From assembly GCF_023091225.1 (NCBI RefSeq), contig NZ_JAHWXM010000001.1, forward strand, positions 2,501,913 to 2,565,912: DNA of 64,000 nt, read 5' to 3'. Every line of letters begins with the position of its first letter. Within the stretch, counting starts at the first letter, position 1. Below are positions 1-64,000 of this stretch, in pieces. Source of the DNA: Microbacterium galbinum. Its GTDB lineage: Bacteria; Actinomycetota; Actinomycetes; Actinomycetales; Microbacteriaceae. The position numbers and the translations under genes are program-made. Below the pieces are notes generated by a model that was given only the letters and a program-made list of their open reading frames with translations, was not told where the DNA came from and did not search any database.

Positions 1-607
1 CGGGGTGGTCGCGCAGGACGAACCAGACGATCGGCACGGCGAGCAATGCGGCGGCGGCGATGACGAGGGATGCCGGGCGCCAGCCGCTGCTCTCGGCGAG
101 GGCGGCGACGGGTGGGAGGAAGATCAGCTGGCCGGTCGCGGAGCCGGCGGTGAGGATGCCCATCACCAGGCCGTTGCGCTTGACGAACCACCGGTTGGCG
201 ATCGTGGCGGCGAAGACGAGCGCCATCGATCCGGTGCCGAGTCCGATGAGGAGGCCCCAGAAGATCAGCAACTGCCAGGAGGCGGTCATCAGGATGCTGC
301 CGCCAGCGCCGAGCGACACGAGCAGCAGCGCGATCGCGACGACCTGGCGCACGCCGAAGCGGTCCATGAGGGCGGCGGCGAACGGGGCGGTGAGGCCGTA
401 GAGCAGCAGGTTGACGCTCACGGCGAGCGACATCACGCTCGTCGACCAGCCGAAGTCCTCGTTCAGCGGCACCATCAGGGCGCCGGGTGCGGCGCGGAAC
501 CCGGCCGCGGCCAGCAGCGCCACGAACGCGACGGCGGCGACCCACCACGCCGGGTGGATGCGGTGTCGTCGGCGCGGGGCGGGAGCATCGGTCTCGGGAA
601 TCGTCAT
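1..607 (-). CDS. MFS transporter, N-terminal part (runs off the window)
   Basis: About 202 residues are visible from the ATG at 607 down to the window edge, without a stop, so the C-terminal half lies outside. After a short cytoplasmic Pro/Arg-rich start there are about six hydrophobic helices, with a typical MFS loop between helices 2 and 3 (ALMDRFGVRQ). The pattern suits a monocarboxylate/oxalate-type MFS carrier, but the substrate cannot be read from the sequence. The gene is divergent from the HxlR regulator at 679, and a palindrome at 613-631 lies just upstream of its start codon, so repression by that regulator is likely. No strong Shine-Dalgarno is seen. Confidence 0.85.
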   Translation of the reverse strand, partial: MTIPETDAPAPRRRHRIHPAWWVAAVAFVALLAAAGFRAAPGALMVPLNEDFGWSTSVMSLAVSVNLLLYGLTAPFAAALMDRFGVRQVVAIALLLVSLGAGGSILMTASWQLLIFWGLLIGLGTGSMALVFAATIANRWFVKRNGLVMGILTAGSATGQLIFLPPVAALAESSGWRPASLVIAAAALLAVPIVWFVLRDHP

Positions 608-612
608 CAGTT

Positions 613-631
613 TACTTTCTTGAACGAAGTA
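613..631. promoter_or_regulatory. Candidate HxlR operator between divergent MFS and HxlR genes
   Basis: TACTTTCTTGAACGAAGTA has matching arms TACTT and AAGTA with a further TT/AA symmetry inside. Its position between the MFS start and the -10 box of the HxlR gene would let one bound dimer affect both promoters. Similar TACT/AGTA palindromes are known for HxlR/YodB-type regulators. That this regulator binds here is inferred. Confidence 0.55.
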
Positions 632-632
632 G

Positions 633-695
633 TAGCCTGGACCCATGAAAGCACACGGCAGGGGCGGAGGTCGAGCACATGGCGTTGCGATCTGA
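633..695 (+). promoter_or_regulatory. HxlR promoter -10 box and leaderless 16-codon upstream ORF
   Basis: TAGCCT at 633-638 is followed after six bases by ATG at 645, the spacing seen at other likely leaderless starts in this window. From that ATG a 16-codon ORF runs to TGA at 693-695 and overlaps the HxlR start at 679 in another frame. The HxlR start has its own Shine-Dalgarno, GGAGGT near 667-672. The short ORF may be translated and coupled to HxlR, or the ATG may only mark the transcript start. Confidence 0.4.
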
Positions 696-1176
696 CTGGT
701 CGGAGGAGTTCTGCCCGATCCGGCGGTCGCTCGACGTGATCGGCGACCCGTGGGTGATGCTGATCATCCGCGACGTGATGCAGGGACCGCGGCGTTTCGA
801 CACCCTGCGCGACAACCTGAGTGTGTCGGAGGCGGTGCTCGCCCGGCGCCTGCGCGACCTCGTCGAGGCGGGGATGCTCACCCGCGTCGAGCAGGACGAC
901 CCCGACGGGCGCACGCGTCAGGGCTACGCCGCCACGGATGCCGCGACCGAGCTGCTGCCGGTCCTGCAGCAGCTCGCGATCTGGGGAGAGCGGCACACGG
1001 TCACCCCGGTCGGCGGCGGCCACATGGCGCTCATCCACACGGTCTGCGGCGAGGAGACGACCCAGGGTCAGATCTGCAGCGCCTGCGGCGAGGAGTTGAC
1101 GGCCGACCGCATGATCTGGGACCGTCCCTGGCGCCCCGAGGCTCCGGCCCTCGACCCCGCCGGCCGGCTCGTCTGA
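679..1176 (+). CDS. HxlR-family winged-helix transcriptional regulator
   Basis: This 165-residue protein has the HxlR fold. It opens with the conserved N-terminal Cys12-Pro, which is redox-active in some family members, followed by a winged helix over residues about 15-90 (DPWVMLIIRDVMQGPRRFDTL and onward). The C-terminal tail carries Cys123, Cys133 and Cys136 in a zinc-ribbon-like CG-CSACGE arrangement. The ATG is preceded by GGAGGT. It probably controls the divergent MFS gene and itself through the palindrome at 613-631. The effector is unknown; a reactive small molecule or aldehyde would fit the family. Confidence 0.9.
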   Translation: MALRSDWSEEFCPIRRSLDVIGDPWVMLIIRDVMQGPRRFDTLRDNLSVSEAVLARRLRDLVEAGMLTRVEQDDPDGRTRQGYAATDAATELLPVLQQLAIWGERHTVTPVGGGHMALIHTVCGEETTQGQICSACGEELTADRMIWDRPWRPEAPALDPAGRLV

Positions 1177-1189
1177 GTCGCCGTTCCCC

Positions 1190-1272
1190 GCACGACTTCG
1201 GAGATTCGAGACGACACGCCGGGGCGAAGCATCCGTTTCCGGGGTGTCGCGGCCGGAACCCCGAAGTTGTGC
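1190..1272. repeat. REP-like inverted repeat, copy 1 of the GCACGACTTCGG family
   Basis: The outer arms GCACGACTTCGG and CCGAAGTTGTGC and the inner arms GACACGCCGG and CCGGGGTGTC can form a long hairpin. A close copy lies at 36715-36797 inside an ABC transporter gene. In this 845-base spacer between convergent genes (1177-2021) I see only repeats and no credible gene. Confidence 0.8.
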
Positions 1273-1502
1273 GTGGGGGACGCTTCGACAGGCTCAGCGA
1301 CCCAGTGGGGTGGGCTCAGCGACCCAGTGTCTGGAGCTGGGTCCCTGAGCTTGTCGAAGGGCCCACCCCCCGAGCATCCGTTCGGGAGGAGTTCTCGCGT
1401 TCGGCAGGATCGGAACGGCGGATGCTTCCTGCGGAGGGTGCGTTCTCCTTCGTTGGTGAGGGTGGGGGCCCTTCGTCTCGCTGCGCTCGCTCAGGAACCG
1501 GT
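1271..1502. repeat. Direct duplication, unit A (partner of 1610-1842)
   Basis: About 232 bases are almost identical to 1610-1842. Both units contain, in order, CTTCGAC(A/G)GGCTCAG, a second GGCTCAGCGACCC, CTGAGCTTGTCGAAG, a GGAGGAGTTCTCGCG hairpin and GCCCTTCGTCTCGCTGCGCTC. Nothing in it looks coding. It is a composite of several repeat families found elsewhere in the window. Confidence 0.85.
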
Positions 1503-1609
1503 CGACGACGGGTCGCTCGATGGCATCCGTGATGGGCGGAGTTCTCGTCGTTGGGCGGAGTTCTCGGGCCGATGCTTCCGCCCGACGGGGAGTTCTCCGC
1601 CGGAGTCGC

Positions 1610-1842
1610 GCGTGGGGACGCTTCGACGGGCTCAGCGACCCAGTGGGGTGGGCTCAGCGACCCCGTGTCTGGAGCTGGGTCCCTGAGCTTGTCGAAGGGC
1701 CCACCCCCGGGCATCCGTTCGGGAGGAGTTCTCGCGTTCAGCAGGATCGGAACGGCGGATGCTTCCTGCGGAGGCTGTGTTCTCCTCCGTTGGTGAGGGT
1801 GGGGGCCCTTCGTCTCGCTGCGCTCTTCGCTCAGGAACCGGT
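1610..1842. repeat. Direct duplication, unit B (partner of 1271-1502)
   Basis: This is the second unit, differing from unit A by scattered substitutions and short indels such as an added TTC near 1826. The 107 bases between the units (1503-1609) hold further GGGCGGAGTTCTCG repeats, so the whole block is a nested repeat array. Confidence 0.85.
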
Positions 1843-1876
1843 TCCTGAGCGAGGAGCGCAGCGACGAGACGAAGGG
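1806..1876. repeat. Long palindrome CCCTTCGTCTCGCTGCGCTC / GAGCGCAGCGACGAGACG
   Basis: The arms run from CCCTTCGTCTCG to CGAGACGAAGGG around a centre of GGAACCGGTTCC. Related copies lie at 26401-26468 (full) and 32045-32083 (right half only). Confidence 0.8.
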
Positions 1877-1940
1877 CGCCCCAGGCACTGGGTCCCTGAG
1901 CTTGTCGAAGGGCCCCGCCCCGCGGCATCCGCGCTATGGA

Positions 1941-2006
1941 TGCACCGATCGGTCATAGAAGCCGCTTTTCATGCCTCAGAACCGGCATTCATGACCGATC
2001 GGTGCA
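1941..2006. repeat. 66-bp element with two ACCGATCGGT boxes 50 bp apart, copy 1
   Basis: The ends are a perfect 16-bp inverted repeat, TGCACCGATCGGTCAT and ATGACCGATCGGTGCA. Each contains the palindrome ACCGATCGGT, at 1944-1953 and 1994-2003. A diverged copy at 54899-54960 keeps the same 50-bp spacing and part of the interior. It lies just past the stop codon of the PucR-type gene at 2022. Confidence 0.75.
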
Positions 2007-2021
2007 CACAGGGGCGCAACG

Positions 2022-3932
2022 CTATGCGGCGGGGCCCTGCAGGCGCTCGCGCAGTTCGTCGAGGCGCACGGCGATGCCGATGCGGAACATCCGCTCGTCG
2101 TCGCGCCATCCGGCACCGAGCACGTGGTCGAGGCGGTCGAGGCGCTGCAGGATCGTGTTCGTGTGGAAGTTGAGGGCGCGCGCCGTGCGGGTGGGGCTGG
2201 CGTTGTTGCGCACGAACGCCCGCAGCGTGCCGAGCAGATCGGCGTTGCGTTCGGCGTCGTACTGGCGCACCGCCCCGATCGTGTCGCGCAGGAACGCCGA
2301 CAGCCCCTGCGCATCGGTGTCGAGCACGGCCGAGTAGGGCAGGAAGTCCTCGACGCGCGCGGTGAGATCGGCGAGCTCGAGCGCGGCGAGCAGGCGCGCG
2401 GTGCGCCGGGCGGCGAGGAACGCCGAGGGCAGCGGACCCTTCGCGGGCGGCGGTACGACGACGGTCACCGCCTCCTGGATCGCGGAGGCGACCTCCCTCC
2501 GCAGGCGCTCGGGATCGACGGGGCCGCGGTCGCTCGCGAGGGCGGCGACCACGAATCCGCGGTACTCGCCGACCAGCGCACGGTCGTCGAGCGAGCGCAC
2601 GACGGCGCGCGCCGCGGCGGTCTGCTGATCGCCCGGCACCGCCAGCAGCAGCAGGGAGTCGAGGGTCGCGAGGTCGACGCCGAGGCGCCGCGCACGCCGC
2701 TCGACGTCGGAGCGCCGCTCGGGCACGTCGTCGAGCAGGTCGGCGATCAGTTCGCTGCGCACGCGGTGGTCGGCTCCGGATGCCGCCTCCTGCTGCAGCT
2801 CGAGCAGCGCCCCGACCTGGGCCGCACGCTCGACGGTGCGGAAGTCGACGGCGCCGAGTTCGAAGGCCCCGTCGCCGAGCAGGAGCGCCCCGAAGTGGCG
2901 GTTGCCGGCGGTGAGGGCCGAGACGGCGCGCACGCCCGCGCCCGCGACCGGTACGCAGTGTCCGTTGCGGCGGCTCTCGGCGAGGGCGTCGCGCACGGGC
3001 TCGTCGAGCGACAGCATCCCGGGGGCGAGCGGCAGCCCCGCGGCGGCGATCACGTTCTCCTGCGCATCGATGATCGCGACCGCCCGGCCGAGGGCCGAGG
3101 CGAGGGTCTCGGCCACCGGGCCGAACCCGCCGCCGGCGAGCACCGCCTGCACGAGCTCCTGATGCACGGTGTTGGCGCGGTCGCGCTCGACGAGGTGCGC
3201 GGTGAGGCTCTCGAGGGTGCGGCGGCTGGCATCCTCCGACAGCTGCAGCTCGCGCAGCGTCTGCGTCGTCTGCAGGATGACCGAGGCGTGGTCGGCGAGC
3301 GCCGACAGCAGCGCGACCTCGTCGGGGGAGAACTCCTTCGTCTCGCGGTTGCCGACGAACAGCACACCGAGCACGTCGTCGCTGCTGAGCATCGGCACGC
3401 CGAGCATCGACACCAGGCCCTCGGCCGAGACGGCGTCGTCGATGCCGGTGTCGTGGCGGTCCTCGGTGTAGGCGGTGTAGTCGGCGACCCACTGAGCGGT
3501 GCGCGACTCGACCACGACGCTCGCGAGGCCGCGACCCGGGGGCACGCGCAACTGCTGGAACGAGGCGCTCACCGAACCGCTGGTCTCGCGCACCCGCAGC
3601 TCGGAGGTGTCGGGATCGAACTCCGACAGGTAGGCCAGGTCGACGCCCATCATCTCGCGGGCGCGCTGCACGAGGCGGGCGAGCACGGCGTCGCTGTCGC
3701 GCAGCTCGGCCAGCTCGCGAGCGCTGGAGAAGAGGGCGGTGAGCTCGTGCTCGCGGCGGCGCAGACGCGACAGCTCGCGCTGGATGCGGGCGACGCGCTC
3801 GGCGAGGAGCGCGGCATCCGCTTCGCTGGCCCCGAGCGCGCGGAGGGCGTCGCTGACACCGGTGGGGCCGACGAGTTCGGGGTCGTGGGCCGCATCGAGG
3901 AGCGAGGCGATGGCGTCGTCGTGCTCGGGCAT
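2022..3932 (-). CDS. PucR/CdaR-type regulator with GAF domain
   Basis: This is a 636-residue cytoplasmic regulator. A heptad-rich segment around residues 45-70 leads into a GAF-type sensor domain (about 70-225). A long middle region follows, and the C-terminus has the PucR helix-turn-helix (about 565-620, ASPTRTARALNFHTNTILQR). It aligns along its length with the protein at 30132. The chosen ATG at 3932 is preceded by AAGGGACGAAG, and the paralogue starts at the matching point; ATGs at 3989 and 4007 are possible but lack such a site. It lies 85 bases downstream of the hydrolase gene and is probably co-transcribed with it. By position it is the likely regulator of the divergent HMG-CoA operon. 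The ligand is unknown. Confidence 0.88.
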   Translation of the reverse strand: MPEHDDAIASLLDAAHDPELVGPTGVSDALRALGASEADAALLAERVARIQRELSRLRRREHELTALFSSARELAELRDSDAVLARLVQRAREMMGVDLAYLSEFDPDTSELRVRETSGSVSASFQQLRVPPGRGLASVVVESRTAQWVADYTAYTEDRHDTGIDDAVSAEGLVSMLGVPMLSSDDVLGVLFVGNRETKEFSPDEVALLSALADHASVILQTTQTLRELQLSEDASRRTLESLTAHLVERDRANTVHQELVQAVLAGGGFGPVAETLASALGRAVAIIDAQENVIAAAGLPLAPGMLSLDEPVRDALAESRRNGHCVPVAGAGVRAVSALTAGNRHFGALLLGDGAFELGAVDFRTVERAAQVGALLELQQEAASGADHRVRSELIADLLDDVPERRSDVERRARRLGVDLATLDSLLLLAVPGDQQTAAARAVVRSLDDRALVGEYRGFVVAALASDRGPVDPERLRREVASAIQEAVTVVVPPPAKGPLPSAFLAARRTARLLAALELADLTARVEDFLPYSAVLDTDAQGLSAFLRDTIGAVRQYDAERNADLLGTLRAFVRNNASPTRTARALNFHTNTILQRLDRLDHVLGAGWRDDERMFRIGIAVRLDELRERLQGPAA

Positions 3933-4017
3933 CTTCGTCCCTTCGGGGGAGGGCGGCGCCGACAGGCGCGTGACTTCAGTGTCGAGCATGAGCGCGGTCG
4001 CCCTCAAATCAGGTCTT

Positions 4018-4878
4018 TCAGCTGCGACCCTCGGCGCGCGCGGCGGTGCGCAGGAGTCCGGCCGCGAGTTCGGGCCACAGCTCGTGGGGGATGAGGTGCC
4101 CCATGTCGGGGTGCACCTGCAGTTCGGCGCCGGGGATCGCCTCGGCGATGTCGACGGCGGATGCCCAGTGCAGCACGTCGTCGTCGCGGCCGTGGAAGAC
4201 GAACGTGGGCGCGGTCACCGACCGCAGGGCGTCGAGGCGCTCGGGCGCGCGCGTGAGCGCCGCCCACTGCCGGGAGAAGCCCTCCGGGTAGTAGCCGCGG
4301 TCGTAGGCCTCGCCGGTCGCGCGCACGTGCCACTCGACCTGGTGGTCGAAGCGTCCGACCGGTGCGGCCTCGAGGGCTGTGCGCGTGAACGCCACGGCCT
4401 GCTCGCGCGTGACGCGCACGGGCGCCTCGGCGAGCTCGGGGCGCTCGCCGTGCGCGACCCAGCGGCGTGACTGGCCCGGGATGGTCGACAGCAGCCCGAG
4501 GCTGAGGATGCGCTCGGGGTGGTGGATCGCGAGCATCTGCGCCATCATGCCGCCCATCGAGTGCCCGGCGACGTGCGCCTTCGCGACGCCCAGATCGTCG
4601 AGCACGCGCAGCACGTCCTCGGCCAGATCGATGAGGTCGTAGCCGCCGTCGACGTCGTCGGCCCCGCCGAAGAGCTGCGAGAGTCCGGTGTCGCGGTTGT
4701 CGAAGCGCACCACCCGCAGGCCGCCGGCGGTGAGGATGCCGATGAACTCCTCGTCCCAGCTGAGCAGCTGGGCGCCGCCGCCCGAGACGAGCACGAGCAC
4801 GGGGGCGTCGGCGGGGGCATCGGCCCCGGCGAACACCTCGTAGTACAGGCGCACATCGGCGGAATCGGTGTAGGGCAT
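4018..4878 (-). CDS. Alpha/beta hydrolase
   Basis: This 286-residue protein has the alpha/beta-hydrolase layout: an early SGGG turn near residue 33, then FDNRDTG, the nucleophile elbow GHSMGG near residue 114, a late acidic segment FHGRDDDVLH, and the catalytic-type histidine in MGHLIPHELWP. The family includes esterases, lactonases and dienelactone-type hydrolases. The start at 4878 has AGGAG five bases upstream and a possible -10 box TAGACT (4937-4932). It is divergent from the HMG-CoA reductase operon and heads a two-gene unit with the PucR regulator. It may open an ester or lactone form of the substrate, for example mevalonolactone; that is inference. Confidence 0.88.
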   Translation of the reverse strand: MPYTDSADVRLYYEVFAGADAPADAPVLVLVSGGGAQLLSWDEEFIGILTAGGLRVVRFDNRDTGLSQLFGGADDVDGGYDLIDLAEDVLRVLDDLGVAKAHVAGHSMGGMMAQMLAIHHPERILSLGLLSTIPGQSRRWVAHGERPELAEAPVRVTREQAVAFTRTALEAAPVGRFDHQVEWHVRATGEAYDRGYYPEGFSRQWAALTRAPERLDALRSVTAPTFVFHGRDDDVLHWASAVDIAEAIPGAELQVHPDMGHLIPHELWPELAAGLLRTAARAEGRS

Positions 4879-5090
4879 GCGTACTCCTCGCGCTCGGGGG
4901 ACCCGCGGTCCGCGCTCCGGGTGATGGTGCGAGTCTAGGTTCCGCGATCGGGCGGGGTGATGTGTCGACCGCATACAGCGGGGCCCCGAGGATGAGTGTT
5001 CCACCCATCGTCCCCCCTGCCGCCCGCTCCTAGTGTCTTCCTTGACCACAGCGCCGATGACCCGGTCGCTGTCCCGAAGGAAGGTGGCCG

Positions 5091-6371
5091 ATGTCGATCA
5101 ACAGCCGAATCTCCGGACTCCGCGATCACACCCCGGATGAGCGCCTCGCGCTCGTCGCGCAGGGTGCGGAGCTGGATGCGGATGCTCTGGGGGCGCTGCG
5201 CCCCGACAGCGGTCTCTCGCTCGCTCAGGCCGACCACATGGTCGAGAACGTCGTGGGTCTCATCGCGGTGCCGGTCGGTGTCGCCACGAACTTCACGATC
5301 GACGGACGCGACCGCCTGATCCCGATGGCCACCGAAGAGCCGAGCGTCGTCGCCGCCGCCTCGAACGCCGCCCGCATGGCCCGCGGTCACGGCGGCTTCA
5401 CGACCTCGTACACGGGCGATGTGATGATCGCCCAGATCCAGGTGCTCGACGCGATCGACCCGCACGGCGCGCGCTTCGCCCTGCTCGAGGCGAAGGACGA
5501 GCTGCTCGAGCTCGCCAACCAGCAGGACCCGATGCTGGTCTCGCTCGGCGGCGGGGCGTTCGACATCTCGGTGCGCGTGCTCCCCACCCGCGCCGGAGTG
5601 CAGGTCATCGTGCACCTGCACGTCGACGTGCGCGATGCGATGGGCGCGAACGCGGTCAACACGATGGCCGAGGCGATCGCCCCGCGTATCGCCGAGCTCG
5701 CCGGCACCCGCACACTGCTGCGCATCCTCACCAACAAGGCCGAGCTGCGCCTCACCCGCGCCCGTGCCGTGTTCGACGCCGAGCTGCTGGGCGGTCCCCA
5801 GGTCGTCGACGACATCGTCGCCGCGAGCGCGTTCGCCGAGGCCGACCCCTACCGTGCCGCCACGCACAACAAGGGCATCATGAACGGCATCACCGCGGTC
5901 GTGCTCGCCACCGGCAACGACACCCGCGCGGTCGAGTCGGGCTGCCACTCGCACGCCGCCCGCGCCGGCGGATACACGGCGCTGTCGCAGTTCGAGAAGG
6001 ATGCCGACGGCAACCTCGTCGGCACGATCGAGGTGCCCCTCGCCGTCGGGCTCGTCGGCGGTGCCACCCGCGCGCACCCCACCGCGCAGGCGTCCGTGAA
6101 GCTGCTCGGCGTCGAGACCGCCCGCGAGCTGGCGAGCGTCATCGCCGCCGTCGGCCTCGCCCAGAACCTCGCCGCCTGCCGGGCGCTCGCCGCCGAGGGC
6201 ATCCAGCGCGGACACATGACCCTGCACGCGCGCACGATCGCGGCATCCGCGGGTGCCGACGTCGACGAGATCGGCGCGGTCGCCGCCCGGATCGTCGCCG
6301 ACCGCCGCATCCGCGTGGAGTACGCCCGCGAGGTGCTCGCCGAACTGCGCGGGGGCGGGGCCGGCGCATGA
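5091..6371 (+). CDS. mvaA: Class II (degradative) hydroxymethylglutaryl-CoA reductase
   Basis: The 426 residues match the Pseudomonas mevalonii type of HMG-CoA reductase. Visible landmarks are ENVVG at 52-56, the NAD-site DAMGAN at 182-187, and catalytic-type Glu83, Lys261 (THNKGIMNG), Asp277 and His379 (near the C-terminal GHMTLHAR). The length also fits class II rather than the longer class I enzymes. In bacteria that lack a mevalonate biosynthetic cluster this enzyme oxidises mevalonate with CoA and two NAD+ to HMG-CoA. The next gene, the lyase, overlaps by ATGA and supports a catabolic direction. The start has GAAGGAAGGTGG upstream; TAGTGT at 5031-5036 is a possible -10 box. It is the first gene of an operon reaching at least 14223. 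Confidence 0.93.
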   Translation: MSINSRISGLRDHTPDERLALVAQGAELDADALGALRPDSGLSLAQADHMVENVVGLIAVPVGVATNFTIDGRDRLIPMATEEPSVVAAASNAARMARGHGGFTTSYTGDVMIAQIQVLDAIDPHGARFALLEAKDELLELANQQDPMLVSLGGGAFDISVRVLPTRAGVQVIVHLHVDVRDAMGANAVNTMAEAIAPRIAELAGTRTLLRILTNKAELRLTRARAVFDAELLGGPQVVDDIVAASAFAEADPYRAATHNKGIMNGITAVVLATGNDTRAVESGCHSHAARAGGYTALSQFEKDADGNLVGTIEVPLAVGLVGGATRAHPTAQASVKLLGVETARELASVIAAVGLAQNLAACRALAAEGIQRGHMTLHARTIAASAGADVDEIGAVAARIVADRRIRVEYAREVLAELRGGGAGA

Positions 6372-7351
6372 CCGCCACGGTCCCGGCGCCCCGGGTGATC
6401 CGCGAGGACGGGCTCCCCGCGCGCGTCACCGTGTTCGAGGTGGGTCCGCGCGACGGCCTGCAGGCCGAGACCGACATCATCCCCGCCGCCGTCAAGATCC
6501 AGCTCTGCCGTCGGCTGTACGCGGCCGGTAGCCGTGACCTCGAGGTCACGAGCTTCGTGCCGCCGACCTGGATCCCCCAGCTCGCCGACGCCGAGCAGGT
6601 CGTCTCCGGCCTCGAGGTGCCCGCGGGCGCCCGCGCCGTCGGGCTCGTGCCGAACCTCCGTGGCCTGCAGCGCGCGATCGACGCCGGCATCCGCGAGGTG
6701 TCGGTGGTCGTCAGCGCCACCGAGTCGTTCGCGAAGGCCAACCTCAACACCACTCGCGCAGGCGCCATCGACCGCGCGGTCGAGGTGATCGCCGCGGCGA
6801 CCGCGCAGGGCATCCCCGTGCGCGGCTACGTCTCGATGGCCTTCGGCGACCCCTGGGAGGGGAGCGTCGACACGGATGCCGTCACCGAAGCCGCCCGCGC
6901 CCTGCACGAGGCCGGTGCCCGGAAGATCGCGATCAGCGACACGATCGGCGTCGCCACGCCCGGTCATACGATCGCGGTCATCGAGGAGGCGCTCGACGCC
7001 GGTATCCCCGTCGAGGCGATCGCCCTGCACCTGCACGACACCTACGGGCAGTCGCTCGCGAACGTGCACGCCGCCCTGCGACTGGGCGTTGCCGAGTTCG
7101 ACGCGTCGGTCGGCGGGCTCGGCCGTTGCCCCTACGCCAAGGGCGCGACCGGTAATCTCGCGACGGAGGACCTCGTGTGGATGCTGCACGGCCTCGGCAT
7201 CGAGACCGGACTCGATCTCGAAGCCCTGGCCGCCACCACGCTCTGGCTCTCCCGCATCCGCACCGTGCGGCCCGCGTCGAACGTGGCCCGCGCGTTCGCG
7301 GCCGCCGGACTCGACACCCCCGAACCCGCACAGGAGGTCACTCCCGCATGA
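6368..7351 (+). CDS. mvaB: Hydroxymethylglutaryl-CoA lyase
   Basis: This 327-residue DRE-TIM metallolyase would split HMG-CoA into acetoacetate and acetyl-CoA. It shows the N-terminal VGPRDGLQ (Arg28, Asp29), SFVPPTWIPQLAD, metal ligands His221 and His223 in HLHDTYGQ, and the lyase signature ending in CPYAKGATGNLATEDL with catalytic-type Cys254. Two segments differ from textbook members: GLGRC instead of GLGGC before the cysteine, and YVSMAFGDPWEG where YVSC-LGCPYEG is usual. A related 3-hydroxyacyl-CoA may therefore be the true substrate. The gene overlaps HMG-CoA reductase (ATGA) and the following CoA-transferase (ATGA), which implies translational coupling. Confidence 0.92.
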   Translation: MTATVPAPRVIREDGLPARVTVFEVGPRDGLQAETDIIPAAVKIQLCRRLYAAGSRDLEVTSFVPPTWIPQLADAEQVVSGLEVPAGARAVGLVPNLRGLQRAIDAGIREVSVVVSATESFAKANLNTTRAGAIDRAVEVIAAATAQGIPVRGYVSMAFGDPWEGSVDTDAVTEAARALHEAGARKIAISDTIGVATPGHTIAVIEEALDAGIPVEAIALHLHDTYGQSLANVHAALRLGVAEFDASVGGLGRCPYAKGATGNLATEDLVWMLHGLGIETGLDLEALAATTLWLSRIRTVRPASNVARAFAAAGLDTPEPAQEVTPA

Positions 7352-8577
7352 TCGACACCACCCTCCCCGCCCCCGGCGCGCTCGCCGGAGTCACCGTGAT
7401 CGACCTGTCGCGCGTGCTCGCCGGCCCCTACGCCTCGCAGACCCTCGCCGACCTCGGCGCGACGGTCATCAAGGTCGAGAACCCGCGCGACCCCGACGTG
7501 TCGCGCGGCTTCCCGCCGTACCTCACCGACGGCGAGGAGGAGTTCAGCGCGTACTACGCCCAGTACAACCGCGGAAAGCTCGGCGTCGGTCTCGACCTCG
7601 CGACCCCCGAGGGCAAGGAGGTGTTGAAGGACCTCGTGCGCGGCGCCGACGTGCTCGTCGAGAACTTCCGCCCCGGCACCATGGAGAAGCTCGGTGTGGG
7701 CTACGAGGTGCTGCGCGAGATCAACCCGCGCCTGGTCTACACCGCCATCTCCGGCTACGGCCGCACGGGGTCCCGCAGCAAGCGCCCCGCCTTCGACAAC
7801 ACGGCCCAGGCCGCGGGCGGCATCTGGTCGATGAACGGCTACGCCGAGCATCCGCCGGTGCGCGTCGGCGTCACGATCGGCGACCTCTCGGCGACCCTGT
7901 TCGCCGTGATCGGCACGCTCGCCGCGCTGCGTCACGCCGAGGCCACCGGCGTCGGCCAGGTCGTCGACGTCGCGCAGGTCGACAGCATCGTCGCCCTCAC
8001 CGAAACCGCTGTGGTCGACTACACGGTCACGGGCAACGTCGCGTCGCCGCAGGGCAACGCGCACGCCTGGGTGCGGCCCTACGAGCTGTTCGACTGCGCC
8101 GACGGTCAGGTCTTCTTCGGCGCGTACACCGACAAGCTCTGGAACGCGAGCTGCGACCTGTTCGGCACCCCCGAGCTCAAGGACGACCCCGAGATCGACA
8201 CCATGCGCAAGCGGTTCGAGACCGATGTGTACGAGCGCCGCGTCAAGCCGATCGTGGCGGGCTGGCTCGCCTCGCGCACCAAGCAGGAGCTCGAGGACCT
8301 CGCGGGCGACGTCGTGCCGCTCACCGCCGTGAAGACGATCGGCGAGGTGGTCGATGACCCCGGCACGGCCGAGCGCGACATGATCGTCGAGGCCGACTAC
8401 GGCGACCTGGGCGTGCTGCGCATGTTCGGTCAGCCGATCAAACTGTCGGAGACGCCCGCGACCCCCGCCCGCACCGCCAACCGCTTCGCCGAGCACGCCG
8501 ACGAGGTGCTGGCGCGGTTCGCCGGGTACGACGCCGCGCGCATCGCCGAGCTGCGTGCCGCCGGGGCACTGCCGTGA
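7348..8577 (+). CDS. Class III (CaiB/BaiF-type) CoA-transferase, paralogue A
   Basis: This 409-residue protein has the family III fold: an N-terminal Rossmann-like segment (VIDLSRVLAGPYAS), DVLVENFRPGTM near 101-112, and Asp179 in IGDLSAT, where the aspartyl-CoA intermediate forms in formyl-CoA transferase. It is closely related to the enzyme at 27943 and more distantly to that at 14405. Set between HMG-CoA lyase and a hydratase, it probably activates the free acid, perhaps 3-hydroxy-3-methylglutarate or an unsaturated relative, using succinyl-CoA or acetyl-CoA; the substrate is inferred. The ATG overlaps the lyase stop, and the next gene starts with a GTG inside its own stop region. Confidence 0.9.
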   Translation: MIDTTLPAPGALAGVTVIDLSRVLAGPYASQTLADLGATVIKVENPRDPDVSRGFPPYLTDGEEEFSAYYAQYNRGKLGVGLDLATPEGKEVLKDLVRGADVLVENFRPGTMEKLGVGYEVLREINPRLVYTAISGYGRTGSRSKRPAFDNTAQAAGGIWSMNGYAEHPPVRVGVTIGDLSATLFAVIGTLAALRHAEATGVGQVVDVAQVDSIVALTETAVVDYTVTGNVASPQGNAHAWVRPYELFDCADGQVFFGAYTDKLWNASCDLFGTPELKDDPEIDTMRKRFETDVYERRVKPIVAGWLASRTKQELEDLAGDVVPLTAVKTIGEVVDDPGTAERDMIVEADYGDLGVLRMFGQPIKLSETPATPARTANRFAEHADEVLARFAGYDAARIAELRAAGALP

Positions 8578-9404
8578 GCACCCCCGCGCCCGTCGTGCGC
8601 ACCGCGCCCATCACCACCGACACCGTCGAGGCGTACCGCGGCACGTTCGCGGCAGCCGATCCGGCGCTCGCCGCGGGCGACCTGCTGCCCACCGCCTGGG
8701 AGGGCGTGTTCTTCCCGTTCGCGGTGCCGCTCGCCGACCTGCGCCCCGACGGCACCCCGGCGCGTGACGGCGTCGTGCCCGAGATCGATCTGCCCCGCCG
8801 CATGTACGCGGGCGAGACGACCGAGTTCCTGCGACCGATCCGCCTCGGCGACGAGGTCGTGCAGACCACGTCCCTGGGCTCGGTGGTCGACAAGACCGGT
8901 TCGCGCGGGCGTCTGACCTTCGTGGACATCGTGCGCGAGTATGCGGTCGCTGGCGAGGTGGCGGTGCGCAGCGTGTGGCACGACGTCTTCCTCGAGGCGG
9001 CGGATCCGGATGCCCCTGCCCGCGCCCCGCGCCCCGACCCGTCGATCGCGGCGGAGGGGGAGTGGGTCGAGGAGCTCACGCCCGACGCCCGCCAACTGTT
9101 CCGGTTCTCGGCGCTCACGTTCAACACGCACCTCATCCACTACGACCGGGCCTGGGCGCGCAACGTGGAGGGCCTGCCCGACCTGCTCGTGCACGGGCCG
9201 TTGACGCGCATCCTGCTGATGGACGCCGCCCGACGGCACACGCCCGAGCGCGTCCCCGCGCGTCTCGACGTGCGGGCGATCGCACCGGTGCTCGTCGACC
9301 GGCCGCTGCGTCTGGTCGGACACACCGCGCCCGACGGCATCCGCGTCACCGCCGTCGACGCCGACGATGTCGTGCTGGCCACCGCCGACATCACCTGGGC
9401 CTGA
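8574..9404 (+). CDS. FAS1-like / MaoC-type acyl-CoA hydratase (mesaconyl-C4-CoA hydratase-like)
   Basis: This 276-residue double hot-dog protein resembles the FAS1-like dehydratases that hydrate branched dicarboxylyl-CoA esters, such as mesaconyl-C4-CoA and 3-methylfumaryl-CoA. The most characteristic segment is FRFSALTFNTHLIHYD near residues 179-194, followed by LPDLLVHGPL. The start is GTG at 8574, overlapping the CoA-transferase stop as GTGA. In this operon it would add or remove water on the CoA ester made by the preceding transferase, before or after the HMG-CoA lyase step. A role in an itaconate/mesaconate-like route is an alternative. Confidence 0.82.
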   Translation: MSTPAPVVRTAPITTDTVEAYRGTFAAADPALAAGDLLPTAWEGVFFPFAVPLADLRPDGTPARDGVVPEIDLPRRMYAGETTEFLRPIRLGDEVVQTTSLGSVVDKTGSRGRLTFVDIVREYAVAGEVAVRSVWHDVFLEAADPDAPARAPRPDPSIAAEGEWVEELTPDARQLFRFSALTFNTHLIHYDRAWARNVEGLPDLLVHGPLTRILLMDAARRHTPERVPARLDVRAIAPVLVDRPLRLVGHTAPDGIRVTAVDADDVVLATADITWA

Positions 9405-9435
9405 CGGCCACCCCACCCCCCCACCTGGAGACACC

Positions 9436-10089
9436 GTGAGGCACAACCCCGATTACGCCCTCGACGACGTCGAGACCGTGCGCGCGCTCGTGCGCGAGAA
9501 CCCGTGGGCGACGATCGTCAGCCACGTGCCCGGCGAGGGTCTCGTCGCCTCGCACTACCCGGTGCTGCTCGAAGAGGATGCCGAGGGCATCTCGATCGTG
9601 AGCCACGTCGGTCGCCCCGACGAGCGCCTGCACCAGCTCGGCCGGCACGAGACGATGGTGATCGTCTACGGACCCCAGGGCTACGTCTCGCCGAGCTGGT
9701 ACGGCACCTCGCCGGCCGTGCCCACGTGGGACTTCGCCGTCGCGCACCTGTTCGGCACCCCCGAGATCCTCTCCGACGACGAGAACCTCGCGGTGCTCGA
9801 CCGCCTCGTGAGCTGGTTCGAGAGCCCGCTGCCCGACCCGTACCTGATGCATCGCACGCTCGAGAACACCGCCTACGCCGAGCGCATCGTGCACGGCACC
9901 GTGGGCTTCCGCCTGCGGGCCACCCGCATCGAGGCCAAGGAGAAGATGCACCAGGACAAGTCCCCCGAGGTGATCGCGCGCGTCGTCGAGGCGCTGCGCA
10001 ACCCCGGCCCCTATGAGAACCCGAAGCTCGCCGATCGCATCGCGGATGTGAACCGCGACGTCCTCGATGGAAAGGAAGTGACCGCATGA
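9436..10089 (+). CDS. PaiB-like FMN-binding protein
   Basis: The protein has 217 residues if started at GTG 9436, which has GGAG (9427-9430) upstream; an upstream ATG at 9367 would add a Pro-rich stretch out of family. It matches the PaiB/FMN-binding split-barrel group, with SHYPVLLEE, HVGRPDERLHQL and VPTWDFAVAHLFG as recognisable segments. PaiB was first described as a negative regulator in Bacillus, but many members look like flavoproteins acting on small molecules. Here it is an operon member between a hydratase and an OCD-like reductase, so a flavin-dependent step is as likely as regulation. It overlaps the next gene by ATGA. Confidence 0.78.
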   Translation: MRHNPDYALDDVETVRALVRENPWATIVSHVPGEGLVASHYPVLLEEDAEGISIVSHVGRPDERLHQLGRHETMVIVYGPQGYVSPSWYGTSPAVPTWDFAVAHLFGTPEILSDDENLAVLDRLVSWFESPLPDPYLMHRTLENTAYAERIVHGTVGFRLRATRIEAKEKMHQDKSPEVIARVVEALRNPGPYENPKLADRIADVNRDVLDGKEVTA

Positions 10090-11114
10090 CCGCGTTCGTC
10101 GGAGTGGGTGACATGGTCGAGTGGATCTCGCGCCGCGGAGCCGAGACGATCATGACCGAGATGGCCGACACGATCGAGGCGGACTTCCGCCGGTGGGAGT
10201 CGTTCGACAAGAGCGAGCGCGTCGCCAATCACACGCCGTTCGGCGTGATCGAGCTCATGCCGATCAGCGACCCCGACGTGTACGCGTTCAAGTACGTCAA
10301 CGGCCACCCGTTCAATCCGGGTCGCGGGTATCAGACGGTGACGGCGTTCGGTGTGCTCGCCGATGTGCACAACGGTTACCCGGTGTTCCTCGCCGAGATG
10401 ACGATGCTCACGGCGCTGCGCACGGCGGCGACGTCGGCGATGGTCGCCCGCAGGCTCGCGCGCCCCGACTCCACCACCATGGCGATGATCGGGGCGGGCA
10501 GCCAGGCCGAGTTCCAGGCTCTCGCGTTCCGCGAGGTGCTGGGTGTCTCGCGGTTGCGGATCTACGACGTCGACCCTGCGGCGTCGGCGAAGTTCGTGCG
10601 CAACCTCGCCCCGCGCGGGTTCGACATCACGGTGTGCGCGTCGGCGTCGGAGGCCGCCGCCGGCGCCGACATCGTCACGACGTGCACGGCCGACAAGGCG
10701 GTCGCGCAGGTGCTGACGGATGCCGATGTCGCCCCGGGCATGCACATCAACACGATCGGCGGCGACTGCCCGGGCAAGACCGAGCTCGACCCGCGGATCC
10801 TCGATCGCGGTCCGGTGTTCGTGGAGTACACGCCGCAGACGCGCGTCGAGGGCGAGATCCAGAACGTCGCCGCCGACTTCCCGGTCACGGAGTTCTGGCA
10901 GGTGCTGAACGGGACGGCTGCGGGACGCACCTCGCCCGAGCAGGTGACGATCTTCGACTCGGTCGGCTTCGCGATCGAGGACTTCTCGGCGCTGCGCCAC
11001 CTGCGCGCCGACCTCGTGGGCACGGGGCTGGACACCGAGATCGACCTCGTCGCCGCCCCCGAGGACCCGAAGGACCTCTTCGGCTTCGCGACCTCGCCCG
11101 TCCCCGTCGCCTGA
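10086..11114 (+). CDS. Ornithine cyclodeaminase / mu-crystallin family oxidoreductase
   Basis: These 342 residues belong to the OCD/mu-crystallin family. A substrate domain (1-130) with the conserved KYVNGHPFNPGRG loop precedes a Rossmann domain beginning MIGAGSQAEFQ near 135-145, an acidic cofactor residue in IYDVDP, and DCPGKTELD. Relatives are ornithine cyclodeaminase, alanine dehydrogenase and ketimine reductases, so the reaction could be deamination or reduction of a cyclic imine. Its place next to amidohydrolases suggests that the natural substrate carries an amino or imino group. It is translationally coupled to the PaiB-like gene. Confidence 0.85.
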   Translation: MTAFVGVGDMVEWISRRGAETIMTEMADTIEADFRRWESFDKSERVANHTPFGVIELMPISDPDVYAFKYVNGHPFNPGRGYQTVTAFGVLADVHNGYPVFLAEMTMLTALRTAATSAMVARRLARPDSTTMAMIGAGSQAEFQALAFREVLGVSRLRIYDVDPAASAKFVRNLAPRGFDITVCASASEAAAGADIVTTCTADKAVAQVLTDADVAPGMHINTIGGDCPGKTELDPRILDRGPVFVEYTPQTRVEGEIQNVAADFPVTEFWQVLNGTAAGRTSPEQVTIFDSVGFAIEDFSALRHLRADLVGTGLDTEIDLVAAPEDPKDLFGFATSPVPVA

Positions 11115-11176
11115 CCGGCGGCCCCGCCCGCCGACCCCGACCATCCCCGCGCGTGCCGCGCGCCGAGAGGAGCAGC

Positions 11177-12646
11177 ATGACCGAGTCCCTCACCCTGCGG
11201 GACGTGCGCCCGTACGACGGCGGTGAGCCGGTCGACGTGCTCGTGCGCGACGGAGTGATCGCCGAGATCGGCCCCGCCGGAACGGTCGTACCCGCGGGCG
11301 AGGTCGTCGAGGCGGGTGGTCGCTGGATCGGCCCGGGGTTCTGGGACGCGCACGTGCACTTCACGCAGCACGTGATCCGTCGCCGGCGCCTCGACCTCAC
11401 CGAGACCCGCACCGCCGACGACGTGCTCGACATCGTGCGGCGGGCGCGCGCCGAGGGCGCCCCGCTGAGCGACGGGATGCTGATGGGCTACGGGTTCCGC
11501 GACGGGCTGTGGCCCGTGCCCGCCTCGCTCGCGGCCCTCGAGGCCACGGTCAGCGACATCCCGGTCGTGCTCGTGAGCGGCGATCTGCACTGCGGCTGGA
11601 TGAACCGTGCCGCGGCCGCGCGCCTGGGTGTCGAGCTCGACGAGACGGGGCTGCTGCGCGAGGGGCCGTGGATCGGCATCCTGCATGATTTCGACGAGGC
11701 CGCGCAGCTGCCGGCGGATGCCTATGCGGATGCCGCGTCGGCCGCCGCCGCCCGCGGCGTCGTGGGAATCGTCGAGTACGAGAAGACCGACAATATCGCC
11801 GAATGGTCGGCGCGCACGGCGGGTGGGCTCACGAGCCTGCGCACCGACATCGCGGTGTGGCCCGACCTGCTCGAACAGGTGATCGCCACGGGCGTCCGCA
11901 CCGGCGACATCGTCGACGAGGCGGGTCTGGTCACCTTCGGCCGGCTCAAGGTCGTCGTCGACGGCTCGCTGAACACCCGCACCGCCTGGTGCTGGGACCC
12001 GTACCCCGGCATGGACCCCGGCCACCCGCACGCCTGCGGCATGGAGAGCGTGCCGATCCCCGAGCTGCGCCGCCTGCTCGAACGCGCCCGCGGCGCCGGT
12101 ATCGAGGCCGCCGTGCACGCGATCGGCGACCGCGCGAACACCGAGGTGCTCGACACGTTCCAGGCCCTCGACATGAAGGGCGTGATCGAGCACGCCCAGC
12201 TCGTGCGAGACGACGACTTCGCCCGCTTCGCCGCGCTCGGCCAGATCGCCAGCGTGCAGCCCGAGCACGCCATGGACGACCGCGACGTCGCCGACCACCA
12301 CTGGGCGGGCCGCACCGGTCGCGCCTTCGCGTTCGGTTCGCTGCACCGCTCGGGCGCGACCCTGCGCCTGGGCTCGGATGCCCCGGTCGCCCCGCTCGAC
12401 CCGTGGATCTCGCTCAGCGCGGCCACCGCGCGCAGCCGCGGCGACCGCGACGCCTGGCACCCCGAACAGCGTCTTCCGCTCGACGTGGCGCTCGCGGCAT
12501 CCGTTCGTACCTCGTTCGCCGTCGGGCAGCCCGCCGACCTCGTGATCGGCGACCGCGACCCCTACGCGAGCGACCGCGACGAACTGCGGTCCATGCCCGT
12601 CGCCGCCACCCTGCTCGGCGGCCGCTTCACCCACCGGGAGCTGTGA
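11177..12646 (+). CDS. YtcJ-like amidohydrolase 1
   Basis: This 489-residue metal-dependent amidohydrolase (COG1574 group) shows the first metal pair His59-x-His61 in WDAHVHF, a substrate loop SLNTRTAWCWDP, the later histidine region HAIGDRAN and the strand-8 aspartate in GSDAPVAPLDP. It lacks a signal peptide. YtcJ-type enzymes hydrolyse N-acyl or cyclic amide compounds, and most are uncharacterised. The start at 11177 follows GAGAGGAGCAGC. It is closely linked to a second member of the same family at 12646 (one-base overlap), so the two probably act on related substrates or form a heteromer. Confidence 0.88.
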   Translation: MTESLTLRDVRPYDGGEPVDVLVRDGVIAEIGPAGTVVPAGEVVEAGGRWIGPGFWDAHVHFTQHVIRRRRLDLTETRTADDVLDIVRRARAEGAPLSDGMLMGYGFRDGLWPVPASLAALEATVSDIPVVLVSGDLHCGWMNRAAAARLGVELDETGLLREGPWIGILHDFDEAAQLPADAYADAASAAAARGVVGIVEYEKTDNIAEWSARTAGGLTSLRTDIAVWPDLLEQVIATGVRTGDIVDEAGLVTFGRLKVVVDGSLNTRTAWCWDPYPGMDPGHPHACGMESVPIPELRRLLERARGAGIEAAVHAIGDRANTEVLDTFQALDMKGVIEHAQLVRDDDFARFAALGQIASVQPEHAMDDRDVADHHWAGRTGRAFAFGSLHRSGATLRLGSDAPVAPLDPWISLSAATARSRGDRDAWHPEQRLPLDVALAASVRTSFAVGQPADLVIGDRDPYASDRDELRSMPVAATLLGGRFTHREL

Positions 12647-14223
12647 TGACCACTTTCACCAACGGCCGTGTGTTCACGGGCGAGAGCGAGACCGCGTTCG
12701 CCTCGGCGTTCCGCGTCGTCGACGGGATCGTCGACTGGGTCGGCGATGCGGCGGACGTGACCGATGCGGATGCCGTCGACCTCGGCGGCCGCACCGTGCT
12801 GCCCGGACTGCTCGACAGTCACACGCACCCCGCGCTGCTCGCCGGAACCGCGGCGGCCGCGGAGTGCTTCCCGCCCGCCGTGCTCAGCGCCGACGACCTC
12901 GTGCGCGTGCTCGACGCGCACGCCGCGACGATCAGCGGGGCGGATGCCTGGGTGCTGGGGCGCGGATTCGACGACACCAAATTCCCGGAGGGGCGGATGC
13001 CGACGGCCGCCGACCTCGACCGCATCGCCACCGATCGCCCGGCGCTGGTCTGGCGCTGCGACGCGCACTCGGCCGTCTGCAACACCCGCGCGCTCGAGAT
13101 CGCCGGCATCACCGCCACGACGGTCGACCCCGAGGGGGCGCGGTTCGAACGCGACGCCGACGGCAACCCGAACGGGGTGCTCACCGAGATCGCGGCGGTC
13201 AACGTGGTGGCAGCCTTCATCCCGGCGCAGAGCCGCGACGAGCAGATCGATGCGATCGTGGCGATCGGCGACGAGCTCGCCTCACGCGGCATCGTGGCGG
13301 TCTGCGACCTGCTGTCGTCGCGCATCGACCGCCCGCTCGAGACCTTCCGCGCCGCCGCCGAGCGCGGCCTGCGCACCCGCGTCGCTCTGTACCCGGGGTG
13401 GGACCCGGAGGCGCCCCTCGGGGAGCTGACCGACGACGACCGCACCGGGCCGATCCGCATCGCGGGCGTGAAGGTCGTGCTCGACGGCGCGTACTCCAAC
13501 CGCACCGCCTGGGTGCACGAGGCCTACCCCGACTCCTGCGACCACGGCCTGCGTCTCGTCGACGACGCCGACGTGCTCGCGGCCGGCGACTGGGCCCGCC
13601 GCAACGGCGTGCAGCTCGCCGTGCACGCGATGGGCGACCGGGCGCTCGACCGCGTCGTGGAGCTGTTCGAGGATCAGGAGCCGTGGCTCGACGGCATCCC
13701 CTCGGTGCGCATCGAGCACGCGACGATCGTGAGCGACGCGTATCTCGCGCGACTGGGATCGGGGCGGATGTCGTTCGGCATCGCCACGCACACGGTGTTC
13801 TTCTTCGCCGAGTACGACGGGTACGAGAAGGCGCTGCGCGTCGAGCAGGTGCCGGATGCCTACCCGATCGCGCGCCTGTACGCGGGGCTCGAGCCGCTGG
13901 CACTGTCGTCGGACCGGCCGGCCACCGCGTGGAGCGGAGCCGACGATGTGATGCTCTCGGTCGAGGCCGCCGTGCGGCGCCGCACCTACAACGGCATCGA
14001 GTTCGGCGCCGAGGCGGCGATCACCGTGCCGCAGGCGCTGCTGCTGTACACCTCGCGGGCGGCTTCGCTGTCGCCGCTGGAGGGTGTCGGGCGCCTCGTA
14101 CCGGGGCTCGACGGCAGCTTCGCCGTGCTCGACCGCGACGTCTTCACGGTGCCCGACGACGAGATCGCCTCCGTGCGCGTGGCCGAGACCTGGATCCGCG
14201 GCGAGCGGGTGTTCGTGCGCTGA
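12646..14223 (+). CDS. YtcJ-like amidohydrolase 2
   Basis: The protein has 525 residues from the ATG at 12646, whose A is also the last base of the preceding stop codon; an in-frame GTG lies one codon upstream. It shares the family plan with its neighbour: His59-x-His61 in LDSHTHP, the AYSNRTAWVHEAYPDSC loop, HAMGDRAL and a conserved aspartate in SSDRPATAW. It is the last gene of the uninterrupted operon starting at 5091. A hairpin of the CTTCGACAGG family follows at 14247-14313. Confidence 0.88.
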   Translation: MTTFTNGRVFTGESETAFASAFRVVDGIVDWVGDAADVTDADAVDLGGRTVLPGLLDSHTHPALLAGTAAAAECFPPAVLSADDLVRVLDAHAATISGADAWVLGRGFDDTKFPEGRMPTAADLDRIATDRPALVWRCDAHSAVCNTRALEIAGITATTVDPEGARFERDADGNPNGVLTEIAAVNVVAAFIPAQSRDEQIDAIVAIGDELASRGIVAVCDLLSSRIDRPLETFRAAAERGLRTRVALYPGWDPEAPLGELTDDDRTGPIRIAGVKVVLDGAYSNRTAWVHEAYPDSCDHGLRLVDDADVLAAGDWARRNGVQLAVHAMGDRALDRVVELFEDQEPWLDGIPSVRIEHATIVSDAYLARLGSGRMSFGIATHTVFFFAEYDGYEKALRVEQVPDAYPIARLYAGLEPLALSSDRPATAWSGADDVMLSVEAAVRRRTYNGIEFGAEAAITVPQALLLYTSRAASLSPLEGVGRLVPGLDGSFAVLDRDVFTVPDDEIASVRVAETWIRGERVFVR

Positions 14224-14246
14224 GGCTGGTGGGGATTCCTGCGACG

Positions 14247-14313
14247 CTTCGACAGGCTCAGCGACCCAGGAATCGGTTCCTGCCCGGAAACCGGGTCCCT
14301 GAGCCTGTCGAAG
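14247..14313. repeat. Inverted pair of the 15-bp CTTCGACAGGCTCAG repeat
   Basis: CTTCGACAGGCTCAG (14247-14261) faces CTGAGCCTGTCGAAG (14299-14313), with smaller GGTTCC and CCCGG palindromes between. The element lies between the amidohydrolase operon and the next CoA-transferase and could act as a bidirectional stem-loop. Confidence 0.8.
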
Positions 14314-14404
14314 GGCCCACCCCGCGCCCCGTTCGGTGTGCGCAGCACCCATCGCCGACGGCATCCGCTCGTCGATAACCTCGCTCGGGAGCGAAGGGGC
14401 GACG

Positions 14405-15541
14405 ATGACTGACGGAGATTTCCGGCCGCTCGAGGGCGTGCGCGTGATCGACTTCACCCGGCTGCTCGCCGGGCCGTACGCGACCATGACCCTCGCCGAG
14501 CTCGGCGCCGACGTGATCAAGGTCGAGCAGCCGGGCATCGGCGACGAGACCCGGCACTGGGGTCCGCCGTTCGTGCACGGGGCGAGCGCGTACTTCCACG
14601 CGATCAACCGCGGCAAGCGCAGCATCGCGCTCGACCTGGCCGACCCCGCCGATCGCGAAACGGCGCACGCGCTGATCGGCACGGCGGATGTCGTGGTCGA
14701 GAGCTTCCGCCCGGGCGTCGCCGACCGACTGGGGATCGGTGCCGACGCGATGCGCGAACGGTTCCCGCGGCTGGTCTACGCCTCGATCAGCGGCTTCTCG
14801 CAGGAGGGCCCGCTCGCGGCCGAACCGGGCACCGCGGTGGCGGTCGAGGCCGAGTCCGGGCTCATGCACGTGACCGGGTACGAGGGAGCCGATCCCGTGC
14901 GTTCCGGGGTGGCGATGGTCGACATCGCGACCGGGATGTCGATGATCAACGGCGTGCTCGCCGCTCTTCTCGAACGCGGGCGCACCGGTGTCGGCCGTCG
15001 GCTGGAGTTCTCGCTGTTCGCGACCGCGCTGAGTTCGCTGGGCACGGTGATCGCCGCGACATCGGCCGGCGGACCCCCCTCGAAGCCGTGGGGCAGTTCG
15101 CACCCGTCGATCGTGCCGTACCGCGCGTTCGCGGCATCCGATGGTCATGTCGTGCTCGGCGCGACCAACGACGCGATGTTCGCGCGTCTCGTGGCGGCGC
15201 TCGACCTCGGTGCCGTGCTCGGTGGGCCGGAGTGGGCGGGCAACCGGGCACGGGTGGAGGGGCGCGACGAGCTCGAGCGCATCCTGGCCGCGCGGGTGGG
15301 ATCGTTGCCGCTCGAGACGGTGGTCGGATGCCTGCAGGCGGCGCGTGTGCTCGTGGCGCGCGTGCGCACCCCCGAGGCGGCGGCCCGCGGCCCGCAGGCG
15401 GATGCTCTCGGCTTGATCGAGCACGACGACGGGGTGTCGATAGCCCGGTCGGCGCTCGGCACCAACGGCACGGTGCGGCTGGCACGCGCGCCCGGTCTCG
15501 ACGCCGACGGCCCGGCGCTCCGCGCGGAGCTCGGTCGCTGA
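14405..15541 (+). CDS. Class III (CaiB/BaiF-type) CoA-transferase, divergent member
   Basis: This is a 378-residue family III CoA-transferase with VIDFTRLLAGPYAT, VVVESFRPGVADRLG and a catalytic-type Asp173 in MVDIATGMS. It is shorter than the two other CoA-transferases of the island and clearly less similar to them, so it probably handles a different acid. GAAGGGG precedes the ATG. It converges with the PucR regulator at 15555 across 13 bases, so the two transcripts probably end against each other. Confidence 0.88.
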   Translation: MTDGDFRPLEGVRVIDFTRLLAGPYATMTLAELGADVIKVEQPGIGDETRHWGPPFVHGASAYFHAINRGKRSIALDLADPADRETAHALIGTADVVVESFRPGVADRLGIGADAMRERFPRLVYASISGFSQEGPLAAEPGTAVAVEAESGLMHVTGYEGADPVRSGVAMVDIATGMSMINGVLAALLERGRTGVGRRLEFSLFATALSSLGTVIAATSAGGPPSKPWGSSHPSIVPYRAFAASDGHVVLGATNDAMFARLVAALDLGAVLGGPEWAGNRARVEGRDELERILAARVGSLPLETVVGCLQAARVLVARVRTPEAAARGPQADALGLIEHDDGVSIARSALGTNGTVRLARAPGLDADGPALRAELGR

Positions 15542-15554
15542 CCGGGAGACGGGG

Positions 15555-17033
15555 CTACCCGGCGCCGAGCAACCTCACGCGGCAGGCGAGCTCGACGGCG
15601 AAGCGGGCGTCGGGATCGGCGAGATCGATGCCGAGCAGCTCGCGGATGCGCCGCATCCGGTACCCCACGCCGTTCGGGTGCAGCATGAGCTCGCGGCCGG
15701 CGTGCACGAGCGACCCCTCGTGGGCGAGGTACACGAGCAGGGTGCGCACCGACTGCAGCGCGCGCTCGGGGCCGAGGTCGTCGAGCGGACGCAGGATGTC
15801 GTGCAGCAGTTCGCGGCTGATCGGCGAGGCGTAGACGTCGAGCAGCACCCGCCGCAGGCCCGTGACATCGGTGAGCTCGACCCCGCCGAGGCGCCCGGCG
15901 GCGATCGCCGACTCGGCCGCGATGCGCGCCTCGGCCGCCGACTGCCGCAGTCCCAGCGCGCCGACCTGCGGGGTGCCGAGCCCGAGCGTGTAGGCCCAGT
16001 CGGAGCCGGCGATCTCCTGCGCCCGCTCCTGGATGAGCATCGCGACCTCGCGCACGCGGCGCTGATGGTCGCCGGCCCCGTGCTCCTCGGTGCACACGAG
16101 CAGCAGGTCGTCCTGCAGGAAGGCGACGTGCCACATCTCCTCTCGCGCCTCGACGAGCTGCAGCGCGAACAGTTCGAGCGCGGGTTGCACACTGCGCGGC
16201 GCCCGGGCGTCGGGGTCGGTCGTGCCCGTCGGGGCGAGCCAGGCGACCGCGTGCGACTGGGGGAGGGGCAGCCCGAGACGCGCGGCCTGGGCGACGAAGC
16301 CCTCGGCGCGCGAGGGCTCGGCGAGTACGAGTTCGACGAGCAGGTCGGCGCGCGACTGCGTGGGGGCGAACCGGTCGCGGCTCTGCCGTTGCGCGACGCG
16401 CGAGAGCAGCGAGGCGATCACGGGCAGCGACACCTCGGTCGCGCCGTCGGTGCGATCCGCCACGAGGCGCCCGATGAGCACCTCGCCGATGAACACCGCA
16501 TCCGCATCGGTCCACGCCACGGCCTGGTCGGGGGCGATCGACAGGGCGACCCCGAGAGCGCCGCCGGCGACCGACAGGATGCTCTCGGTCGTGCTGTCTG
16601 CGGATGCCGCGGCCTCGGTCGCGAGGGCGATCGCGTGCGCGCCGCGCATCATCGCCTCCGACGCCCCGCCCGAGATGGCCCGGTCGATGGTCTTCGCGAG
16701 GTCGGCGGCGCCCACGCCCACGGCCGAGAACACGGGTACGCCGGCACGCTCGGCGAGCACGCGCGCGGTCTCGGCGAGTGTGAGCGGGGCGGTGAAGACG
16801 AGGCCGGCGAGGCCGCGGGCGCTGGCCTGCCGCAGGGCGACGTCGATGCGGAAGGGCGGTGGCTGCTCCTCGCCGTCGATGATCGCGAGGGTGCCGGTGG
16901 CGAGGGCGTCGAGGCGGTCGACGGCGGCGAGGTCGACGCGCACGATCTGCCGGTCGTCGACGGGGCCGGCGTGCGAGCGCAGCCCGAGTCGGTCGGCGTC
17001 ATCACGCAGATCCCGCAGTGTGTACTGTGCCAT
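15555..17033 (-). CDS. PucR-family regulator with N-terminal PucR domain
   Basis: This 492-residue regulator has an N-terminal PucR-type sensory domain (about 1-125, YTLRDLRDDADRLGL), a central region, and a C-terminal helix-turn-helix (about 430-485, SLVHAGRELMLHPNGVGYRM). It differs in plan from the GAF-bearing PucR proteins at 2022 and 30132. The start at 17033 has no Shine-Dalgarno; CATACT ends six bases before the ATG, so the message is probably leaderless. A perfect 8+8 bp palindrome (17023-17043) covers the start codon and suggests autoregulation and control of the divergent DUF917-transporter operon. Confidence 0.88.
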   Translation of the reverse strand: MAQYTLRDLRDDADRLGLRSHAGPVDDRQIVRVDLAAVDRLDALATGTLAIIDGEEQPPPFRIDVALRQASARGLAGLVFTAPLTLAETARVLAERAGVPVFSAVGVGAADLAKTIDRAISGGASEAMMRGAHAIALATEAAASADSTTESILSVAGGALGVALSIAPDQAVAWTDADAVFIGEVLIGRLVADRTDGATEVSLPVIASLLSRVAQRQSRDRFAPTQSRADLLVELVLAEPSRAEGFVAQAARLGLPLPQSHAVAWLAPTGTTDPDARAPRSVQPALELFALQLVEAREEMWHVAFLQDDLLLVCTEEHGAGDHQRRVREVAMLIQERAQEIAGSDWAYTLGLGTPQVGALGLRQSAAEARIAAESAIAAGRLGGVELTDVTGLRRVLLDVYASPISRELLHDILRPLDDLGPERALQSVRTLLVYLAHEGSLVHAGRELMLHPNGVGYRMRRIRELLGIDLADPDARFAVELACRVRLLGAG

Positions 17034-17043
17034 GCGCACAGTA
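17023..17043. promoter_or_regulatory. Palindromic operator over the PucR start codon
   Basis: TACTGTGC (17023-17030) and GCACAGTA (17036-17043) are perfect arms around five bases. The site covers the start codon and proposed -10 region of the PucR gene and lies 29 bases before the -35 box of the DUF917 promoter. A dimer bound here could repress the first and regulate the second. Binding by this PucR protein is inferred. Confidence 0.6.
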
Positions 17044-17071
17044 TGCCCGGAATCACTGGATGCAGGAAACA

Positions 17072-17106
17072 TTGCCGGGAGGTGAACGGCTCCGTACCGT
17101 GAACAC
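17072..17106 (+). promoter_or_regulatory. Leaderless promoter of the DUF917 operon
   Basis: TTGCCG (17072-17077) and TACCGT (17095-17100) are separated by 17 bases, and the ATG at 17107 begins at the seventh base after the -10 box. The transcript would start at the A of the start codon. GGGAGG in the spacer is too far upstream to serve as a ribosome site. Confidence 0.6.
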
Positions 17107-18213
17107 ATGGCCCAGACTTCCTCCGTCGCACGCACCGCGGCTCCGATCACCGAGATCACGGCAGACGACATCGCCGCGCTCGGCGTCGGCACTGCGATCT
17201 TCGGCACCGGCGGCGGTGGCGCCGTCTACACCTCGCAGATCATGGTCGAGACCGCGCTGCGCGAGCACGGCCCCGTGCGCCTGGTGCAGGTCGACGACCT
17301 CGGCGCCGCCGACGTCGTCATCCTGATGTCGGGCATCGGCGCCCCGACGGTCGGCATCGAGATGCTGGCCGCGAAGGACCAGATCCACGCGCTGCTCGCC
17401 GAGGCCGAGAGGCTGCTCGGCCGCAAGGTCACGACACTCATGGCGGCCGAGATCGGGGGAAGCAACGGCGTGCAGCCGATCGGCTGGGCCGCCCGCCTCG
17501 GCCTGCAGATCCTCGACGCCGACGGCATGGGCCGCGCGTTCCCGGATGCCGCGATGGTGGCGATGAACGTCGCCGGCGTCCCCTGCGCATGGGCCGTGCA
17601 GAGCGACGTCGTCGGGAACATCTCGGTCATGAAGACGGTCGACCTGCACTGGCTCGAGCGTCACGCCCGCGCCCTCACCGTCGCGAGCGGCTCGATCTGC
17701 ATCGGCGCGCACTACCCGATGACCGCCGACCAGGTGAAGGGCTCGGTCATCGAGGGCACGGTGAGCGCCGCTATCCGCGTCGGCCACGCCCTGATGTCGT
17801 CGTCCGATCCGGTCGCCGCCGTCGCGGCCGAGCTCGACGCCCGGGTGCTCATGACCGGCAAGATCACCGACCTCGACCGCCGCACCGTCGGCGGGTTCGT
17901 GCGCGGCTCGGTGACGATCACCGGCACCGGCGCCGACCGGGGCCGCCTGCAGCGCCTCGAGCTGCAGAACGAGAACCTGCTCGTGCTCGAAGACGGCGAG
18001 GTGCTGGTGAGCGTCCCCGACCTCATCACGATCATCGACGCCGAGACCGGCCACGCGATCACCACCGAGATGCTGCGCTTCGGCCAGCGCGTCTCGGTGC
18101 TCGCGTGGGCCTGCGACCCGATCTGGCGCACGCCCCGCGGCCTCGAGCTCGCCGGGCCCCTGGCCTTCGGCTACGACTTGCCGTACGTCCCGTTCGAAGG
18201 AGCGACCCGATGA
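17107..18213 (+). CDS. DUF917 domain protein (S-methyl-thiohydantoin desulfurase-like)
   Basis: The 368 residues fit the DUF917 family: an opening IFGTGGGGAVYTS near 32-45, a central MAAEIGGSNGVQP segment, and a C-terminal beta-rich part ending in DLPYVPFEG. DUF917 is almost always paired with, or fused to, a hydantoinase/oxoprolinase-type ATPase, as here, where the next ATG overlaps its stop (ATGA). The pair is thought to act on cyclic amides such as hydantoins or thiohydantoins; no specific substrate is visible. It is the first gene of a run with an importer and a peptidase (17107-26292) and is read from a leaderless promoter. Confidence 0.85.
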   Translation: MAQTSSVARTAAPITEITADDIAALGVGTAIFGTGGGGAVYTSQIMVETALREHGPVRLVQVDDLGAADVVILMSGIGAPTVGIEMLAAKDQIHALLAEAERLLGRKVTTLMAAEIGGSNGVQPIGWAARLGLQILDADGMGRAFPDAAMVAMNVAGVPCAWAVQSDVVGNISVMKTVDLHWLERHARALTVASGSICIGAHYPMTADQVKGSVIEGTVSAAIRVGHALMSSSDPVAAVAAELDARVLMTGKITDLDRRTVGGFVRGSVTITGTGADRGRLQRLELQNENLLVLEDGEVLVSVPDLITIIDAETGHAITTEMLRFGQRVSVLAWACDPIWRTPRGLELAGPLAFGYDLPYVPFEGATR

Positions 18214-19784
18214 CCGCCCGCGACCTCTCCATCGGCGTCGACGTCGGCGGCACGAACACCGACGCGGTCGTGCTCGACGGCGACGGCCGGGTGCTCGCGT
18301 GGACCAAGCGCGCCACGACCGATGACATCACCGGCGGCATCCGCGCCGGCATCCGCGACGTGCTCGCCGCGATCGGCGACGACCGCTCCCGTGTCTCGCG
18401 CGTCATGCTCGGCACGACCCACGCGACCAACGCGATCGTGCAGCGCCGCCAGCTCGACCGGGTCGCGATGATCCGCCTCGGTGCGCCGGCCGCGACCGAG
18501 TACCCGCCGCTGACCGGCTGGCCCGACGACCTCGTGCGCATGGTGCTCGCCGGCGCCACGATGCTCGGCGGCGGCCACATGGTCGACGGCACCCCGATCG
18601 CCCCGCTCGACCGCGACGGCATCCTGCGCTTCGTCGACGGCCTCGACGACTTCGATGCGATCGCCGTGGCGGGCATCTTCAGCCCCTCGTCGCCCGAGCA
18701 GGAGCTCGAGGTCGCCGACCTTCTGCGCGGCCACCTGGGGCAGGACACCCGGGTGTTCCTCAGCCAGGACATCGGCCCGACGGGTCTGCTCGAGCGTGAG
18801 AACGCGACGCTCCTCAACGCCGCGCTCTACAGCGTCGCCCGGTCGGTGACCGAAGCGCTGGTGACGGTCGTCGCCGAGGAGGGTCTCGACGCGACCACCT
18901 TCTTCGCCCAGAACGACGGCACCCTGATGTCGCTCGACTACGCCGCGCAGTACCCCGTGCTCACGATCGGATCGGGCCCCGCGAACTCCATCCGCGGCGC
19001 CGCGTACCTCTCGGGCCACGACGACGCGATCGTGATCGACGTGGGCGGCACGACCTCCGACCTCGGGGTGGTCGTGGGCGGTTTCCCCCGTGAGTCGACG
19101 CTGCCGCGCGAGATCGGCGGGGTGCGCACGAACTTCCGGATGCCCGACATCCTCAGCGTCGGCATCGGCGGCGGCACGATCGTCGACGTCGCCTCGGGCC
19201 GCGTCGGCCCGGACTCGGTCGGCTACCGCATCGACCGGGAGGGCCTGCTGTTCGGCGGCTCCACCCCGACGCTGACGGATGCCGCGGCACTCGCCGGCAG
19301 CCCCGTCGCCGGTCGTACGCTGCCCGGGCTGTCGTCGCAGGTGACCGAGGCGCTCGAGCAGGCGCTCGCGAAGGTCGCCGATCGTCTGGAGGAGGCCGTC
19401 GAACGCCTCTCCCTCGGCCGCATGGACATCCCCCTCGTCGTCGTCGGCGGCGGCGGATTCCTCGTTCCCGACAGCCTCGCGAGCGCCGGCAGCATCCTGC
19501 GTCCCGACCACGGCGGCGTCGCCAACGCCGTCGGCGCGGCGATCTCGCTCGCCGGCGGCCGAGCCGATCAGATGGCCCCGATGGGCGATCGCGACCAGGC
19601 GATCGAGCAGGCATCCGAAGCCGCCATCGCGAAGGCGATCCAGGCCGGCGCCGACCCGCTGCAGGTGTCGATCGTCGAGGTCCTCGAGACGCACGTTCCC
19701 TACACCGCCCAGCCCACCGTCAACGTGACGGTCAAGGCCGCAGGCCCGCTCGCGCGGCTCTCGGCCGAGGTTCCGGTCCGCTGA
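18210..19784 (+). CDS. Hydantoinase/oxoprolinase family ATPase (HyuA-like)
   Basis: The 524 residues show the ASKHA-type ATP-binding motifs GVDVGGTNTDAVV at 9-21 and IDVGGTTSDLGVV near 275, plus the late VVVGGGGFLVPDSL. It has the HyuA portion only; no HyuB gene is adjacent, and DUF917 seems to be the partner. Related enzymes use ATP to open hydantoins, 5-oxoproline or lactams. A lactam, imide or hydantoin substrate brought in by the following ABC importer is the natural reading. Sixty-two bases separate it from the substrate-binding protein gene. Confidence 0.88.
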   Translation: MTARDLSIGVDVGGTNTDAVVLDGDGRVLAWTKRATTDDITGGIRAGIRDVLAAIGDDRSRVSRVMLGTTHATNAIVQRRQLDRVAMIRLGAPAATEYPPLTGWPDDLVRMVLAGATMLGGGHMVDGTPIAPLDRDGILRFVDGLDDFDAIAVAGIFSPSSPEQELEVADLLRGHLGQDTRVFLSQDIGPTGLLERENATLLNAALYSVARSVTEALVTVVAEEGLDATTFFAQNDGTLMSLDYAAQYPVLTIGSGPANSIRGAAYLSGHDDAIVIDVGGTTSDLGVVVGGFPRESTLPREIGGVRTNFRMPDILSVGIGGGTIVDVASGRVGPDSVGYRIDREGLLFGGSTPTLTDAAALAGSPVAGRTLPGLSSQVTEALEQALAKVADRLEEAVERLSLGRMDIPLVVVGGGGFLVPDSLASAGSILRPDHGGVANAVGAAISLAGGRADQMAPMGDRDQAIEQASEAAIAKAIQAGADPLQVSIVEVLETHVPYTAQPTVNVTVKAAGPLARLSAEVPVR

Positions 19785-19846
19785 CCGGAAGAAGAAGACC
19801 ACAGCATCCGCAGCTCCACCCCCTCACCCGAAATCAGGAGATCGCT

Positions 19847-21436
19847 ATGAAACGCAGTACCGCAGTACCCGTGGCCGCCGTTCTCTCTGCGCTTGCGCTG
19901 ACACTGACGTCCTGCGCGGGCTCGAACGATCAGTCCGCGCCCGCCGAGGGCGACTACGTCTCCGGCGGCACCTTCGTGACCGCCGTCGGCGACGACCCGG
20001 GCGACCTGAATCCGCTCAAGGCCGTCTCGCCCGACACGTTCGCGGTCGTCAGCCTCGCCTACGAATCGCTGATCGCCGTCACCGACGAGGGAGACCTCGT
20101 GCCCTGGCTCGCCGAAAGCTGGGAGGAGACGGGCACCGAGGTCGTCTTCACCCTCAAGGACGGCATCACCTGCACCGACGGGTCGGAGTTCACAGCGCAG
20201 ACCGTCGCCGACAACCTCAACTACAACGCCGACCCCGCCAACGCGACCTTCTCGTACGGCTCGGTCATCGACGAGACGATCTCGGCCACCGCCGACGGTA
20301 ACGTCGTGACGGTGACGAGCACCGAGAACAACCCGTTCCTGGCCGTCAACGTCGGCACGATCATGCTCGTCTGCGACGCCGGCCTCGCCGACCCGACCAC
20401 GCTGTCGGACGCGACCGACGGCACCGGACTCTTCGGCCTGAGCGACGTCAAGCCGGGCGACACCTACACGTTCACCAAGCGCGACGACTACACGTGGGGC
20501 CCCGACGACGTCACGAGCGAGACCGTCGGTCTGCCCGACACGATCCAGGCGCGCGTCGTCACCGATGAGAGCACGGCCGCCAACCTGCTCGTCTCCGGCG
20601 AGATCAACGCGGCGACGATCTCGGGCGCGGACCGTGCCCGTCTCGACGGCGCCGGACTCACCCACTCGGGTGTGCGCAACCCCGTCGGAATGATCCTCTT
20701 CAACGAGAAGGAGGGTCGTCCGTTCTCCGACCCGCTCGTGCGCGAGGCGCTGTCGATCGCGATCGACCGCGACGAGGTCGGCACGGTGATCGCCGACGGC
20801 GAGGCACTGGAGTCCGTCTCGCTGGTGACCAAGAACCCGCTGCTCTGCGTCGCCGACGGTCCGAAGTGGGAGCTGCCCGACACCGACCTCGACCGGGCGG
20901 CCGAGCTGCTCGACGAGGCCGGCTGGACGGTCGGCTCCGACGGCACGCGCACCAAGGACGGCCAGCCGCTGACCATCAAGTTCGTCTACAACGCCCCCAC
21001 CTCGACGCACGCGGCCGCGGCCGAGCTCGTCAAGGAGACGTGGGACGAGCTGGGCGTGACGACCGAGCTGTTCGCGAACGACGCGGCGGCCTGGTCGGAG
21101 CAGCTCTGGTCGACCTTCGACTGGGACACCGGCTGGGTGCAGGTGGCACCGGGCGGCCCGGTCGTGCTGTCGACGTTCTTCGACGGCGCCACCCCCGACC
21201 AGGGCGGTCTGAACTTCATGTGGGTCGACAACCCCGAGTACTCCGCTCTCGCCGCCGAGGCCTCGAGCGCGAGCCCCGAGGAGACCTGCGGCATCTGGCA
21301 GGACGCCGAGGCCGAGCTCATCAACCGCTTCGACGTGTTCCCGGTGACCGACAACATCCTGCCGACCTACCAGTCGGGCGCGGTGTTCGAGCAGCCGAAC
21401 TTCATCCAGCCGACCTCGATCCGGATGCTGGGCTGA
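19847..21436 (+). CDS. ABC transporter substrate-binding lipoprotein, family 5 (peptide type)
   Basis: This 529-residue protein has a lipoprotein signal ending LTSC with Cys23 as lipid anchor, followed by the family 5 (DppA/OppA-like) fold: GGTFVTAVGDDPGDLNPL near the mature N-terminus, VREALSIAIDRDEV and WDTGWVQVAPGGPVVLSTFFDG. Family 5 proteins bind peptides, nickel chelates, opines and many other amides. AGGAG precedes the ATG. It begins the transporter half of the DUF917 operon. Confidence 0.92.
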   Translation: MKRSTAVPVAAVLSALALTLTSCAGSNDQSAPAEGDYVSGGTFVTAVGDDPGDLNPLKAVSPDTFAVVSLAYESLIAVTDEGDLVPWLAESWEETGTEVVFTLKDGITCTDGSEFTAQTVADNLNYNADPANATFSYGSVIDETISATADGNVVTVTSTENNPFLAVNVGTIMLVCDAGLADPTTLSDATDGTGLFGLSDVKPGDTYTFTKRDDYTWGPDDVTSETVGLPDTIQARVVTDESTAANLLVSGEINAATISGADRARLDGAGLTHSGVRNPVGMILFNEKEGRPFSDPLVREALSIAIDRDEVGTVIADGEALESVSLVTKNPLLCVADGPKWELPDTDLDRAAELLDEAGWTVGSDGTRTKDGQPLTIKFVYNAPTSTHAAAAELVKETWDELGVTTELFANDAAAWSEQLWSTFDWDTGWVQVAPGGPVVLSTFFDGATPDQGGLNFMWVDNPEYSALAAEASSASPEETCGIWQDAEAELINRFDVFPVTDNILPTYQSGAVFEQPNFIQPTSIRMLG

Positions 21437-21437
21437 C

Positions 21438-22481
21438 ATGACGACGACTCCTCCTCCCGCGACCGCCGAGGTGGTCGACACCACCACGGCCGCCTTGGCG
21501 GCGCGGGTGGAGGAGCGCCGCCTGCGTCGGGGTCTCTCCCCGCGCACCGCGTTCCTGCTCCGCCGCCTCGGCCGGCTCGTGATCTCCCTGGCCGTGGTGA
21601 TCGTCGCGTCGTTCCTGCTCATGTACCTCGTGCCCGGCGACCCCGTGCGCGCGGCGCTGGGTCAGAGCGCGACGCCGCAGCTCGTCGAGGCGACCCGCAC
21701 CCAGCTCGGCCTCGACCGGCCGATGTGGGAGCAGTTCTTCCGCTTCATCGGCGGTCTCTTCACGGGCGACCTCGGCACCTCGGTGCGGTTGCAGCGACCG
21801 GTGGCGGACGTGCTCGCGCAGCGCTTCCCGACCACGCTGCTCCTCGCGGTGCTCGCCTTCATCATCGCCGTGATCGGGGCGCTGCCCGCGGGCATCGGTG
21901 CGGCGGTGCTCGCCCGCTCCGGCCGTCGCCGCGGCCTGTCGATGACGCTGTCGGCCGTGCTCGGCATCCTGATCGCCGTCCCGAGCTTCCTCGTGGCGGT
22001 CGGTCTCATCTCGCTGTTCGCGGTGCAGCTCGGCTGGCTGCCGGCGGCGGGATGGGGAAAGCCGGCGGATGCCGTGCTGCCGGTCATCGCCCTCGCGATC
22101 GGCCCGATGGCGTACCTCGTGCGCATCGTGCAGGTCGAGATGCTGGCGGTGCTCGACACCACCTACATGACCACCGCCCGGGCCAAGCGCCTGCCGCGGC
22201 ACCTGATCCACCTGCGGCACGCGCTGCCGAACATCGTCACCGCGTCGCTCACCGTCGGCGGGCTCATCCTCGCCGGCCTCACCGCCGCGACCGTGCTCAT
22301 CGAGACCGTGTTCGCGATCCCCGGACTCGGAACCATCATGGTCTCGTCGGTCGGGGCCAAGGACTACCCGATGGTGCAGGGCGTCGTCATCGTCTACGCG
22401 CTCATCGTGCTGGGCGTGAACCTCGTCGTCGACGTCATCCTCGCCACCATCGATCCGCGCTCGTCGATCACGGAGGGCTGA
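21438..22481 (+). CDS. Peptide-type ABC transporter permease (DppB-like)
   Basis: A 347-residue inner-membrane permease with a long cytoplasmic N-terminus, a first helix around residue 50 and five further helices. The start ATG comes one base after the stop of the binding protein. The segment YMTTARAKRLPRHLIHLRHALPN holds the EAA-type loop that docks on the ATPase. It pairs with the permease half of the next protein. Confidence 0.92.
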   Translation: MTTTPPPATAEVVDTTTAALAARVEERRLRRGLSPRTAFLLRRLGRLVISLAVVIVASFLLMYLVPGDPVRAALGQSATPQLVEATRTQLGLDRPMWEQFFRFIGGLFTGDLGTSVRLQRPVADVLAQRFPTTLLLAVLAFIIAVIGALPAGIGAAVLARSGRRRGLSMTLSAVLGILIAVPSFLVAVGLISLFAVQLGWLPAAGWGKPADAVLPVIALAIGPMAYLVRIVQVEMLAVLDTTYMTTARAKRLPRHLIHLRHALPNIVTASLTVGGLILAGLTAATVLIETVFAIPGLGTIMVSSVGAKDYPMVQGVVIVYALIVLGVNLVVDVILATIDPRSSITEG

Positions 22482-22484
22482 GAC

Positions 22485-24314
22485 ATGTCCGTGCGCAAGA
22501 AACTCCTCAACGCCACCGCGATCTCCGCCCTCGCCGGCAGTGCGCTCCTGGTGTTCCTCGCCGTCGCCGGTCCCACGATCTGGGGCCCGGGCGCCGACAC
22601 CACCGACGTCTCCTCGCGTCTGCTCGGCGCGAGCGCGGTGCACCCGTTCGGCACCGACGAGCTGGGTCGCGACATACTCGCCCGCGTGCTCACCGCGACG
22701 CGCCTCACGCTGCTGCTCACGCTCGGCGCCACGGCGATCGCGCTCGCCGGCGGCATCGTGTTCGGTCTCGTCGCGAGCATCCTGCCCAAGTACCCGCGGC
22801 GCTGGTTCACGGGCCTCCTCGACATCCTGCTCGCGTTCCCCTGGCTGCTGATGGTGCTGTTCTTCACCGTCATCTGGGGCGCGACGGCGACCGGGGCGAT
22901 GCTCGCGATCGGCTTTGCGGGCATCCCCTCGTTCGCCCGTCTCGTGTACAACCTCGCCTCCTCCGTGTCGGGCCGCGACTACGTGCGGGCCGCCCGCGTG
23001 GTGGGCGTCGGGCCGGTCGGCATCCTGCTGCGGCACGTGCTGCCGAACATCGCCAACCCGTTCTTCGTGAACGCCGCCGCGACCGCGAGCGTCACGCTGC
23101 TGTCGTTCGCCGGTCTCTCGTTCCTCGGCCTCGGGGTGCAGGCGCCCGCGTACGACTGGGGGCGGATGCTGCAGGAGGGCATCCTGCGCATCTACGTGAA
23201 CCCGCTCGCGGCGATCGGCCCCGGCATCGCCATCGTGCTCGCCGGTCTCGTCTTCACGCTGCTCAGCGAAGCCGTCGCCGGCACCCGCGGCTCGGGCTTC
23301 CGCGCCGTCGCCGCCCGGGCCGCCGGCGGGGTGACGATCACCTCGCGCCGACGAAACCCGGCCCCGGCCGCCGCGGCGCCCGAGAGCGACGTGGTCGCCG
23401 AGATCACCGACCTGCACATCGCCTTCCCCACCGCCGACGGCGGCGTGGTCGAGCGGGTGCGCGGCGTCGACCTGCGGGTCGCCCGGGGAGAGATCGTCGG
23501 CATCGTCGGCGAATCCGGGTCGGGCAAGTCGCTCACCGCGATGGCGCTCGCCGGGCTCCTCGGTGACGACGCGATCATCACGACCTCGGCGCACCGCTTC
23601 GACGACCTCGACATGACCGGGCAGCTGACGGCATCCGATCGTGCCCGCCTGGGCGTCGAGCTCGGCATGATCTTCCAGGACCCGCTCACCTCGCTGAACC
23701 CCGCGCTCACCATCGGGCGCCAGCTCACCGAGGTGCCCGAGGTGCACATGGGCATGCGCCCGAAGGAGGCGCGCGTGCGCGCCGCCGACGCGCTGACCGC
23801 CGTCGGGATCCCGGATGCCGCGAACCGGCTGAAGCAGTACCCGCACGAGTTCTCGGGCGGCATGCGTCAGCGGGCCATGATCGGCATGGCGCTCACCGGC
23901 AAGCCGCGGCTGATCATCGCCGACGAGCCCACCACCGCGCTCGATGTGACCGTGCAGCGCCAGGTGATGGGCGTGCTGCACCGGGCGCAGGAGGAGACGG
24001 GAGCGGCGATCGTGTTCATCTCGCACGACATCGCCCTCGTCTCGGCGTTCTGCGACCGGGTCATCGTGATGAAGGACGGGCGGGTCGTCGAGGCGCTCTT
24101 GGCCGGCCGCATCCGGCAGGACGCGCAGCATCCGTACACGCAGGCGCTCATCGCGTGCCTCCCCGACATGACGAGCGACCGAACGCAGCCGCTGCCGGTG
24201 ATCCCGCCGGAACTGATGCCCGAGGCGTTGGACGACTCCGCGCCGACGGAGGAGCCGTCGGATGCCCGCGAGGGCTCCCACGACGGTGCCCACGAGAAGG
24301 AGGTGCCGGTGTGA
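22485..24314 (+). CDS. Fused permease (DppC-like) and ABC ATPase (DppD-like)
   Basis: These 609 residues join two usually separate subunits. Residues 1-270 are a DppC-type permease with HPFGTDELGRD and the docking loop RDYVRAARVVGVG. An Ala/Pro linker spans about 280-300. Residues 305-560 are an oligopeptide-type ATPase with Walker A GESGSGKS at 342-349, the signature SGGMRQR and LIIADEPTTALD. The tail has the HPYTQAL motif of oligopeptide ATPases and an acidic end. Such permease-ATPase fusions are known in Microbacteriaceae. The fusion fixes one ATPase per permease, with the second ATPase coming from the next gene (GTGA overlap). Confidence 0.92.
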   Translation: MSVRKKLLNATAISALAGSALLVFLAVAGPTIWGPGADTTDVSSRLLGASAVHPFGTDELGRDILARVLTATRLTLLLTLGATAIALAGGIVFGLVASILPKYPRRWFTGLLDILLAFPWLLMVLFFTVIWGATATGAMLAIGFAGIPSFARLVYNLASSVSGRDYVRAARVVGVGPVGILLRHVLPNIANPFFVNAAATASVTLLSFAGLSFLGLGVQAPAYDWGRMLQEGILRIYVNPLAAIGPGIAIVLAGLVFTLLSEAVAGTRGSGFRAVAARAAGGVTITSRRRNPAPAAAAPESDVVAEITDLHIAFPTADGGVVERVRGVDLRVARGEIVGIVGESGSGKSLTAMALAGLLGDDAIITTSAHRFDDLDMTGQLTASDRARLGVELGMIFQDPLTSLNPALTIGRQLTEVPEVHMGMRPKEARVRAADALTAVGIPDAANRLKQYPHEFSGGMRQRAMIGMALTGKPRLIIADEPTTALDVTVQRQVMGVLHRAQEETGAAIVFISHDIALVSAFCDRVIVMKDGRVVEALLAGRIRQDAQHPYTQALIACLPDMTSDRTQPLPVIPPELMPEALDDSAPTEEPSDAREGSHDGAHEKEVPV

Positions 24315-25078
24315 ACGCGCTCGAGATCACGGACCTGAGCGTCCGCTACGGCCGTACCCGCGTGGTCGAACGGGTGAGTCTGTCGGTGCCGAAGGGCCGC
24401 ACGGTCGGACTCGTCGGCGAATCCGGGTCGGGCAAGAGCACGATCGCGGCCGCCGCCGTCGGGCTCGTGCGCCCCGAGTCCGGATCGATCCGCGTCGACG
24501 GCGTCGAGACGGCGACCGGTGGTGCGGCCGCACGCCGCGCACGCCGCCGTATGCAGCTCGTCTTCCAGGACCCGTTCTCGGCTCTCGACCCGCTCATGCC
24601 CATCGGCGACTCGATCGCCGAGGCCCTGCGCGCCACCGGCCGCCGCTGGACCCGCGCCGAGCGCATCGCCCGCGTGCGCGAACTGCTCGCCCAGGTGCAC
24701 CTCGACCCCGACCGCGCGGGCGAGCGGCCCGGTGCATTCTCGGGCGGCCAGCGTCAGCGCATCACGATCGCGCGCGCCCTCGCGGGCGAGCCCTCGGTGC
24801 TCATCGCCGACGAGGTCACCAGCGCCCTCGACGTCTCGGTGCAGGGCGCGATCCTCAACCTGCTGCGCGAGGTTCAGCAGGAACTGGGGCTGTCGATGCT
24901 GTTCATCTCGCACAACCTCGCGGTCGTGCGGTACATCAGCGACGAGGTGTGCGTGATGCGACATGGCAAGCTGGTCGAGGCCGGGCCGACCGAAGCACTG
25001 CTCGCGAACCCCGCCGACCCCTACACGGTGGACCTGCTCGACGCAGTCCCCGTTCTCGGCGAGAGGATGCAGTTCTGA
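24311..25078 (+). CDS. Peptide-type ABC transporter ATPase (DppF-like)
   Basis: A 255-residue ATPase with Walker A GESGSGKS near 36-43, QLVFQDPFSALDP, the signature SGGQRQRI and LIADEVTSALD. The start is GTG, overlapping the preceding stop; TGATG couples its end to the M20 amidohydrolase. With the fusion protein it completes the heterodimeric nucleotide-binding pair of the importer. Confidence 0.92.
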   Translation: MNALEITDLSVRYGRTRVVERVSLSVPKGRTVGLVGESGSGKSTIAAAAVGLVRPESGSIRVDGVETATGGAAARRARRRMQLVFQDPFSALDPLMPIGDSIAEALRATGRRWTRAERIARVRELLAQVHLDPDRAGERPGAFSGGQRQRITIARALAGEPSVLIADEVTSALDVSVQGAILNLLREVQQELGLSMLFISHNLAVVRYISDEVCVMRHGKLVEAGPTEALLANPADPYTVDLLDAVPVLGERMQF

Positions 25079-26292
25079 TGGGTTCCGGTTCGGACGCGGG
25101 TTCTGGTTTCGACGGCGGGTTCGGGGGTGCGGCGGAAGAACTGCGCGCGCACCTCACGGCCGTGCGGCGCGAGCTGCACGGGGCGGTCGAGATCGGACTC
25201 GACCTGCCGAACACGCAGGCGATTTTGCTGCGTGAGCTCGAGGGTCTCGGACTCGAGATCACCGTCGGGCAGTCGCTGTCGTCGATCACCGCTGTGCTGC
25301 GCGGCGGGCGTCCGGGCCCGGTGGTGCTGCTGCGGGGCGACATGGACGGACTGCCCATCACCGAGGCATCCGGTCTGCCGTTCGCCGCGACCTCGGGCGC
25401 GATGCACGCCTGCGGCCACGACCTGCACATGGCCGGAGTGCTCGGTGCCGTGCGGCTGCTGGCCGCCCGCCGCGACGAACTCCCCGGCACGGTCGTGTTC
25501 ATGTTCCAGCCCGGTGAGGAGGGGCAGGCCGGCGGTCGCATCATGATCGAGGAGGGCGTGCTCGACGCCGCCGGGGCGCGGCCGGTCGCGGCGTACGCGA
25601 TCCACGTCGACAGCGCCACCCCGCGCGGACAGCTCGTCACCCGCGAGGGCGCGATGATGGCGAGCGCCAGCGCGCTGCGCCTGACCCTGCACGGCACCGG
25701 CGGCCACGCCGCCTTCCCGCAGCTCGGCATCGACCCGGTGCCGGTGGCGGCGCAGCTCATCCTCGCGGTGCAGACCTTCGCCGCACGCCGCCTGCCCGCC
25801 ACCGACCAGGCCGTGATCTCGATCACGCGCCTGAGCAGCGACTCCGAGGCGAGCAACGTGCTGGCGGCGACCGTCTCGCTCGAGGCCAACATCCGCACCC
25901 TGTCGATGCAGACCCTCGACACGGTGCGCGAGCAGCTGCCGGTGATGCTGGCGGGGATCGCCGAGTCCAACGGATGCCGGTTGGAGTCGGAGTTCATCGC
26001 CTCGTACCCCGTGACCTACAACGACCCCGCCGAGACTCGCGAGGTGCTGGAGGTGCTCGACGAGCTCGTCGGGGAGGAGCGCGTGATCCGGCTCGCGGCG
26101 CCGTCGATGGCATCCGAGGACTTCTCTTACGTGCTGCAGGAAGTGCCCGGCGCCCTCGTGTTCGTCGGTGCCGCCCCCGACTCGGGTCCGATGCCGCTGC
26201 ACTCCGAGCAGGCCATCTTCGACGACGAGGTGCTTCCGCTGCAGGCATCCGTCCTCGCCGAGCTCACCTGGCGCCGGTTGCTGCGCGGCTGA
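25078..26292 (+). CDS. M20-family amidohydrolase / aminoacylase
   Basis: This 404-residue M20D-type metallohydrolase starts on the A of the ATPase stop (TGATG). Metal-site motifs are RGDMDGLPI near 86-94, ACGHD with Cys112 and His114, and PGEEG with Glu147/Glu148. The dimerisation domain contains GTGGHAAFPQ. It has no signal peptide. Relatives hydrolyse N-acyl amino acids, indole-acetyl amino acids or hippurate. In the operon it would cut an amide bond of the imported compound, possibly after ring opening by the HyuA-like enzyme. The Gly/Ser-rich first 16 residues look like a non-conserved extension. Confidence 0.9.
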   Translation: MGSGSDAGSGFDGGFGGAAEELRAHLTAVRRELHGAVEIGLDLPNTQAILLRELEGLGLEITVGQSLSSITAVLRGGRPGPVVLLRGDMDGLPITEASGLPFAATSGAMHACGHDLHMAGVLGAVRLLAARRDELPGTVVFMFQPGEEGQAGGRIMIEEGVLDAAGARPVAAYAIHVDSATPRGQLVTREGAMMASASALRLTLHGTGGHAAFPQLGIDPVPVAAQLILAVQTFAARRLPATDQAVISITRLSSDSEASNVLAATVSLEANIRTLSMQTLDTVREQLPVMLAGIAESNGCRLESEFIASYPVTYNDPAETREVLEVLDELVGEERVIRLAAPSMASEDFSYVLQEVPGALVFVGAAPDSGPMPLHSEQAIFDDEVLPLQASVLAELTWRRLLRG

Positions 26293-26320
26293 GGCCGCCC
26301 GTCTCGCGGTCGTGCGCGTA

Positions 26321-26391
26321 ACGGAGGAGATCTCGCGCAACGCAGGATCGAATCCAGCGGATGCTCCTGCGGAACGCGAGATCTCCTCCGT
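26321..26391. repeat. 17-bp perfect inverted repeat of the GGAGGAGATCTCGCG family
   Basis: ACGGAGGAGATCTCGCG (26321-26337) faces its complement at 26375-26391. Inner arms GCAGGA and TCCTGC give a nested hairpin. It follows the M20 gene by 28 bases and may end that transcript. The 310-base spacer 26293-26602 holds this, the next repeat, and about 130 bases of presumed promoter in which I see no clear -35/-10 pair. Confidence 0.8.
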
Positions 26392-26400
26392 CGTGCGCGG

Positions 26401-26468
26401 CCCTTCGTCTCGCTCCGCTCGCTCAGGGACCGGTTCCTGAGCGAGGAGCGCAGCGACGAGACGAAGGG
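26401..26468. repeat. Palindrome CCCTTCGTCTCGCT / AGCGACGAGACGAAGGG
   Basis: This is a full copy of the family also seen at 1806-1876, centred on GGGACCGGTTCC. It is probably a REP-type stem-loop. Confidence 0.8.
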
Positions 26469-26602
26469 CCCGCGGATGCCGTGGCGCGGAGAGCCATACC
26501 GAGACCACAGGTGTATGCGCCTGAGACATAGGCCCGTGCCTCCCGCCCTGACAGGCTGATCCCTGGCCGGCGTCAGCGGAGACGCCGCGGAAAGGGAACC
26601 CC

Positions 26603-27946
26603 ATGACCTCGGCATCCACCGCCCGGCGCGACGCGCCTCCCGCGGAGCGCTCGCAGATCCGTACGATCGTCGCATCGAGCGTCGTCGGCACGACCGTCGA
26701 GTGGTTCGACTTCTTCGCCTACTCGACGGCGGCGGCGCTGATCCTCAACAGCCTGTTCTTCCCCGACTACGACCCGCTCGTCGGCACGATCCTGGCGTTC
26801 GGCGGTATCGCTGTCGGGTACTTCGGCCGCCCGCTCGGGTCGATCGTGTTCGGGCACTTCGGCGATCGCATCGGACGCAAGCGGATGCTCGTCATCTCGC
26901 TCGTCCTCATGGGTGTCGCCACCTTCCTCATCGGTCTCCTGCCGACCTACACCGCGATCGGGGTCGCCGCCCCGATCCTGTTGATGGTGCTGCGTTTCGT
27001 GCAGGGCTTCGCTCTCGGCGGCGAGTGGGGCGGTGCGGTCCTGCTCGTCGTCGAGCACGCCGAGCCGCGTCGTCGCGCGTTCCTCGGCAGCTTCCCGCAG
27101 GTGGGACTCGCGCTGGGGCTGACGCTGTCGACCCTGGTGTTCCTGCCGCTGGTCGCGCTCCCCGGCGACGCCTTCCAGGCGTGGGGCTGGCGGGTGCCGT
27201 TCCTCATCAGCGCGGTGCTGGTGCTGGTGGGCCTGTTCATCCGTCTGAGGATCAGTGAGACCCCCGAGTTCGAGAAGATGCGCGATGCCGGTAAGGCCGC
27301 CCGCGTGCCGCTCTGGGAGACCCTCAAGACCCACCCGGGCCAGGTCGTCTTCGCGGCCCTCAGCTTCGCCGTCATCGGTGCGGTCTTCTACATGCTGTTC
27401 ACGTTCAGCCTCACCTACGGCACCCAGTTCGTCGGGCACACGCAGCCCGAGATGCTCACGATCGCGACGATCTGCTCCCTGCTGGCGCTGGTCGGACTCC
27501 CGCTCGCCGGGTGGCTCGCCGACCGCTTCGGCGTCGCGAAGGTCTTCGCCTCCGGCACGATCCTCTCGGTGCTCCTGGCGTTCCCGGCGTTCTGGCTGAT
27601 CGACACCGGCAGCCTCGCCGCCGCATACGTCGCCTACATCGCGACGACGATCGGCTTCTGCGCGACCTACGGCACCCTCGGCGTGCTCTACGCACAGGCG
27701 TTCGACGTGCGCATCCGCTACACGGGCATGTCGCTCGCGCTCGGCATCGGCACGATCGTGGGCTCGGCGTTCGTGCCGATCATCTACCTCGAGCTGCTCG
27801 ACGTGTTCGGCGGCTCGTGGGCGATCGCCCTCTACATGGTCGTCGCGGGCATCGTCACCCTCGTCTCGGTCACCCTGCTCCACCGCCTCTCGCGTCGCGC
27901 CGCTGCGCGTGCCGCCGCTCCCGCCCCGGAAGGATCCTCTCGATGA
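26603..27946 (+). CDS. MHS-family (metabolite:H+ symporter) MFS transporter
   Basis: The 447 residues show the MHS hallmarks: VGTTVEWFDFFAY in the first helix, FGHFGDRIGRKRML between helices 2 and 3, FVQGFALGGEWGGA, and twelve predicted helices. The family imports organic acids such as shikimate, alpha-ketoglutarate, citrate and proline/betaine. AAAGGGA precedes the start. Its stop overlaps the ATG of a CoA-transferase, so uptake of a carboxylic acid followed directly by CoA activation is the natural reading. A paralogue lies at 57208. Confidence 0.92.
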   Translation: MTSASTARRDAPPAERSQIRTIVASSVVGTTVEWFDFFAYSTAAALILNSLFFPDYDPLVGTILAFGGIAVGYFGRPLGSIVFGHFGDRIGRKRMLVISLVLMGVATFLIGLLPTYTAIGVAAPILLMVLRFVQGFALGGEWGGAVLLVVEHAEPRRRAFLGSFPQVGLALGLTLSTLVFLPLVALPGDAFQAWGWRVPFLISAVLVLVGLFIRLRISETPEFEKMRDAGKAARVPLWETLKTHPGQVVFAALSFAVIGAVFYMLFTFSLTYGTQFVGHTQPEMLTIATICSLLALVGLPLAGWLADRFGVAKVFASGTILSVLLAFPAFWLIDTGSLAAAYVAYIATTIGFCATYGTLGVLYAQAFDVRIRYTGMSLALGIGTIVGSAFVPIIYLELLDVFGGSWAIALYMVVAGIVTLVSVTLLHRLSRRAAARAAAPAPEGSSR

Positions 27947-29208
27947 TCGATGACGCCACCCGCGCCCTGCTCGCCGGACTCGGAGGAGTGGATGCCGCTC
28001 CCGGCTCACTCGCGGGGGTGGTGGTGGTCGACGTCACACGCGTCGTCGCCGGGCCCTACTGCTCGATGATCCTGGCCGACCTGGGCGCGACGGTCATCAA
28101 GGTCGAGAACCCCGGCGACCCCGACTACACGCGCACCTTCCCGCCGATGCTGCCGCGCGAGGATGCGGAGCCGCTGAGCGGATTCTTCGCGCAGTACAAC
28201 CGCAACAAGCTGGGCGTCACGCTGAACCTGAAGAGCCCGGGTGCCGCCGAGGTGCTCGACCGGCTCGTCGAGCGCGCCGACGTGCTCGTCGAGAACTTCC
28301 GCCCCGGCACGATGGACCGTCTCGGGCACGGCTACGAGCGTCTGCGTCGGGTGAACCCGAAGCTCGTGTACGCGGCGCTCAGCGGCTACGGCCAGTCGGG
28401 TCCGTACCGGCTGCGCCCCGCCTACGACAACAGCGCGCAGGCCACCGGCGGACTGTGGTCGATGAACGGTGAGGCCGGTGGGCCGCCCACCCGTGTGGGC
28501 ACGATCATCGGCGACCTCGCCGCCAGCCTCTACGGCGTGATCGGGGTGCTCGCGGCGCTCCGGCACGCCGAGCAGACGGGCGAGGGGCAGCTCGTCGACA
28601 TCTCGCAGCAGGACTCCGTCCTCACCCTCACCGAGAACGCCGTCGTGTCGTACACGGTCGACGGTGTCGTGCCGAAGCCCCTCGGCAACCAGCATCCGTT
28701 CGTGCGCCCCTACGAGCTGTTCCCGTGCGCCGACGGCTTCGTGTTCTTCGGCGGGTACACCGACAAGTTCTGGCGCATCTCGTGCGAGACGTTCGGCAGC
28801 CCGGCCGACTGGAACGACAATCCCGACCTGCACGGCATGGCCACCCGCTTCGATGCCGAGGTCTACCAGGAGAGGGTCAAGCCGATGGTCGTGCGCTGGT
28901 TCGCCGACCGCACCAAGGCCGAGCTCGAGGCGCTCGCCGGAGACCTCGTGCCGCTGAGCGCGGTGAAGGACATCGGCGAGGTGGTCGAGGATCCGCAGAT
29001 CGCCGCGCGCGGCATGATCGTCGACAACGACTACCCGGGCCACGGGTCGCTGCGCACCTTCGGGTCGCCGGTGAAGCTCGATCGCACACCCGCGCAGACC
29101 GCGGGGCTCGCGCCCGACATGGGTGAGCACACCGATCGGGTGCTGGGGGAGTTCCTCGGCTACTCGGCCGACGAGGTCGCCGCGCTGCGCACGGGAGGCA
29201 CGATCTGA
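27943..29208 (+). CDS. Class III (CaiB/BaiF-type) CoA-transferase, paralogue B
   Basis: This 421-residue enzyme is closely similar to the transferase at 7348: DVLVENFRPGTMDRLGHGYE, RPAYDNSAQATGGLWSMNG and Asp191 in IGDLAAS. Two near-copies in one island, one next to HMG-CoA lyase and one next to an enoyl-CoA hydratase, suggest related acids or sequential intermediates. It is coupled to the MHS transporter upstream (ATGA) and to the hydratase downstream (TGATG). Confidence 0.9.
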   Translation: MIDDATRALLAGLGGVDAAPGSLAGVVVVDVTRVVAGPYCSMILADLGATVIKVENPGDPDYTRTFPPMLPREDAEPLSGFFAQYNRNKLGVTLNLKSPGAAEVLDRLVERADVLVENFRPGTMDRLGHGYERLRRVNPKLVYAALSGYGQSGPYRLRPAYDNSAQATGGLWSMNGEAGGPPTRVGTIIGDLAASLYGVIGVLAALRHAEQTGEGQLVDISQQDSVLTLTENAVVSYTVDGVVPKPLGNQHPFVRPYELFPCADGFVFFGGYTDKFWRISCETFGSPADWNDNPDLHGMATRFDAEVYQERVKPMVVRWFADRTKAELEALAGDLVPLSAVKDIGEVVEDPQIAARGMIVDNDYPGHGSLRTFGSPVKLDRTPAQTAGLAPDMGEHTDRVLGEFLGYSADEVAALRTGGTI

Positions 29209-29981
29209 TGGGCATCCGTCTCGACCGCACGGGTGGCATCGGCGTCATCACGATCGACCGCCCCGAGAAGCTCAACGCGTTGACGCTCGCGATGTACGAC
29301 GAACTCGGCGCCGCGTTCGCGGAGGTGCAGGGCGACCCGCGCATCGGCGTCGCGGTGCTGACGGGGGCGGGGGAGCGCGCGTTCTGCGTCGGCGCCGATC
29401 TGGGCGAATCGATCCCGGCGCTCACCGAGGAGCGCTTCGACATCAGTGAATGGGATGCCGCGCACCAGAAGCACTCGACGCTCGAGAAGCCGGTGGTCGC
29501 CGCGATCAACGGACTGTGCCTCGGCGGCGGGTTCGAGATCATGCTGTCGACCGACATCCGCCTCGCCTCGGCGGATGCCCAGTTCGCGCTGCCCGAGACC
29601 GGTGTCGGCGTCGTGCCGGCCGGGGGTACCCTCGTGCGGCTCATCCGGCAGATCCCCTACGCGTTCGCGATGGACCTCATGCTGCGCGGCGACCGCATCG
29701 ACGCCGAGACCGCGCTGCGGTACGGGCTCGTGAACCGGGTGGTCGAGGCATCCGCTCTGCACGACGAAGCGATCGCCGTCGCCGAGCAGCTGCTCACGAA
29801 GAGCGCCACAGCGCTCGCGACCGTGAAGCGGGCCGTGCGTGCGCTCGCCGACCTGCCCGAGTCCGAGGCGTTCCGCCTCGAAGCGGTGCTGGGCCAGCAG
29901 GCGTTCGCGAGCGACGACGCCCGCGAGGGCCTCGCCGCCTTCGCCGAGCGCCGCCCCCCGCGGTTCCCGTCGCGGGGCTAG
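29208..29981 (+). CDS. Enoyl-CoA hydratase/isomerase family protein
   Basis: A 257-residue crotonase-fold protein with the oxyanion segments FCVGADLG and CLGGGFEIML, and Glu130 (LPETGVG) at the position of crotonase Glu144. The second acid, Glu164 of crotonase, appears as Asp156 in YAFAMDLMLRGDRI. That substitution may shift it from simple hydration toward isomerisation or another crotonase reaction. By context it acts on the CoA ester formed by the preceding transferase. A 3-methylglutaconyl-CoA hydratase role would feed HMG-CoA lyase, but that is inference. Confidence 0.85.
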   Translation: MGIRLDRTGGIGVITIDRPEKLNALTLAMYDELGAAFAEVQGDPRIGVAVLTGAGERAFCVGADLGESIPALTEERFDISEWDAAHQKHSTLEKPVVAAINGLCLGGGFEIMLSTDIRLASADAQFALPETGVGVVPAGGTLVRLIRQIPYAFAMDLMLRGDRIDAETALRYGLVNRVVEASALHDEAIAVAEQLLTKSATALATVKRAVRALADLPESEAFRLEAVLGQQAFASDDAREGLAAFAERRPPRFPSRG

Positions 29982-29988
29982 CTGGTCC

Positions 29989-30080
29989 CTGAGCCCGTCG
30001 AAGGGCCCTTCCGTGTGACTGGGTCCCTGAGCCTGTCGAAGGGCCCCGCCCGCATGACTGGGTCCCTGAGCCTGTCGAAG
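29989..30080. repeat. Three tandem CTGAGCCTGTCGAAG units, 38-39 bp period
   Basis: CTGAGCC(C/T)GTCGAAG begins at 29989, 30027 and 30066, all in the same orientation, with spacers such as GGCCCTTCCGTGTGACTGGGTCC. It fills the gap between the hydratase and the PucR gene. Confidence 0.85.
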
Positions 30081-30131
30081 GGTCCCACCCCGGGCGAGTG
30101 GGCGTGGGAAGGTGGGGGTGAGAGGAGCCTC

Positions 30132-32054
30132 ATGGCCGAGAACACCGCGTCCGCGCTCGTGCGCGAGGTCGTCGCGGCTGCGCGCGCCGAGCCGGGGGAG
30201 CGGATGCTCGCGCTCACGCAGTTGCTCACCGAGGCGGATGCCGCGGTATCCGATGTCGAGGAGATCCTCGCCGCGGTGCAGGAGTCGCAGCAGCAGACCG
30301 CACGGCTGCGGAGGCGCACCGTCGAACTCGAGGCGCTCTTCTCGACCGCGCGCGAACTCGTGCGACTGCAGGACGTGACCGACGTGCTGCGCCGCCTCGT
30401 TCAGCGCGCGCACGAACTCATGGGCACCGACGTCACGTACCTCTCGGAGGTCGACAACGCGCAGGGCGATCTGCGCGTGCGGTACTCGGCGGGCACGGTG
30501 ACACCGGAGTTCCGCGACCTGCTCGTGCCCGCCGGGTTCGGCCTCGCGAGCCTGGTCGCCGACTCCCGCGAACCGGTCTGGGTGCGCGAGTACACGCGCA
30601 TGGCGGATGCTCCGCACGACCCCTCCATCGACGATGCGGTCGCGCGCGAGGGGCTCGTCTCGTTCCTCGGCGTGCCGCTGGCCGTCGGCGACGAGGTGCT
30701 CGGAGCGCTGTTCGCCTGCAACCGGTTCGCCCACGACTTCACGCCCGACCAGGTGCTGCTGCTCTCGGCGTTCGCCGATCATGCCGCCGCCGTGCTGCAC
30801 AGCGCCCGCGTGCTGGCCGAGAGCGCGGCTGCTCGCGCCCGCGCCGAAGAGGCGTACGGCGAGCTGGAGCGCCACCTCGCCGCGACGCAGATCGTCGGCG
30901 GCATCCATGAAGAGCTCACCGCCGCCGTCGTCTCGGGCGCGACCCTGATCGACCTCGTCGCGACGGTGTCGGATCGCCTCGGGCGGCGCGTGCGCGCGGT
31001 CGACGAGACGGGGCTTCCCCTCGATACGGGAGCGGACGCCCGTGCGGGCCTGCCGCGCCGCAGGCCCCTCACCGATGCGATCCGGGAGAGCCGGGCGAGC
31101 GGGCATGCGGTCGCGGTGGTCGACGGGGAGCTCCGGTGGCTGGTGGTCGCGATCCTCGGTGCCGACCGGGTGCTCGGTGCGATGGTCGCCGATGACGAGG
31201 ACGCCGTGCCCGACGACGTCGCCCGCCCCACGCTCGAGCGCGCCGCGCAGGTCGCCGCTCTCGTCTCCTTCAAACGCGATGCCGTCTCGGCGATCCGCGC
31301 CGAACGCCGTGCACGTGTGCTCGGTGCGGTGCTCGACGGTTCGGCCGAGGCATCCGTTCTCTCCGCCGAGGTCGTGCACCCGCTCGTGGGCGCGGCGGCG
31401 ATCGATGTGCGCGGGCGCGAGGGTGCGCTGACGGTGGCCGCGGATGCCGTCGGCGACCACGGCCTCGTCACGGTGCGCGAACACGGGCTCGTGGTCGCGT
31501 GGACGGCATCCGTCGACGGGCCCGGGGCCGGGGCCGGTCTCGTGGCCGCGACCGAGCGGGTGCGGCGGATCCTCGCCGAGAAGCTCGACGATCCGTCGGT
31601 CACCGCGGTCGTCGGCGCGACGGTCGACGGGGTGCCGGCGCTACGCGCGTCGGTCGAGCGTGCCGTGCGCGATCTGCGGTTCCTGGGGCCGCTCGGGGTG
31701 TCGGGGGAGACCGTGCGGTCGGACGACTTCGCGCCGTATCACGTGCTCTCCTCGGGGGAGCCGGAGGCGGCCGCCCGATTCGTCGACGGGGTGCTCGGGC
31801 CGGTGCACGCGTGGGACGAACGGCGCGGCACGGCGCTCGTCGACACCCTCGTCGCCTACTTCGACGCGGGGGAGAGCCGCCAGGGGGCGGCGACGGCGCT
31901 GCGCGTGCACACGAACACGGTGCAGCAGCGGCTCGACCGGATCTGGACGCTGCTCGACGGCGACCCCGCGGATGCCGAGTACCGGTTCCGCCTGCAGGCC
32001 GCCGTGCGACTCGAGCGCCTCCGGCGGGAGTTGCTCGGGCTTCCCGGTTCCTGA
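30132..32054 (+). CDS. PucR/CdaR-type regulator with GAF domain, paralogue
   Basis: This 640-residue regulator is built like the protein at 2022: a Leu/Gln-rich helix (about 30-65), a GAF-type domain (about 70-215), a middle region and a PucR helix-turn-helix near 585-635 (ATALRVHTNTVQQRLDR). The ATG follows GAGAGGAGCCTC. Its last codons and stop (GGT TCC TGA) are part of a GGTTCCTGAGCGAGGAGCG genomic repeat, so the C-terminus may have been set by repeat insertion. It lies directly before the second ABC importer, which it probably controls. Confidence 0.9.
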   Translation: MAENTASALVREVVAAARAEPGERMLALTQLLTEADAAVSDVEEILAAVQESQQQTARLRRRTVELEALFSTARELVRLQDVTDVLRRLVQRAHELMGTDVTYLSEVDNAQGDLRVRYSAGTVTPEFRDLLVPAGFGLASLVADSREPVWVREYTRMADAPHDPSIDDAVAREGLVSFLGVPLAVGDEVLGALFACNRFAHDFTPDQVLLLSAFADHAAAVLHSARVLAESAAARARAEEAYGELERHLAATQIVGGIHEELTAAVVSGATLIDLVATVSDRLGRRVRAVDETGLPLDTGADARAGLPRRRPLTDAIRESRASGHAVAVVDGELRWLVVAILGADRVLGAMVADDEDAVPDDVARPTLERAAQVAALVSFKRDAVSAIRAERRARVLGAVLDGSAEASVLSAEVVHPLVGAAAIDVRGREGALTVAADAVGDHGLVTVREHGLVVAWTASVDGPGAGAGLVAATERVRRILAEKLDDPSVTAVVGATVDGVPALRASVERAVRDLRFLGPLGVSGETVRSDDFAPYHVLSSGEPEAAARFVDGVLGPVHAWDERRGTALVDTLVAYFDAGESRQGAATALRVHTNTVQQRLDRIWTLLDGDPADAEYRFRLQAAVRLERLRRELLGLPGS

Positions 32055-32083
32055 GCGAGGAGCGAAGCGACGAGACGAAGGGC
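32045..32083. repeat. Half copy of the GAGCGACGAGACGAAGGG repeat over the PucR stop codon
   Basis: CGGTTCCTGAGCGAGGAGCG through GACGAGACGAAGGG matches the right half of the palindromes at 1806-1876 and 26401-26468. TGA at 32052-32054 inside it ends the PucR gene. Confidence 0.75.
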
Positions 32084-32121
32084 GCCGACCCTAGCCCACT
32101 CGCCCTCGCAACTCACCCGTG

Positions 32122-32167
32122 TGACGCAATCTGACGCACGGTGTCGCCCTGTGTAGCCCGGGGCGAC
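32122..32167. promoter_or_regulatory. Candidate operator before the second peptide ABC importer
   Basis: TGACGCA occurs at 32122-32128 and 32132-32138, one helical turn apart. GTCGCC (32143-32148) faces GGCGAC (32162-32167). The cluster lies about 60-100 bases before the binding-protein start and beside a PucR-type regulator gene. Function is inferred from layout only. Confidence 0.4.
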
Positions 32168-32224
32168 CGGCATCCGCAGGCCTGGATAGCGTCGGAAGCC
32201 CGTGCCGACCCGAGAGGACCCATC

Positions 32225-33853
32225 GTGGCATCCGGAATCCCCCGTCGCCTCGGCGCTGCCGTCGCAGCAGCCGTCGTCACCGCTCTGACCCTGACCGCCT
32301 GCGCCTCGGCCGCCCCCGAGTCCTCGGGTGAGAACGGCGAGCCCGTCACCGGCGGCGACCTCGTCGTCGCGGCTCGCTCCGAACCGCCGCAGCTCAACCC
32401 GCTCGTCGACCAGATGGGCGGCGCGCACGTGCTGACCCCGGTCGTCGACTCCCTCGTGTGGGACAACGGCGACGGCACCTACGGCACGTGGCTCGCGACC
32501 GACTGGGAGGTGTCCGACGACGCCCGCGTGTACACGTTCACGCTGCGCGACGACGTGACCTTCCACGACGGCACCCCGTTCGACGCCGAGGCCGTGAAGG
32601 TCAACTTCGACTACGTCGCCGACCCGGCCAACAAGTCCACGGGTTCGGTCGCGAAGCTGGGCCCGACGGCCGAGGTGCTCGACGAGTACACCGTGCGCAT
32701 CACGCTCGAGCAGCCGGAGTCGAGCTTCCTCACGCTGATCGCCGCCCCGTACTTCGGCATCGTGTCGCCGACACAGCTGCTCGACGACCCCGACTCGCTC
32801 GCGTCGACCGTGGTCGGTACCGGTCCGTTCGTCTTCGACGAGTGGGTCAAGGGCCAGAGCATCAGTTACGTGCGCAACGACGACTACGACTGGGGCCCCG
32901 AGGGCACCCACGAGGGCGCCGCGTACCTCGACAAGATCACCTACCGCTTCCTGCCCGAGGACCAGACGCGCTACAACGCGCTGCTCACGGGCGAGGCCGA
33001 CATCGTCGACTACATCGCTCCCGAGTACGCCGAAGAGGTCAAGGCCGACGACCGCTACGAGTCCGACGAGTTCCTGCTGCCGGGTGTCGGCTTCACGCTG
33101 CACCTGAACACGCGCACCGCCCCGTTCGACGACGTGAACGTGCGCCGTGCGTTGCTCACCGGCATCGACCGCGAGGCGATCGTCAAGAGCGCCACCTTCG
33201 GCGCGTACCCCGTGCAGGAGTACCTGGCGACCACGACGCCCGACTACAAGACCGACCTCGAGAACGTCATCGAGTTCGACGCGGATGCCGCGGGCGCGCT
33301 GCTCGACGAGGCCGGCTGGACGGGAACGGATGCCGACGGCTACCGCACCAAGGACGGCGAGCGCCTGAGCACCACCGTGCCCTACGCCGACAACGACCAG
33401 CTCGCCCAGCGCACGCTGGAGCAGGTGCAGATCGACGCGAAGGAGCTCGGCTTCGAGCTCGTGCTGCAGCCTGTCCCGGCGGCGGACTTCTCGCAGCGCC
33501 TGTACACCGGCGAGTACGGCATCATGCCGTCGTTCCAGTCGGAGGCGACCGGCATGCAGCTGTGGCGCCTCTACGGCGGCGACAACGTGTCGGACGGTTC
33601 GTCGATCGGCTCGAACGCGTCGTTCCTGGCGGATGCCGAGCTCGACGGCATCCTGGCCCAGGCGCGCGCCAGCGCCGACCCGGCCGCCCGCGCCGACTTC
33701 TACGGCCAGGCGCAGGAGCTGCTGCCCTCGCTCGCCCCGTCGATCCCGCTGTACTCGCGGGCCCGCGTGGTGGCGTGGCAGCCGAACGTGCACGGCGTCG
33801 CGTGGGACTACGCGTGGCCGCAGCCGTACCTGTTCGACGCCTGGAAGAACTGA
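32225..33853 (+). CDS. ABC transporter substrate-binding lipoprotein, family 5 (second importer)
   Basis: The protein has 542 residues from GTG 32225, chosen because GAGAGGA lies just upstream and the start places a normal lipoprotein signal with the lipobox LTAC (Cys26) at the N-terminus. The mature part has GGDLVVAARSEPPQLNPLVD, VRRALLTGIDREAIV and other family 5 features. It differs clearly from the protein at 19847, so the two importers should differ in substrate. A tandem-repeat spacer of 190 bases separates it from the permeases and may lower their expression relative to the binding protein. Confidence 0.92.
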   Translation: MASGIPRRLGAAVAAAVVTALTLTACASAAPESSGENGEPVTGGDLVVAARSEPPQLNPLVDQMGGAHVLTPVVDSLVWDNGDGTYGTWLATDWEVSDDARVYTFTLRDDVTFHDGTPFDAEAVKVNFDYVADPANKSTGSVAKLGPTAEVLDEYTVRITLEQPESSFLTLIAAPYFGIVSPTQLLDDPDSLASTVVGTGPFVFDEWVKGQSISYVRNDDYDWGPEGTHEGAAYLDKITYRFLPEDQTRYNALLTGEADIVDYIAPEYAEEVKADDRYESDEFLLPGVGFTLHLNTRTAPFDDVNVRRALLTGIDREAIVKSATFGAYPVQEYLATTTPDYKTDLENVIEFDADAAGALLDEAGWTGTDADGYRTKDGERLSTTVPYADNDQLAQRTLEQVQIDAKELGFELVLQPVPAADFSQRLYTGEYGIMPSFQSEATGMQLWRLYGGDNVSDGSSIGSNASFLADAELDGILAQARASADPAARADFYGQAQELLPSLAPSIPLYSRARVVAWQPNVHGVAWDYAWPQPYLFDAWKN

Positions 33854-33880
33854 GTCGCGCGGGGTGACCGCCCTGGGATG

Positions 33881-34008
33881 CTTCGACAGGCTCAGCAACC
33901 CAGGGCGGTCGCTCTCCCTGAGCCTGTCGAAGGGTCCCGCCCCGGTACTGGGTCCCTGAGCCTGTCGAAGGGTCCCGCCCCGGTGCTGGGTCCCTGAGCT
34001 TGTCGAAG
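33881..34008. repeat. CTTCGACAGGCTCAG repeat cluster with a 38-bp tandem array
   Basis: One inverted copy (33881-33895) faces three direct CTGAGC(C/T)TGTCGAAG copies beginning at 33918, 33956 and 33994, exactly 38 bp apart. The array lies inside an ABC transporter operon, between binding protein and permease. Confidence 0.9.
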
Positions 34009-34044
34009 GGTCCCGCCCCGAGACGCACACGGAGGAGGAACGAC

Positions 34045-35064
34045 ATGAGCACGGTCTGGCGAGTACTGCGCCGTCTCGGCGTGAGCCTGATCACGCTGTG
34101 GGGTGCGGCGACCCTCACGTTCTTCGCGCTGCGGCTCGTGCCGGTCGACCCGGCGTTCGCGATCCTCGGCGCCGGTCAGCAGCAGGTCGACATCAGCCCC
34201 GAGGTTCTCGCCGTCGTGCGGCAGGAGTACCACCTCGACGAGCCGCTGATCGTGCAGTACTTCCTCTACCTCGGTCGTCTGCTGCGCGGAGACCTCGGCA
34301 TGTCGTACGTGCAGGAGCAACCGGTCGCCCCGCTGCTCGCCGCGCAGGCGGGTCCGACGATCGCCCTGGCGCTCGCCGCGATCGTGCTCGCCGTCGTGAT
34401 CTCGCTCGCCGGCGGTGTGCTGACCGCCGGTCGCCGCCTGCCCAGCTGGATCTCCTCGGGCGTCGAACTCGTGCTCGCGTCGACCCCGGTGTTCTGGCTC
34501 GGCTTCGTGCTGATGCTCGTGTTCGCCGTGTGGCTGCGCGCGCTCCCCATCCTCGACAGCGGTGATCTGCGCTCGCTCGTCCTCCCCGCCCTCACCCTCG
34601 CGCTGCCGACGGCCGCCCTGCTGCTGCAGGTGCTGCGGCAGTCGCTCGACGATGCGCTCGAGCAGCCCTTCATCCTCTCGGCCCGTGCGCGCGGTCTCGG
34701 GTCGCTCGCCGTGACCGTGCGGCACGCGCTCCGTCACGCCGCGGTGCCGTACCTGACCATGCTCGGGTTCTCGTTCGGGGCCCTGCTCGGTGGCGCCGCG
34801 ATCACCGAGACCCTGTTCAGCCGTCCGGGGCTCGGGCGGCTGCTCGTCGACTCGGTGGCCTCGCAGGACATCCCGGTCGTGATCGGCGTCGTGCTCGTCG
34901 GCACCGCCGTGTTCATCCTCGTGAACACGCTCGTCGACCTGTCGTACGCGCTCGTCGATCCGCGGGTGCGCGACGCCGACCGCGTGATCGCCCCGTCGAA
35001 GGACGACGCCGCCGCTGCGGCATCCGACCCTACGGGCGCCGACCGAACGGAGGCCACCGCATGA
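34045..35064 (+). CDS. Peptide-type ABC transporter permease (DppB-like, second importer)
   Basis: This 339-residue permease has a typical DppB start (VWRVLRRLGVSLITLWGAATLTFF), six helices and the docking loop near SARARGLGSLAVTVRHALRH. GGAGGAGG lies immediately before the ATG at 34045. Its stop overlaps the next permease start (ATGA). Confidence 0.92.
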   Translation: MSTVWRVLRRLGVSLITLWGAATLTFFALRLVPVDPAFAILGAGQQQVDISPEVLAVVRQEYHLDEPLIVQYFLYLGRLLRGDLGMSYVQEQPVAPLLAAQAGPTIALALAAIVLAVVISLAGGVLTAGRRLPSWISSGVELVLASTPVFWLGFVLMLVFAVWLRALPILDSGDLRSLVLPALTLALPTAALLLQVLRQSLDDALEQPFILSARARGLGSLAVTVRHALRHAAVPYLTMLGFSFGALLGGAAITETLFSRPGLGRLLVDSVASQDIPVVIGVVLVGTAVFILVNTLVDLSYALVDPRVRDADRVIAPSKDDAAAAASDPTGADRTEATA

Positions 35065-35933
35065 GCGGGGGAGTCGTCGCCGAGGCCGTCACCGCCCGGC
35101 AGCACGTGCGCTGGCGCGGCTGGGTGCGCCTGGCCGCAGACATCGGCACACTGCTGTGCGCGCTGGTGCTGGTGCTGTTCGTGCTCGCCGCGCTGTGGCC
35201 GCAGCTGCTCACCGGGCAGGACCCGCTCGCCGCCGATCGGGCGTTGATCCTCGCGCCTCCGGGGCCGGGGCATCCGCTCGGCACCGACGAGATCGGACGC
35301 GACGTCTACGCCCGCATCGTCTTCGGTGCGCGCAGCTCGCTCGTGCTCGGGTTCGGCGCCGTCGTCATCTCGCTCTTCTTCGGGACGATCCTCGGCCTCG
35401 TCGCCGGGCTGTCGAACCGGGTGATCTCGACGGTGACGCTGCGGCTCACCGACATCGGAGCGGCGTTCCCCGAGCTCGTGCTCGCGATCCTCATCCTGGC
35501 GCTCTTCGGTGGAGGGCTCGCCACCGCCACCATCGCGATCGGCATCGCCGGCATCCCGTACTACGTGCGCGTCGTGCGCGGGGAGACGCTGCGCGTGCGC
35601 ACCTCGACCTTCATCGAGGCCTCCCGAGGCATGGGGCTGTCGCGCGCCCGCGTGCTCGGGCGACACCTGCTGCCGAACGCCGTGCGCCCGGTCGTCGTGA
35701 TCGCCACGATCGGCCTCGGCGGTGCGACGCTCGCCGGCGCCGCCCTGTCGTTCCTCGGTCTCGGCAGCCCGCCGCCCACTCCCGAATGGGGTTCGATGCT
35801 CTCGAACGCGCGCAACTTCCTCACGCTGGGGTGGTGGGCCGCGGTGTTCCCCGGTCTCGCGATCACCCTCTTCGTCATCAGCACGACCGTGCTCGGTCGT
35901 CGCCTGCAGGCACGTCTGGAGGGTCGCGGATGA
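35061..35933 (+). CDS. Peptide-type ABC transporter permease (DppC-like, second importer)
   Basis: A 290-residue DppC-type permease with HPLGTDEIGRDVYARIVFG after the first helix and the docking loop FIEASRGMGLSRARVLGRHL. Unlike the first importer, it is a stand-alone permease. It overlaps the double ATPase gene by ATGA. Confidence 0.92.
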   Translation: MSGGVVAEAVTARQHVRWRGWVRLAADIGTLLCALVLVLFVLAALWPQLLTGQDPLAADRALILAPPGPGHPLGTDEIGRDVYARIVFGARSSLVLGFGAVVISLFFGTILGLVAGLSNRVISTVTLRLTDIGAAFPELVLAILILALFGGGLATATIAIGIAGIPYYVRVVRGETLRVRTSTFIEASRGMGLSRARVLGRHLLPNAVRPVVVIATIGLGGATLAGAALSFLGLGSPPPTPEWGSMLSNARNFLTLGWWAAVFPGLAITLFVISTTVLGRRLQARLEGRG

Positions 35934-37564
35934 ACGCGCTGATCCGGGTCGAGGGCCTGACCGTGTCGTTCGGAGGTCGCACGGCCGTCGAGGGCGTCGG
36001 TTTCGAGATCGGCCCCGGCGAGTGCGTCGCGCTGGTCGGTGAGTCGGGATCGGGCAAGTCGGTCAGCGCGCGCAGCCTGCTCGGACTCGTCGGCACGGGA
36101 TCCCGGGTGGATGCCGAGGTGCTCGAGATCGACGGCGTCGACGCGCGACGGTTCTCCGAACGCCGCTGGCGCCGCATCCGTGGCCGCCGCATCGGGTACA
36201 TCCTGCAGGACGCCCTCTCGTCGCTCGACCCGCTGCGCACGGTGGGCAAGGAGGTGCGCGAGGCGATCGCCGCGACCGGCGGACCGCGTGGACGGGCCGG
36301 CCGCGAACGTGCGCTCGACCTGCTGCGCCGCACTCACGTGCCCGATCCCGCGACGCGCATCGACGAGCGTCCGGCGCAGCTCTCCGGCGGTCAGCGCCAG
36401 CGCGCGCTCATCGCCACCGCGCTCGCCGGAGACCCCGCCGTGCTCATCGCCGACGAGCCGACGACCGCGCTCGACGTGTCGGTGCAGAAGCAGATCCTCG
36501 CCCTGTTCAGCGAGCTCAAGCAGCAGGGCATCGCGCTGCTGCTCATCAGTCACGACCTCGCCGTGGTGTCGCAGCTCGCCGACCGCGTGCTGGTGCTGCA
36601 GGGCGGCGCCGTGGTCGAGAAGGGCGAGACCGCCGACGTCCTGTCGAACCCCGAGCATCCGTACACCCGCTCCCTCATCGACGCCGCCCCGCGGTTCGAC
36701 AGCGGGCCGGCCCCGCACGACTTCGGAGATTCGACCGGACACGCCGGGGCCCAGCATCCGACCACCGGGGTGTCGCCCCAGATCTCCGAAGATGTGCAGG
36801 CAGTGGAGGCCTCCGGGGCATCCGACGTCGTCCTCGCCGCCGAGCACGTGAGCAAGACCTTCCGCCTGCCGGGTGGCGCGACGCGCCCCGCGGTGAAGGA
36901 CGTCTCGATCGCCGTGCGCCGCGGGCGGTCGCTCGGCGTCGTGGGCGAATCCGGGTCGGGCAAGACGACGGTCGCGCGCATCCTGGCCGGGTTCGAGACC
37001 GCGGATGCCGGAACCGTGCGCCGTGCGAGCGACGACCCGCGCGACGTGCAGTTCGTCTACCAGGATCCGGGGTCGTCGTTCGACCCGCGCTGGACCGCGG
37101 GACGCCTTCTCGACGAGGCGATCGGGCTGCGGCATCCGTCCCTGTCGCGCACGGAGCGCGGTGCGCGCGTGCGGGACTGGCTCGAGCGAGTCGGACTCCC
37201 GGCGGACTTCGCCGACCGGCGGCCCTCGTCGCTGTCGGGCGGTCAGCGTCAGCGGCTCGGCATCGCCCGGGCGCTCGCCGTGGAGCCCGCGGTGGTCGTG
37301 CTCGACGAGCCGGTGTCGGCGCTCGACGTGGCGGTGCAGAAGCAGATCCTCGAGCTCATCGCGCGTCTGCAGGCCGAGACCGGTGTCGGATACCTCTTCA
37401 TCTCGCACGATCTCGGTGTGATCCAGAAGGTCTGCGACGAGGTCGTGGTGCTGCAGGGCGGCGTGGTGCGCGAGCAGGGTCTCACCTCGCAGGTGATGCG
37501 TGCCCCGGCCGACGCGTACACGCGCCTGCTGATCGACGCGGTTCCCTCGCTCCCCGCCGTCTGA
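35930..37564 (+). CDS. Double ABC ATPase (DppD-DppF-like fusion)
   Basis: These 544 residues contain two complete ATPase domains. The first has Walker A GESGSGKS at 37-44, SGGQRQRALI and LIADEPTTALD. The second has GESGSGKT near 342, SGGQRQRLGI and VVLDEPVSALD. Domain 1 ends with the HPYTRSLIDAAP motif of oligopeptide ATPases. The inter-domain linker (about residues 262-289) is encoded by a genomic REP-like palindrome (36715-36797) that also occurs in noncoding DNA at 1190-1272. The insertion stays in frame and lies outside both catalytic cores. Confidence 0.92.
   Translation: MNALIRVEGLTVSFGGRTAVEGVGFEIGPGECVALVGESGSGKSVSARSLLGLVGTGSRVDAEVLEIDGVDARRFSERRWRRIRGRRIGYILQDALSSLDPLRTVGKEVREAIAATGGPRGRAGRERALDLLRRTHVPDPATRIDERPAQLSGGQRQRALIATALAGDPAVLIADEPTTALDVSVQKQILALFSELKQQGIALLLISHDLAVVSQLADRVLVLQGGAVVEKGETADVLSNPEHPYTRSLIDAAPRFDSGPAPHDFGDSTGHAGAQHPTTGVSPQISEDVQAVEASGASDVVLAAEHVSKTFRLPGGATRPAVKDVSIAVRRGRSLGVVGESGSGKTTVARILAGFETADAGTVRRASDDPRDVQFVYQDPGSSFDPRWTAGRLLDEAIGLRHPSLSRTERGARVRDWLERVGLPADFADRRPSSLSGGQRQRLGIARALAVEPAVVVLDEPVSALDVAVQKQILELIARLQAETGVGYLFISHDLGVIQKVCDEVVVLQGGVVREQGLTSQVMRAPADAYTRLLIDAVPSLPAV
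36715..36797. repeat. REP-like inverted repeat, copy 2, inside the double ABC ATPase gene
   Basis: GCACGACTTCGGAGATTCGA, GACACGCCGGGG, AGCATCCG, CCGGGGTGTCG and CCGAAG-TGTGC occur in the same order and spacing as in 1190-1272. Here the element is read in frame as a hydrophilic linker rich in His, Gly, Asp and Pro. Confidence 0.85.
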
Positions 37565-37604
37565 GGCGCCGTCTGACGCGTAGCTTCCCCGCCGTCTGAC
37601 CCAC

Positions 37605-37685
37605 CGCTTCGGGAGGAGATCTCGGCGTGGGGAGGAGGAATCCCTCCTGTTTCTCCTCCCGAGACGGAGATCTCCTCCCGAAGCG
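37605..37685. repeat. 19-bp perfect inverted repeat of the GGGAGGAGATCTC family
   Basis: CGCTTCGGGAGGAGATCTC (37605-37623) faces its complement at 37667-37685; inner arms GGGAGGAG and CTCCTCCC nest inside. It follows the transporter operon by 40 bases and may end it. Apart from this and the promoter below, the 306-base gap to 37871 holds nothing I can name. Confidence 0.85.
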
Positions 37686-37726
37686 CGCCTCGCGCGACCG
37701 AGCGCCGTCGCGGCATCCACGGGGTA

Positions 37727-37765
37727 AACCGGTTCTTGACGCGCCCGCGACGTGCGGGTTACTGT
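37727..37765 (+). promoter_or_regulatory. Promoter of the large surface protein, with AACCGGTT palindrome
   Basis: TTGACG (37736-37741) and TACTGT (37760-37765) are 18 bases apart. The palindrome AACCGGTT (37727-37734) touches the -35 box and resembles LacI-family half sites, but it differs from the TTGGCATCGATGCCAA sites of the neighbouring sugar operon. Confidence 0.5.
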
Positions 37766-37870
37766 TGCTCCACCCCGTTCTGACAGCGTTGTCATTCCGA
37801 ATCTTCCGATGTGACTCCTGTCGATCCGCACGCGGCGCCGCCGAAGCCCGCTGAATCCAGGAGACACCCC

Positions 37871-40800
37871 ATGGCCCGCTCCGGCCCCGCCCGCCCCCAC
37901 CGCGCGACCGCCCGCGCCGCCCGCGCGACCGCCCGCCCCCGTCGCCTCGGCATCCTGAAGCGCACCGTCACCCTCGCCCTCGCCGCGACCCTCGCCGCCC
38001 CGATCGCCGCCCTCGCGCCCGCGGCGCAGGCATCCGCCGCTCCGGTCGTGAAGACCGCGGCCTTCGGCGCCCCCGACGACATCGCCGCCGACTACTACGC
38101 GGCCCTGCTGCGCCACACGCGCTGGGTGAACACCGTCTGGGATCCGGCCATCGGCGCCTATCAGTTCAAGGACTTCAACTTCGCCGTCGTGCTCGGCAAC
38201 GCCGTGATCCTCACGCACGGCGAGTACGACGCCTCCGTCACGGGCATCTCGAAGGAGCAGCTGCAGCAGCGCACGGTCGACACGATCCGTTACTACGCCG
38301 CGAAGAACCGCTTCGTCGATCCGAACGGCAGCTGGGGCAAGAAGCTCTTCTGGGACTCGACGTTCCAGTCGTACTTCCTCGACGCCGGGCGCGTGCTCTG
38401 GGATCAGCTCGACGTCACGACGCAGAAGAACCTCGAGACCATCGCGGTCGGGCAGTCCGCGTACACCTCCGATCTGAACTACGGCAACGACCCGCTCTCG
38501 GGCTCGTGGACCGCCGATTGGCCGACCGGCAAGCACGAGGGCGACACCGCGCAGGAGGAGGCCGGTGTCTACACGCAGGCCCTCGCCCCGGGGCTGGCCT
38601 GGGCGCCCGATCACGCGGATGCCGCGCGCTGGGACGAGCAGCTCGGTGACTGGGCGCGCAACGCCGCCGGCCAGCCGACCGCCGACCTCAACAACCCGGC
38701 GATCGTCGCCGGCAAGCCCGTGTCGACGAACACGATGCAGACGATCTACGACACGTACCTGGTCGAGAACCACGGGTCCTTCGGGCCGCACTACCAGTCC
38801 GACATCTGGCGCTCGGGCGGTCGCAACGCGATCCAGTTCGTGCTCAACGGCCAGCCGATCCCCGAATACCTGAAGCACCAGCCCAACTCGGCGGAGCTCT
38901 GGGAGTCGATCAAGATGGTGATGTCGAACCAGGGCGAGCCGTTCATGCCCATGGTCAACGACCGCGAGTACCTGTACGGGCGCGATGTGATCCCGATGGC
39001 GTTCCTCGGTCAGGTGCTGCGCGACCCCGACGCCGTGCGGGCCGAGGCGAACATGGCCGCCTCGCTCGAGGCGTATCAGGCCTACGCCCCGGTCGATCGC
39101 CTGGCGAAGTTCTCGGGCGAGCCGAAGTACGAGCCCGAGGCGCGGGCCGAGATCGCGATCTCGTACCTCCTGCACGTCGCGGCCGCCGAGTCCGAGGAGG
39201 GGCCGGTCGCCCCGACCCCGCAGGACGAGTTCTTCGCCCGGCTCGCGGGCGTGCGCGACTTCGGCGCCGGTCCCGGGCTATCGGTTCAGCAGACGGCGGA
39301 TGCCTGGGCCGCGGCATCCAGCAAGAAGGGGTTCCTGAAGTTCCCGTGGGTGCCGAGCCACGACTCGTGGCTGTTCGCCCTCTCCGGCGCGACTCCGTAC
39401 CTCTACCCGAACTCGGCCGCCACGGTCGACGACCGGCGCACGAGCACCTTCACGACCCCGCGCGACGGCTTCGAGGGCACCTCCTCGGTGTTCCGCATCG
39501 GCGACGGCTACGCCGGGCAGGTCACCCTGCCGAACGGCGCAGCGCTCTACGCGTCGACGGGGGCGGGCTGGCAGGACGGCTCGGTGTCGGTGCGCAACCT
39601 CGACATGGGCGGGTACAACGGCCTCGACGGCTCGCGCACATACGTCACGGCCGAGGGCTCGGCGACCGACACCCTCCCCGTCGTGACGCCGCCGGATCCC
39701 GCAGATGCGAACGCCGCGCGCGTCGACGACCTGTCGTTCGATCCGGTGCCGGCGCGCTACGTGCGCATGCAGGGCCAGCAGGGCAACGCGCAGTTCGGCT
39801 ATTCGCTGTACTCGTTCCACGCCTACGGTGCGGATGCCGAGGCCACGACCGACCTCGCCGCCGGCCGCCCCGCGACCGCATCGAGCGAGGACCCGGCGCG
39901 CCTGGCCGCGACCGTCACCGACGCGAACCCGACGACCCGGTGGGCGGTGGTGCGCGCGGATCGCACGCGTGCCGACTCGTGGATCCAGGTCGATCTCGGC
40001 AGCGAGCGCACCGTCTCCGCGGTCCGTCTGGCCTGGGAGGCGAGCGCGGGTGAGCGCTACCTCGTGCAGACCTCGGTCGACGGCCAGACCTGGACCACTC
40101 AGACCGCTCGCACCGGCGGCGTCGACGCGAACGTCGCCCGCCTCGACACGGTCGACCTGACGCCCGCCGGCGCGACCGCGCCCGCACCCGTCGAGACCCG
40201 CTTCGTGCGCATGCAGGGCGTGCAGGGCGACCCCGCCTACGGCTACTCGCTGTACACGATGCGCGCGCTGACCGCGGCTGGCGTCGATGCGGCGGCGGGC
40301 AAGCCGGCCACGGCATCCAGCGCCGACACGGGCCGTGCGCCCTCGAGCGTCACCGACAACGACGCGGCCTCGCGTTGGGCGGTGTCGCGCGCCGACCGCA
40401 CGCGCACCGATTCCTGGATCCAGGTCGACCTCGGCGCCCCGACGGCGATCGCCCAGGTGCAGCTGGGGTGGGAGGCCTCGGCCGGTCGCGAGTACCGCAT
40501 CCAGACCTCCGCCGATGGCGTGACGTGGACGGACGCCGCGAGCTTCCGGTACACCGGCGACGAGGTGACCTCGACGGAGGGGTCGTGGATCAACGTCGAG
40601 GATCGGGCCGGGTTCGTCGTGCGCGGCGGCCAGGCTCCGATCACGGTGTCGGCCGAGAAGCCCGGCCTCAACGCGCTCCGGCTCGGCGGCGGCGATCGCC
40701 CGCTGCTCGTCGAGATGGTGCCGGGCGACGCTGCGGCGACGGCGGCTCAGGACGCCGCGCCGCAGCCGTCGGCCGAGGGGTTGCTGGTCAGCTCGCTGGG

Positions 40801-42079
40801 CGGCTACCTCAGCGCGTTCAACCTGTCCGGCACCGAGGTGACGACCGACGTCACGATCCCGTACGTCGGCGACACGGTGTCGCTGTTCGCGGGGGAGCAG
40901 ACGCTCGGCGAGGATGCCTCGACCCTCCGGGTCACGGTCCCGGCCGGGCAGGCGGTCGTGCTCGCTCCGCGCGCCACGGTCCCCACCGGCGTCGCGCGAT
41001 CCGCGGGCGTCGGAGTCTCGGTGGTCGACGGGCGCACGATCCGAATCGCGGATGCCGCCGCCGATGCGCGAGCGGAAGCATCCGCCGCGGCACCGACCCT
41101 CGAGGTGACGAACGCCGAGACGGGCGAGACACGGGCGCTGCCGGTGGGCGAGCCCGTCGTGGCCGCCGCCGCGAGCTTCCCCGGTGCGACGCCGTTCCCC
41201 GTGCCCGACCGGGCGCTGAGCACGCTGACGTTCCCGGCATCCGTCCTGCCCGAGGGCATGACCTCGCCGCAGGGTGCGGTCGACGGCGACGAGACGACGT
41301 CGTGGACGCCGGGCGTCGACGGCCGCATGGTGACCGATCTCGGGTCCGCGCAGCCGATCGGCACCGTCACGACGCTGTGGGACGGATCGGATGCCCCCGC
41401 CGCCGTCGTGTCGGTGAGCGACGACGGCGTCACGTTCCGCGATGTCGGCACGATCGAGGCGGGAACGACCCACGGTGCCGTGCCCGTCGATGCGACCGCG
41501 CGCTACGTGGCGTTGAGCACCGCGTGGAAGACCGGGGACCCGGGCCTCACGGCACTCCGCGTGCTCGCTCCGGGTGCCGTCGACGACGCCGACCCGGGCG
41601 CGATCCGGGGCGAGGTCCCCGCGCTCGTGGTCGGTGCGACCGTGAGCGGCGCCCTGCAGGCATCCGGTGTTCCGGCCCCGACGTATGCGGTCGTGGCCGG
41701 GGCCCTGCCCGACGGCGTGACCCTCGATCCCGCCACCGGTGCGCTCGCGGGCGCGCCGACGACGGTCGGTGCGTACGCCTTCACGGTCGCCGCCGACAAC
41801 GGGATCGGCGAGGCATCGACCCGTGCCTTCGCCGGGGAGGTCACCGCGGTGCCGGTGGATCCAGGTGAGCCCGGAGAACCTGGGGAGCCCGGGGAGCCCG
41901 GCACTCCCGGCGGTGGCTCGGACGGGGGCGCCGGCGGAGGCGGCTCGGGATCCGACGGCGATCTCGCCGCGACCGGTCTGGTGCTGGGGTGGTCGCTCGC
42001 GGCCGCACTGCTGCTGCTGGCCGCCGGCGGACTGCTCGTCGCACGACGCCGCGGGCTCGCTGTGTCGTCCGAGGACTGA
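37871..42079 (+). CDS. Large secreted, sortase-anchored protein with discoidin domains; unassigned N-terminal catalytic-like domain
   Basis: The 1402-residue protein starts at the ATG with AGGAG upstream; a start 20 codons earlier is possible. It has a long signal peptide (about 1-57). Residues 65-430 are alpha-helical, with motifs ENHGSFGPHYQSD and MVNDREYLYGRD, resembling an alpha/alpha-toroid lyase or hydrolase; I cannot assign a family. A beta-rich part (about 470-610) is followed by two F5/8 type C domains (about 657-800 and 805-896), more beta-rich sequence, a putative Ig domain (about 1255-1320), a GEPGEPGEPGEPG linker, LAATG, a hydrophobic helix and a basic tail. LAxTG suits class E sortase anchoring. 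It is probably a cell-wall enzyme or binder acting on the glycan used by the next operon. Confidence 0.85.
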   Translation: MARSGPARPHRATARAARATARPRRLGILKRTVTLALAATLAAPIAALAPAAQASAAPVVKTAAFGAPDDIAADYYAALLRHTRWVNTVWDPAIGAYQFKDFNFAVVLGNAVILTHGEYDASVTGISKEQLQQRTVDTIRYYAAKNRFVDPNGSWGKKLFWDSTFQSYFLDAGRVLWDQLDVTTQKNLETIAVGQSAYTSDLNYGNDPLSGSWTADWPTGKHEGDTAQEEAGVYTQALAPGLAWAPDHADAARWDEQLGDWARNAAGQPTADLNNPAIVAGKPVSTNTMQTIYDTYLVENHGSFGPHYQSDIWRSGGRNAIQFVLNGQPIPEYLKHQPNSAELWESIKMVMSNQGEPFMPMVNDREYLYGRDVIPMAFLGQVLRDPDAVRAEANMAASLEAYQAYAPVDRLAKFSGEPKYEPEARAEIAISYLLHVAAAESEEGPVAPTPQDEFFARLAGVRDFGAGPGLSVQQTADAWAAASSKKGFLKFPWVPSHDSWLFALSGATPYLYPNSAATVDDRRTSTFTTPRDGFEGTSSVFRIGDGYAGQVTLPNGAALYASTGAGWQDGSVSVRNLDMGGYNGLDGSRTYVTAEGSATDTLPVVTPPDPADANAARVDDLSFDPVPARYVRMQGQQGNAQFGYSLYSFHAYGADAEATTDLAAGRPATASSEDPARLAATVTDANPTTRWAVVRADRTRADSWIQVDLGSERTVSAVRLAWEASAGERYLVQTSVDGQTWTTQTARTGGVDANVARLDTVDLTPAGATAPAPVETRFVRMQGVQGDPAYGYSLYTMRALTAAGVDAAAGKPATASSADTGRAPSSVTDNDAASRWAVSRADRTRTDSWIQVDLGAPTAIAQVQLGWEASAGREYRIQTSADGVTWTDAASFRYTGDEVTSTEGSWINVEDRAGFVVRGGQAPITVSAEKPGLNALRLGGGDRPLLVEMVPGDAAATAAQDAAPQPSAEGLLVSSLGGYLSAFNLSGTEVTTDVTIPYVGDTVSLFAGEQTLGEDASTLRVTVPAGQAVVLAPRATVPTGVARSAGVGVSVVDGRTIRIADAAADARAEASAAAPTLEVTNAETGETRALPVGEPVVAAAASFPGATPFPVPDRALSTLTFPASVLPEGMTSPQGAVDGDETTSWTPGVDGRMVTDLGSAQPIGTVTTLWDGSDAPAAVVSVSDDGVTFRDVGTIEAGTTHGAVPVDATARYVALSTAWKTGDPGLTALRVLAPGAVDDADPGAIRGEVPALVVGATVSGALQASGVPAPTYAVVAGALPDGVTLDPATGALAGAPTTVGAYAFTVAADNGIGEASTRAFAGEVTAVPVDPGEPGEPGEPGEPGTPGGGSDGGAGGGGSGSDGDLAATGLVLGWSLAAALLLLAAGGLLVARRRGLAVSSED

Positions 42080-42092
42080 CGCTCCGACACCC

Positions 42093-42148
42093 GAGGGGTC
42101 GAGACACGCCGCAACCGCGCTCGCGCGCGCGGCGTGTCTCGACCCCTC
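42093..42148. terminator. 20-bp perfect stem-loop after the large surface protein gene
   Basis: GAGGGGTCGAGACACGCCGC (42093-42112) pairs with 42129-42148, leaving a 16-base loop. There is no T-run, so it is a REP-like or factor-assisted terminator. The same stem sequence lies after the other LAxTG protein gene (54612-54663). Confidence 0.65.
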
Positions 42149-42201
42149 AGTGCGTGCGGGCGCTCCATTCGCGCATCGAATATATACATCGGATGTTTAT
42201 G

Positions 42202-42217
42202 TTGGCATCGATGCCAA
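42202..42217. promoter_or_regulatory. LacI-family operator of the sugar importer operon
   Basis: TTGGCATCGATGCCAA is a perfect 16-bp palindrome with the central CG typical of LacI-family sites. It lies 129 bases before the binding-protein start and may overlap a -35 box (TTGGCA). A related site, TTGGCATCGATATCAC, lies upstream of the GH35 gene at 50138. The LacI gene at 47258 is the likely binder. Confidence 0.7.
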
Positions 42218-42345
42218 AGTGTGACACACTATCTCCACGGCTCCTCTCTGAGCCGCGGAACGACGAAGTCTCACACCCGATCACGACAGCACCGGGCTGC
42301 ACGCTCGCCCGGTCGATGATCATGCAGAAACCCGAGAGGACCCCC

Positions 42346-43674
42346 GTGAAGAAGAAGACCATCGCAGGCGCGGTCGCCATGATCGCCAGCGTCTCGCTCA
42401 TCGCCGGTTGCAGCGGTGCCGGAGGGCAGGACGCCGATTCCGGCGACACGCTCAAGGTCGCCGCGTTCGAAGGCGGCTACGGTGCCGAGATGTACGCCGA
42501 CGTCGTCGCCGCGTTCGAGAAGGCGAACCCCGACATCGACGTCGAGCTCGTCACCAGCAAGACCCTCGCTCAGGAGCTCACCCCTCAGGTGGCCGCGGGC
42601 GACTATCCCGACGTCGTCGTGCTCGGACAGGGCGCCAAGGAGGGCTTCACCGAGGGCTTCATCCGCGACCGCGGTCTCGAGGACCTCTCCGACGTGCTCG
42701 ACCTCACCGTCCCGGGTGAAGACGTCACGGTCGGCGAGAAGCTCACCGAGGGCATCGTCGGCAACCTCAACACCAACCCCTACGGCGACGACAGCGTCTA
42801 CCTCCTGCCGATGTTCGCCTCCCCGACGGGGCTCGTCTACGACCAGGGCCTCCTCGACGCGCACGGCTGGGACGTGCCGACGGACTTCGACGAGTTCTTC
42901 GCACTCGGTGAGGCCGCGAAGGCCGAGGGCATCTCGCTCTTCACCTACCCGACCGCCGGATACCTCGACTCCTACTTCTTCTCGCTCCTCGCGGCAGCGG
43001 GCGGCGAGGACTTCTACTCCGACGTCATGACCTACGAGGAAGACGTCTGGATGCAGCCGGAGGCTCGCGAGGTGCTCGAGCTCACGACCGAACTGCTCAC
43101 CGAGTACACCGCGCCCACGACCGTCGGCTACGCCAACGGCCAGGACTTCACCAAGAACCAGCAGACGATCCTCGACGGCACCGCGATCTTCATGCCCAAC
43201 GGCACCTGGATCGCGAACGAGATGGCGGACGCTCCGCGCAGCGACGGGTTCACCTGGGGTCTCACCGCGGTGCCGGCCCCCGAAGCCGGCGGCGAGCGCT
43301 ACCTCACGACCTTCGTCGAGTCGGCGTGGGTGCCGGCCGAGGCGACGCACAAGGAGGAGGCGAAGACCTTCCTCGCGTTCCTCTACTCCGATGAGGCGGC
43401 TGAGATCTTCGCCGCGACCGGTGCCATCCAGCCGATCGTAGGACTCGCCGATGGACTCACGGGCGACTCGGCGGAGTTCTACGCCGGGTACTCCGGCGAT
43501 GGTGTCAAGGCGCTCGTCGGCAGCTTCGCCGCGACCACCCCGGTGCCGGGCGTCGACCTCAAGGCGACGCTCTTCGATTCGGCCAACAGCGTGATCTCGG
43601 GCACCATGAGCCTGGACGAGTGGCAGGCCGCGGTGAACGACGCCAGCAACAAGCTCGGCGCCGCCGCACAGTGA
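42346..43674 (+). CDS. Sugar ABC transporter substrate-binding lipoprotein (family 1)
   Basis: This 442-residue protein starts at GTG 42346, chosen for GAGAGGA just upstream and for a clean lipoprotein signal ending LIAGC (Cys22). The mature part shows the family 1 pattern of carbohydrate-binding proteins: KVAAFEGGYGAEMYADVVAAFE, LTPQVAAGDYPDVVV and TWIANEM. By context it would bind a fucose- and galactose-containing oligosaccharide; that is inference. It is the first gene of the importer-fucosidase operon and is followed by a strong hairpin. Confidence 0.92.
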   Translation: MKKKTIAGAVAMIASVSLIAGCSGAGGQDADSGDTLKVAAFEGGYGAEMYADVVAAFEKANPDIDVELVTSKTLAQELTPQVAAGDYPDVVVLGQGAKEGFTEGFIRDRGLEDLSDVLDLTVPGEDVTVGEKLTEGIVGNLNTNPYGDDSVYLLPMFASPTGLVYDQGLLDAHGWDVPTDFDEFFALGEAAKAEGISLFTYPTAGYLDSYFFSLLAAAGGEDFYSDVMTYEEDVWMQPEAREVLELTTELLTEYTAPTTVGYANGQDFTKNQQTILDGTAIFMPNGTWIANEMADAPRSDGFTWGLTAVPAPEAGGERYLTTFVESAWVPAEATHKEEAKTFLAFLYSDEAAEIFAATGAIQPIVGLADGLTGDSAEFYAGYSGDGVKALVGSFAATTPVPGVDLKATLFDSANSVISGTMSLDEWQAAVNDASNKLGAAAQ

Positions 43675-43680
43675 CACCCC

Positions 43681-43710
43681 GCGGGGCCGCCGATCCGTCG
43701 GCGGCCCCGC
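43681..43710 (+). terminator. 13-bp stem-loop between binding protein and permease genes
   Basis: GCGGGGCCGCCGA (43681-43693) and TCGGCGGCCCCGC (43698-43710) pair perfectly around a TCCG loop. With no T-run it is more likely an mRNA-stabilising or partial-termination hairpin that keeps binding-protein levels above permease levels. Confidence 0.7.
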
Positions 43711-43739
43711 TTCCATCCCCACGCCCGAAGGACACCCCC

Positions 43740-44645
43740 GTGGCCCACACCCGCTCCGCGATGCACCGAGGTCGCGGTCGTTTCATCCTGTTCTCGCTGC
43801 TCCCGGCGTTCGTCCTCTACGTCGTCTTCATGGTCGTGCCGACCATCGACGTCTTCCGCATGTCGCTGTTCCAGTGGACCGGCTTCGGAGGCTCGCAGAC
43901 GTTCATCGGCTTCGACAACTTCACAGCCCTCCTCGGCGACATGCAGTTCGTGCGTTCGTTCCAGAACACGATCCTGCTGCTCGTGATCGTGACGATCGTG
44001 ACGATGGCCGGGGCGCTGGGCATCGCGGCGATCATGGTGAACCCGCGCATCCGCGCCCGCAACTTCTACCGCTTCGTGCTGTACCTGCCCAGCGTGCTCT
44101 CGATCGTCGTCGTCGCGGCGATCTTCTCCGCCGTCTACGACCAGAAGAACGGTCTGATCAACGGCTCGCTCAGCACCGTGGGCCTCGAGAACCTCGCCCA
44201 GGTGTGGCTGGGTGACGAGAAGATCATCATGTACAGCATCGCGCTCGCGATGCTGTGGCAGTCGCTCGGCTACTACGTGCTGCTCTACATGGGCGGGATG
44301 AGCTCGATCCCCGCCGACGTCTACGAGGCGGCCGCGCTCGACGGTGCCGGTGCCTTCCGCCGTTTCTTCGATGTGACGCTGCCGCTGGTGTGGGGCACCC
44401 TGCGCACCACGCTCACGTTCTTCATCATCTCGTCGGTCAACCTCGCGTTCGTGCTCGTGCGGGCGATGACCGACGGCGGCCCCAACGGCTCCTCCGACGT
44501 GCTGCTCAACTACATGTACAAGCAGGCGTACACGAACTCCAGCTACGGGTACGGCATGGCGATCGGCGTCGTGATCTTCCTCTTCTCGTTCGCCCTGGCG
44601 CTCATCATCAACCGGTCAACCAAGCGAGAGGTGCAGCAGTTCTGA
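43740..44645 (+). CDS. Sugar ABC transporter permease (MalF/UgpA-like)
   Basis: A 301-residue permease from GTG 43740, with GAAGGA upstream. It has six helices, and the docking loop IPADVYEAAALDGAGAFRRFF carries the EAA motif. Its stop overlaps the ATG of the partner permease (TGATG). No ATPase gene is present in the operon, so it presumably shares a genomic MsmK-type ATPase. Confidence 0.92.
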   Translation: MAHTRSAMHRGRGRFILFSLLPAFVLYVVFMVVPTIDVFRMSLFQWTGFGGSQTFIGFDNFTALLGDMQFVRSFQNTILLLVIVTIVTMAGALGIAAIMVNPRIRARNFYRFVLYLPSVLSIVVVAAIFSAVYDQKNGLINGSLSTVGLENLAQVWLGDEKIIMYSIALAMLWQSLGYYVLLYMGGMSSIPADVYEAAALDGAGAFRRFFDVTLPLVWGTLRTTLTFFIISSVNLAFVLVRAMTDGGPNGSSDVLLNYMYKQAYTNSSYGYGMAIGVVIFLFSFALALIINRSTKREVQQF

Positions 44646-45535
44646 TGGCCTTCCTCACCCCGACCCGAGGCCGCGCGGCGAGCGATCGCACCTACCGCGT
44701 GCTGGTCAACATCCTGCTCGGCGCGATCTCCCTCGCCATCCTCATCCCGGTCGCCTGGGTCTTCATGGCCTCGATCAAGACCAAGCCCGAGTTCTACGAG
44801 AGCCCCTGGGCGATCCCGCTCGGCGTGCACTGGGAGAACTTCGTGCAGGCGTTCGTCAACGCGCGCATCGGCGAGTACTTCGTCAACTCGGTGCTCGTGA
44901 CGGCGCTCGCCCTCGCGATCTGCCTGGTCGTGGCGGTGCCCGCCGCCTATGTAATGGCCCGCTTCGACTTCCGCGGCAAGTCGGTCGTCGAGGTGCTGAT
45001 GCTCGCCGGTCTGTTCATCAACGTCAACTACATCGTCATCCCGATCTTCCTCATGCTGCTCGGCTGGGATCGCGCCCTGAAGGACGTCCTCCGCGGCGGT
45101 TTCTTCATCGACAACCTCGCGGTGCTGGCGCTCGTCTACGCGGCCACCTCGCTGCCGTTCACGATCTACCTGCTGACGTCGTTCTTCCGCACCATCCCGG
45201 TCGAGTACGAAGAGGCGGCGACGCTCGACGGCAGCTCCCGGCTGCGCACGATGGTGTCGGTGATGCTCCCGCTCGCCTCACCCGTGATCAACACCGCGCT
45301 GCTGTTCAACTTCCTGGCGTACTGGAACGACTTCATCATCTCGCTCACCCTCATGCCGGGCGAGAACAAGACGGTCCAGGTCGGGCTCCTCAACCTGTTC
45401 CAGGCGCAGCGCGCGGCGGCGGACTACGGCCAGCTCTACGCGGGCATGGTCATCGTCATGGTGCCCGTCATCGTCTTCTATCTCATCGTCCAGCGCCGAC
45501 TGCTGCAGTCCGTCGGCGGGGGAGGCATCAAATGA
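44645..45535 (+). CDS. Sugar ABC transporter permease (MalG/UgpE-like)
   Basis: A 296-residue permease with six helices and the docking loop PVEYEEAATLDGSSRLRTM. It forms the heterodimeric channel with the preceding permease. ATGA couples it to the small membrane protein at 45532. Confidence 0.92.
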   Translation: MAFLTPTRGRAASDRTYRVLVNILLGAISLAILIPVAWVFMASIKTKPEFYESPWAIPLGVHWENFVQAFVNARIGEYFVNSVLVTALALAICLVVAVPAAYVMARFDFRGKSVVEVLMLAGLFINVNYIVIPIFLMLLGWDRALKDVLRGGFFIDNLAVLALVYAATSLPFTIYLLTSFFRTIPVEYEEAATLDGSSRLRTMVSVMLPLASPVINTALLFNFLAYWNDFIISLTLMPGENKTVQVGLLNLFQAQRAAADYGQLYAGMVIVMVPVIVFYLIVQRRLLQSVGGGGIK

Positions 45536-45735
45536 CCGGTCGTCCTACTCCCCGTCGTGTGATCGACGTGCAGGCGCTCGTCGTCGGCATCCTCCACGCC
45601 GTCGTCTTCGTCGCCGCGATCACGACCATCATCGTGGCCCAGCAGACGACCGGCTGGCCGCAACTGCTGACGATGCTCGGCGCCCTCGCCGTGCTCATCG
45701 CGCAGCTCGCGATCTTCAACAGGAGGCACCGTTGA
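45532..45735 (+). CDS. Small two-helix membrane protein in the sugar operon
   Basis: This 67-residue protein has a basic N-terminus, two hydrophobic helices (about 15-36 and 43-62) and a basic tail NRRHR. It overlaps the permease upstream by ATGA and the fucosidase downstream by four bases, so it is certainly read with the operon. I do not recognise a family. It could be an accessory to the permease pair or a membrane regulator. Confidence 0.75.
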   Translation: MTGRPTPRRVIDVQALVVGILHAVVFVAAITTIIVAQQTTGWPQLLTMLGALAVLIAQLAIFNRRHR

Positions 45736-47177
45736 CCTCGGCATCCGCCCGTCCGACCGAGGCCGCCCGTCTGGCCGAGGCCGCCGCCGTCGTGCCCACC
45801 GAACGCCAGCTCGCCTGGCAGCGTCGGGAGTTCTACGGATTCCTGCACTTCGGGATGAACACGATGACCGATCGCGAGTGGGGACTCGGGCACGAGGACC
45901 CCGCGCTGTTCGACCCGGCCGATGTGGATGCGCGCGCCTGGGTGCGCGACCTCGCCGCCGCCGGGATGACCGCGGTGATCCTCACCTGCAAGCACCACGA
46001 CGGCTTCGCCCTGTGGCCGAGCGCGCACTCCGCGCACACGGTCGCGGCGAGCCCCTGGCGCGGCGGCTCGGGCGATCTCGTGCGCGAGGTCGCCGATGCC
46101 TGCGCCGCCGAGAGGCTCGCGTTCGGGGTGTACCTCTCTCCGTGGGACCGCACCGAGGCGACCTACGGCACCGGCACGCCGTACGACGACTTCTTCGTCG
46201 CCCAGCTCACCGAGCTGCTCACCGGCTACGGGCCGATCTTCTCGGTGTGGCTCGACGGTGCGAACGGCGAGGGTGCGGACGGGCGACGCCAGTACTACGA
46301 CTGGGACCGCTACTACGCACTCGTGCGTCGCCTGCAGCCCCAGGCCGTCATCAGCGTGTGCGGTCCGGACGTGCGGTGGTGCGGGAACGAGGCCGGCGAT
46401 ACCCGCCCCGAGGAATGGAGCGTCGTCCCGGCATCGCTCCGCGAGGCGGAGTCGACCGCGTCGCGTTCGCAGCAGGTCGACGACGGTCTCTTCTCGCGCC
46501 TGGTGCGCAGCGATGAGGAGGACCTCGGTGGCCGCGACGCGCTCCTCGCGTCGACGGATCCGCTGGTCTGGTACCCGGCGGAGGTGAACACCTCGACGCG
46601 ACCGGGATGGTTCCACCACCCCGCCGAGGACGACGCGGTGCGTTCGCCCGAGGAGCTCTTCGAGATCTACCGTCGCAGCGTCGGCGGCAACGCGACGTTC
46701 CTGCTCAATGTGCCGCCCGCGGCCACCGGCCACATCGCCGAGTCCGACCGCGTGATGCTCGCGCGACTCGGCGAGCTCATCCGCTCGCTCGACGAGAGCG
46801 ACATCGCCGCGACGGCCGTGGCCGAGTTCTCGGCGTCGCCGCTGTCGGCGGCGCCCGGGCCCGGCGGGGTATGGCGGGTCGAGGCCGACGACGTGCCGGC
46901 ATCCGTGGTGCTGCGCTTCGAGACGGATGCCGACATCGCCGGCGTCGCTCTGCGGGAGGACATCGTGCAGGGTCAGCGGATCGACGGCTTCGTCGTGCGC
47001 TTCCGCGGCGCCGACGGCACCGTGCTCGCGGAACGAAGCGGCGCGTCGGTGGGTGCCCAGCGCATCGTCGATGCCGCGGTCGACGGAGTGCGCGCGGTCG
47101 AGGTCGAGATCGTCGGATGCCGCGGTCCCGTGGCCCTTTCGGAGGTGCGGGTGTTCCGTCGGACGGGTGCCTGGTGA
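45732..47177 (+). CDS. GH29 alpha-L-fucosidase
   Basis: The 481-residue protein starts at TTG 45732, chosen because AGGAGG (45721-45726) is perfectly placed and the start overlaps the previous stop. It has no signal peptide, so it acts in the cytoplasm on imported sugar. GH29 landmarks are FYGFLHFGMNT, CKHHDGFALWPS and the nucleophile-type Asp175 in VWLDGANGEG. The C-terminal 120 residues form a beta-sandwich resembling a discoidin-like module. Removal of terminal L-fucose is the expected reaction. With GH35 this suggests a fucosylated galactoside such as a xyloglucan or arabinogalactan side chain, or a host-type glycan. Confidence 0.92.
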   Translation: MTSASARPTEAARLAEAAAVVPTERQLAWQRREFYGFLHFGMNTMTDREWGLGHEDPALFDPADVDARAWVRDLAAAGMTAVILTCKHHDGFALWPSAHSAHTVAASPWRGGSGDLVREVADACAAERLAFGVYLSPWDRTEATYGTGTPYDDFFVAQLTELLTGYGPIFSVWLDGANGEGADGRRQYYDWDRYYALVRRLQPQAVISVCGPDVRWCGNEAGDTRPEEWSVVPASLREAESTASRSQQVDDGLFSRLVRSDEEDLGGRDALLASTDPLVWYPAEVNTSTRPGWFHHPAEDDAVRSPEELFEIYRRSVGGNATFLLNVPPAATGHIAESDRVMLARLGELIRSLDESDIAATAVAEFSASPLSAAPGPGGVWRVEADDVPASVVLRFETDADIAGVALREDIVQGQRIDGFVVRFRGADGTVLAERSGASVGAQRIVDAAVDGVRAVEVEIVGCRGPVALSEVRVFRRTGAW

Positions 47178-47257
47178 CCTCCGCGGCGGCACCGATCACA
47201 TCCGCTAACATGAGGCAACACGCCACCAGGGGCGCTGTCGATCCCACCGGAACGGAT

Positions 47258-48283
47258 ATGCCGAAGACCACCAGCGCGGGCCGCGTCCGCCCTCCGACCA
47301 TGGCGGATGTCGCCGCCCTGGCGGGAGTGTCTCCGCAGACCGTCTCGCGCGTGCTCCGCGATCACCCCAACGTCTCGGAGGTGACCCGACTGCAGGTCGA
47401 GAACGCCGTGGAAAGCACGGGGTACCGCCGCACGGGTCTTGCGCGCGCCCTCGTCACGGGTCGCAGCATGACCATCGGCGTGCTCACCCACGAATCCGAT
47501 CAGTACGCGGCGAGCTCGATCATGCTCGGCATCCATCGCGCCGCGCGCGCCCGCGGCTACTTCGTCTCCTCTGCCGGCACGACCTCGGTCTCGGCCGCGG
47601 CGATCGCCGGCGGCATCGGGCGGTTGCGCGACCAGGGCGTCGACGCCCTCGTGATCGCCGTCCCGATCTGGGACGAGCCCGCACTCGCGAAGGCCGTCCA
47701 CGGCATCCCGACGGCGGTCATCGACGCCGACACCTCCGCGGCCGACGTCGTGGTCGACCTCGATCAGGAGGCCGCCGGGCGACTCGCCACGCAGCACCTC
47801 ATCGATCTGGGGCACGAGACCGTGTGGCACATCGCCGGTCCGGCGAACTGGAAGGACGCCTCGGGTCGCACCCAGGGGTGGGCCGCGGCGCTCGCGGAGG
47901 CCGGCAAGACCGCGCCCCCCGTGCTCAACGGGGACTGGACCCCGGCATCCGGTTATCAGCTCGGGCTCGTGCTCGGCCGGGTGGCCGACGCGACGGCCGT
48001 GTTCGTGTCGTCCGACGAGATGGCGATCGGCGTGATCCACGCGCTGCGCGAGCTGGGGCGCGACGTGCCCGGCGACATCTCGGTGGTCGCCATGGACGAC
48101 ATCCCGGTCGCCCAGTACCTGTCGCCGCCGCTCACGACGGTGCGCCAGCCGTTCGAGCGCATGGGCGAACTCGCCGTCGAGCGGGTGATCGCCGAACTCG
48201 ACGGCGACGCCGACGAGCAGCGCAACGCCCACATCGCGCCCGAGTTGATCGTGCGCGGCAGCACGGCGCCGCCCGCGCGCTGA
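47258..48283 (+). CDS. LacI-family transcriptional regulator
   Basis: The 341 residues include a LacI helix-turn-helix at 15-40 (MADVAALAGVSPQTVSRVLR), hinge helix, and periplasmic-binding-like sensor domain (ITIGVLTHES and onward). The start at 47258 is preferred because TAACAT (47206-47211), a probable -10 box, overlaps the only upstream alternative ATG (47210). It is downstream of the fucosidase and convergent with GH35. The palindromes at 42202 and 50138 are its likely operators. Confidence 0.92.
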   Translation: MPKTTSAGRVRPPTMADVAALAGVSPQTVSRVLRDHPNVSEVTRLQVENAVESTGYRRTGLARALVTGRSMTIGVLTHESDQYAASSIMLGIHRAARARGYFVSSAGTTSVSAAAIAGGIGRLRDQGVDALVIAVPIWDEPALAKAVHGIPTAVIDADTSAADVVVDLDQEAAGRLATQHLIDLGHETVWHIAGPANWKDASGRTQGWAAALAEAGKTAPPVLNGDWTPASGYQLGLVLGRVADATAVFVSSDEMAIGVIHALRELGRDVPGDISVVAMDDIPVAQYLSPPLTTVRQPFERMGELAVERVIAELDGDADEQRNAHIAPELIVRGSTAPPAR

Positions 48284-48286
48284 CGC

Positions 48287-50116
48287 TCAGAACTCCTCGA
48301 CGTACTCCTCTTCGGGGCCGAGCTCGGCCGTCGCCCGCAACTCAAGCGCCCCGCCGCGGCGGCGCAGCTCGAGGAGTACGATCTCGTTCGTGCCGGCGCG
48401 CAGCAGGGGTGCGGGCACGTACTGCGTCTGCTGCGGTCCGACCTCGGAGTAGCGGCCCAGCAGGAACCCGTTGACCCAGACGAGTCCCGTGCCCCAGCCC
48501 GGGAGGGCGAGGTGGGTGTCGCGCACGGCGCCGATGATCTCGAAGGATGCCGTGGCGAGACCGGGTCGTTGAGTGTCGGGCTGTGCGGTGTCGGGCTGTG
48601 CGGGTGCACGCAGGGCTTCGAGGTCGAAGGTCGTGGGGTCGACGGCGGATGCCTCCCAGTGCTGCACGATCCGGCGATCGACCAGGACGGGGCCGAGCAT
48701 CCCCTTGCGCTCGCCGATCGACGATCCGTAGTTCACGCGTCCGCGGTTCTCGACCAGCACGACGATGCGGGCGCGCGCGCCGTGACCGCGGACGACGATC
48801 TCGCCGCGCTCCTCGATCTCGCCGACGGGCTCTCCGTCGACGAAGACGAAGGCGCGGTCGGCGATGCGCTCGAAGACCAGGCGCAGCTCGCGATCGGGCA
48901 GGAGCGTGTCGGCCGTGTAACGGACGAAGCCGTCGTCGGTGCCGAGCTCCTCGAAGCTGCTCGTGGCCGCGACTCGGCGGGGCCCCGTGGCGGCGGCATC
49001 CAGGACCGACAGCAGGTCGGCACCGCGCGCGACGTCGATCCGCTGGGGCGCGAGGAACTCGGGCTGGGCGCTGCGCACCGGCTCGGTGGCCCCGAGCACC
49101 TCGCGCATCGCGAAGAACTTCGGCGTCAGCGTGCCGTCCTCGGCGATGGGCGCGTCGGAGTCGTAGCTCGTCGTCGTCGCCATCAGTGTTCCGTCGACAC
49201 GGTTCGCGCCCGACCAGAGGCCGAAGTTGGTGCCGCCGTGGGCCATGTAGATGCTGACGCTGCCGCCGTCCTCGATGATGCCGGCGAGCGTGCCGGCCGC
49301 GCTCGCGGTGCCGCGCACGTGGTGGGCCGTGCCCCAATGGTCGAACCATCCGTTCCAGAACTCCGCCACGAAGAAGGGTTCATCGGGGCGGCGACGGCGG
49401 ATCAGCTCGCGCGCGGCGCCGGGCTGCGAGCCGAGCGTGAGAGCGGCGAGCGTGTCGGGCAGCATGCCGGCGTCGAGCATGAGGTCGGTCGGACCGTCGG
49501 CCGTGTAGAGCATCTCGGTGATGCCGTGCGCGCGCAGGAGCCGCGCGACCTCGGCCACGTACGACGGGTCGTCGCCGTAGCTGCCGAACTCGTTCTCGAC
49601 CTGCACGGCGATCACCGGGCCGCCGACGTTGGCCTGCAGGTCGGTGAGGCGGGGGAGCAGAGCGGCGAACCAGGCGTCGACCGCGTCGAGGAAGCGCGGG
49701 TCGGCGGTGCGCAGGGGGATGCCGGATGCCGTGAGCCACGTGGGCAGGCCGCCGTTGGTCCACTCCGCGCAGATGTAGGGTCCGGGGCGCACGATCGCGT
49801 CGAGCCCGACCTCGGCCGCGATCCGCAGGAACGCGGCGATGTCACGCCATCCGGTGAAGTCGGGTGCGTCGTCGGGGCCCGGCTGGTGGAAGTTCCAGGG
49901 CACGTAGGTGTCGACCGTGTTCAGGCCGAGGTCGCGCAGCCGCTGGAGGCGGTCGCGCCACTGGTCGGGATGCACGCGGAAGTAGTGCAGCGACCCGGCG
50001 AGGATGCGGGTGCGCGTGCCCTCGCGCAGGAGGCGGTTCCCGGCCCAGGAGAGCGTCGGCGCGGCGGGCGCCGGAACGGTCGCGTCAGACGCGGGAGTGA
50101 CGAGTGCAGAAGGCAT
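48287..50116 (-). CDS. GH35 beta-galactosidase
   Basis: This 609-residue GH35 enzyme has a TIM barrel with the acid/base Glu176 in VQVENEFGSYG, nucleophile-type Glu252 in FFVAEFWNGWFDHWG, and SIYMAHGGTNFG, followed by C-terminal beta domains with a galactose-binding-like fold. No signal peptide is present. The start at 50116 is preferred over ATG 50125 because CATAAT (50129-50124) ends seven bases before it, making a leaderless message. The degenerate operator TTGGCATCGATATCAC lies at 50138-50153. It converges with the LacI gene across three bases and would remove terminal beta-galactose from the imported oligosaccharide. Confidence 0.92.
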   Translation of the reverse strand: MPSALVTPASDATVPAPAAPTLSWAGNRLLREGTRTRILAGSLHYFRVHPDQWRDRLQRLRDLGLNTVDTYVPWNFHQPGPDDAPDFTGWRDIAAFLRIAAEVGLDAIVRPGPYICAEWTNGGLPTWLTASGIPLRTADPRFLDAVDAWFAALLPRLTDLQANVGGPVIAVQVENEFGSYGDDPSYVAEVARLLRAHGITEMLYTADGPTDLMLDAGMLPDTLAALTLGSQPGAARELIRRRRPDEPFFVAEFWNGWFDHWGTAHHVRGTASAAGTLAGIIEDGGSVSIYMAHGGTNFGLWSGANRVDGTLMATTTSYDSDAPIAEDGTLTPKFFAMREVLGATEPVRSAQPEFLAPQRIDVARGADLLSVLDAAATGPRRVAATSSFEELGTDDGFVRYTADTLLPDRELRLVFERIADRAFVFVDGEPVGEIEERGEIVVRGHGARARIVVLVENRGRVNYGSSIGERKGMLGPVLVDRRIVQHWEASAVDPTTFDLEALRAPAQPDTAQPDTQRPGLATASFEIIGAVRDTHLALPGWGTGLVWVNGFLLGRYSEVGPQQTQYVPAPLLRAGTNEIVLLELRRRGGALELRATAELGPEEEYVEEF

Positions 50117-50137
50117 GAGATCCATTATGGGGGCAAA

Positions 50138-50153
50138 TTGGCATCGATATCAC
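50138..50153. promoter_or_regulatory. Second LacI-type operator, upstream of GH35
   Basis: TTGGCATCGATATCAC keeps the first eleven bases of the perfect palindrome at 42202-42217 and lies nine bases upstream of the probable GH35 -10 box, so a bound repressor would block the promoter. Confidence 0.65.
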
Positions 50154-50159
50154 TCTTGA

Positions 50160-50219
50160 GATTCCGAGGAATCATGGATTCTGAGGAGAGTCGTCTGCAA
50201 CGGTTGTGATCCATCACAA
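50160..50219. promoter_or_regulatory. Regulatory cluster before the secreted foldase-like gene
   Basis: TTGTGA (50204-50209) and TCACAA (50214-50219) form a perfect palindrome with a four-base centre. Upstream, GATTCCGAGGAATC (50160-50173) is a second palindrome and overlaps a direct repeat GATTC(C/T)GAGGA at 50160 and 50177. The binder is unknown. Confidence 0.45.
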
Positions 50220-50262
50220 TCTGTGCCATCCTCCTGAACACGGATCCGACGAGGGAGACAGC

Positions 50263-51180
50263 GTGGACAGACGGCAGCATCGGCGGCGACTCGCCGCCTG
50301 GGGTGCGGGTGTGCTCGCTCTCGCGGCGGTCGCCGCGGTGGCGATTCCGTTGGCCGTGTCATCGCCGGCCCGCGCCGAGATCGACGGGATCGTGCTCACC
50401 GATGACGAGCTCGCGATCGGCATCGATCGTGCCGGCCGCGCGGCCGAGCAGGCCGGCGGCGATGACGCCGATGTGCGCGCGGCGGCGATCGACTCCCTCC
50501 GCGACGACCTGGCGCTCCTCGAGATCGCCCGCGCGGTCGGGGCGACCGACCTCGAGCGCCCGGCCGACATCCTCGATGCGCTCGACGAGGTCAACGCCGC
50601 ACGCGCCGAGGCGCAACGCGCGGGCGAGGTCGTCTACGGCCCGATCTCCTACAGCGCCCGCACGTTCTACTCCAAGAGCCTCACCGACATCCGCGAGGCG
50701 ACCGCCCGCGCGCTCCTCTCCTCCGATGACCCCCGCTTCGCCGTCGGCGACGATGAGGTGCGCTCGCGCTTCGATGCCGAATCGTCGGAGTGGGCATCCG
50801 CCGCGACGACCCACACCCTCACCCGCCTCCGCACCGATGCGGCCGACCCGGCCGCGGCGCAGGCGATCCTCGAACGCGCACTGGCCACGGGCGACACCGC
50901 AGACGTGCAGGTCGAGACGATCACCGTCGCGGATGCCGAGCTCGTCGACGGCCCGTGGAACCCCGAGACCGCCGCCGCGATCCGCGCCGCCGACATCGGC
51001 GGAACGGCGGGTCCCGAACCCTCGCGATCCGGCTGGGCGGCCTACCGCGTCGATGCCCGCGAGGTCGATGCCGACGCCGCCTACGAGCGCTACCGCGAAC
51101 GCATCCGCAGCGTCCTGCTCGACGAGAAGCTCACCGCGGCGATCGCCGAGGCCCGGGCCCACCAGAACGTCTCCGACTGA
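50263..51180 (+). CDS. Secreted SurA/PPIC-like foldase
   Basis: The 305-residue protein from GTG 50263 has GAGGGAG upstream. It has an Arg-rich start and a hydrophobic anchor or signal at about 9-40, then a helical SurA-N-like region (45-130). The C-terminal part resembles a degenerate parvulin domain (AAAIRAADIGGTAGPEPSRSGW). I see no convincing full PPIase active site, so it may be a chaperone rather than an isomerase. It lies 50 bases before the large beta-helix gene and is probably its dedicated folding helper. Confidence 0.65.
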   Translation: MDRRQHRRRLAAWGAGVLALAAVAAVAIPLAVSSPARAEIDGIVLTDDELAIGIDRAGRAAEQAGGDDADVRAAAIDSLRDDLALLEIARAVGATDLERPADILDALDEVNAARAEAQRAGEVVYGPISYSARTFYSKSLTDIREATARALLSSDDPRFAVGDDEVRSRFDAESSEWASAATTHTLTRLRTDAADPAAAQAILERALATGDTADVQVETITVADAELVDGPWNPETAAAIRAADIGGTAGPEPSRSGWAAYRVDAREVDADAAYERYRERIRSVLLDEKLTAAIAEARAHQNVSD

Positions 51181-51230
51181 CGGCCCCCGCCGTCCTGCCC
51201 CCGCAGCAACCTCCGAAGAAGGGACCCGCA

Positions 51231-54200
51231 ATGACACGACACCGCCCCCCGAGACATCGAGGTCGACGCTTCGGCGCCTTCGCCCTCACGAGCATCCTCG
51301 CGACGACCGCCCTCGCCGGCGTCGCCGCGGCCCCCGCCGTCGCCGACGTCACCGACGCCGGCTGGGCGGGCGCCACGGCCAACCCCTACGGCGGCACCGA
51401 CTACTTCCTCGACGCCACGGGCGGCGACGATGCGGCATCCGGAACCTCCGAGGCGACCGCCTGGAAGTCGCTCGCCAAGGCCAACGACACCACCTTCCTT
51501 CCCGGCGACCGCATCCTGCTCAAGGGCGGCGAGACGTGGAGCGACCAGCAGCTCTGGCCCAAGGGATCGGGCGAGGCGGGCAAGCCCATCGTCATCGACG
51601 CCTACGGCGACCCGGAGGACGGCCTGCCCTACATCGCCACCAACGGCAACGTGCCCAGCCCCTTCACCTCGGGCACGACCAAGAACGTCCAGACCGTCGG
51701 CCTCACGGGAGCGGTGAACCTGCGCAACCAGGAGTACGTGCACATCGCGAACCTGGAGCTCAGCAACGACGACGACTTCGCCACCGACATCACGCGCGGC
51801 TCCTACGTGCGCGACGGGGTCTCGGTCTCGATCAACGCCGATCTGCTCCCCGCCGGTGCCGACACGATCATGGACGGCATCGTCATCCGCGACCTCCACG
51901 TGCACGACATCGACGGCCCGAGCATCTGGCAGCGCATCCACTACGGCGGCGTGAATTTCCAGGTGTTCGGCTCGCAGCAGTACGGCGCGTACGCGACCGG
52001 CGGCCACTACTTCCGCGACATCGAGATCGTGAACAACACGTTCGAGCGCGTCGAGCTGCACGCCATCCAGTTCGGCTTCAACTGGTTCGGAGACCAGGTC
52101 GGGTACAACGACGAGACCGGCAAGTTCCACGAAGGATGGGAACAGCTCTGGGTGCGTGACCGCGACCTCTACAGCCGCAACGTGCACATCGCCCACAACT
52201 ACGCCGAGAGCATCGGCCAGGGGCCGTACCAGTTCGCGAACACGAAGAACCTGCTCGCCGAGTACAACGAGGCCAACGGCTGGCTGCAGCGCTACGAGCA
52301 GGTCTCGGCCGGGCTCTACCTCTGGGCCGGCGCCGAGTCGGTCATGCGGTTCAACGAGATCTACGACGGGCCGGCCAACCAGTACGACGCCACCCCGTGG
52401 GACCTCGAGTTCACCAACTTCGACGTGACCTACGAGTACAACTACTCGCACGACAACAAGGGCGGCTGGATGGCGTACATGGGCAACAGCGGAAACTCCG
52501 TCGCCCGGTACAACCTCAGCGTCAACGACAACGGCGTGATCTGGAAGAACATGCTGTCGAGCAACTACTCGCCGACGTACGTGCTCAACAACGTGTTCGT
52601 CTACGACGGGTCGATCCTCGAGTCGGTGCACGACGAGGTGCTGAAGGACCGCGTCTACTTCGCGAACAACATCTTCTACAACACCTCCACGACCGACACG
52701 ACCACGTGGGCGGCGAAGCCGGGCGGCCTCGACCGCGCGGTGTTCTCGAACAACGCCTACTACGAGGCGAGCGGGGAGTACTCGACGCAGCAGCCGAAGG
52801 ACGACCGGGCCGTCATCGGCGACCCTCTCTTCGTCGGTGACCCCGCCGACTATGCGCAGGGCGCCGGTGTCGAGAACATCCGGCAGTCGGCGAGCATCTT
52901 CCGCCTCGACGACGCATCGCCGCTGGTCGACGCCGGCCGCTACAACGAGCGCATCGGCGAGTTCGACTTCTTCGGAGACCCCTCGTACCGCGGCGACGCC
53001 CCCGACATCGGTCTGCACGAGACGGCGAACGGCCCGGTGGTGACGAACCCCGTCGACGACGACCCGATCGAGGAGGAGGGCGTCGACACCCGCGTCGACC
53101 TGGCCCTCGGCAAGACCGCGACGGCGAGCTCGACGCATCCGCACCAGAACTTCGTGCTCTCGGCCGACAAGCTCGTCGACGGCGACCCGACCACCCGCTG
53201 GGCGGCCGCGGACGACGCCACGTTCCCGCTGACGATCGACATCGACTTCGGCGCCGAGACCGCGTTCGACGAGGTCGTGCTCGACGAATTCACGGACTCC
53301 GGAACGGGGCTGCGCGTGAAGGACTTCACGCTGCAGAGCTGGAACGCCGAGACCGAGCAGTGGGAGGCGTTCGTCACCCGCGACTCGGGCATCGGTCGCG
53401 ACGCCGTGATCGACGGCTTCGGCACGGTCACCTCGTCGAAGCTGCGCCTCTCGATCACGAGCATGCTGCCCGGCGAGGTCTACAAGCCCACGCTCACGCG
53501 CATCTCGGTCTACCGCAACGCCGACAACGCCCAGCCGGTCGTCACGCCCGCGATCGGCGTGTTCGACCGCAACCCCGCGCAGGCCGACAATCCGAACAAC
53601 GTGGTGGAGTTCACCGCGGACGCCGACGGTGCCACGCTCGACGCGATCCGCTACGTCACGACGTCGGGAGCGGTCGTCGGATCGCTCGACGCCGACGACT
53701 ACACCGTCACCGCCGGTGCGGAGGGCGTCAGCGTCTACCGGCTGACCCAGTCCTTCTACGCCGACAAGATGCTCGGGACGTCGGGGCTGATCTTCGAGTT
53801 CAGCGCAGGCAACCCCGTGCGGGTCACGGTGGAGATCGTCGATACGAGCGAGATCGAGGCGTTGATCGCCGAGGGCGATGCGCTCGCCGCGTCGGTGTCG
53901 GATGCCGCGCTCGATGCCGCCCTCGACGACGCTCGGGCGCTCGTCGCGAAGGTGAACCGCACCACCCCCGGCTCCGGCAATGCCGAGGTCACCCAAGTGG
54001 CGGTGGAAGAGGTCGCGGGAGTGCTCTCGACCGCGATCGCCGAGGTGGATCCGGGCGAGGGCGAGACCCCCGCGCGGAGCATCTCGGTGGAGGGGGGTGC
54101 GCTGCGGATCGGCGTGCCGACGACGATCGACATCGCCGGATTCGTCGCGGGTGAGGAGGTCGAGCTGGTGCTGCACTCCGAGCCCGTCCTCCTCGCCACC

Positions 54201-54542
54201 CTCACGATCGGCGCCGACGGCACGGCCGCCGCGATCGTCACCATTCCGGACTCGGTCGATGTCGGAGAGCACACGCTCACCGCCACCGGCCCCTCGGGGC
54301 TTGCGTCGCTCGCGGTCACCGTGACGGCAGCACCGACCGAAGGTGGGCCGGGCGGTGGGTCGAACGGTGGCCCCGCCGGTGGAGCGGCTGCGGCCGGCCC
54401 CGATGGCCTGGCGTCGACCGGCTCCGATTTCCCCGTGGTGCCCGTCGGCATCGCCGCAGCGCTTCTCCTCGCGCTCGGTGTGCTGATGGTGTGGCGTCGT
54501 CGGTCCGTCCTGGCCGACGCGTCGGAGGCGGATGCCTCCTGA
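51231..54542 (+). CDS. Secreted, sortase-anchored right-handed beta-helix protein
   Basis: This 1103-residue protein starts at the ATG with AAGAAGGGA upstream. It has a signal peptide (cleavage near AVA-D39). A right-handed parallel beta-helix follows (about 45-600) with repeated Asn-rich turns, as in polysaccharide lyases and glycosidases. Then come an F5/8 type C domain (about 622-763), a CBM_X2-like Ig module (about 773-873), a FIVAR-like helical module (about 874-940), an Ig-like domain (about 950-1035), a Gly/Pro/Ala linker, LASTG at 1060-1064, a hydrophobic helix and an Arg-rich tail. It would sit on the cell wall and bind or cut the target polysaccharide. The catalytic family of the helix is not assigned. 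Confidence 0.88.
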   Translation: MTRHRPPRHRGRRFGAFALTSILATTALAGVAAAPAVADVTDAGWAGATANPYGGTDYFLDATGGDDAASGTSEATAWKSLAKANDTTFLPGDRILLKGGETWSDQQLWPKGSGEAGKPIVIDAYGDPEDGLPYIATNGNVPSPFTSGTTKNVQTVGLTGAVNLRNQEYVHIANLELSNDDDFATDITRGSYVRDGVSVSINADLLPAGADTIMDGIVIRDLHVHDIDGPSIWQRIHYGGVNFQVFGSQQYGAYATGGHYFRDIEIVNNTFERVELHAIQFGFNWFGDQVGYNDETGKFHEGWEQLWVRDRDLYSRNVHIAHNYAESIGQGPYQFANTKNLLAEYNEANGWLQRYEQVSAGLYLWAGAESVMRFNEIYDGPANQYDATPWDLEFTNFDVTYEYNYSHDNKGGWMAYMGNSGNSVARYNLSVNDNGVIWKNMLSSNYSPTYVLNNVFVYDGSILESVHDEVLKDRVYFANNIFYNTSTTDTTTWAAKPGGLDRAVFSNNAYYEASGEYSTQQPKDDRAVIGDPLFVGDPADYAQGAGVENIRQSASIFRLDDASPLVDAGRYNERIGEFDFFGDPSYRGDAPDIGLHETANGPVVTNPVDDDPIEEEGVDTRVDLALGKTATASSTHPHQNFVLSADKLVDGDPTTRWAAADDATFPLTIDIDFGAETAFDEVVLDEFTDSGTGLRVKDFTLQSWNAETEQWEAFVTRDSGIGRDAVIDGFGTVTSSKLRLSITSMLPGEVYKPTLTRISVYRNADNAQPVVTPAIGVFDRNPAQADNPNNVVEFTADADGATLDAIRYVTTSGAVVGSLDADDYTVTAGAEGVSVYRLTQSFYADKMLGTSGLIFEFSAGNPVRVTVEIVDTSEIEALIAEGDALAASVSDAALDAALDDARALVAKVNRTTPGSGNAEVTQVAVEEVAGVLSTAIAEVDPGEGETPARSISVEGGALRIGVPTTIDIAGFVAGEEVELVLHSEPVLLATLTIGADGTAAAIVTIPDSVDVGEHTLTATGPSGLASLAVTVTAAPTEGGPGGGSNGGPAGGAAAAGPDGLASTGSDFPVVPVGIAAALLLALGVLMVWRRRSVLADASEADAS

Positions 54543-54559
54543 CCGGAGGGGATGAAAGA

Positions 54560-54589
54560 GGGGCGGGGTCGTGGGTGCGACCCCGCCCC
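54560..54589 (+). terminator. 12-bp stem-loop after the beta-helix gene
   Basis: GGGGCGGGGTCG (54560-54571) and CGACCCCGCCCC (54578-54589) pair perfectly around TGGGTG, 17 bases after the stop codon. There is no clear T-run. Confidence 0.7.
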
Positions 54590-54611
54590 TGTCATTCCCG
54601 CACACGGCTGG

Positions 54612-54663
54612 GGGGTCGAGACACGCCGCGCGCGCGAGGGCGGTTGGGGCGTGTCTCGACCCC
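54612..54663. repeat. Stem-loop of the GGGGTCGAGACACGCC family, copy 2
   Basis: GGGGTCGAGACACGCC (54612-54627) pairs with 54648-54663. The stem sequence is the same as at 42093-42148. It lies between the beta-helix gene and the convergent small gene at 54675 and could serve as a bidirectional terminator. Confidence 0.75.
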
Positions 54664-54674
54664 TCAGGGGACGG

Positions 54675-54800
54675 TCAGTCCTCGTCGGGCTCTTCCGGCG
54701 CGCCGCCCGAAGCCGTGTCGGCCTCCTCGTCGGCGCCGGGCGTGCCCTGCGTGTTCTGGTGATCGGCGTCGTGCAGGTCGTTGCTCACGGGATCGCTCAT
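54675..54800 (-). CDS. Small acidic protein, 41 residues
   Basis: The ATG at 54800 has GAAGGAGG at ideal spacing, and the frame closes at TGA (54677-54675). The product is hydrophilic, with many Asp and Glu and no Lys or Arg, a HDADHQNTQG segment and an acidic EEPDED end. The strong ribosome site and sensible composition support a real gene too short for usual length limits. No function is recognised. Confidence 0.65.
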   Translation of the reverse strand: MSDPVSNDLHDADHQNTQGTPGADEEADTASGGAPEEPDED

Positions 54801-54898
54801 GTCGTCCTCCTTCGGTGTGAGTGGACATGCACCGTACGTCCGCTCCGACGCGTGCGCGCAGGGGGTTGACTCCCTCGTTCCCCATGCCCGTTCTCCTA

Positions 54899-54960
54899 CA
54901 CCGATCGGTGCAGAATGCCGCTTCTGGGGCTCCGTTGCCGGCGTTTCGCACCGATCAGTG
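54899..54960. repeat. 62-bp element with two ACCGATCGGT-type boxes 50 bp apart, copy 2
   Basis: ACCGATCGGT (54900-54909) and ACCGATCAGT (54950-54959) repeat the geometry of 1941-2006. GAATGCCGCTTCTGGGGC between them matches the reverse strand of copy 1 except for a few bases. It lies between the small acidic gene and the end of the concanavalin-like gene. Confidence 0.75.
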
Positions 54961-54967
54961 CGTTACG

Positions 54968-55738
54968 TCACACATTCCAGCCGCGCAGCGCATGGATCAC
55001 CGCGGTCTTCGGGTACTCGCCTCCCGGCTCCCCGAGCTCGAACAGGTCGATCATGAGGAACATCGGATGCCGTGGCGCCTGGGCCGCGTGGAACACCACG
55101 ACGCCGTCGCAGCCGATGACCGTCTCGCCGTCTCCCCAGATCGCGGTCCAGGTGTGCGGGGTGCGGGCGTCGTGATCGAGCGCGACCTCGACCATGTCGG
55201 TCACGAGCCGGTCGTCGCCGTGCGCCTTGATGCCGCAGCGCGCCGTCCACCCCGTCGCGCCCGGCCGCGCATCGATCTCGAAGATGCAGACCTCTCCGCG
55301 GTCGTGCTCCGACTCGTGCTCGGTGCCCACGAGCCAGGCCGCGAGCATGCATCCGGGATCGTCGCTCGCGCTCACCGTGATGTCGACGCGCCCGCGGCGG
55401 GGCGCCCACGACAGCCGCGTCGGAACGGCGGTGCGCACGGTGAGCCCGTCGGGGCGATGCCGGTGCGTGCCTCGGGTCGATCCGACGGGTCCGCTGAACG
55501 ATCCGGTCTGCAGGTTCGACACCCGCATCGGGGCGTCCTCCGGCCGCCAGTCGGGTTGGTCGGCGCCGATCCGCAGCACCAACCCCTCTGGCGCGGTCGC
55601 GTATCGCGCCTCCGCGCGCTCCGGCGTGGTCCAGTGGGCGAGGTAACTCGTCACCCACAGGTCGGGGTCGGGGCCGTCGGCGAAGTCGTCGACGACGTCG
55701 GGCTCGCGGTCGGGCGGGGGAGGGAGCAGCTCGGGCAC
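54968..55738 (-). CDS. Concanavalin A-like / GH16-like fold protein
   Basis: A 256-residue protein without signal peptide that looks like a beta-jelly-roll of the GH16/ConA superfamily: an N-terminal FADGPDPDLWVTSYL, central EVCIFEIDARPG, and TPHTWTAIWGDGETVIGCDG near the C-terminus. The GH16 active site ExDxxE is incomplete, since the second acid is missing after EIDA, so it is probably a non-catalytic or differently acting member. It is followed downstream by the paired-box element. Confidence 0.7.
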   Translation of the reverse strand: MPELLPPPPDREPDVVDDFADGPDPDLWVTSYLAHWTTPERAEARYATAPEGLVLRIGADQPDWRPEDAPMRVSNLQTGSFSGPVGSTRGTHRHRPDGLTVRTAVPTRLSWAPRRGRVDITVSASDDPGCMLAAWLVGTEHESEHDRGEVCIFEIDARPGATGWTARCGIKAHGDDRLVTDMVEVALDHDARTPHTWTAIWGDGETVIGCDGVVVFHAAQAPRHPMFLMIDLFELGEPGGEYPKTAVIHALRGWNV

Positions 55739-55804
55739 CCCCTCATCCTCCCCGGCTGGACCGAAATTCGCTGACGCGCGATCGGTGAAATCGGATGCTC
55801 ATGC

Positions 55805-56476
55805 TCACCGGTTCGCCCGGGCGTCGTCGATCCCGCGGGCGAACCGGTCGAGCGCGGCGGCGACCTCGGCGGGGTGGGTGAGAGCCGCATAGTGCCCGCC
55901 GGGCACCTCGACGGGGTCGCGCCCCACGCGTTCGCGCACGACCCGGCGCATGAACGGCGCGGGGAAGAAGTTGTCGTCGGCGCACACGATCCCGATCGTC
56001 GGGATCGCCGGCAGACGATCGCCGGGCCACGGCTTCGACAGCCACGCGCCCTGCTGGTCCCGTTCGCGTCGACGCGCTTCGTCGGCCAGTTCCCGCGGCA
56101 CACCGTTGTAGAACGAGACCTCGGGGTCGTCGTCGATGCTCTCGCGGTCGTGGCCGGTGTTCGTCCACCAGTCCATGAACGTCTCGCCCGGCTGCGGGAT
56201 CATCGCCGAGAAGAACACGAGTCCGTCCGCCTCGAGCGCCTCCGCCGCGAGGGGCGCCGTGAAGCCGCCGAGCGAATGGCCGACGACGATCACGTGATCG
56301 CGGGTGCCCACGGCCTCGACGACCGTGCGCACGTAGTCGGAGAGCTCGGCATCCGATCGTTCGGTCGGGAGGTCGACCGCCACCGCCTCGTGCCCGGCGC
56401 GCTCGAGGTGCGGCGCGACCAGGTGCCAGTCCCAGCCCGTCGATCCGCCGCCGTGGATGAGCGCGAAGGTCGCCAT
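55805..56476 (-). CDS. Alpha/beta hydrolase (RsbQ/esterase-like)
   Basis: A 223-residue hydrolase with LIHGGGSTGWDWH at the oxyanion turn, nucleophile elbow VGHSLGGF near residue 66, a late aspartate in CADDNFFP and His in PGGHYAALTHP. The length and motifs fit the small salicylate-esterase-like group. TACCGT ends six bases before the ATG, so it is probably leaderless. It is divergent from the DUF1684 gene. Confidence 0.88.
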   Translation of the reverse strand: MATFALIHGGGSTGWDWHLVAPHLERAGHEAVAVDLPTERSDAELSDYVRTVVEAVGTRDHVIVVGHSLGGFTAPLAAEALEADGLVFFSAMIPQPGETFMDWWTNTGHDRESIDDDPEVSFYNGVPRELADEARRRERDQQGAWLSKPWPGDRLPAIPTIGIVCADDNFFPAPFMRRVVRERVGRDPVEVPGGHYAALTHPAEVAAALDRFARGIDDARANR

Positions 56477-56482
56477 GGGGTC

Positions 56483-56558
56483 ACGGTAGTCCGGCGCGCG
56501 GCATCCGCACCAGGCCTTCCGGTTCGCCCGCCCCGGCGAGGGCGAACCCCCGTAGCCT
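56483..56558. promoter_or_regulatory. Divergent leaderless promoters with a 9-bp palindrome
   Basis: Leftward, TACCGT (56488-56483) precedes the hydrolase ATG by six bases. Rightward, TAGCCT (56553-56558) precedes the DUF1684 ATG by six bases. Between them GGTTCGCCC (56521-56529) and GGGCGAACC (56540-56548) form a perfect palindrome that could regulate both. Confidence 0.55.
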
Positions 56559-56564
56559 GGACGC

Positions 56565-57191
56565 ATGTCGACCCCCGCATCGCGCACCGCCCTCGAAGTC
56601 GCCGACTGGCGACGCCGTGTCTTCGCCCTCTACGCCGCCGTGCGCGAGGCCGATTCGCCCGAAGACGCCCACGAACTGTGGCGCATCGAACGAGACGACC
56701 TCATGCTGCACCATCCCGCCACGGCGTTGCTGCCCGAGGACCGCGTGATGTTCGAGGGGCTGCCGATCGCCTCGTACGACGCGCAGTGGCGGTTCGAGCT
56801 GCCGATCCTCGAGGCCGAGCCCGGCGGATTCGACTTCGCGACCGGCACCGACGGCGTCGTGCCCTTCGAGCGCATCGGTCGGGTCGAGGTGCCGGATGCC
56901 GGGTCGCTCGACGTGTGGCGGTTGACGACGTACGGCGGCGGGCTCTTCATCCCGGTGCGCGATGCGCTTGCCGGCAAGCCCGGCGGCACCTACGGCGGCG
57001 GCCGCTACCTCGTCGACACGATCAAGGGCGCCGACCTCGGATCGGATGCCGCGGGCGGCACGATCGTGCTCGACTTCAACTTCGCCTACAACCCGTCGTG
57101 CGCCTACGACCCGGCGTGGGCCTGCCCGCTCGCCCAGCCCGGCAACGTGCTCCCCGTCGCGGTGCCGGTGGGGGAGATGTACGCGGGCTGA
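56565..57191 (+). CDS. DUF1684 protein
   Basis: The 208 residues match DUF1684: an N-terminal helical ELWRIERDDLMLHHPATAL, a PEGR-like loop around YDAQWRFEL, and the highly conserved C-terminal half GGTYGGGRYLVDTIKGAD and LDFNFAYNPSCAYDPAWACPLA. The biochemical role is unknown. The message is probably leaderless. It converges with the MHS transporter. Confidence 0.88.
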   Translation: MSTPASRTALEVADWRRRVFALYAAVREADSPEDAHELWRIERDDLMLHHPATALLPEDRVMFEGLPIASYDAQWRFELPILEAEPGGFDFATGTDGVVPFERIGRVEVPDAGSLDVWRLTTYGGGLFIPVRDALAGKPGGTYGGGRYLVDTIKGADLGSDAAGGTIVLDFNFAYNPSCAYDPAWACPLAQPGNVLPVAVPVGEMYAG

Positions 57192-57207
57192 GCTCTCCTC
57201 GCAGACC

Positions 57208-58566
57208 TCATCTCGTGGAGACCGACTCGTCGGCCGTGTCGACCGGAGCAGCGGCATCCGCCCGGTGCAGCGTCTCGGGCAGCACGGAGATGCCGATCAG
57301 TCCGATGACGCTCAGGCCGACGAGGTAGCCGGCGACCAGCCAGGGAGCACCCTCGGAGAGGCGGACGAGCGCGGTGGCGACCAGCGGGGCGGTGCCGCCG
57401 ACGAGGGCGGCCGGGATCTCGCGCGAGATCGCGATGCCGCTCCAGCGCATGCGGGTGGGGAAGAGCTCCGCCAGCATCGCCGCGGACACGCCGATCGTCG
57501 CCCCCTGCACGATCGCCAGACCGAGGATCAGGCCGAGCGCGACCAGCACCGAGTTCTCGGTCTGGAAGAGCATGAACATCGGGAACGCGAAGGCGATCGC
57601 GAAGATCGCCGCGCCGATCAGCACGGGCTTGCGGCCGATGCGGTCGGCGAGACGCCCGAACCCGAGGGTGGCGGGGATGGTGAGCAACTCCGCGACGATG
57701 AGGCCGATGAGAGCGTGCGTGGGGTTCACCGAGAGCGTGCCGGTCGTGTACGAGATCGAGAACGTCTGCACGACGTAGACCCAGGGCAGGGCGAACACGA
57801 ACAGCGCCATGCCGGCGAGCAGGGTGCGCCAGTGCGAGCGCACCGCCGTGACCAGCGGCGCACGCGTCACCTCGCCATCGCGCTCGGCGGCCTCGAACGC
57901 CGCGGTCTCCTTGACGCGCAGGCGGAAGTACAGTGCGAACGCCACGATCACGATGCTCGCGATGAACGGGATGCGCCATCCCCACGCCTGGAACTGCTCG
58001 ACCGGCAGCAGGCTGATGAGGGCGAAGGTGGCGGTGGCGAGTGCCATGCCCACGTAGACGGATGCTCCGGGGAAACCCGCGATGAAGGCGCGGTTGCGCG
58101 TGTCGGACGACTCGCTCGCCATCGTCATCGCGCCGGCGAACTCCGCACCCGCGCCGGCGCCCTGGAAGAGGCGCAGGACGATCAACAGGATGGGTGCCCA
58201 GATGCCGATGGTCTCGGCGGTCGGCAGCAGGCCGATGAGGGTCGTCGCGATGCCCATCATGAGGAGCGTGGCCAGGAGGGTGCCCTTGCGGCCGATCCGG
58301 TCTCCGAAGTGCGCGAACACGAGGCCGCCGATCGGGCGGGCGCCGAAGCCGACGGCGAACGTCGCGAATGCACCCAGCAGCCCGGCGAAGTCGCCGCCGC
58401 CCGGGAAGAACAGCGGCGCGAAGACCAGAGCCGATGCGAGTCCGTAGAGGGTGAAGTCGTACCACTCGATGATGGTTCCGACCGAGCTTCCGATGACGGC
58501 CCGTCGGCGTTGTGCGCGGGGGTCCAGTCCGGGGCGATCGATGTCGTCGGCGATGTCGATGTCCAT
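57208..58566 (-). CDS. MHS-family MFS transporter
   Basis: A 452-residue carrier with VGTIIEWYDFTLYG in the first helix, FAHFGDRIGRKGTLL and LFQGAGAGAEFAGA, the same family as the transporter at 26603. AGGAG precedes the ATG at 58566. A -10 box TAGCCT (58640-58635) places the transcript start at the foot of a hairpin (58628-58591). The substrate is unknown, probably an organic acid. Confidence 0.9.
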   Translation of the reverse strand: MDIDIADDIDRPGLDPRAQRRRAVIGSSVGTIIEWYDFTLYGLASALVFAPLFFPGGGDFAGLLGAFATFAVGFGARPIGGLVFAHFGDRIGRKGTLLATLLMMGIATTLIGLLPTAETIGIWAPILLIVLRLFQGAGAGAEFAGAMTMASESSDTRNRAFIAGFPGASVYVGMALATATFALISLLPVEQFQAWGWRIPFIASIVIVAFALYFRLRVKETAAFEAAERDGEVTRAPLVTAVRSHWRTLLAGMALFVFALPWVYVVQTFSISYTTGTLSVNPTHALIGLIVAELLTIPATLGFGRLADRIGRKPVLIGAAIFAIAFAFPMFMLFQTENSVLVALGLILGLAIVQGATIGVSAAMLAELFPTRMRWSGIAISREIPAALVGGTAPLVATALVRLSEGAPWLVAGYLVGLSVIGLIGISVLPETLHRADAAAPVDTADESVSTR

Positions 58567-58590
58567 GGCACTCCTGTGTGTCGAGGTGGA

Positions 58591-58640
58591 GGTCCGCGCG
58601 CCGACGTCCGTCGGTGGGCGCGCGAACCTCACTCAGGCTA
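58591..58640 (-). promoter_or_regulatory. Promoter -10 box and 5'-terminal mRNA hairpin of the MHS transporter
   Basis: TAGCCT reads leftward at 58640-58635. Transcription would start near 58628, where GGTTCGCGCG begins a stem pairing with CGCGCGGACC down to 58591; CCGAC/GTCGG extends it. The leader is therefore a stem-loop followed by about 24 bases to the ATG. Confidence 0.5.
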
Positions 58641-58805
58641 GACAGATCGTCCACAGGTCTTCATGTGCCCAGGACACAGGGTCGGACGCTCGAAATGAGT
58701 GCACCGCACATGCGCGGCGTCCAGCGCGGCCGCTCGGTGATAGCAGCTTTCAGTCGTGCGTTCAATGGCTCCCGGGAGATCGCGCCGGGGTGGAACCATC
58801 GGAGC

Positions 58806-59300
58806 ATGGATGCCGCAGTCGTGGTCGAGGTCCCCGCGGGACATGACGAGGCGCTGCTGCGGAAGCTCGTAGAGGCTGCGGCAGGCGGGGATCAGGAGGC
58901 CATCGCGCAGGTGTACGACCTCACCTGCGTACCGGTTCTGCGTCTCATCCGTGACGTCGTCGACGACCCGACGGTCAGCGACGACGCCCTTCAGGCGACA
59001 TACCTCGAGATATGGCGTCGCGCGCACGAGGGCGCTTCGACGCGGGGGTCCGTGATCGGGTGGATCTCGGAGATCGCCTACGCGGAGTCGGTGGGCCGGC
59101 GCGCTCCGGGGGCCTGGCGCCCATTGCCGGACGAGCAGCGCCGATGCCTCGCGCTCGCACACTACTTCGGTCTCTCCCAGGTCGAGATCGCATCGGTGAC
59201 CGGCACGACCCTCGCGATCGTTCGCGCGCTGACGCGCGCCGCGCTCACGAACATTCGGGGCGAGTCCGGCCCCGAGCGCATCGCCGACCTCGCCAGCTGA
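58806..59300 (+). CDS. Orphan RNA polymerase sigma factor-like protein
   Basis: This 164-residue protein resembles an ECF sigma factor. A region 2-like helix bundle spans about 25-75 (QVYDLTCVPVLRLIRDV and ALQATYLEIWRRA), a short linker follows, and region 4 has a helix-turn-helix at about 105-155 (LPDEQRRCLALAHYFGLSQVEIAS). No anti-sigma gene is adjacent. The ATG has only a close GGAG. It may be a SigK-like factor or a degenerate regulator. Confidence 0.75.
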   Translation: MDAAVVVEVPAGHDEALLRKLVEAAAGGDQEAIAQVYDLTCVPVLRLIRDVVDDPTVSDDALQATYLEIWRRAHEGASTRGSVIGWISEIAYAESVGRRAPGAWRPLPDEQRRCLALAHYFGLSQVEIASVTGTTLAIVRALTRAALTNIRGESGPERIADLAS

Positions 59301-59339
59301 CGGTCTCCCGGACCGACCGACCGACCGACGAGGGACTCG

Positions 59340-60263
59340 TTACCGCGCCGTCTCGCTCACCCGGGGCCGCGTGAGACGCGGCACCAGCACCGGCGTGCTG
59401 TCGCGGTAGGCGATGTAGTCGGCGCGATCGCCCCACTTCTTCTCGGCGCGAGCCTCGAGCAGCGGGATGCCGCTCACCCGCGTGAGCAGCAGGATCACGA
59501 ACAGCGGCGAGAGCACGGCGACCCACTGCCACCCGGTGAGCACGGGCGCCGCGGTGATGAAGACTCCCACCCAGATCACGATCTCGCCGAAGTAGTTGGG
59601 GTGGCGCGACCGCGACCACAGGCCGGTGCGGATGAACTCGTCCCGATTGCGCGGGTCCTTCCGGAACGCCGACTTCTGGGCGTCGGCGACGATCTCGACC
59701 ACCATGCCGAGAGCCCACACGACGACCCCGACGATGCTCAGCCATCCGAGGGGCGGCCGGGCCGCGGCATCCGTGCTGATCGCGATCCACGCGGCCGCCG
59801 CCGTCAACGACACCCATGCGCCCTGGATCACCCACACCTGCAGGAAGCGCAGTGGCGAGCCCTTGATCTCGTCGAATCGGCCGTCCGATCCCGCCTTGTG
59901 CACGCGCATGGCGAGGAACGAGCCGAGGCGCGCGGCCCACAGCATCACCATGCCCGCGAGGATCCAGCTGCGCGCGTCGGGCATCGGCGTCAGCAGCACG
60001 AGAACCACGGAGATCACGAAGAAGGTAGCGCTGCCGGTGAGGTCGAAGAAGCGCTCGGTGCGCAGGAGGAATGCGGGGATGAAAGCGAGGATCTGGATGA
60101 CGAACGCCGCCGCGACCGCGAGAGCGAACAGGGGGATGCCGCCGACGGATGCGCCGTTCTGACTGCCGGCGAGTGCGACGAGCCCGCCGATGACGAGGGC
60201 GGCGACGATCGCGATGAGCGAGGTGCGGGAGGAGCGGGTGTTCGTGGGCGTCGGCGACGACAT
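59340..60263 (-). CDS. DUF1295 membrane protein (steroid 5-alpha-reductase/ICMT-like)
   Basis: The 307 residues have about seven helices and the conserved C-terminal SRSRHPNYFGEIVIWVG and a late DYIAYRDSTPVLVP, typical of DUF1295. Family members resemble isoprenylcysteine methyltransferases and steroid reductases, binding NADPH or S-adenosylmethionine near the membrane. It lies 27 bases after the acyl-CoA synthetase gene and is probably co-transcribed. Confidence 0.88.
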   Translation of the reverse strand: MSSPTPTNTRSSRTSLIAIVAALVIGGLVALAGSQNGASVGGIPLFALAVAAAFVIQILAFIPAFLLRTERFFDLTGSATFFVISVVLVLLTPMPDARSWILAGMVMLWAARLGSFLAMRVHKAGSDGRFDEIKGSPLRFLQVWVIQGAWVSLTAAAAWIAISTDAAARPPLGWLSIVGVVVWALGMVVEIVADAQKSAFRKDPRNRDEFIRTGLWSRSRHPNYFGEIVIWVGVFITAAPVLTGWQWVAVLSPLFVILLLTRVSGIPLLEARAEKKWGDRADYIAYRDSTPVLVPRLTRPRVSETAR

Positions 60264-60290
60264 GGCGTTCTTTCCGTTTCTCAGGGGGTT

Positions 60291-62129
60291 TCAGAGGTAG
60301 AGGTCGTTGACGGTGACGGCGGCGCGATCGAGCACGACGTTCCGCTTGAGCTTCATGGTGGGGGTGACGAGTTCGCGGTCGTCGAGGTCGGCCAGCACGA
60401 CGCTGAAGCGGCGCACCTGCTCGCTGTGCGCCACGAGTGCGTTGGCGGCGTCGACGGCGCGCTGCAGGTGGGCGCGCAGCGCTGGATCGGCGACCGTGCG
60501 GATGTCGTCGATCGGACCCGAGGGGAGCGCGATGCCTTCGGCGGAGGCCCAGGCCCGCGTCTGCTCGGGATCGAGGAGCAGCAGCGCCGACAGGTAGGGC
60601 TTTCCCTCGCCGACCATCACCGCGTGCGAGACCAGCGGATCGGCTTCGACCGTGCTCTCCCAGCGGGTCGGCACGACGGTCTTGCCGTTCGAGGTGACGA
60701 TCACGTCTTTGAGCCGGCCCTCCAGGAACAGTCGGCCCTGGTCGTCGAGTCGCCCGAGGTCGCCGGTGCGGAAGAACCCGTCGATGAAGGCATCCGCGTC
60801 GTGCGCCGGATTGCGGTACCCGTCGAAGACGCCGACACCGCGGGCGAGGACCTCGCCCTCGTCGCTGATGCGCACGGTGAGCCCGGGCAGGGGCGTGCCG
60901 ACGCTGCCCGAGGCGATGAGACCCGGCAGGTTGCCGGTGAGCGGCGCCGTCGTCTCGGTCAGCCCGTACCCCTCGATGACGGGCACGCCGAGGCCGCGGA
61001 AGAAGAGCGAGAGCTCGGGGTCGAGCGCGGCTCCGCCCGAGAGGATGTAGCCGACCCGCCCGCCCATCACGGTGCGGAGGCGGCGGTAGAAGAGGGCGTC
61101 GAAGAAGCGGTGGCGCAGACGGAGCCCGCGGCGGTTCGGGATTCTCCGACGCGCGTCGATCCGCTCGGCGCGGCGGCCCCAGGCGACGGCCGTCTCGTGA
61201 GCCTTCGCCCAGACACGACTCAGGCCCTTGTCCGCAGCCTTCGTGGCCGCGGCCGCCTGGATCTTCTCCAGCACGCGCGGCACGACGACCAGGAACGTCG
61301 GGCGCAGCGTGTCGAGGGTCGACACCACCGTGGACGGGTCGGAGAGGTGCGCGATGCGCATGCCGCTGGCCAGGCAGATCAGCTGGAGTCCGCGGGCCAG
61401 CACGTGGGCGAGCGGCAGGAAGATGACGGTGTTGCCGTTCTCGTTCACGATCTCGCGGTACGCGGCGGCGATGTTGAGCACCTGGCCGAGGAAGTTCCGA
61501 TGCGTGAGCACGACGCCCTTGGGCTCGCCCGTGGTTCCCGAGGTGTAGACGATGGTCGCGGGGTCGTCCTGCGTGGCGTGCGTTCGGCGTGCCTCGACTG
61601 CGTCGTCGGCGATGTCGGAGCCCCGCGCGACGAGGTCGTCGAGGGTTCCGGATGCCGCGGCTCCGGGGTTGTCGTCAGCATCCATCGTCCACGCGCCGAG
61701 CGTCGGAGCGTCGGCGTGCGCGAGAGCCGCCTGAAGGAGCTCGGCGTGCGCCGTGGTGCCGCCGATCGCCAGGCGCACGCCGGCGTCGGCGACGATCGCG
61801 TTCACCTGCGAGGGCGACGACGTCTCGTAGATCGGCACGACGACGGCGCCGGCGAACCAGGCGGCGAGATCGGCGACGGCCCACTCGTAGCGCGTCGGCG
61901 CCATGATCGCGATCGGATCGCCGGTGCGGATGCCGCAGGCGATGAACCCCTTCGCGAGGGCCCGTACCTCGTTCGCGAACTCCCGGGTGGTGACCGGCTG
62001 CCAGCCGCCGTCCCGGTCGACCTCGAAGGCGACGTGATCGGGGGCGGTGGCCTCACGCCGGACCAGCAGGTCGGTGACGTTGCGGTAGCCGTCGAGGGCG
62101 GCGAGGGGTGGGGTCGACGACTCGATCAT
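60291..62129 (-). CDS. Long-chain acyl-CoA synthetase
   Basis: This 612-residue AMP-forming enzyme has the P-loop YTSGTTGEPKG at about 195-205, VIFLPLAHVLARGLQLI, VIEGYGLTETTAP and RTGDLGRLDDQGRLF with VTSNGKTVVPTR near the C-terminus. The layout is that of actinobacterial FadD15-type ligases. GAGAGGAG precedes the start. It would activate fatty acids for beta-oxidation or lipid synthesis. Confidence 0.92.
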   Translation of the reverse strand: MIESSTPPLAALDGYRNVTDLLVRREATAPDHVAFEVDRDGGWQPVTTREFANEVRALAKGFIACGIRTGDPIAIMAPTRYEWAVADLAAWFAGAVVVPIYETSSPSQVNAIVADAGVRLAIGGTTAHAELLQAALAHADAPTLGAWTMDADDNPGAAASGTLDDLVARGSDIADDAVEARRTHATQDDPATIVYTSGTTGEPKGVVLTHRNFLGQVLNIAAAYREIVNENGNTVIFLPLAHVLARGLQLICLASGMRIAHLSDPSTVVSTLDTLRPTFLVVVPRVLEKIQAAAATKAADKGLSRVWAKAHETAVAWGRRAERIDARRRIPNRRGLRLRHRFFDALFYRRLRTVMGGRVGYILSGGAALDPELSLFFRGLGVPVIEGYGLTETTAPLTGNLPGLIASGSVGTPLPGLTVRISDEGEVLARGVGVFDGYRNPAHDADAFIDGFFRTGDLGRLDDQGRLFLEGRLKDVIVTSNGKTVVPTRWESTVEADPLVSHAVMVGEGKPYLSALLLLDPEQTRAWASAEGIALPSGPIDDIRTVADPALRAHLQRAVDAANALVAHSEQVRRFSVVLADLDDRELVTPTMKLKRNVVLDRAAVTVNDLYL

Positions 62130-62210
62130 CGGGGCTCCTCTCGGTCTGTGGGCGCGCCAGAGCCGCCCAATGGGTGCTGTTCGGAGCCGGTGGGAATTCG
62201 GATGGGAAGG

Positions 62211-62238
62211 AAAAACCCCCGGGTGTGTCCCGGGGGTT
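62211..62238 (-). terminator. Rho-independent terminator of tRNA-Gly
   Basis: A perfect 10-bp stem (AACCCCCGGG with CCCGGGGGTT, 62214-62238) with a five-base loop is followed on the minus strand by a T-run (complement of 62211-62215). It begins four bases after the tRNA CCA. Confidence 0.9.
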
Positions 62239-62242
62239 CGAG

Positions 62243-62316
62243 TGGAGGGGCTGACGGGAATCGAACCCGCGCTGTCTGCTTGGGAAGCAGAAGTTCTACC
62301 ATTGAACTACAGCCCC
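62243..62316 (-). tRNA. tRNA-Gly (anticodon CCC)
   Basis: The 74-base minus-strand gene has acceptor arms GGGGCTG and CAGCCCC, an encoded CCA end, the T-loop GGTTCGATTCC and the anticodon loop TTCCCAA between TCTGC and GCAGA, giving anticodon CCC. It reads GGG codons. Confidence 0.97.
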
Positions 62317-62419
62317 GAACCCCGCATCCTCGCGGAACGGGGTGACGCCAGCCTACCTGCCGCCCGGCCCGCGACCAAAGCGCTCACGCGGCTCGTCGGA
62401 TCCGCGCCATGATGTCGGT

Positions 62420-63097
62420 ATGGGCAGTGTCATCGGGGAGCTTCTCCCGTTCGCGCTCGGCATCGCGATCAGTCCGCTGCCGATCATCGTCGTCATCCTC
62501 ACCCTGCTGAGCCCGAAGGCGCGCAAGAGCAGCCTCGGTTTCCTGATCGGGTGGGTCGTCGGCATCCTGGTGGTGATCGGCGTGCTCACGGCGCTGTCGA
62601 CGTTCCTGCCCGACCGCGACGATTCTGAACCCGGAGTTGCGGCGGGCCTCGCCAAGCTGGTGGTCGGTGTGCTGCTCGTGGCGCTCGCCATCGGTCAGTG
62701 GCGCAAGCGCCCGAAGCCCGGGGAAGAGCCGAAGCTGCCGGGATGGATGCAGAAGGTCGACGCGTTCGACTTCGCCGCGGCGCTGCGGTTCGGCCTCTTC
62801 CTCTCGGCCGTGAATCCCAAGACCTACATCTTCAGCCTCAGCGTGGCGATCGACCTCGGCGTCTCCGACCTCGAGGGCACCGAGCTGCTCCTCCCGCTGC
62901 TTGTGTTCTCGGTGATCGCGGCATCCACCGTGCTCGTCCCCGTCGTCGCCTACGCGATCGCCGCCGACCGCCTGCGTGCACCGCTCGCGGCGCTGCACGT
63001 CTGGCTCAGCCGAGAGAACAACACCATCATGTGCGTGCTGTTCCTGGTGCTCGGCTTCTCGGCGGTCGGCAGCGGCATCGGCATCCTCTGGCCGTAG
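62420..63097 (+). CDS. GAP-family (Sap/LysE-like) membrane protein
   Basis: A 225-residue membrane protein with six helices, opening LPFALGIAISPLPIIVVILTLLSPKAR and containing FLSAVNPKTYIFSL, features of the GAP/Sap family named for mycobacterial lipid exporters. CATGAT ends six bases before the ATG, so the message may be leaderless. The substrate is unknown. Confidence 0.85.
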   Translation: MGSVIGELLPFALGIAISPLPIIVVILTLLSPKARKSSLGFLIGWVVGILVVIGVLTALSTFLPDRDDSEPGVAAGLAKLVVGVLLVALAIGQWRKRPKPGEEPKLPGWMQKVDAFDFAAALRFGLFLSAVNPKTYIFSLSVAIDLGVSDLEGTELLLPLLVFSVIAASTVLVPVVAYAIAADRLRAPLAALHVWLSRENNTIMCVLFLVLGFSAVGSGIGILWP

Positions 63098-63120
63098 CGG
63101 ATGCTGGGCGTCGTCGTTTC

Positions 63121-63172
63121 AACCCGAGAGGCGCACCCCCCCGGCTGACGCCGGAGGCGCACCTCTCGGGTT
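63121..63172. terminator. Stem-loop after the GAP-family gene
   Basis: AACCCGAGAGG (63121-63131) pairs with CCTCTCGGGTT (63162-63172); an inner CCGGC/GCCGG hairpin lies at 63141-63154. It probably ends the upstream transcript before dcd. Confidence 0.65.
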
Positions 63173-63277
63173 GGCCTCGACGCACCCGGGGGAGCGCGTC
63201 ATAAGTCCAGACGGTCGAGATTCCCGTTTCGGTCGTCGAATACGGGCATACTTCGTGAGCACGAACCATGCGGCAAC

Positions 63278-63289
63278 TAGGCTGAACCC
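63278..63289 (+). promoter_or_regulatory. Leaderless -10 box of dcd
   Basis: TAGGCT (63278-63283) is followed by six bases and then the GTG start at 63290. No Shine-Dalgarno is present. Confidence 0.55.
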
Positions 63290-63895
63290 GTGCTTCTCAG
63301 CGATCGCGACATCAGGGCAGAACTCGCTTCCGGCAAGATCGGGCTCTCGCCGCACGACCCGGCGATGGTGCAGCCGTCGAGCGTCGACGTGCGGCTCGAC
63401 CGGTACTTCCGGCTGTTCGACAACCACAAGTACCCCTTCATCGATCCCTCGGTCGATCAGCCCGAGCTCACCCGGCTGATCGAGGTCGACCCCGACGAGC
63501 CGTTCATCCTGCACCCGGGCGAGTTCGCGCTCGGAGCGACGTTCGAGCAGGTCAGCCTGGCCGACGACGTCGCCGCCCGCCTCGAGGGCAAGTCGTCGCT
63601 CGGACGCCTCGGCCTCATCACCCACTCCACCGCCGGGTTCATCGACCCGGGTTTCACCGGACACGTCACGCTCGAACTCGCCAACGTCGCGACGCTGCCG
63701 ATCAAGCTGTGGCCGGGCATGAAGATCGGGCAGCTCTGCTTCTTCCGCCTGACCTCGCCCGCCGAGAACCCCTACGGCTCCGGCCCCTACGGCAATCGGT
63801 ACCAGGGACAGCGGGGGCCGACGGCATCCCGTTCCTTCCAGAATTTCCATCGCACAGACGTCGGCGTCACAGACGTCGGAGCCCTCGGAGGCTGA
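63290..63895 (+). CDS. dcd: dCTP deaminase, bifunctional (dUMP-forming) type
   Basis: The 201 residues start [15 protein letters not shown] and contain [48 protein letters not shown] and [16 protein letters not shown]. The sequence closely follows the mycobacterial enzyme that both deaminates dCTP and hydrolyses the dUTP to dUMP. A C-terminal extension after SFQNF is not part of the conserved core. The start is a leaderless GTG. It supplies dUMP for thymidylate synthesis. Confidence 0.95.
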
Positions 63896-63896
63896 C

Positions 63897-64000
63897 ATGA
63901 CCAGCGACAGCACCACCCCGCCCGACTCCGACAAGCGCGAGAACGGCGAGGCGGATGCCGTCGTCCCGCCGCCTCCCGTCTTCGACGATGCCGCGGCCGC
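63897..64000 (+). CDS. Start of an unidentified gene downstream of dcd (partial)
   Basis: The ATG at 63897 lies one base after the dcd stop and has GGAGG six bases upstream. About 34 codons are visible before the window ends. They encode a hydrophilic, Asp/Ser/Pro-rich start with a PPPPVFDD segment and nothing diagnostic. It is probably co-transcribed with dcd. Confidence 0.7.
   Translation, partial: MTSDSTTPPDSDKRENGEADAVVPPPPVFDDAAA

What the first reader, a model, noticed from the sequence alone, without database searches (positions are those of the whole stretch)
5091..37564. An HMG-CoA-centred catabolic island combined with cyclic-amide hydrolysis and two peptide-type importers
Catabolic HMG-CoA reductase and lyase are translationally coupled to a CoA-transferase, a FAS1-like hydratase, a PaiB-like flavoprotein, an OCD-like enzyme and two YtcJ amidohydrolases. 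Nearby are DUF917/HyuA, M20 peptidase, two family 5 importers, an MHS symporter, two more CoA-transferases and a crotonase. The known mevalonate route of Pseudomonas mevalonii needs only reductase, lyase and acetoacetate activation. The added amide, lactam and imine enzymes imply a substrate with both a branched C5-C6 acid and a nitrogen part. I know of no described pathway with this gene set.
Basis: partly seen in the sequence, partly recalled or inferred. Interest (0 to 1): 0.7.

Follow-up and report, generated by a model that had tools for sequence, protein, structure and literature searches.

The report
Island for eating fungal hydroxamate siderophores
A Microbacterium gene island appears to break down the iron-binding molecules (siderophores) that fungi secrete, turning their two building blocks, anhydromevalonate and N-hydroxyornithine, into ordinary carbon and nitrogen food; if so it would supply candidate genes for a process described from biochemistry in the 1960s.

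Summary
The genes are there and the HMG-CoA operon is real. The window is Microbacterium (nearest named record M. galbinum). The 'PaiB flavoprotein' is by sequence closest to NohD, a heme enzyme solved with N-hydroxylated ornithine (by fold tied with piperazate synthases and PaiB). The 'OCD-like' protein is a true ornithine cyclodeaminase; the 'FAS1 hydratase' is nearest itaconyl-CoA hydratase; degradative HMG-CoA reductase and lyase complete it. The two halves point to N5-anhydromevalonyl-N5-hydroxyornithine, the unit of fungal fusarinines and coprogens; I propose the island catabolises it. In 18 of 19 Microbacterium island-type loci read, reductase, lyase, CoA-transferase, hydratase, NohD-like enzyme and YtcJ amidohydrolase travel together, even when rearranged; the nineteenth genome has both halves apart. 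Five plain mevalonate loci lack the last three. Three loci carry proline/P5C dehydrogenase in the operon; one genome has the nitrogen half without the HMG half. DUF917/HyuA, one importer and M20 belong to the island; the importer at 32141-37564 does not. Relatives in another family lack the NohD-like and cyclodeaminase genes. Nothing has been tested; hydroxamate hydrolysis, ring opening and the acyl group are inferred, and no siderophore permease lies in the window.

The parts
2022..4007 (-). GAFreg1: GAF + PucR-type HTH_30 regulator, divergent from the HMG operon
   Evidence: Pfam; 18 of 18 island-type loci (50-100% identity); also near HMGR in Rhodococcus, G658, G643, G857, G721
4018..5049 (-). 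ABhyd: alpha/beta hydrolase; proposed esterase or lactonase that opens ester-linked siderophores (or anhydromevalonolactone)
   Evidence: Pfam; NCBIfam macrolide esterase and PcaD models match far below cut-off; 14 of 18 loci; next to the acyl module in G658, G643, G857, G721
5091..6371 (+). HMG-CoA reductase, degradative (class II); proposed mevalonate + CoA -> HMG-CoA
   Evidence: TIGR00532 444 bits, cut-off 260; solved relatives 6dio, 9v7y, 1qax (1qax is the P. mevalonii enzyme, recalled)
6368..7351 (+). HMG-CoA lyase
   Evidence: PRK05692 336 bits, cut-off 246; nearest solved 2ftp, then 2cw6 mitochondrial lyase
7348..8577 (+). CoAT1: family III CoA-transferase; proposed mevalonyl-CoA:anhydromevalonate CoA-transferase
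   Evidence: PF02515; 18 of 18 loci, 80-100% identity; 4-nt overlaps on both sides
8574..9404 (+). hydratase: FAS1-like type, nearest itaconyl-CoA hydratase; proposed anhydromevalonyl-CoA -> mevalonyl-CoA
   Evidence: PF13452; 8khg 136 bits; 18 of 18 loci; 4 of 394 class genomes have it outside the genus
9436..10089 (+). NohD-like heme protein (PaiB family); proposed N5-hydroxyornithine dehydratase
10086..11114 (+). OCD: ornithine cyclodeaminase (ornithine -> proline + NH3)
   Evidence: NF005762 532 bits, cut-off 350; ornithine cyclodeaminase 1u7h 386 bits, full length; 16 of 18 loci
11153..12646 (+). YtcJ1: Amidohydro_3 metal hydrolase; proposed hydroxamate (N5-acyl) hydrolase
   Evidence: PF07969; 18 of 18 loci; lies between CoAT1 and hydratase in G658 and G643
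12646..14223 (+). YtcJ2: second Amidohydro_3 hydrolase
   Evidence: PF07969 260 bits; ortholog (73% or more) in 15 of 18 loci
14336..15541 (+). CoAT2: family III CoA-transferase, accessory
   Evidence: PF02515; at 70% identity or more in 8 of 18 loci including the window
15555..17033 (-). PucR/CdaR-type regulator of the DUF917/HyuA block
   Evidence: Pfam; 59-100% identity in 16 of 18 loci
17107..18213 (+). DUF917 (S-Me-THD-like) protein
   Evidence: PF06032/PF20906; 16 of 18 loci
18210..19784 (+). HyuA (hydantoinase/oxoprolinase A-like, 524 aa); proposed ring (diketopiperazine) opening with DUF917
   Evidence: PF05378/PF01968; 16 of 18 loci
19871..25078 (+). peptide-type ABC importer: SBP5a, permease, permease+ATPase fusion, second ATPase
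   Evidence: Pfam; SBP5a in 16 of 18 loci at 48% or more, travelling with DUF917/HyuA
25078..26292 (+). M20 amidohydrolase/deacylase; proposed N-acyl amino acid deacylase
   Evidence: TIGR01891 276 bits, cut-off 154; DoeB2 253 bits, below its 550 cut-off; 15 of 18 loci
26603..27946 (+). MHS-type symporter, accessory
   Evidence: 5 of 18 loci at 86% or more
27943..29981 (+). CoAT3 + crotonase (ECH): second CoA-transferase/hydratase pair
   Evidence: ECH at 77% or more in 6 of 18 loci; near plain HMGR-HMGL in G410 and in Rhodococcus; fungal SidH 7oeq is in the ECH hit list at 118 bits, far from top
30015..32054 (+). GAFreg2: regulator of the CoAT3/ECH block
   Evidence: Pfam; beside ECH/CoAT3 in GCS4, 1.5R, TPD7012, G486 and G410
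57208..58632 (-). MFS transporter whose orthologs sit near the acyl module or island elsewhere; possibly an anhydromevalonate/mevalonate carrier
   Evidence: Pfam; 77-92% identity near the module in G832, G857, GCS4, 1.5R and fluvii

Best explanation
The island is a catabolic pathway for fungal hydroxamate siderophores built from N5-anhydromevalonyl-N5-hydroxyornithine (AMHO; fusarinines, coprogens, dimerumic acid), used as carbon and nitrogen source. Proposed order: peptide-type importers bring in siderophores or fragments (inferred). The alpha/beta hydrolase cuts esters, DUF917/HyuA and M20 open the ring and remove N-acyl groups (inferred, weakest). YtcJ1 hydrolyses the hydroxamate to anhydromevalonate and N5-hydroxyornithine (inferred). 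Acid half: CoAT1 makes anhydromevalonyl-CoA, the hydratase makes mevalonyl-CoA, CoAT1 passes the CoA to the next anhydromevalonate and frees mevalonate, degradative HMG-CoA reductase gives HMG-CoA, the lyase gives acetyl-CoA and acetoacetate (last two enzymes firmly assigned by family, the first two steps inferred). Nitrogen half: the NohD-like heme enzyme dehydrates N5-hydroxyornithine to an imine, hence glutamate semialdehyde/P5C (inferred); ornithine goes to proline by OCD (assigned by family); PutA, in the operon in some relatives, finishes at glutamate.
Against: No experiment. No FecCD siderophore permease lies in the window (12 matches in the genome, 11 over the cut-off, all elsewhere), and a recalled DtxR-box consensus has 0 matches with up to 3 mismatches. 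In G721, G658 and G643 (another family) the acid half comes with YtcJ1, ABhyd and the FAD oxidase, but the genomes hold no close NohD-like protein (29-37% only) and no close OCD (none at 1e-20 in two, 31% in G643). In G832 the halves are apart. OCD is missing from JB110 (not among the 24 matches) and lies on another contig in G545. G857 shows no lyase gene in the 40 kb seen. The FAD oxidase is conserved in 17 of 18 loci and has no sure place in the scheme. No acetoacetate-activating enzyme was assigned. ABhyd (missing from 4 of 18 loci), YtcJ1, HyuA/DUF917 and M20 have no substrate-specific evidence. The PaiB-YtcJ pair also has housekeeping paralogs. The hydratase's nearest solved relative acts on itaconyl-CoA, and ECH's best matches are ordinary hydratases. 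The CoA-cycling role of CoAT1 is chemistry by analogy.
Confidence: 0.66

Rival explanations
1. Same kind of pathway but the acyl group is another branched one, chiefly beta-methylglutaconyl (ferrichrome A type) or a mix: methylglutaconate -> methylglutaconyl-CoA -> HMG-CoA -> lyase, with the reductase serving a side stream of mevalonate.
For: The hydratase and ECH could make HMG-CoA directly; two CoA-transferase/hydratase pairs exist in 6 of 18 loci (CoAT1+hydratase, CoAT3+ECH); a Pseudomonas that degrades ferrichrome A is on record (a passage and reference titles in PMC11800396).
Against: A methylglutaconyl route needs no HMG-CoA reductase, yet the reductase is the first gene of the acid operon in the window and the island-type loci were found with it (partly circular, since HMGR was the search query for many). 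Methylglutaconyl-CoA hydratase 1hzd is far down the ECH list.
Confidence: 0.12
2. Several independent pathways parked side by side: mevalonate/anhydromevalonate use, ornithine/N-hydroxyornithine use, and lactam or peptide use, with no common substrate.
For: Each block has its own regulator gene (GAFreg1, PucR, GAFreg2). G832 has the acid half apart from the rest; G462 and G482 lack it in the stretch seen and have no HMGR at 1e-60. Plain mevalonate operons exist in the genus. G721, G658, G643 lack close NohD-like and OCD genes.
Against: The blocks stay together in 18 of 19 Microbacterium loci read and remain neighbours after rearrangement; genome-wide co-occurrence; in G832 and G857 the unlinked halves share the genome; YtcJ1 sits inside the acid operon in two genomes of another family.
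Confidence: 0.15
3. The NohD-like protein is a piperazate synthase and the island serves piperazate-containing natural products (make or break).
For: Same fold family, and it has the Tyr/Asp/Lys of piperazate synthases.
Against: It lacks the synthase Asn63 and Ala100 equivalents (Gly59, Val95), positions that the NohD mutants A59N and V96A alter; no condensation or carrier domain of an NRPS appeared among the 43 window ORFs scanned with Pfam (one AMP-binding protein at 60291-62129 is of acyl-CoA synthetase type).
Confidence: 0.03

Closest known systems
Mevalonate catabolism of Pseudomonas mevalonii type (degradative HMG-CoA reductase + lyase)
   Same: Same two enzymes, degradative-type reductase (TIGR00532; 1qax family)
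   Different: Adds CoA-transferase, hydratase and the nitrogen block; plain loci in the same genus have a TctA-type transporter instead
NohD, heme-dependent N-hydroxylamine dehydratase
   Same: 37-39% identity over the fold, heme His, catalytic Thr/Lys, Val at V96
   Different: Tyr147 and Lys175 where NohD has Arg144 and Leu; sits in a catabolic operon (NohD's own gene context is unknown to me: the paper is not held)
Fungal siderophore biosynthesis SidI-SidH-SidF
   Same: The same intermediates, mevalonyl-CoA and anhydromevalonyl-CoA, run backwards (PMC3709128 passages)
   Different: Opposite direction and mostly different enzyme families; only ECH matches SidH by sequence
Itaconate degradation (CoA-transferase, itaconyl-CoA hydratase, CitE-type lyase; gene set recalled)
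   Same: CoA-transferase III plus a hydratase that makes a tertiary alcohol
   Different: HMG-CoA lyase in place of a CitE-type lyase at the core; reductase present
Bacterial siderophore catabolism (Pseudomonas FC-1 on ferrichrome A; desferrioxamine degraders)
   Same: Hydroxamate siderophores used as carbon and nitrogen source (PMC11800396 passages and reference list)
   Different: The passages I saw name no genes; different acyl groups (recalled for ferrichrome A: methylglutaconyl)

Membership tests
Degradative (class II) HMG-CoA reductase | passes curated equivalog cut-off TIGR00532 | tested here: met
   444.3 bits, cut-off 259.95
Degradative (class II) HMG-CoA reductase | catalytic Glu/Lys/Asp/His motifs (recalled) | tested here: met
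   TEEPS, NKG, GNDTRA, LHAR present; motif list from memory
HMG-CoA lyase | passes subfamily cut-off PRK05692 | tested here: met
   336.4 bits, cut-off 246
Ornithine cyclodeaminase | passes equivalog cut-off NF005762 | tested here: met
   532.2 bits, cut-off 350; aligned over its length to 1u7h
NohD (N-hydroxylamine dehydratase) | heme His and catalytic Thr98/Lys167 | tested here: met
   H57, T97, K170 invariant in 24 of 24; alignment; mutant titles
NohD (N-hydroxylamine dehydratase) | fold closest to NohD rather than to synthases or PaiB | tested here: inconclusive
NohD (N-hydroxylamine dehydratase) | Arg144 (wild type) | tested here: not met
   Tyr147 here, as in piperazate synthases; hence called NohD-like, not NohD
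NohD (N-hydroxylamine dehydratase) | dehydrates N5-hydroxyornithine | not testable with these tools
   needs the purified protein
Piperazate synthase | Asn63 and Ala100 equivalents | tested here: not met
   Gly59 and Val95 here
Itaconyl-CoA hydratase | substrate itaconyl-CoA | not testable with these tools
   nearest solved relative, 136 bits; no NCBIfam family matched
Thiohydantoin desulfurase (DUF917) | passes NF058532/NF058529 cut-off | tested here: not met
   118.3 of 450 and 95.6 of 440 bits
Caprolactamase/hydantoinase HyuA-HyuB | passes NF050156 cut-off and has a HyuB partner | tested here: not met
   84.4 of 1000 bits, for an ORF of 731 aa that contains HyuA; no hydantoinase B among 13 ORFs scanned at 14336-32054
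Mevalonate catabolism of P. mevalonii type | reductase + lyase as the pathway core | tested here: met
   but extra conserved genes

The most novel reading that the evidence does not exclude
A complete, mobile route by which actinobacteria eat fungal iron carriers: fusarinines/coprogens are opened by ester, diketopiperazine (ATP-dependent DUF917/HyuA) and hydroxamate hydrolases. Anhydromevalonate is activated by a self-sustaining CoA cycle (one family III CoA-transferase moves CoA from mevalonyl-CoA to the next anhydromevalonate), and a NohD-like heme enzyme strips the N-hydroxyl nitrogen. This would be an ecological attack on fungal iron supply as well as a meal.
Probability: 0.3. Interest if true: 0.85.

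Novelty: new variant of a known kind. Interest (0 to 1): 0.7.

Why it matters
Bacteria that live on hydroxamate siderophores have been described since 1964-65 (titles in the reference list of PMC11800396), but in the listings and passages I saw I found no gene set for it. This island gives named, orderable genes and strains, and would give a physiological role to a NohD-like heme enzyme and to degradative HMG-CoA reductases that are linked to CoA-transferase and hydratase. It would also mean that Microbacterium in soil, on plants or on cheese may remove fungal coprogens, which matters for fungal iron supply and biocontrol. Most steps can be assayed with purified enzymes.

Tried and rejected
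Rejected: (a) plain mevalonate use: it explains the reductase and lyase but not the hydratase, NohD-like protein, YtcJ1 and OCD, absent from 5 of 5 plain loci read. (b) Ergothioneine/thiohydantoin or caprolactam-type pathway from DUF917/HyuA: curated cut-offs not reached. (c) The importer at 32141-37564 as a part: best matches of its binding protein in the 17 other loci are 27-32%, so window-only among 18 loci. (d) PaiB-YtcJ pairs elsewhere in Microbacteriaceae as siderophore clues: of 68 loci fetched (L043-L110) the PaiB cluster is in 66, and the commonest neighbours are an amidohydrolase (58), a DNA-glycosylase-sized gene (57) and an isomerase-sized gene (50); in the own genome these are YtcJ, an Fpg-type glycosylase and RpiB. 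This looks like a housekeeping context and says nothing for siderophores.

Led nowhere: DtxR-box scan; Rfam (one tRNA); Proteobacterial plasmid HMGR loci (5 read, H2, H3, H5, H9, H17, besides Rhodococcus H1, of 37 plasmid records with a match): HMGR with various transporters, in three of the five with a lyase; hydratase on plasmids (207 records, none covering 80% of the query, best places under 60% identity); literature searches for anhydromevalonate, NohD or siderophore-catabolism genes: nothing on such a gene set in the rows listed (10-25 rows each, one row). Two papers on siderophore degradation by extracellular enzymes and by a fungus (PMC12364333, PMC10866069) were seen in listings only.

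Limits of the counts. Of the 24 HMGR loci in 149 Microbacterium genomes I did not read the surroundings of G525, G519, G469, G527, G448, G481 and G446 through their handles (some seem to be the named loci L034, L037, L036 and aerolatum, judged by contig and place). The 18 island loci mix genus-draw genomes and named ones; many were found through HMGR or the PaiB-like protein, so their joint presence is partly by choice. G832 (found through the hydratase) came after that table and is counted apart; G893, also found so, has PaiB, OCD and YtcJ1 directly behind its hydratase and was not read further. In G491, G499, G482 and G439 the stretch seen is short or ends early, so absences there are weak.


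Full report
What is in the window. The sequence is 70.9% G+C, from a 3.57-Mb, 4-contig genome. The nearest named record is Microbacterium galbinum SSW1-36 (PaiB-like protein 100% identical). The operon HMGR-HMGL-CoAT1-hydratase-PaiB-OCD-YtcJ1-YtcJ2 runs from 5091 to 14223 with 4-nt overlaps in two blocks and small gaps between them. The genome also has a separate biosynthetic mevalonate cluster (HMG-CoA synthase, a second HMG-CoA reductase, three GHMP-type enzymes), so the window copy is the degradative one (TIGR00532 444 bits, cut-off 260).

OCD is a full ornithine cyclodeaminase (532 bits, cut-off 350; 386 bits to ornithine cyclodeaminase 1u7h). In M. aerolatum, G502 and G499 a PutA-type proline dehydrogenase/P5C dehydrogenase is inserted between hydratase and PaiB, which fits a flow to P5C, proline and glutamate.

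The acid half. The hydratase is nearest to itaconyl-CoA hydratase (136 bits), an enzyme that makes a tertiary alcohol (recalled). Together with a family III CoA-transferase, HMG-CoA reductase and lyase it fits anhydromevalonate -> anhydromevalonyl-CoA -> mevalonyl-CoA -> mevalonate -> HMG-CoA -> acetyl-CoA + acetoacetate. Fungi make the same CoA esters in the other direction and attach anhydromevalonyl to N5-hydroxyornithine (PMC3709128, passages). Coprogen cultures contain dimerumic acid, N-acetyl fusarinine and AMHO (PMC12278577, passages). I know of no other natural product that joins these two units (recalled, not searched exhaustively).

Conservation. One scan of named genomes gave 80 loci of PaiB-like genes, 12 of which (L031-L042) are of the island kind by gene neighbours (L035 and L036 are short or cut). 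Degradative HMGR at E <= 1e-60 is in 4 of 396 genomes drawn from the phylum, own included, and in 23 of 149 Microbacterium genomes (24 loci: 19 at 78% or more, 5 at 61-63%). I read the surroundings of 18 island-type loci (window, GCS4, 1.5R, TPD7012, aerolatum, fluvii, JB110, G430, G412, G545, G502, G491, G499, G520, G427, G497a, G486, G496) and 5 plain ones (G497b, G472, G474, G410 and, from the phylum draw, G050). Counts: GAFreg1, HMGL, CoAT1, hydratase, PaiB, YtcJ1 18 of 18; FAD oxidase 17; OCD, PucR, DUF917, HyuA, SBP5a 16; M20 and YtcJ2 15; ABhyd 14; upstream importer 11; cupin 11; CoAT2 8; CoAT3 and ECH 6; a 2Fe-2S reductase + PNPOx-type flavoprotein pair 5; MHS 5; PutA 3; the 32141-37564 importer 1 (the window itself). 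Plain loci: hydratase, PaiB, OCD, YtcJ1, FAD oxidase 0 of 5; TctA-type transporter 4 of 5; CoAT3+ECH 1 of 5. In G430, G412 and G496 the same genes form separate neighbouring operons in another order. A nineteenth Microbacterium locus, G832, found through the hydratase, has GAFreg1-HMGR-HMGL-CoAT1-hydratase alone in 40 kb; its NohD-like (70%), YtcJ1 (65%) and OCD (62%) genes lie together elsewhere, within 12 kb of each other at C2:1311952-1323427.

The identity cuts were chosen after seeing the lists and kinship is not corrected, so the Fisher values (5e-21, 5e-20) overstate.

Exceptions that inform. G462 keeps FAD oxidase, ABhyd, OCD, PutA, PaiB, YtcJ1, DUF917, HyuA, importer and M20 but has none of the acid half in the 55 kb seen and no HMGR at 1e-60 in the genome, as expected if its siderophores carry acetyl instead. 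Outside the genus, 4 of 394 class genomes have the hydratase, and a Saccharopolyspora protein at 73% is in the protein search. G658 and G643 (same family as G721) have HMGR-HMGL-CoAT1-YtcJ1-hydratase-ABhyd with the FAD oxidase beside. These three genomes have no close NohD-like protein (29-37%) and no close OCD. G857 (a further family) has HMGR, CoAT1, hydratase and ABhyd, no lyase in the stretch seen, and OCD (66%), an importer, a PNPOx/2Fe-2S pair and an M19 dipeptidase within 40 kb; its NohD-like protein (67%) and YtcJ1 (62%) are neighbours farther along the same contig. So the tightest core is acid half + YtcJ1 (+ ABhyd + FAD oxidase), and the NohD-like/OCD pair is the Microbacterium and G857 solution for the nitrogen. 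This tells against NohD/OCD being indispensable, and leaves the FAD oxidase (303 bits to the N-methyl-L-tryptophan oxidase model, cut-off 257) as an unexplained core member. Proline or N-methyl amino acid oxidation are candidates.

What is shown and what is inferred. Shown: gene content, curated family membership of HMGR, HMGL and OCD, NohD-like sequence and residues, conserved linkage. Inferred: substrate, order of steps, roles of YtcJ1, ABhyd, DUF917/HyuA, M20, CoA cycling, import. Against: no siderophore permease in the window, no iron box, no acetoacetate activation assigned.

Known and new. Catabolism of hydroxamate siderophores as food is known biochemically (PMC11800396 passages). In searches of the held library I saw no gene set for anhydromevalonyl siderophores in the rows listed; subscription papers are mostly not held, and the NohD paper could not be read. 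I file it as a new variant of a known kind: a new catabolic route made of known enzyme families.

Recounting changed these points: G832 is now counted as an exception to the linkage (18 of 19), fold similarity is told as tied, ABhyd, importer and cupin counts were added, and searches were made.

Noticed in passing
L111:15200-17334 (own genome C1:556200-558334): Second PaiB-YtcJ pair next to an Fpg-type DNA glycosylase and RpiB; the same neighbourhood recurs across Microbacteriaceae (PaiB cluster 66, amidohydrolase 58, glycosylase-sized gene 57 of 68 loci). A conserved pair of unknown role, perhaps hydroxylamine detoxification.
   Followed up: partly
L185:9336-10904 (G462); also G430, G412, G496, fluvii, TPD7012, G482, G857: A 2Fe-2S reductase plus PNPOx-type flavoprotein pair recurs near the island genes (5 of 18 island loci); a candidate N-O reductase for hydroxamate or N-hydroxyornithine.
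   Followed up: partly
L112:3509-4636, about 7 kb upstream of window start: FAD oxidase of the N-methyl-L-tryptophan oxidase/monomeric sarcosine oxidase family, in 17 of 18 island loci and in three genomes of another family at 70-72%; no sure role in the proposed pathway.
   Followed up: partly
window 57208-58632 (-): MFS transporter whose 77-92% orthologs sit near the acid module or island in G832, G857, GCS4, 1.5R and fluvii; in the window it is about 25 kb from the last conserved island gene.
   Followed up: partly
L169:11342-12181 (G545); a gene of the same size and place in JB110: HpcH/HpaI (CitE-type) lyase and a distant family III CoA-transferase next to M20 in the two genomes that lack OCD at the island: an alternative acyl branch?
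   Followed up: no
window 37871-50125: Large F5/8-type C domain protein, ABC importer, alpha-L-fucosidase, LacI regulator and GH35 beta-galactosidase: a glycan-use locus, apparently unrelated to the island.
   Followed up: no
G472, G474, G497 second copy, G050: Plain mevalonate operons GAF regulator-HMGR-HMGL-small protein-TctA: tripartite-tricarboxylate-type transporter as a likely mevalonate carrier in actinobacteria.
   Followed up: partly
L175:994-11233 (G499): M14 carboxypeptidase, M17 aminopeptidase, an amidase and an importer inserted before HMGR in G499's island: extra peptide-cleaving capacity.
   Followed up: no
window 59340-62129 (-): AMP-binding acyl-CoA synthetase type protein next to a DUF1295 membrane protein; function not examined.
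   Followed up: no
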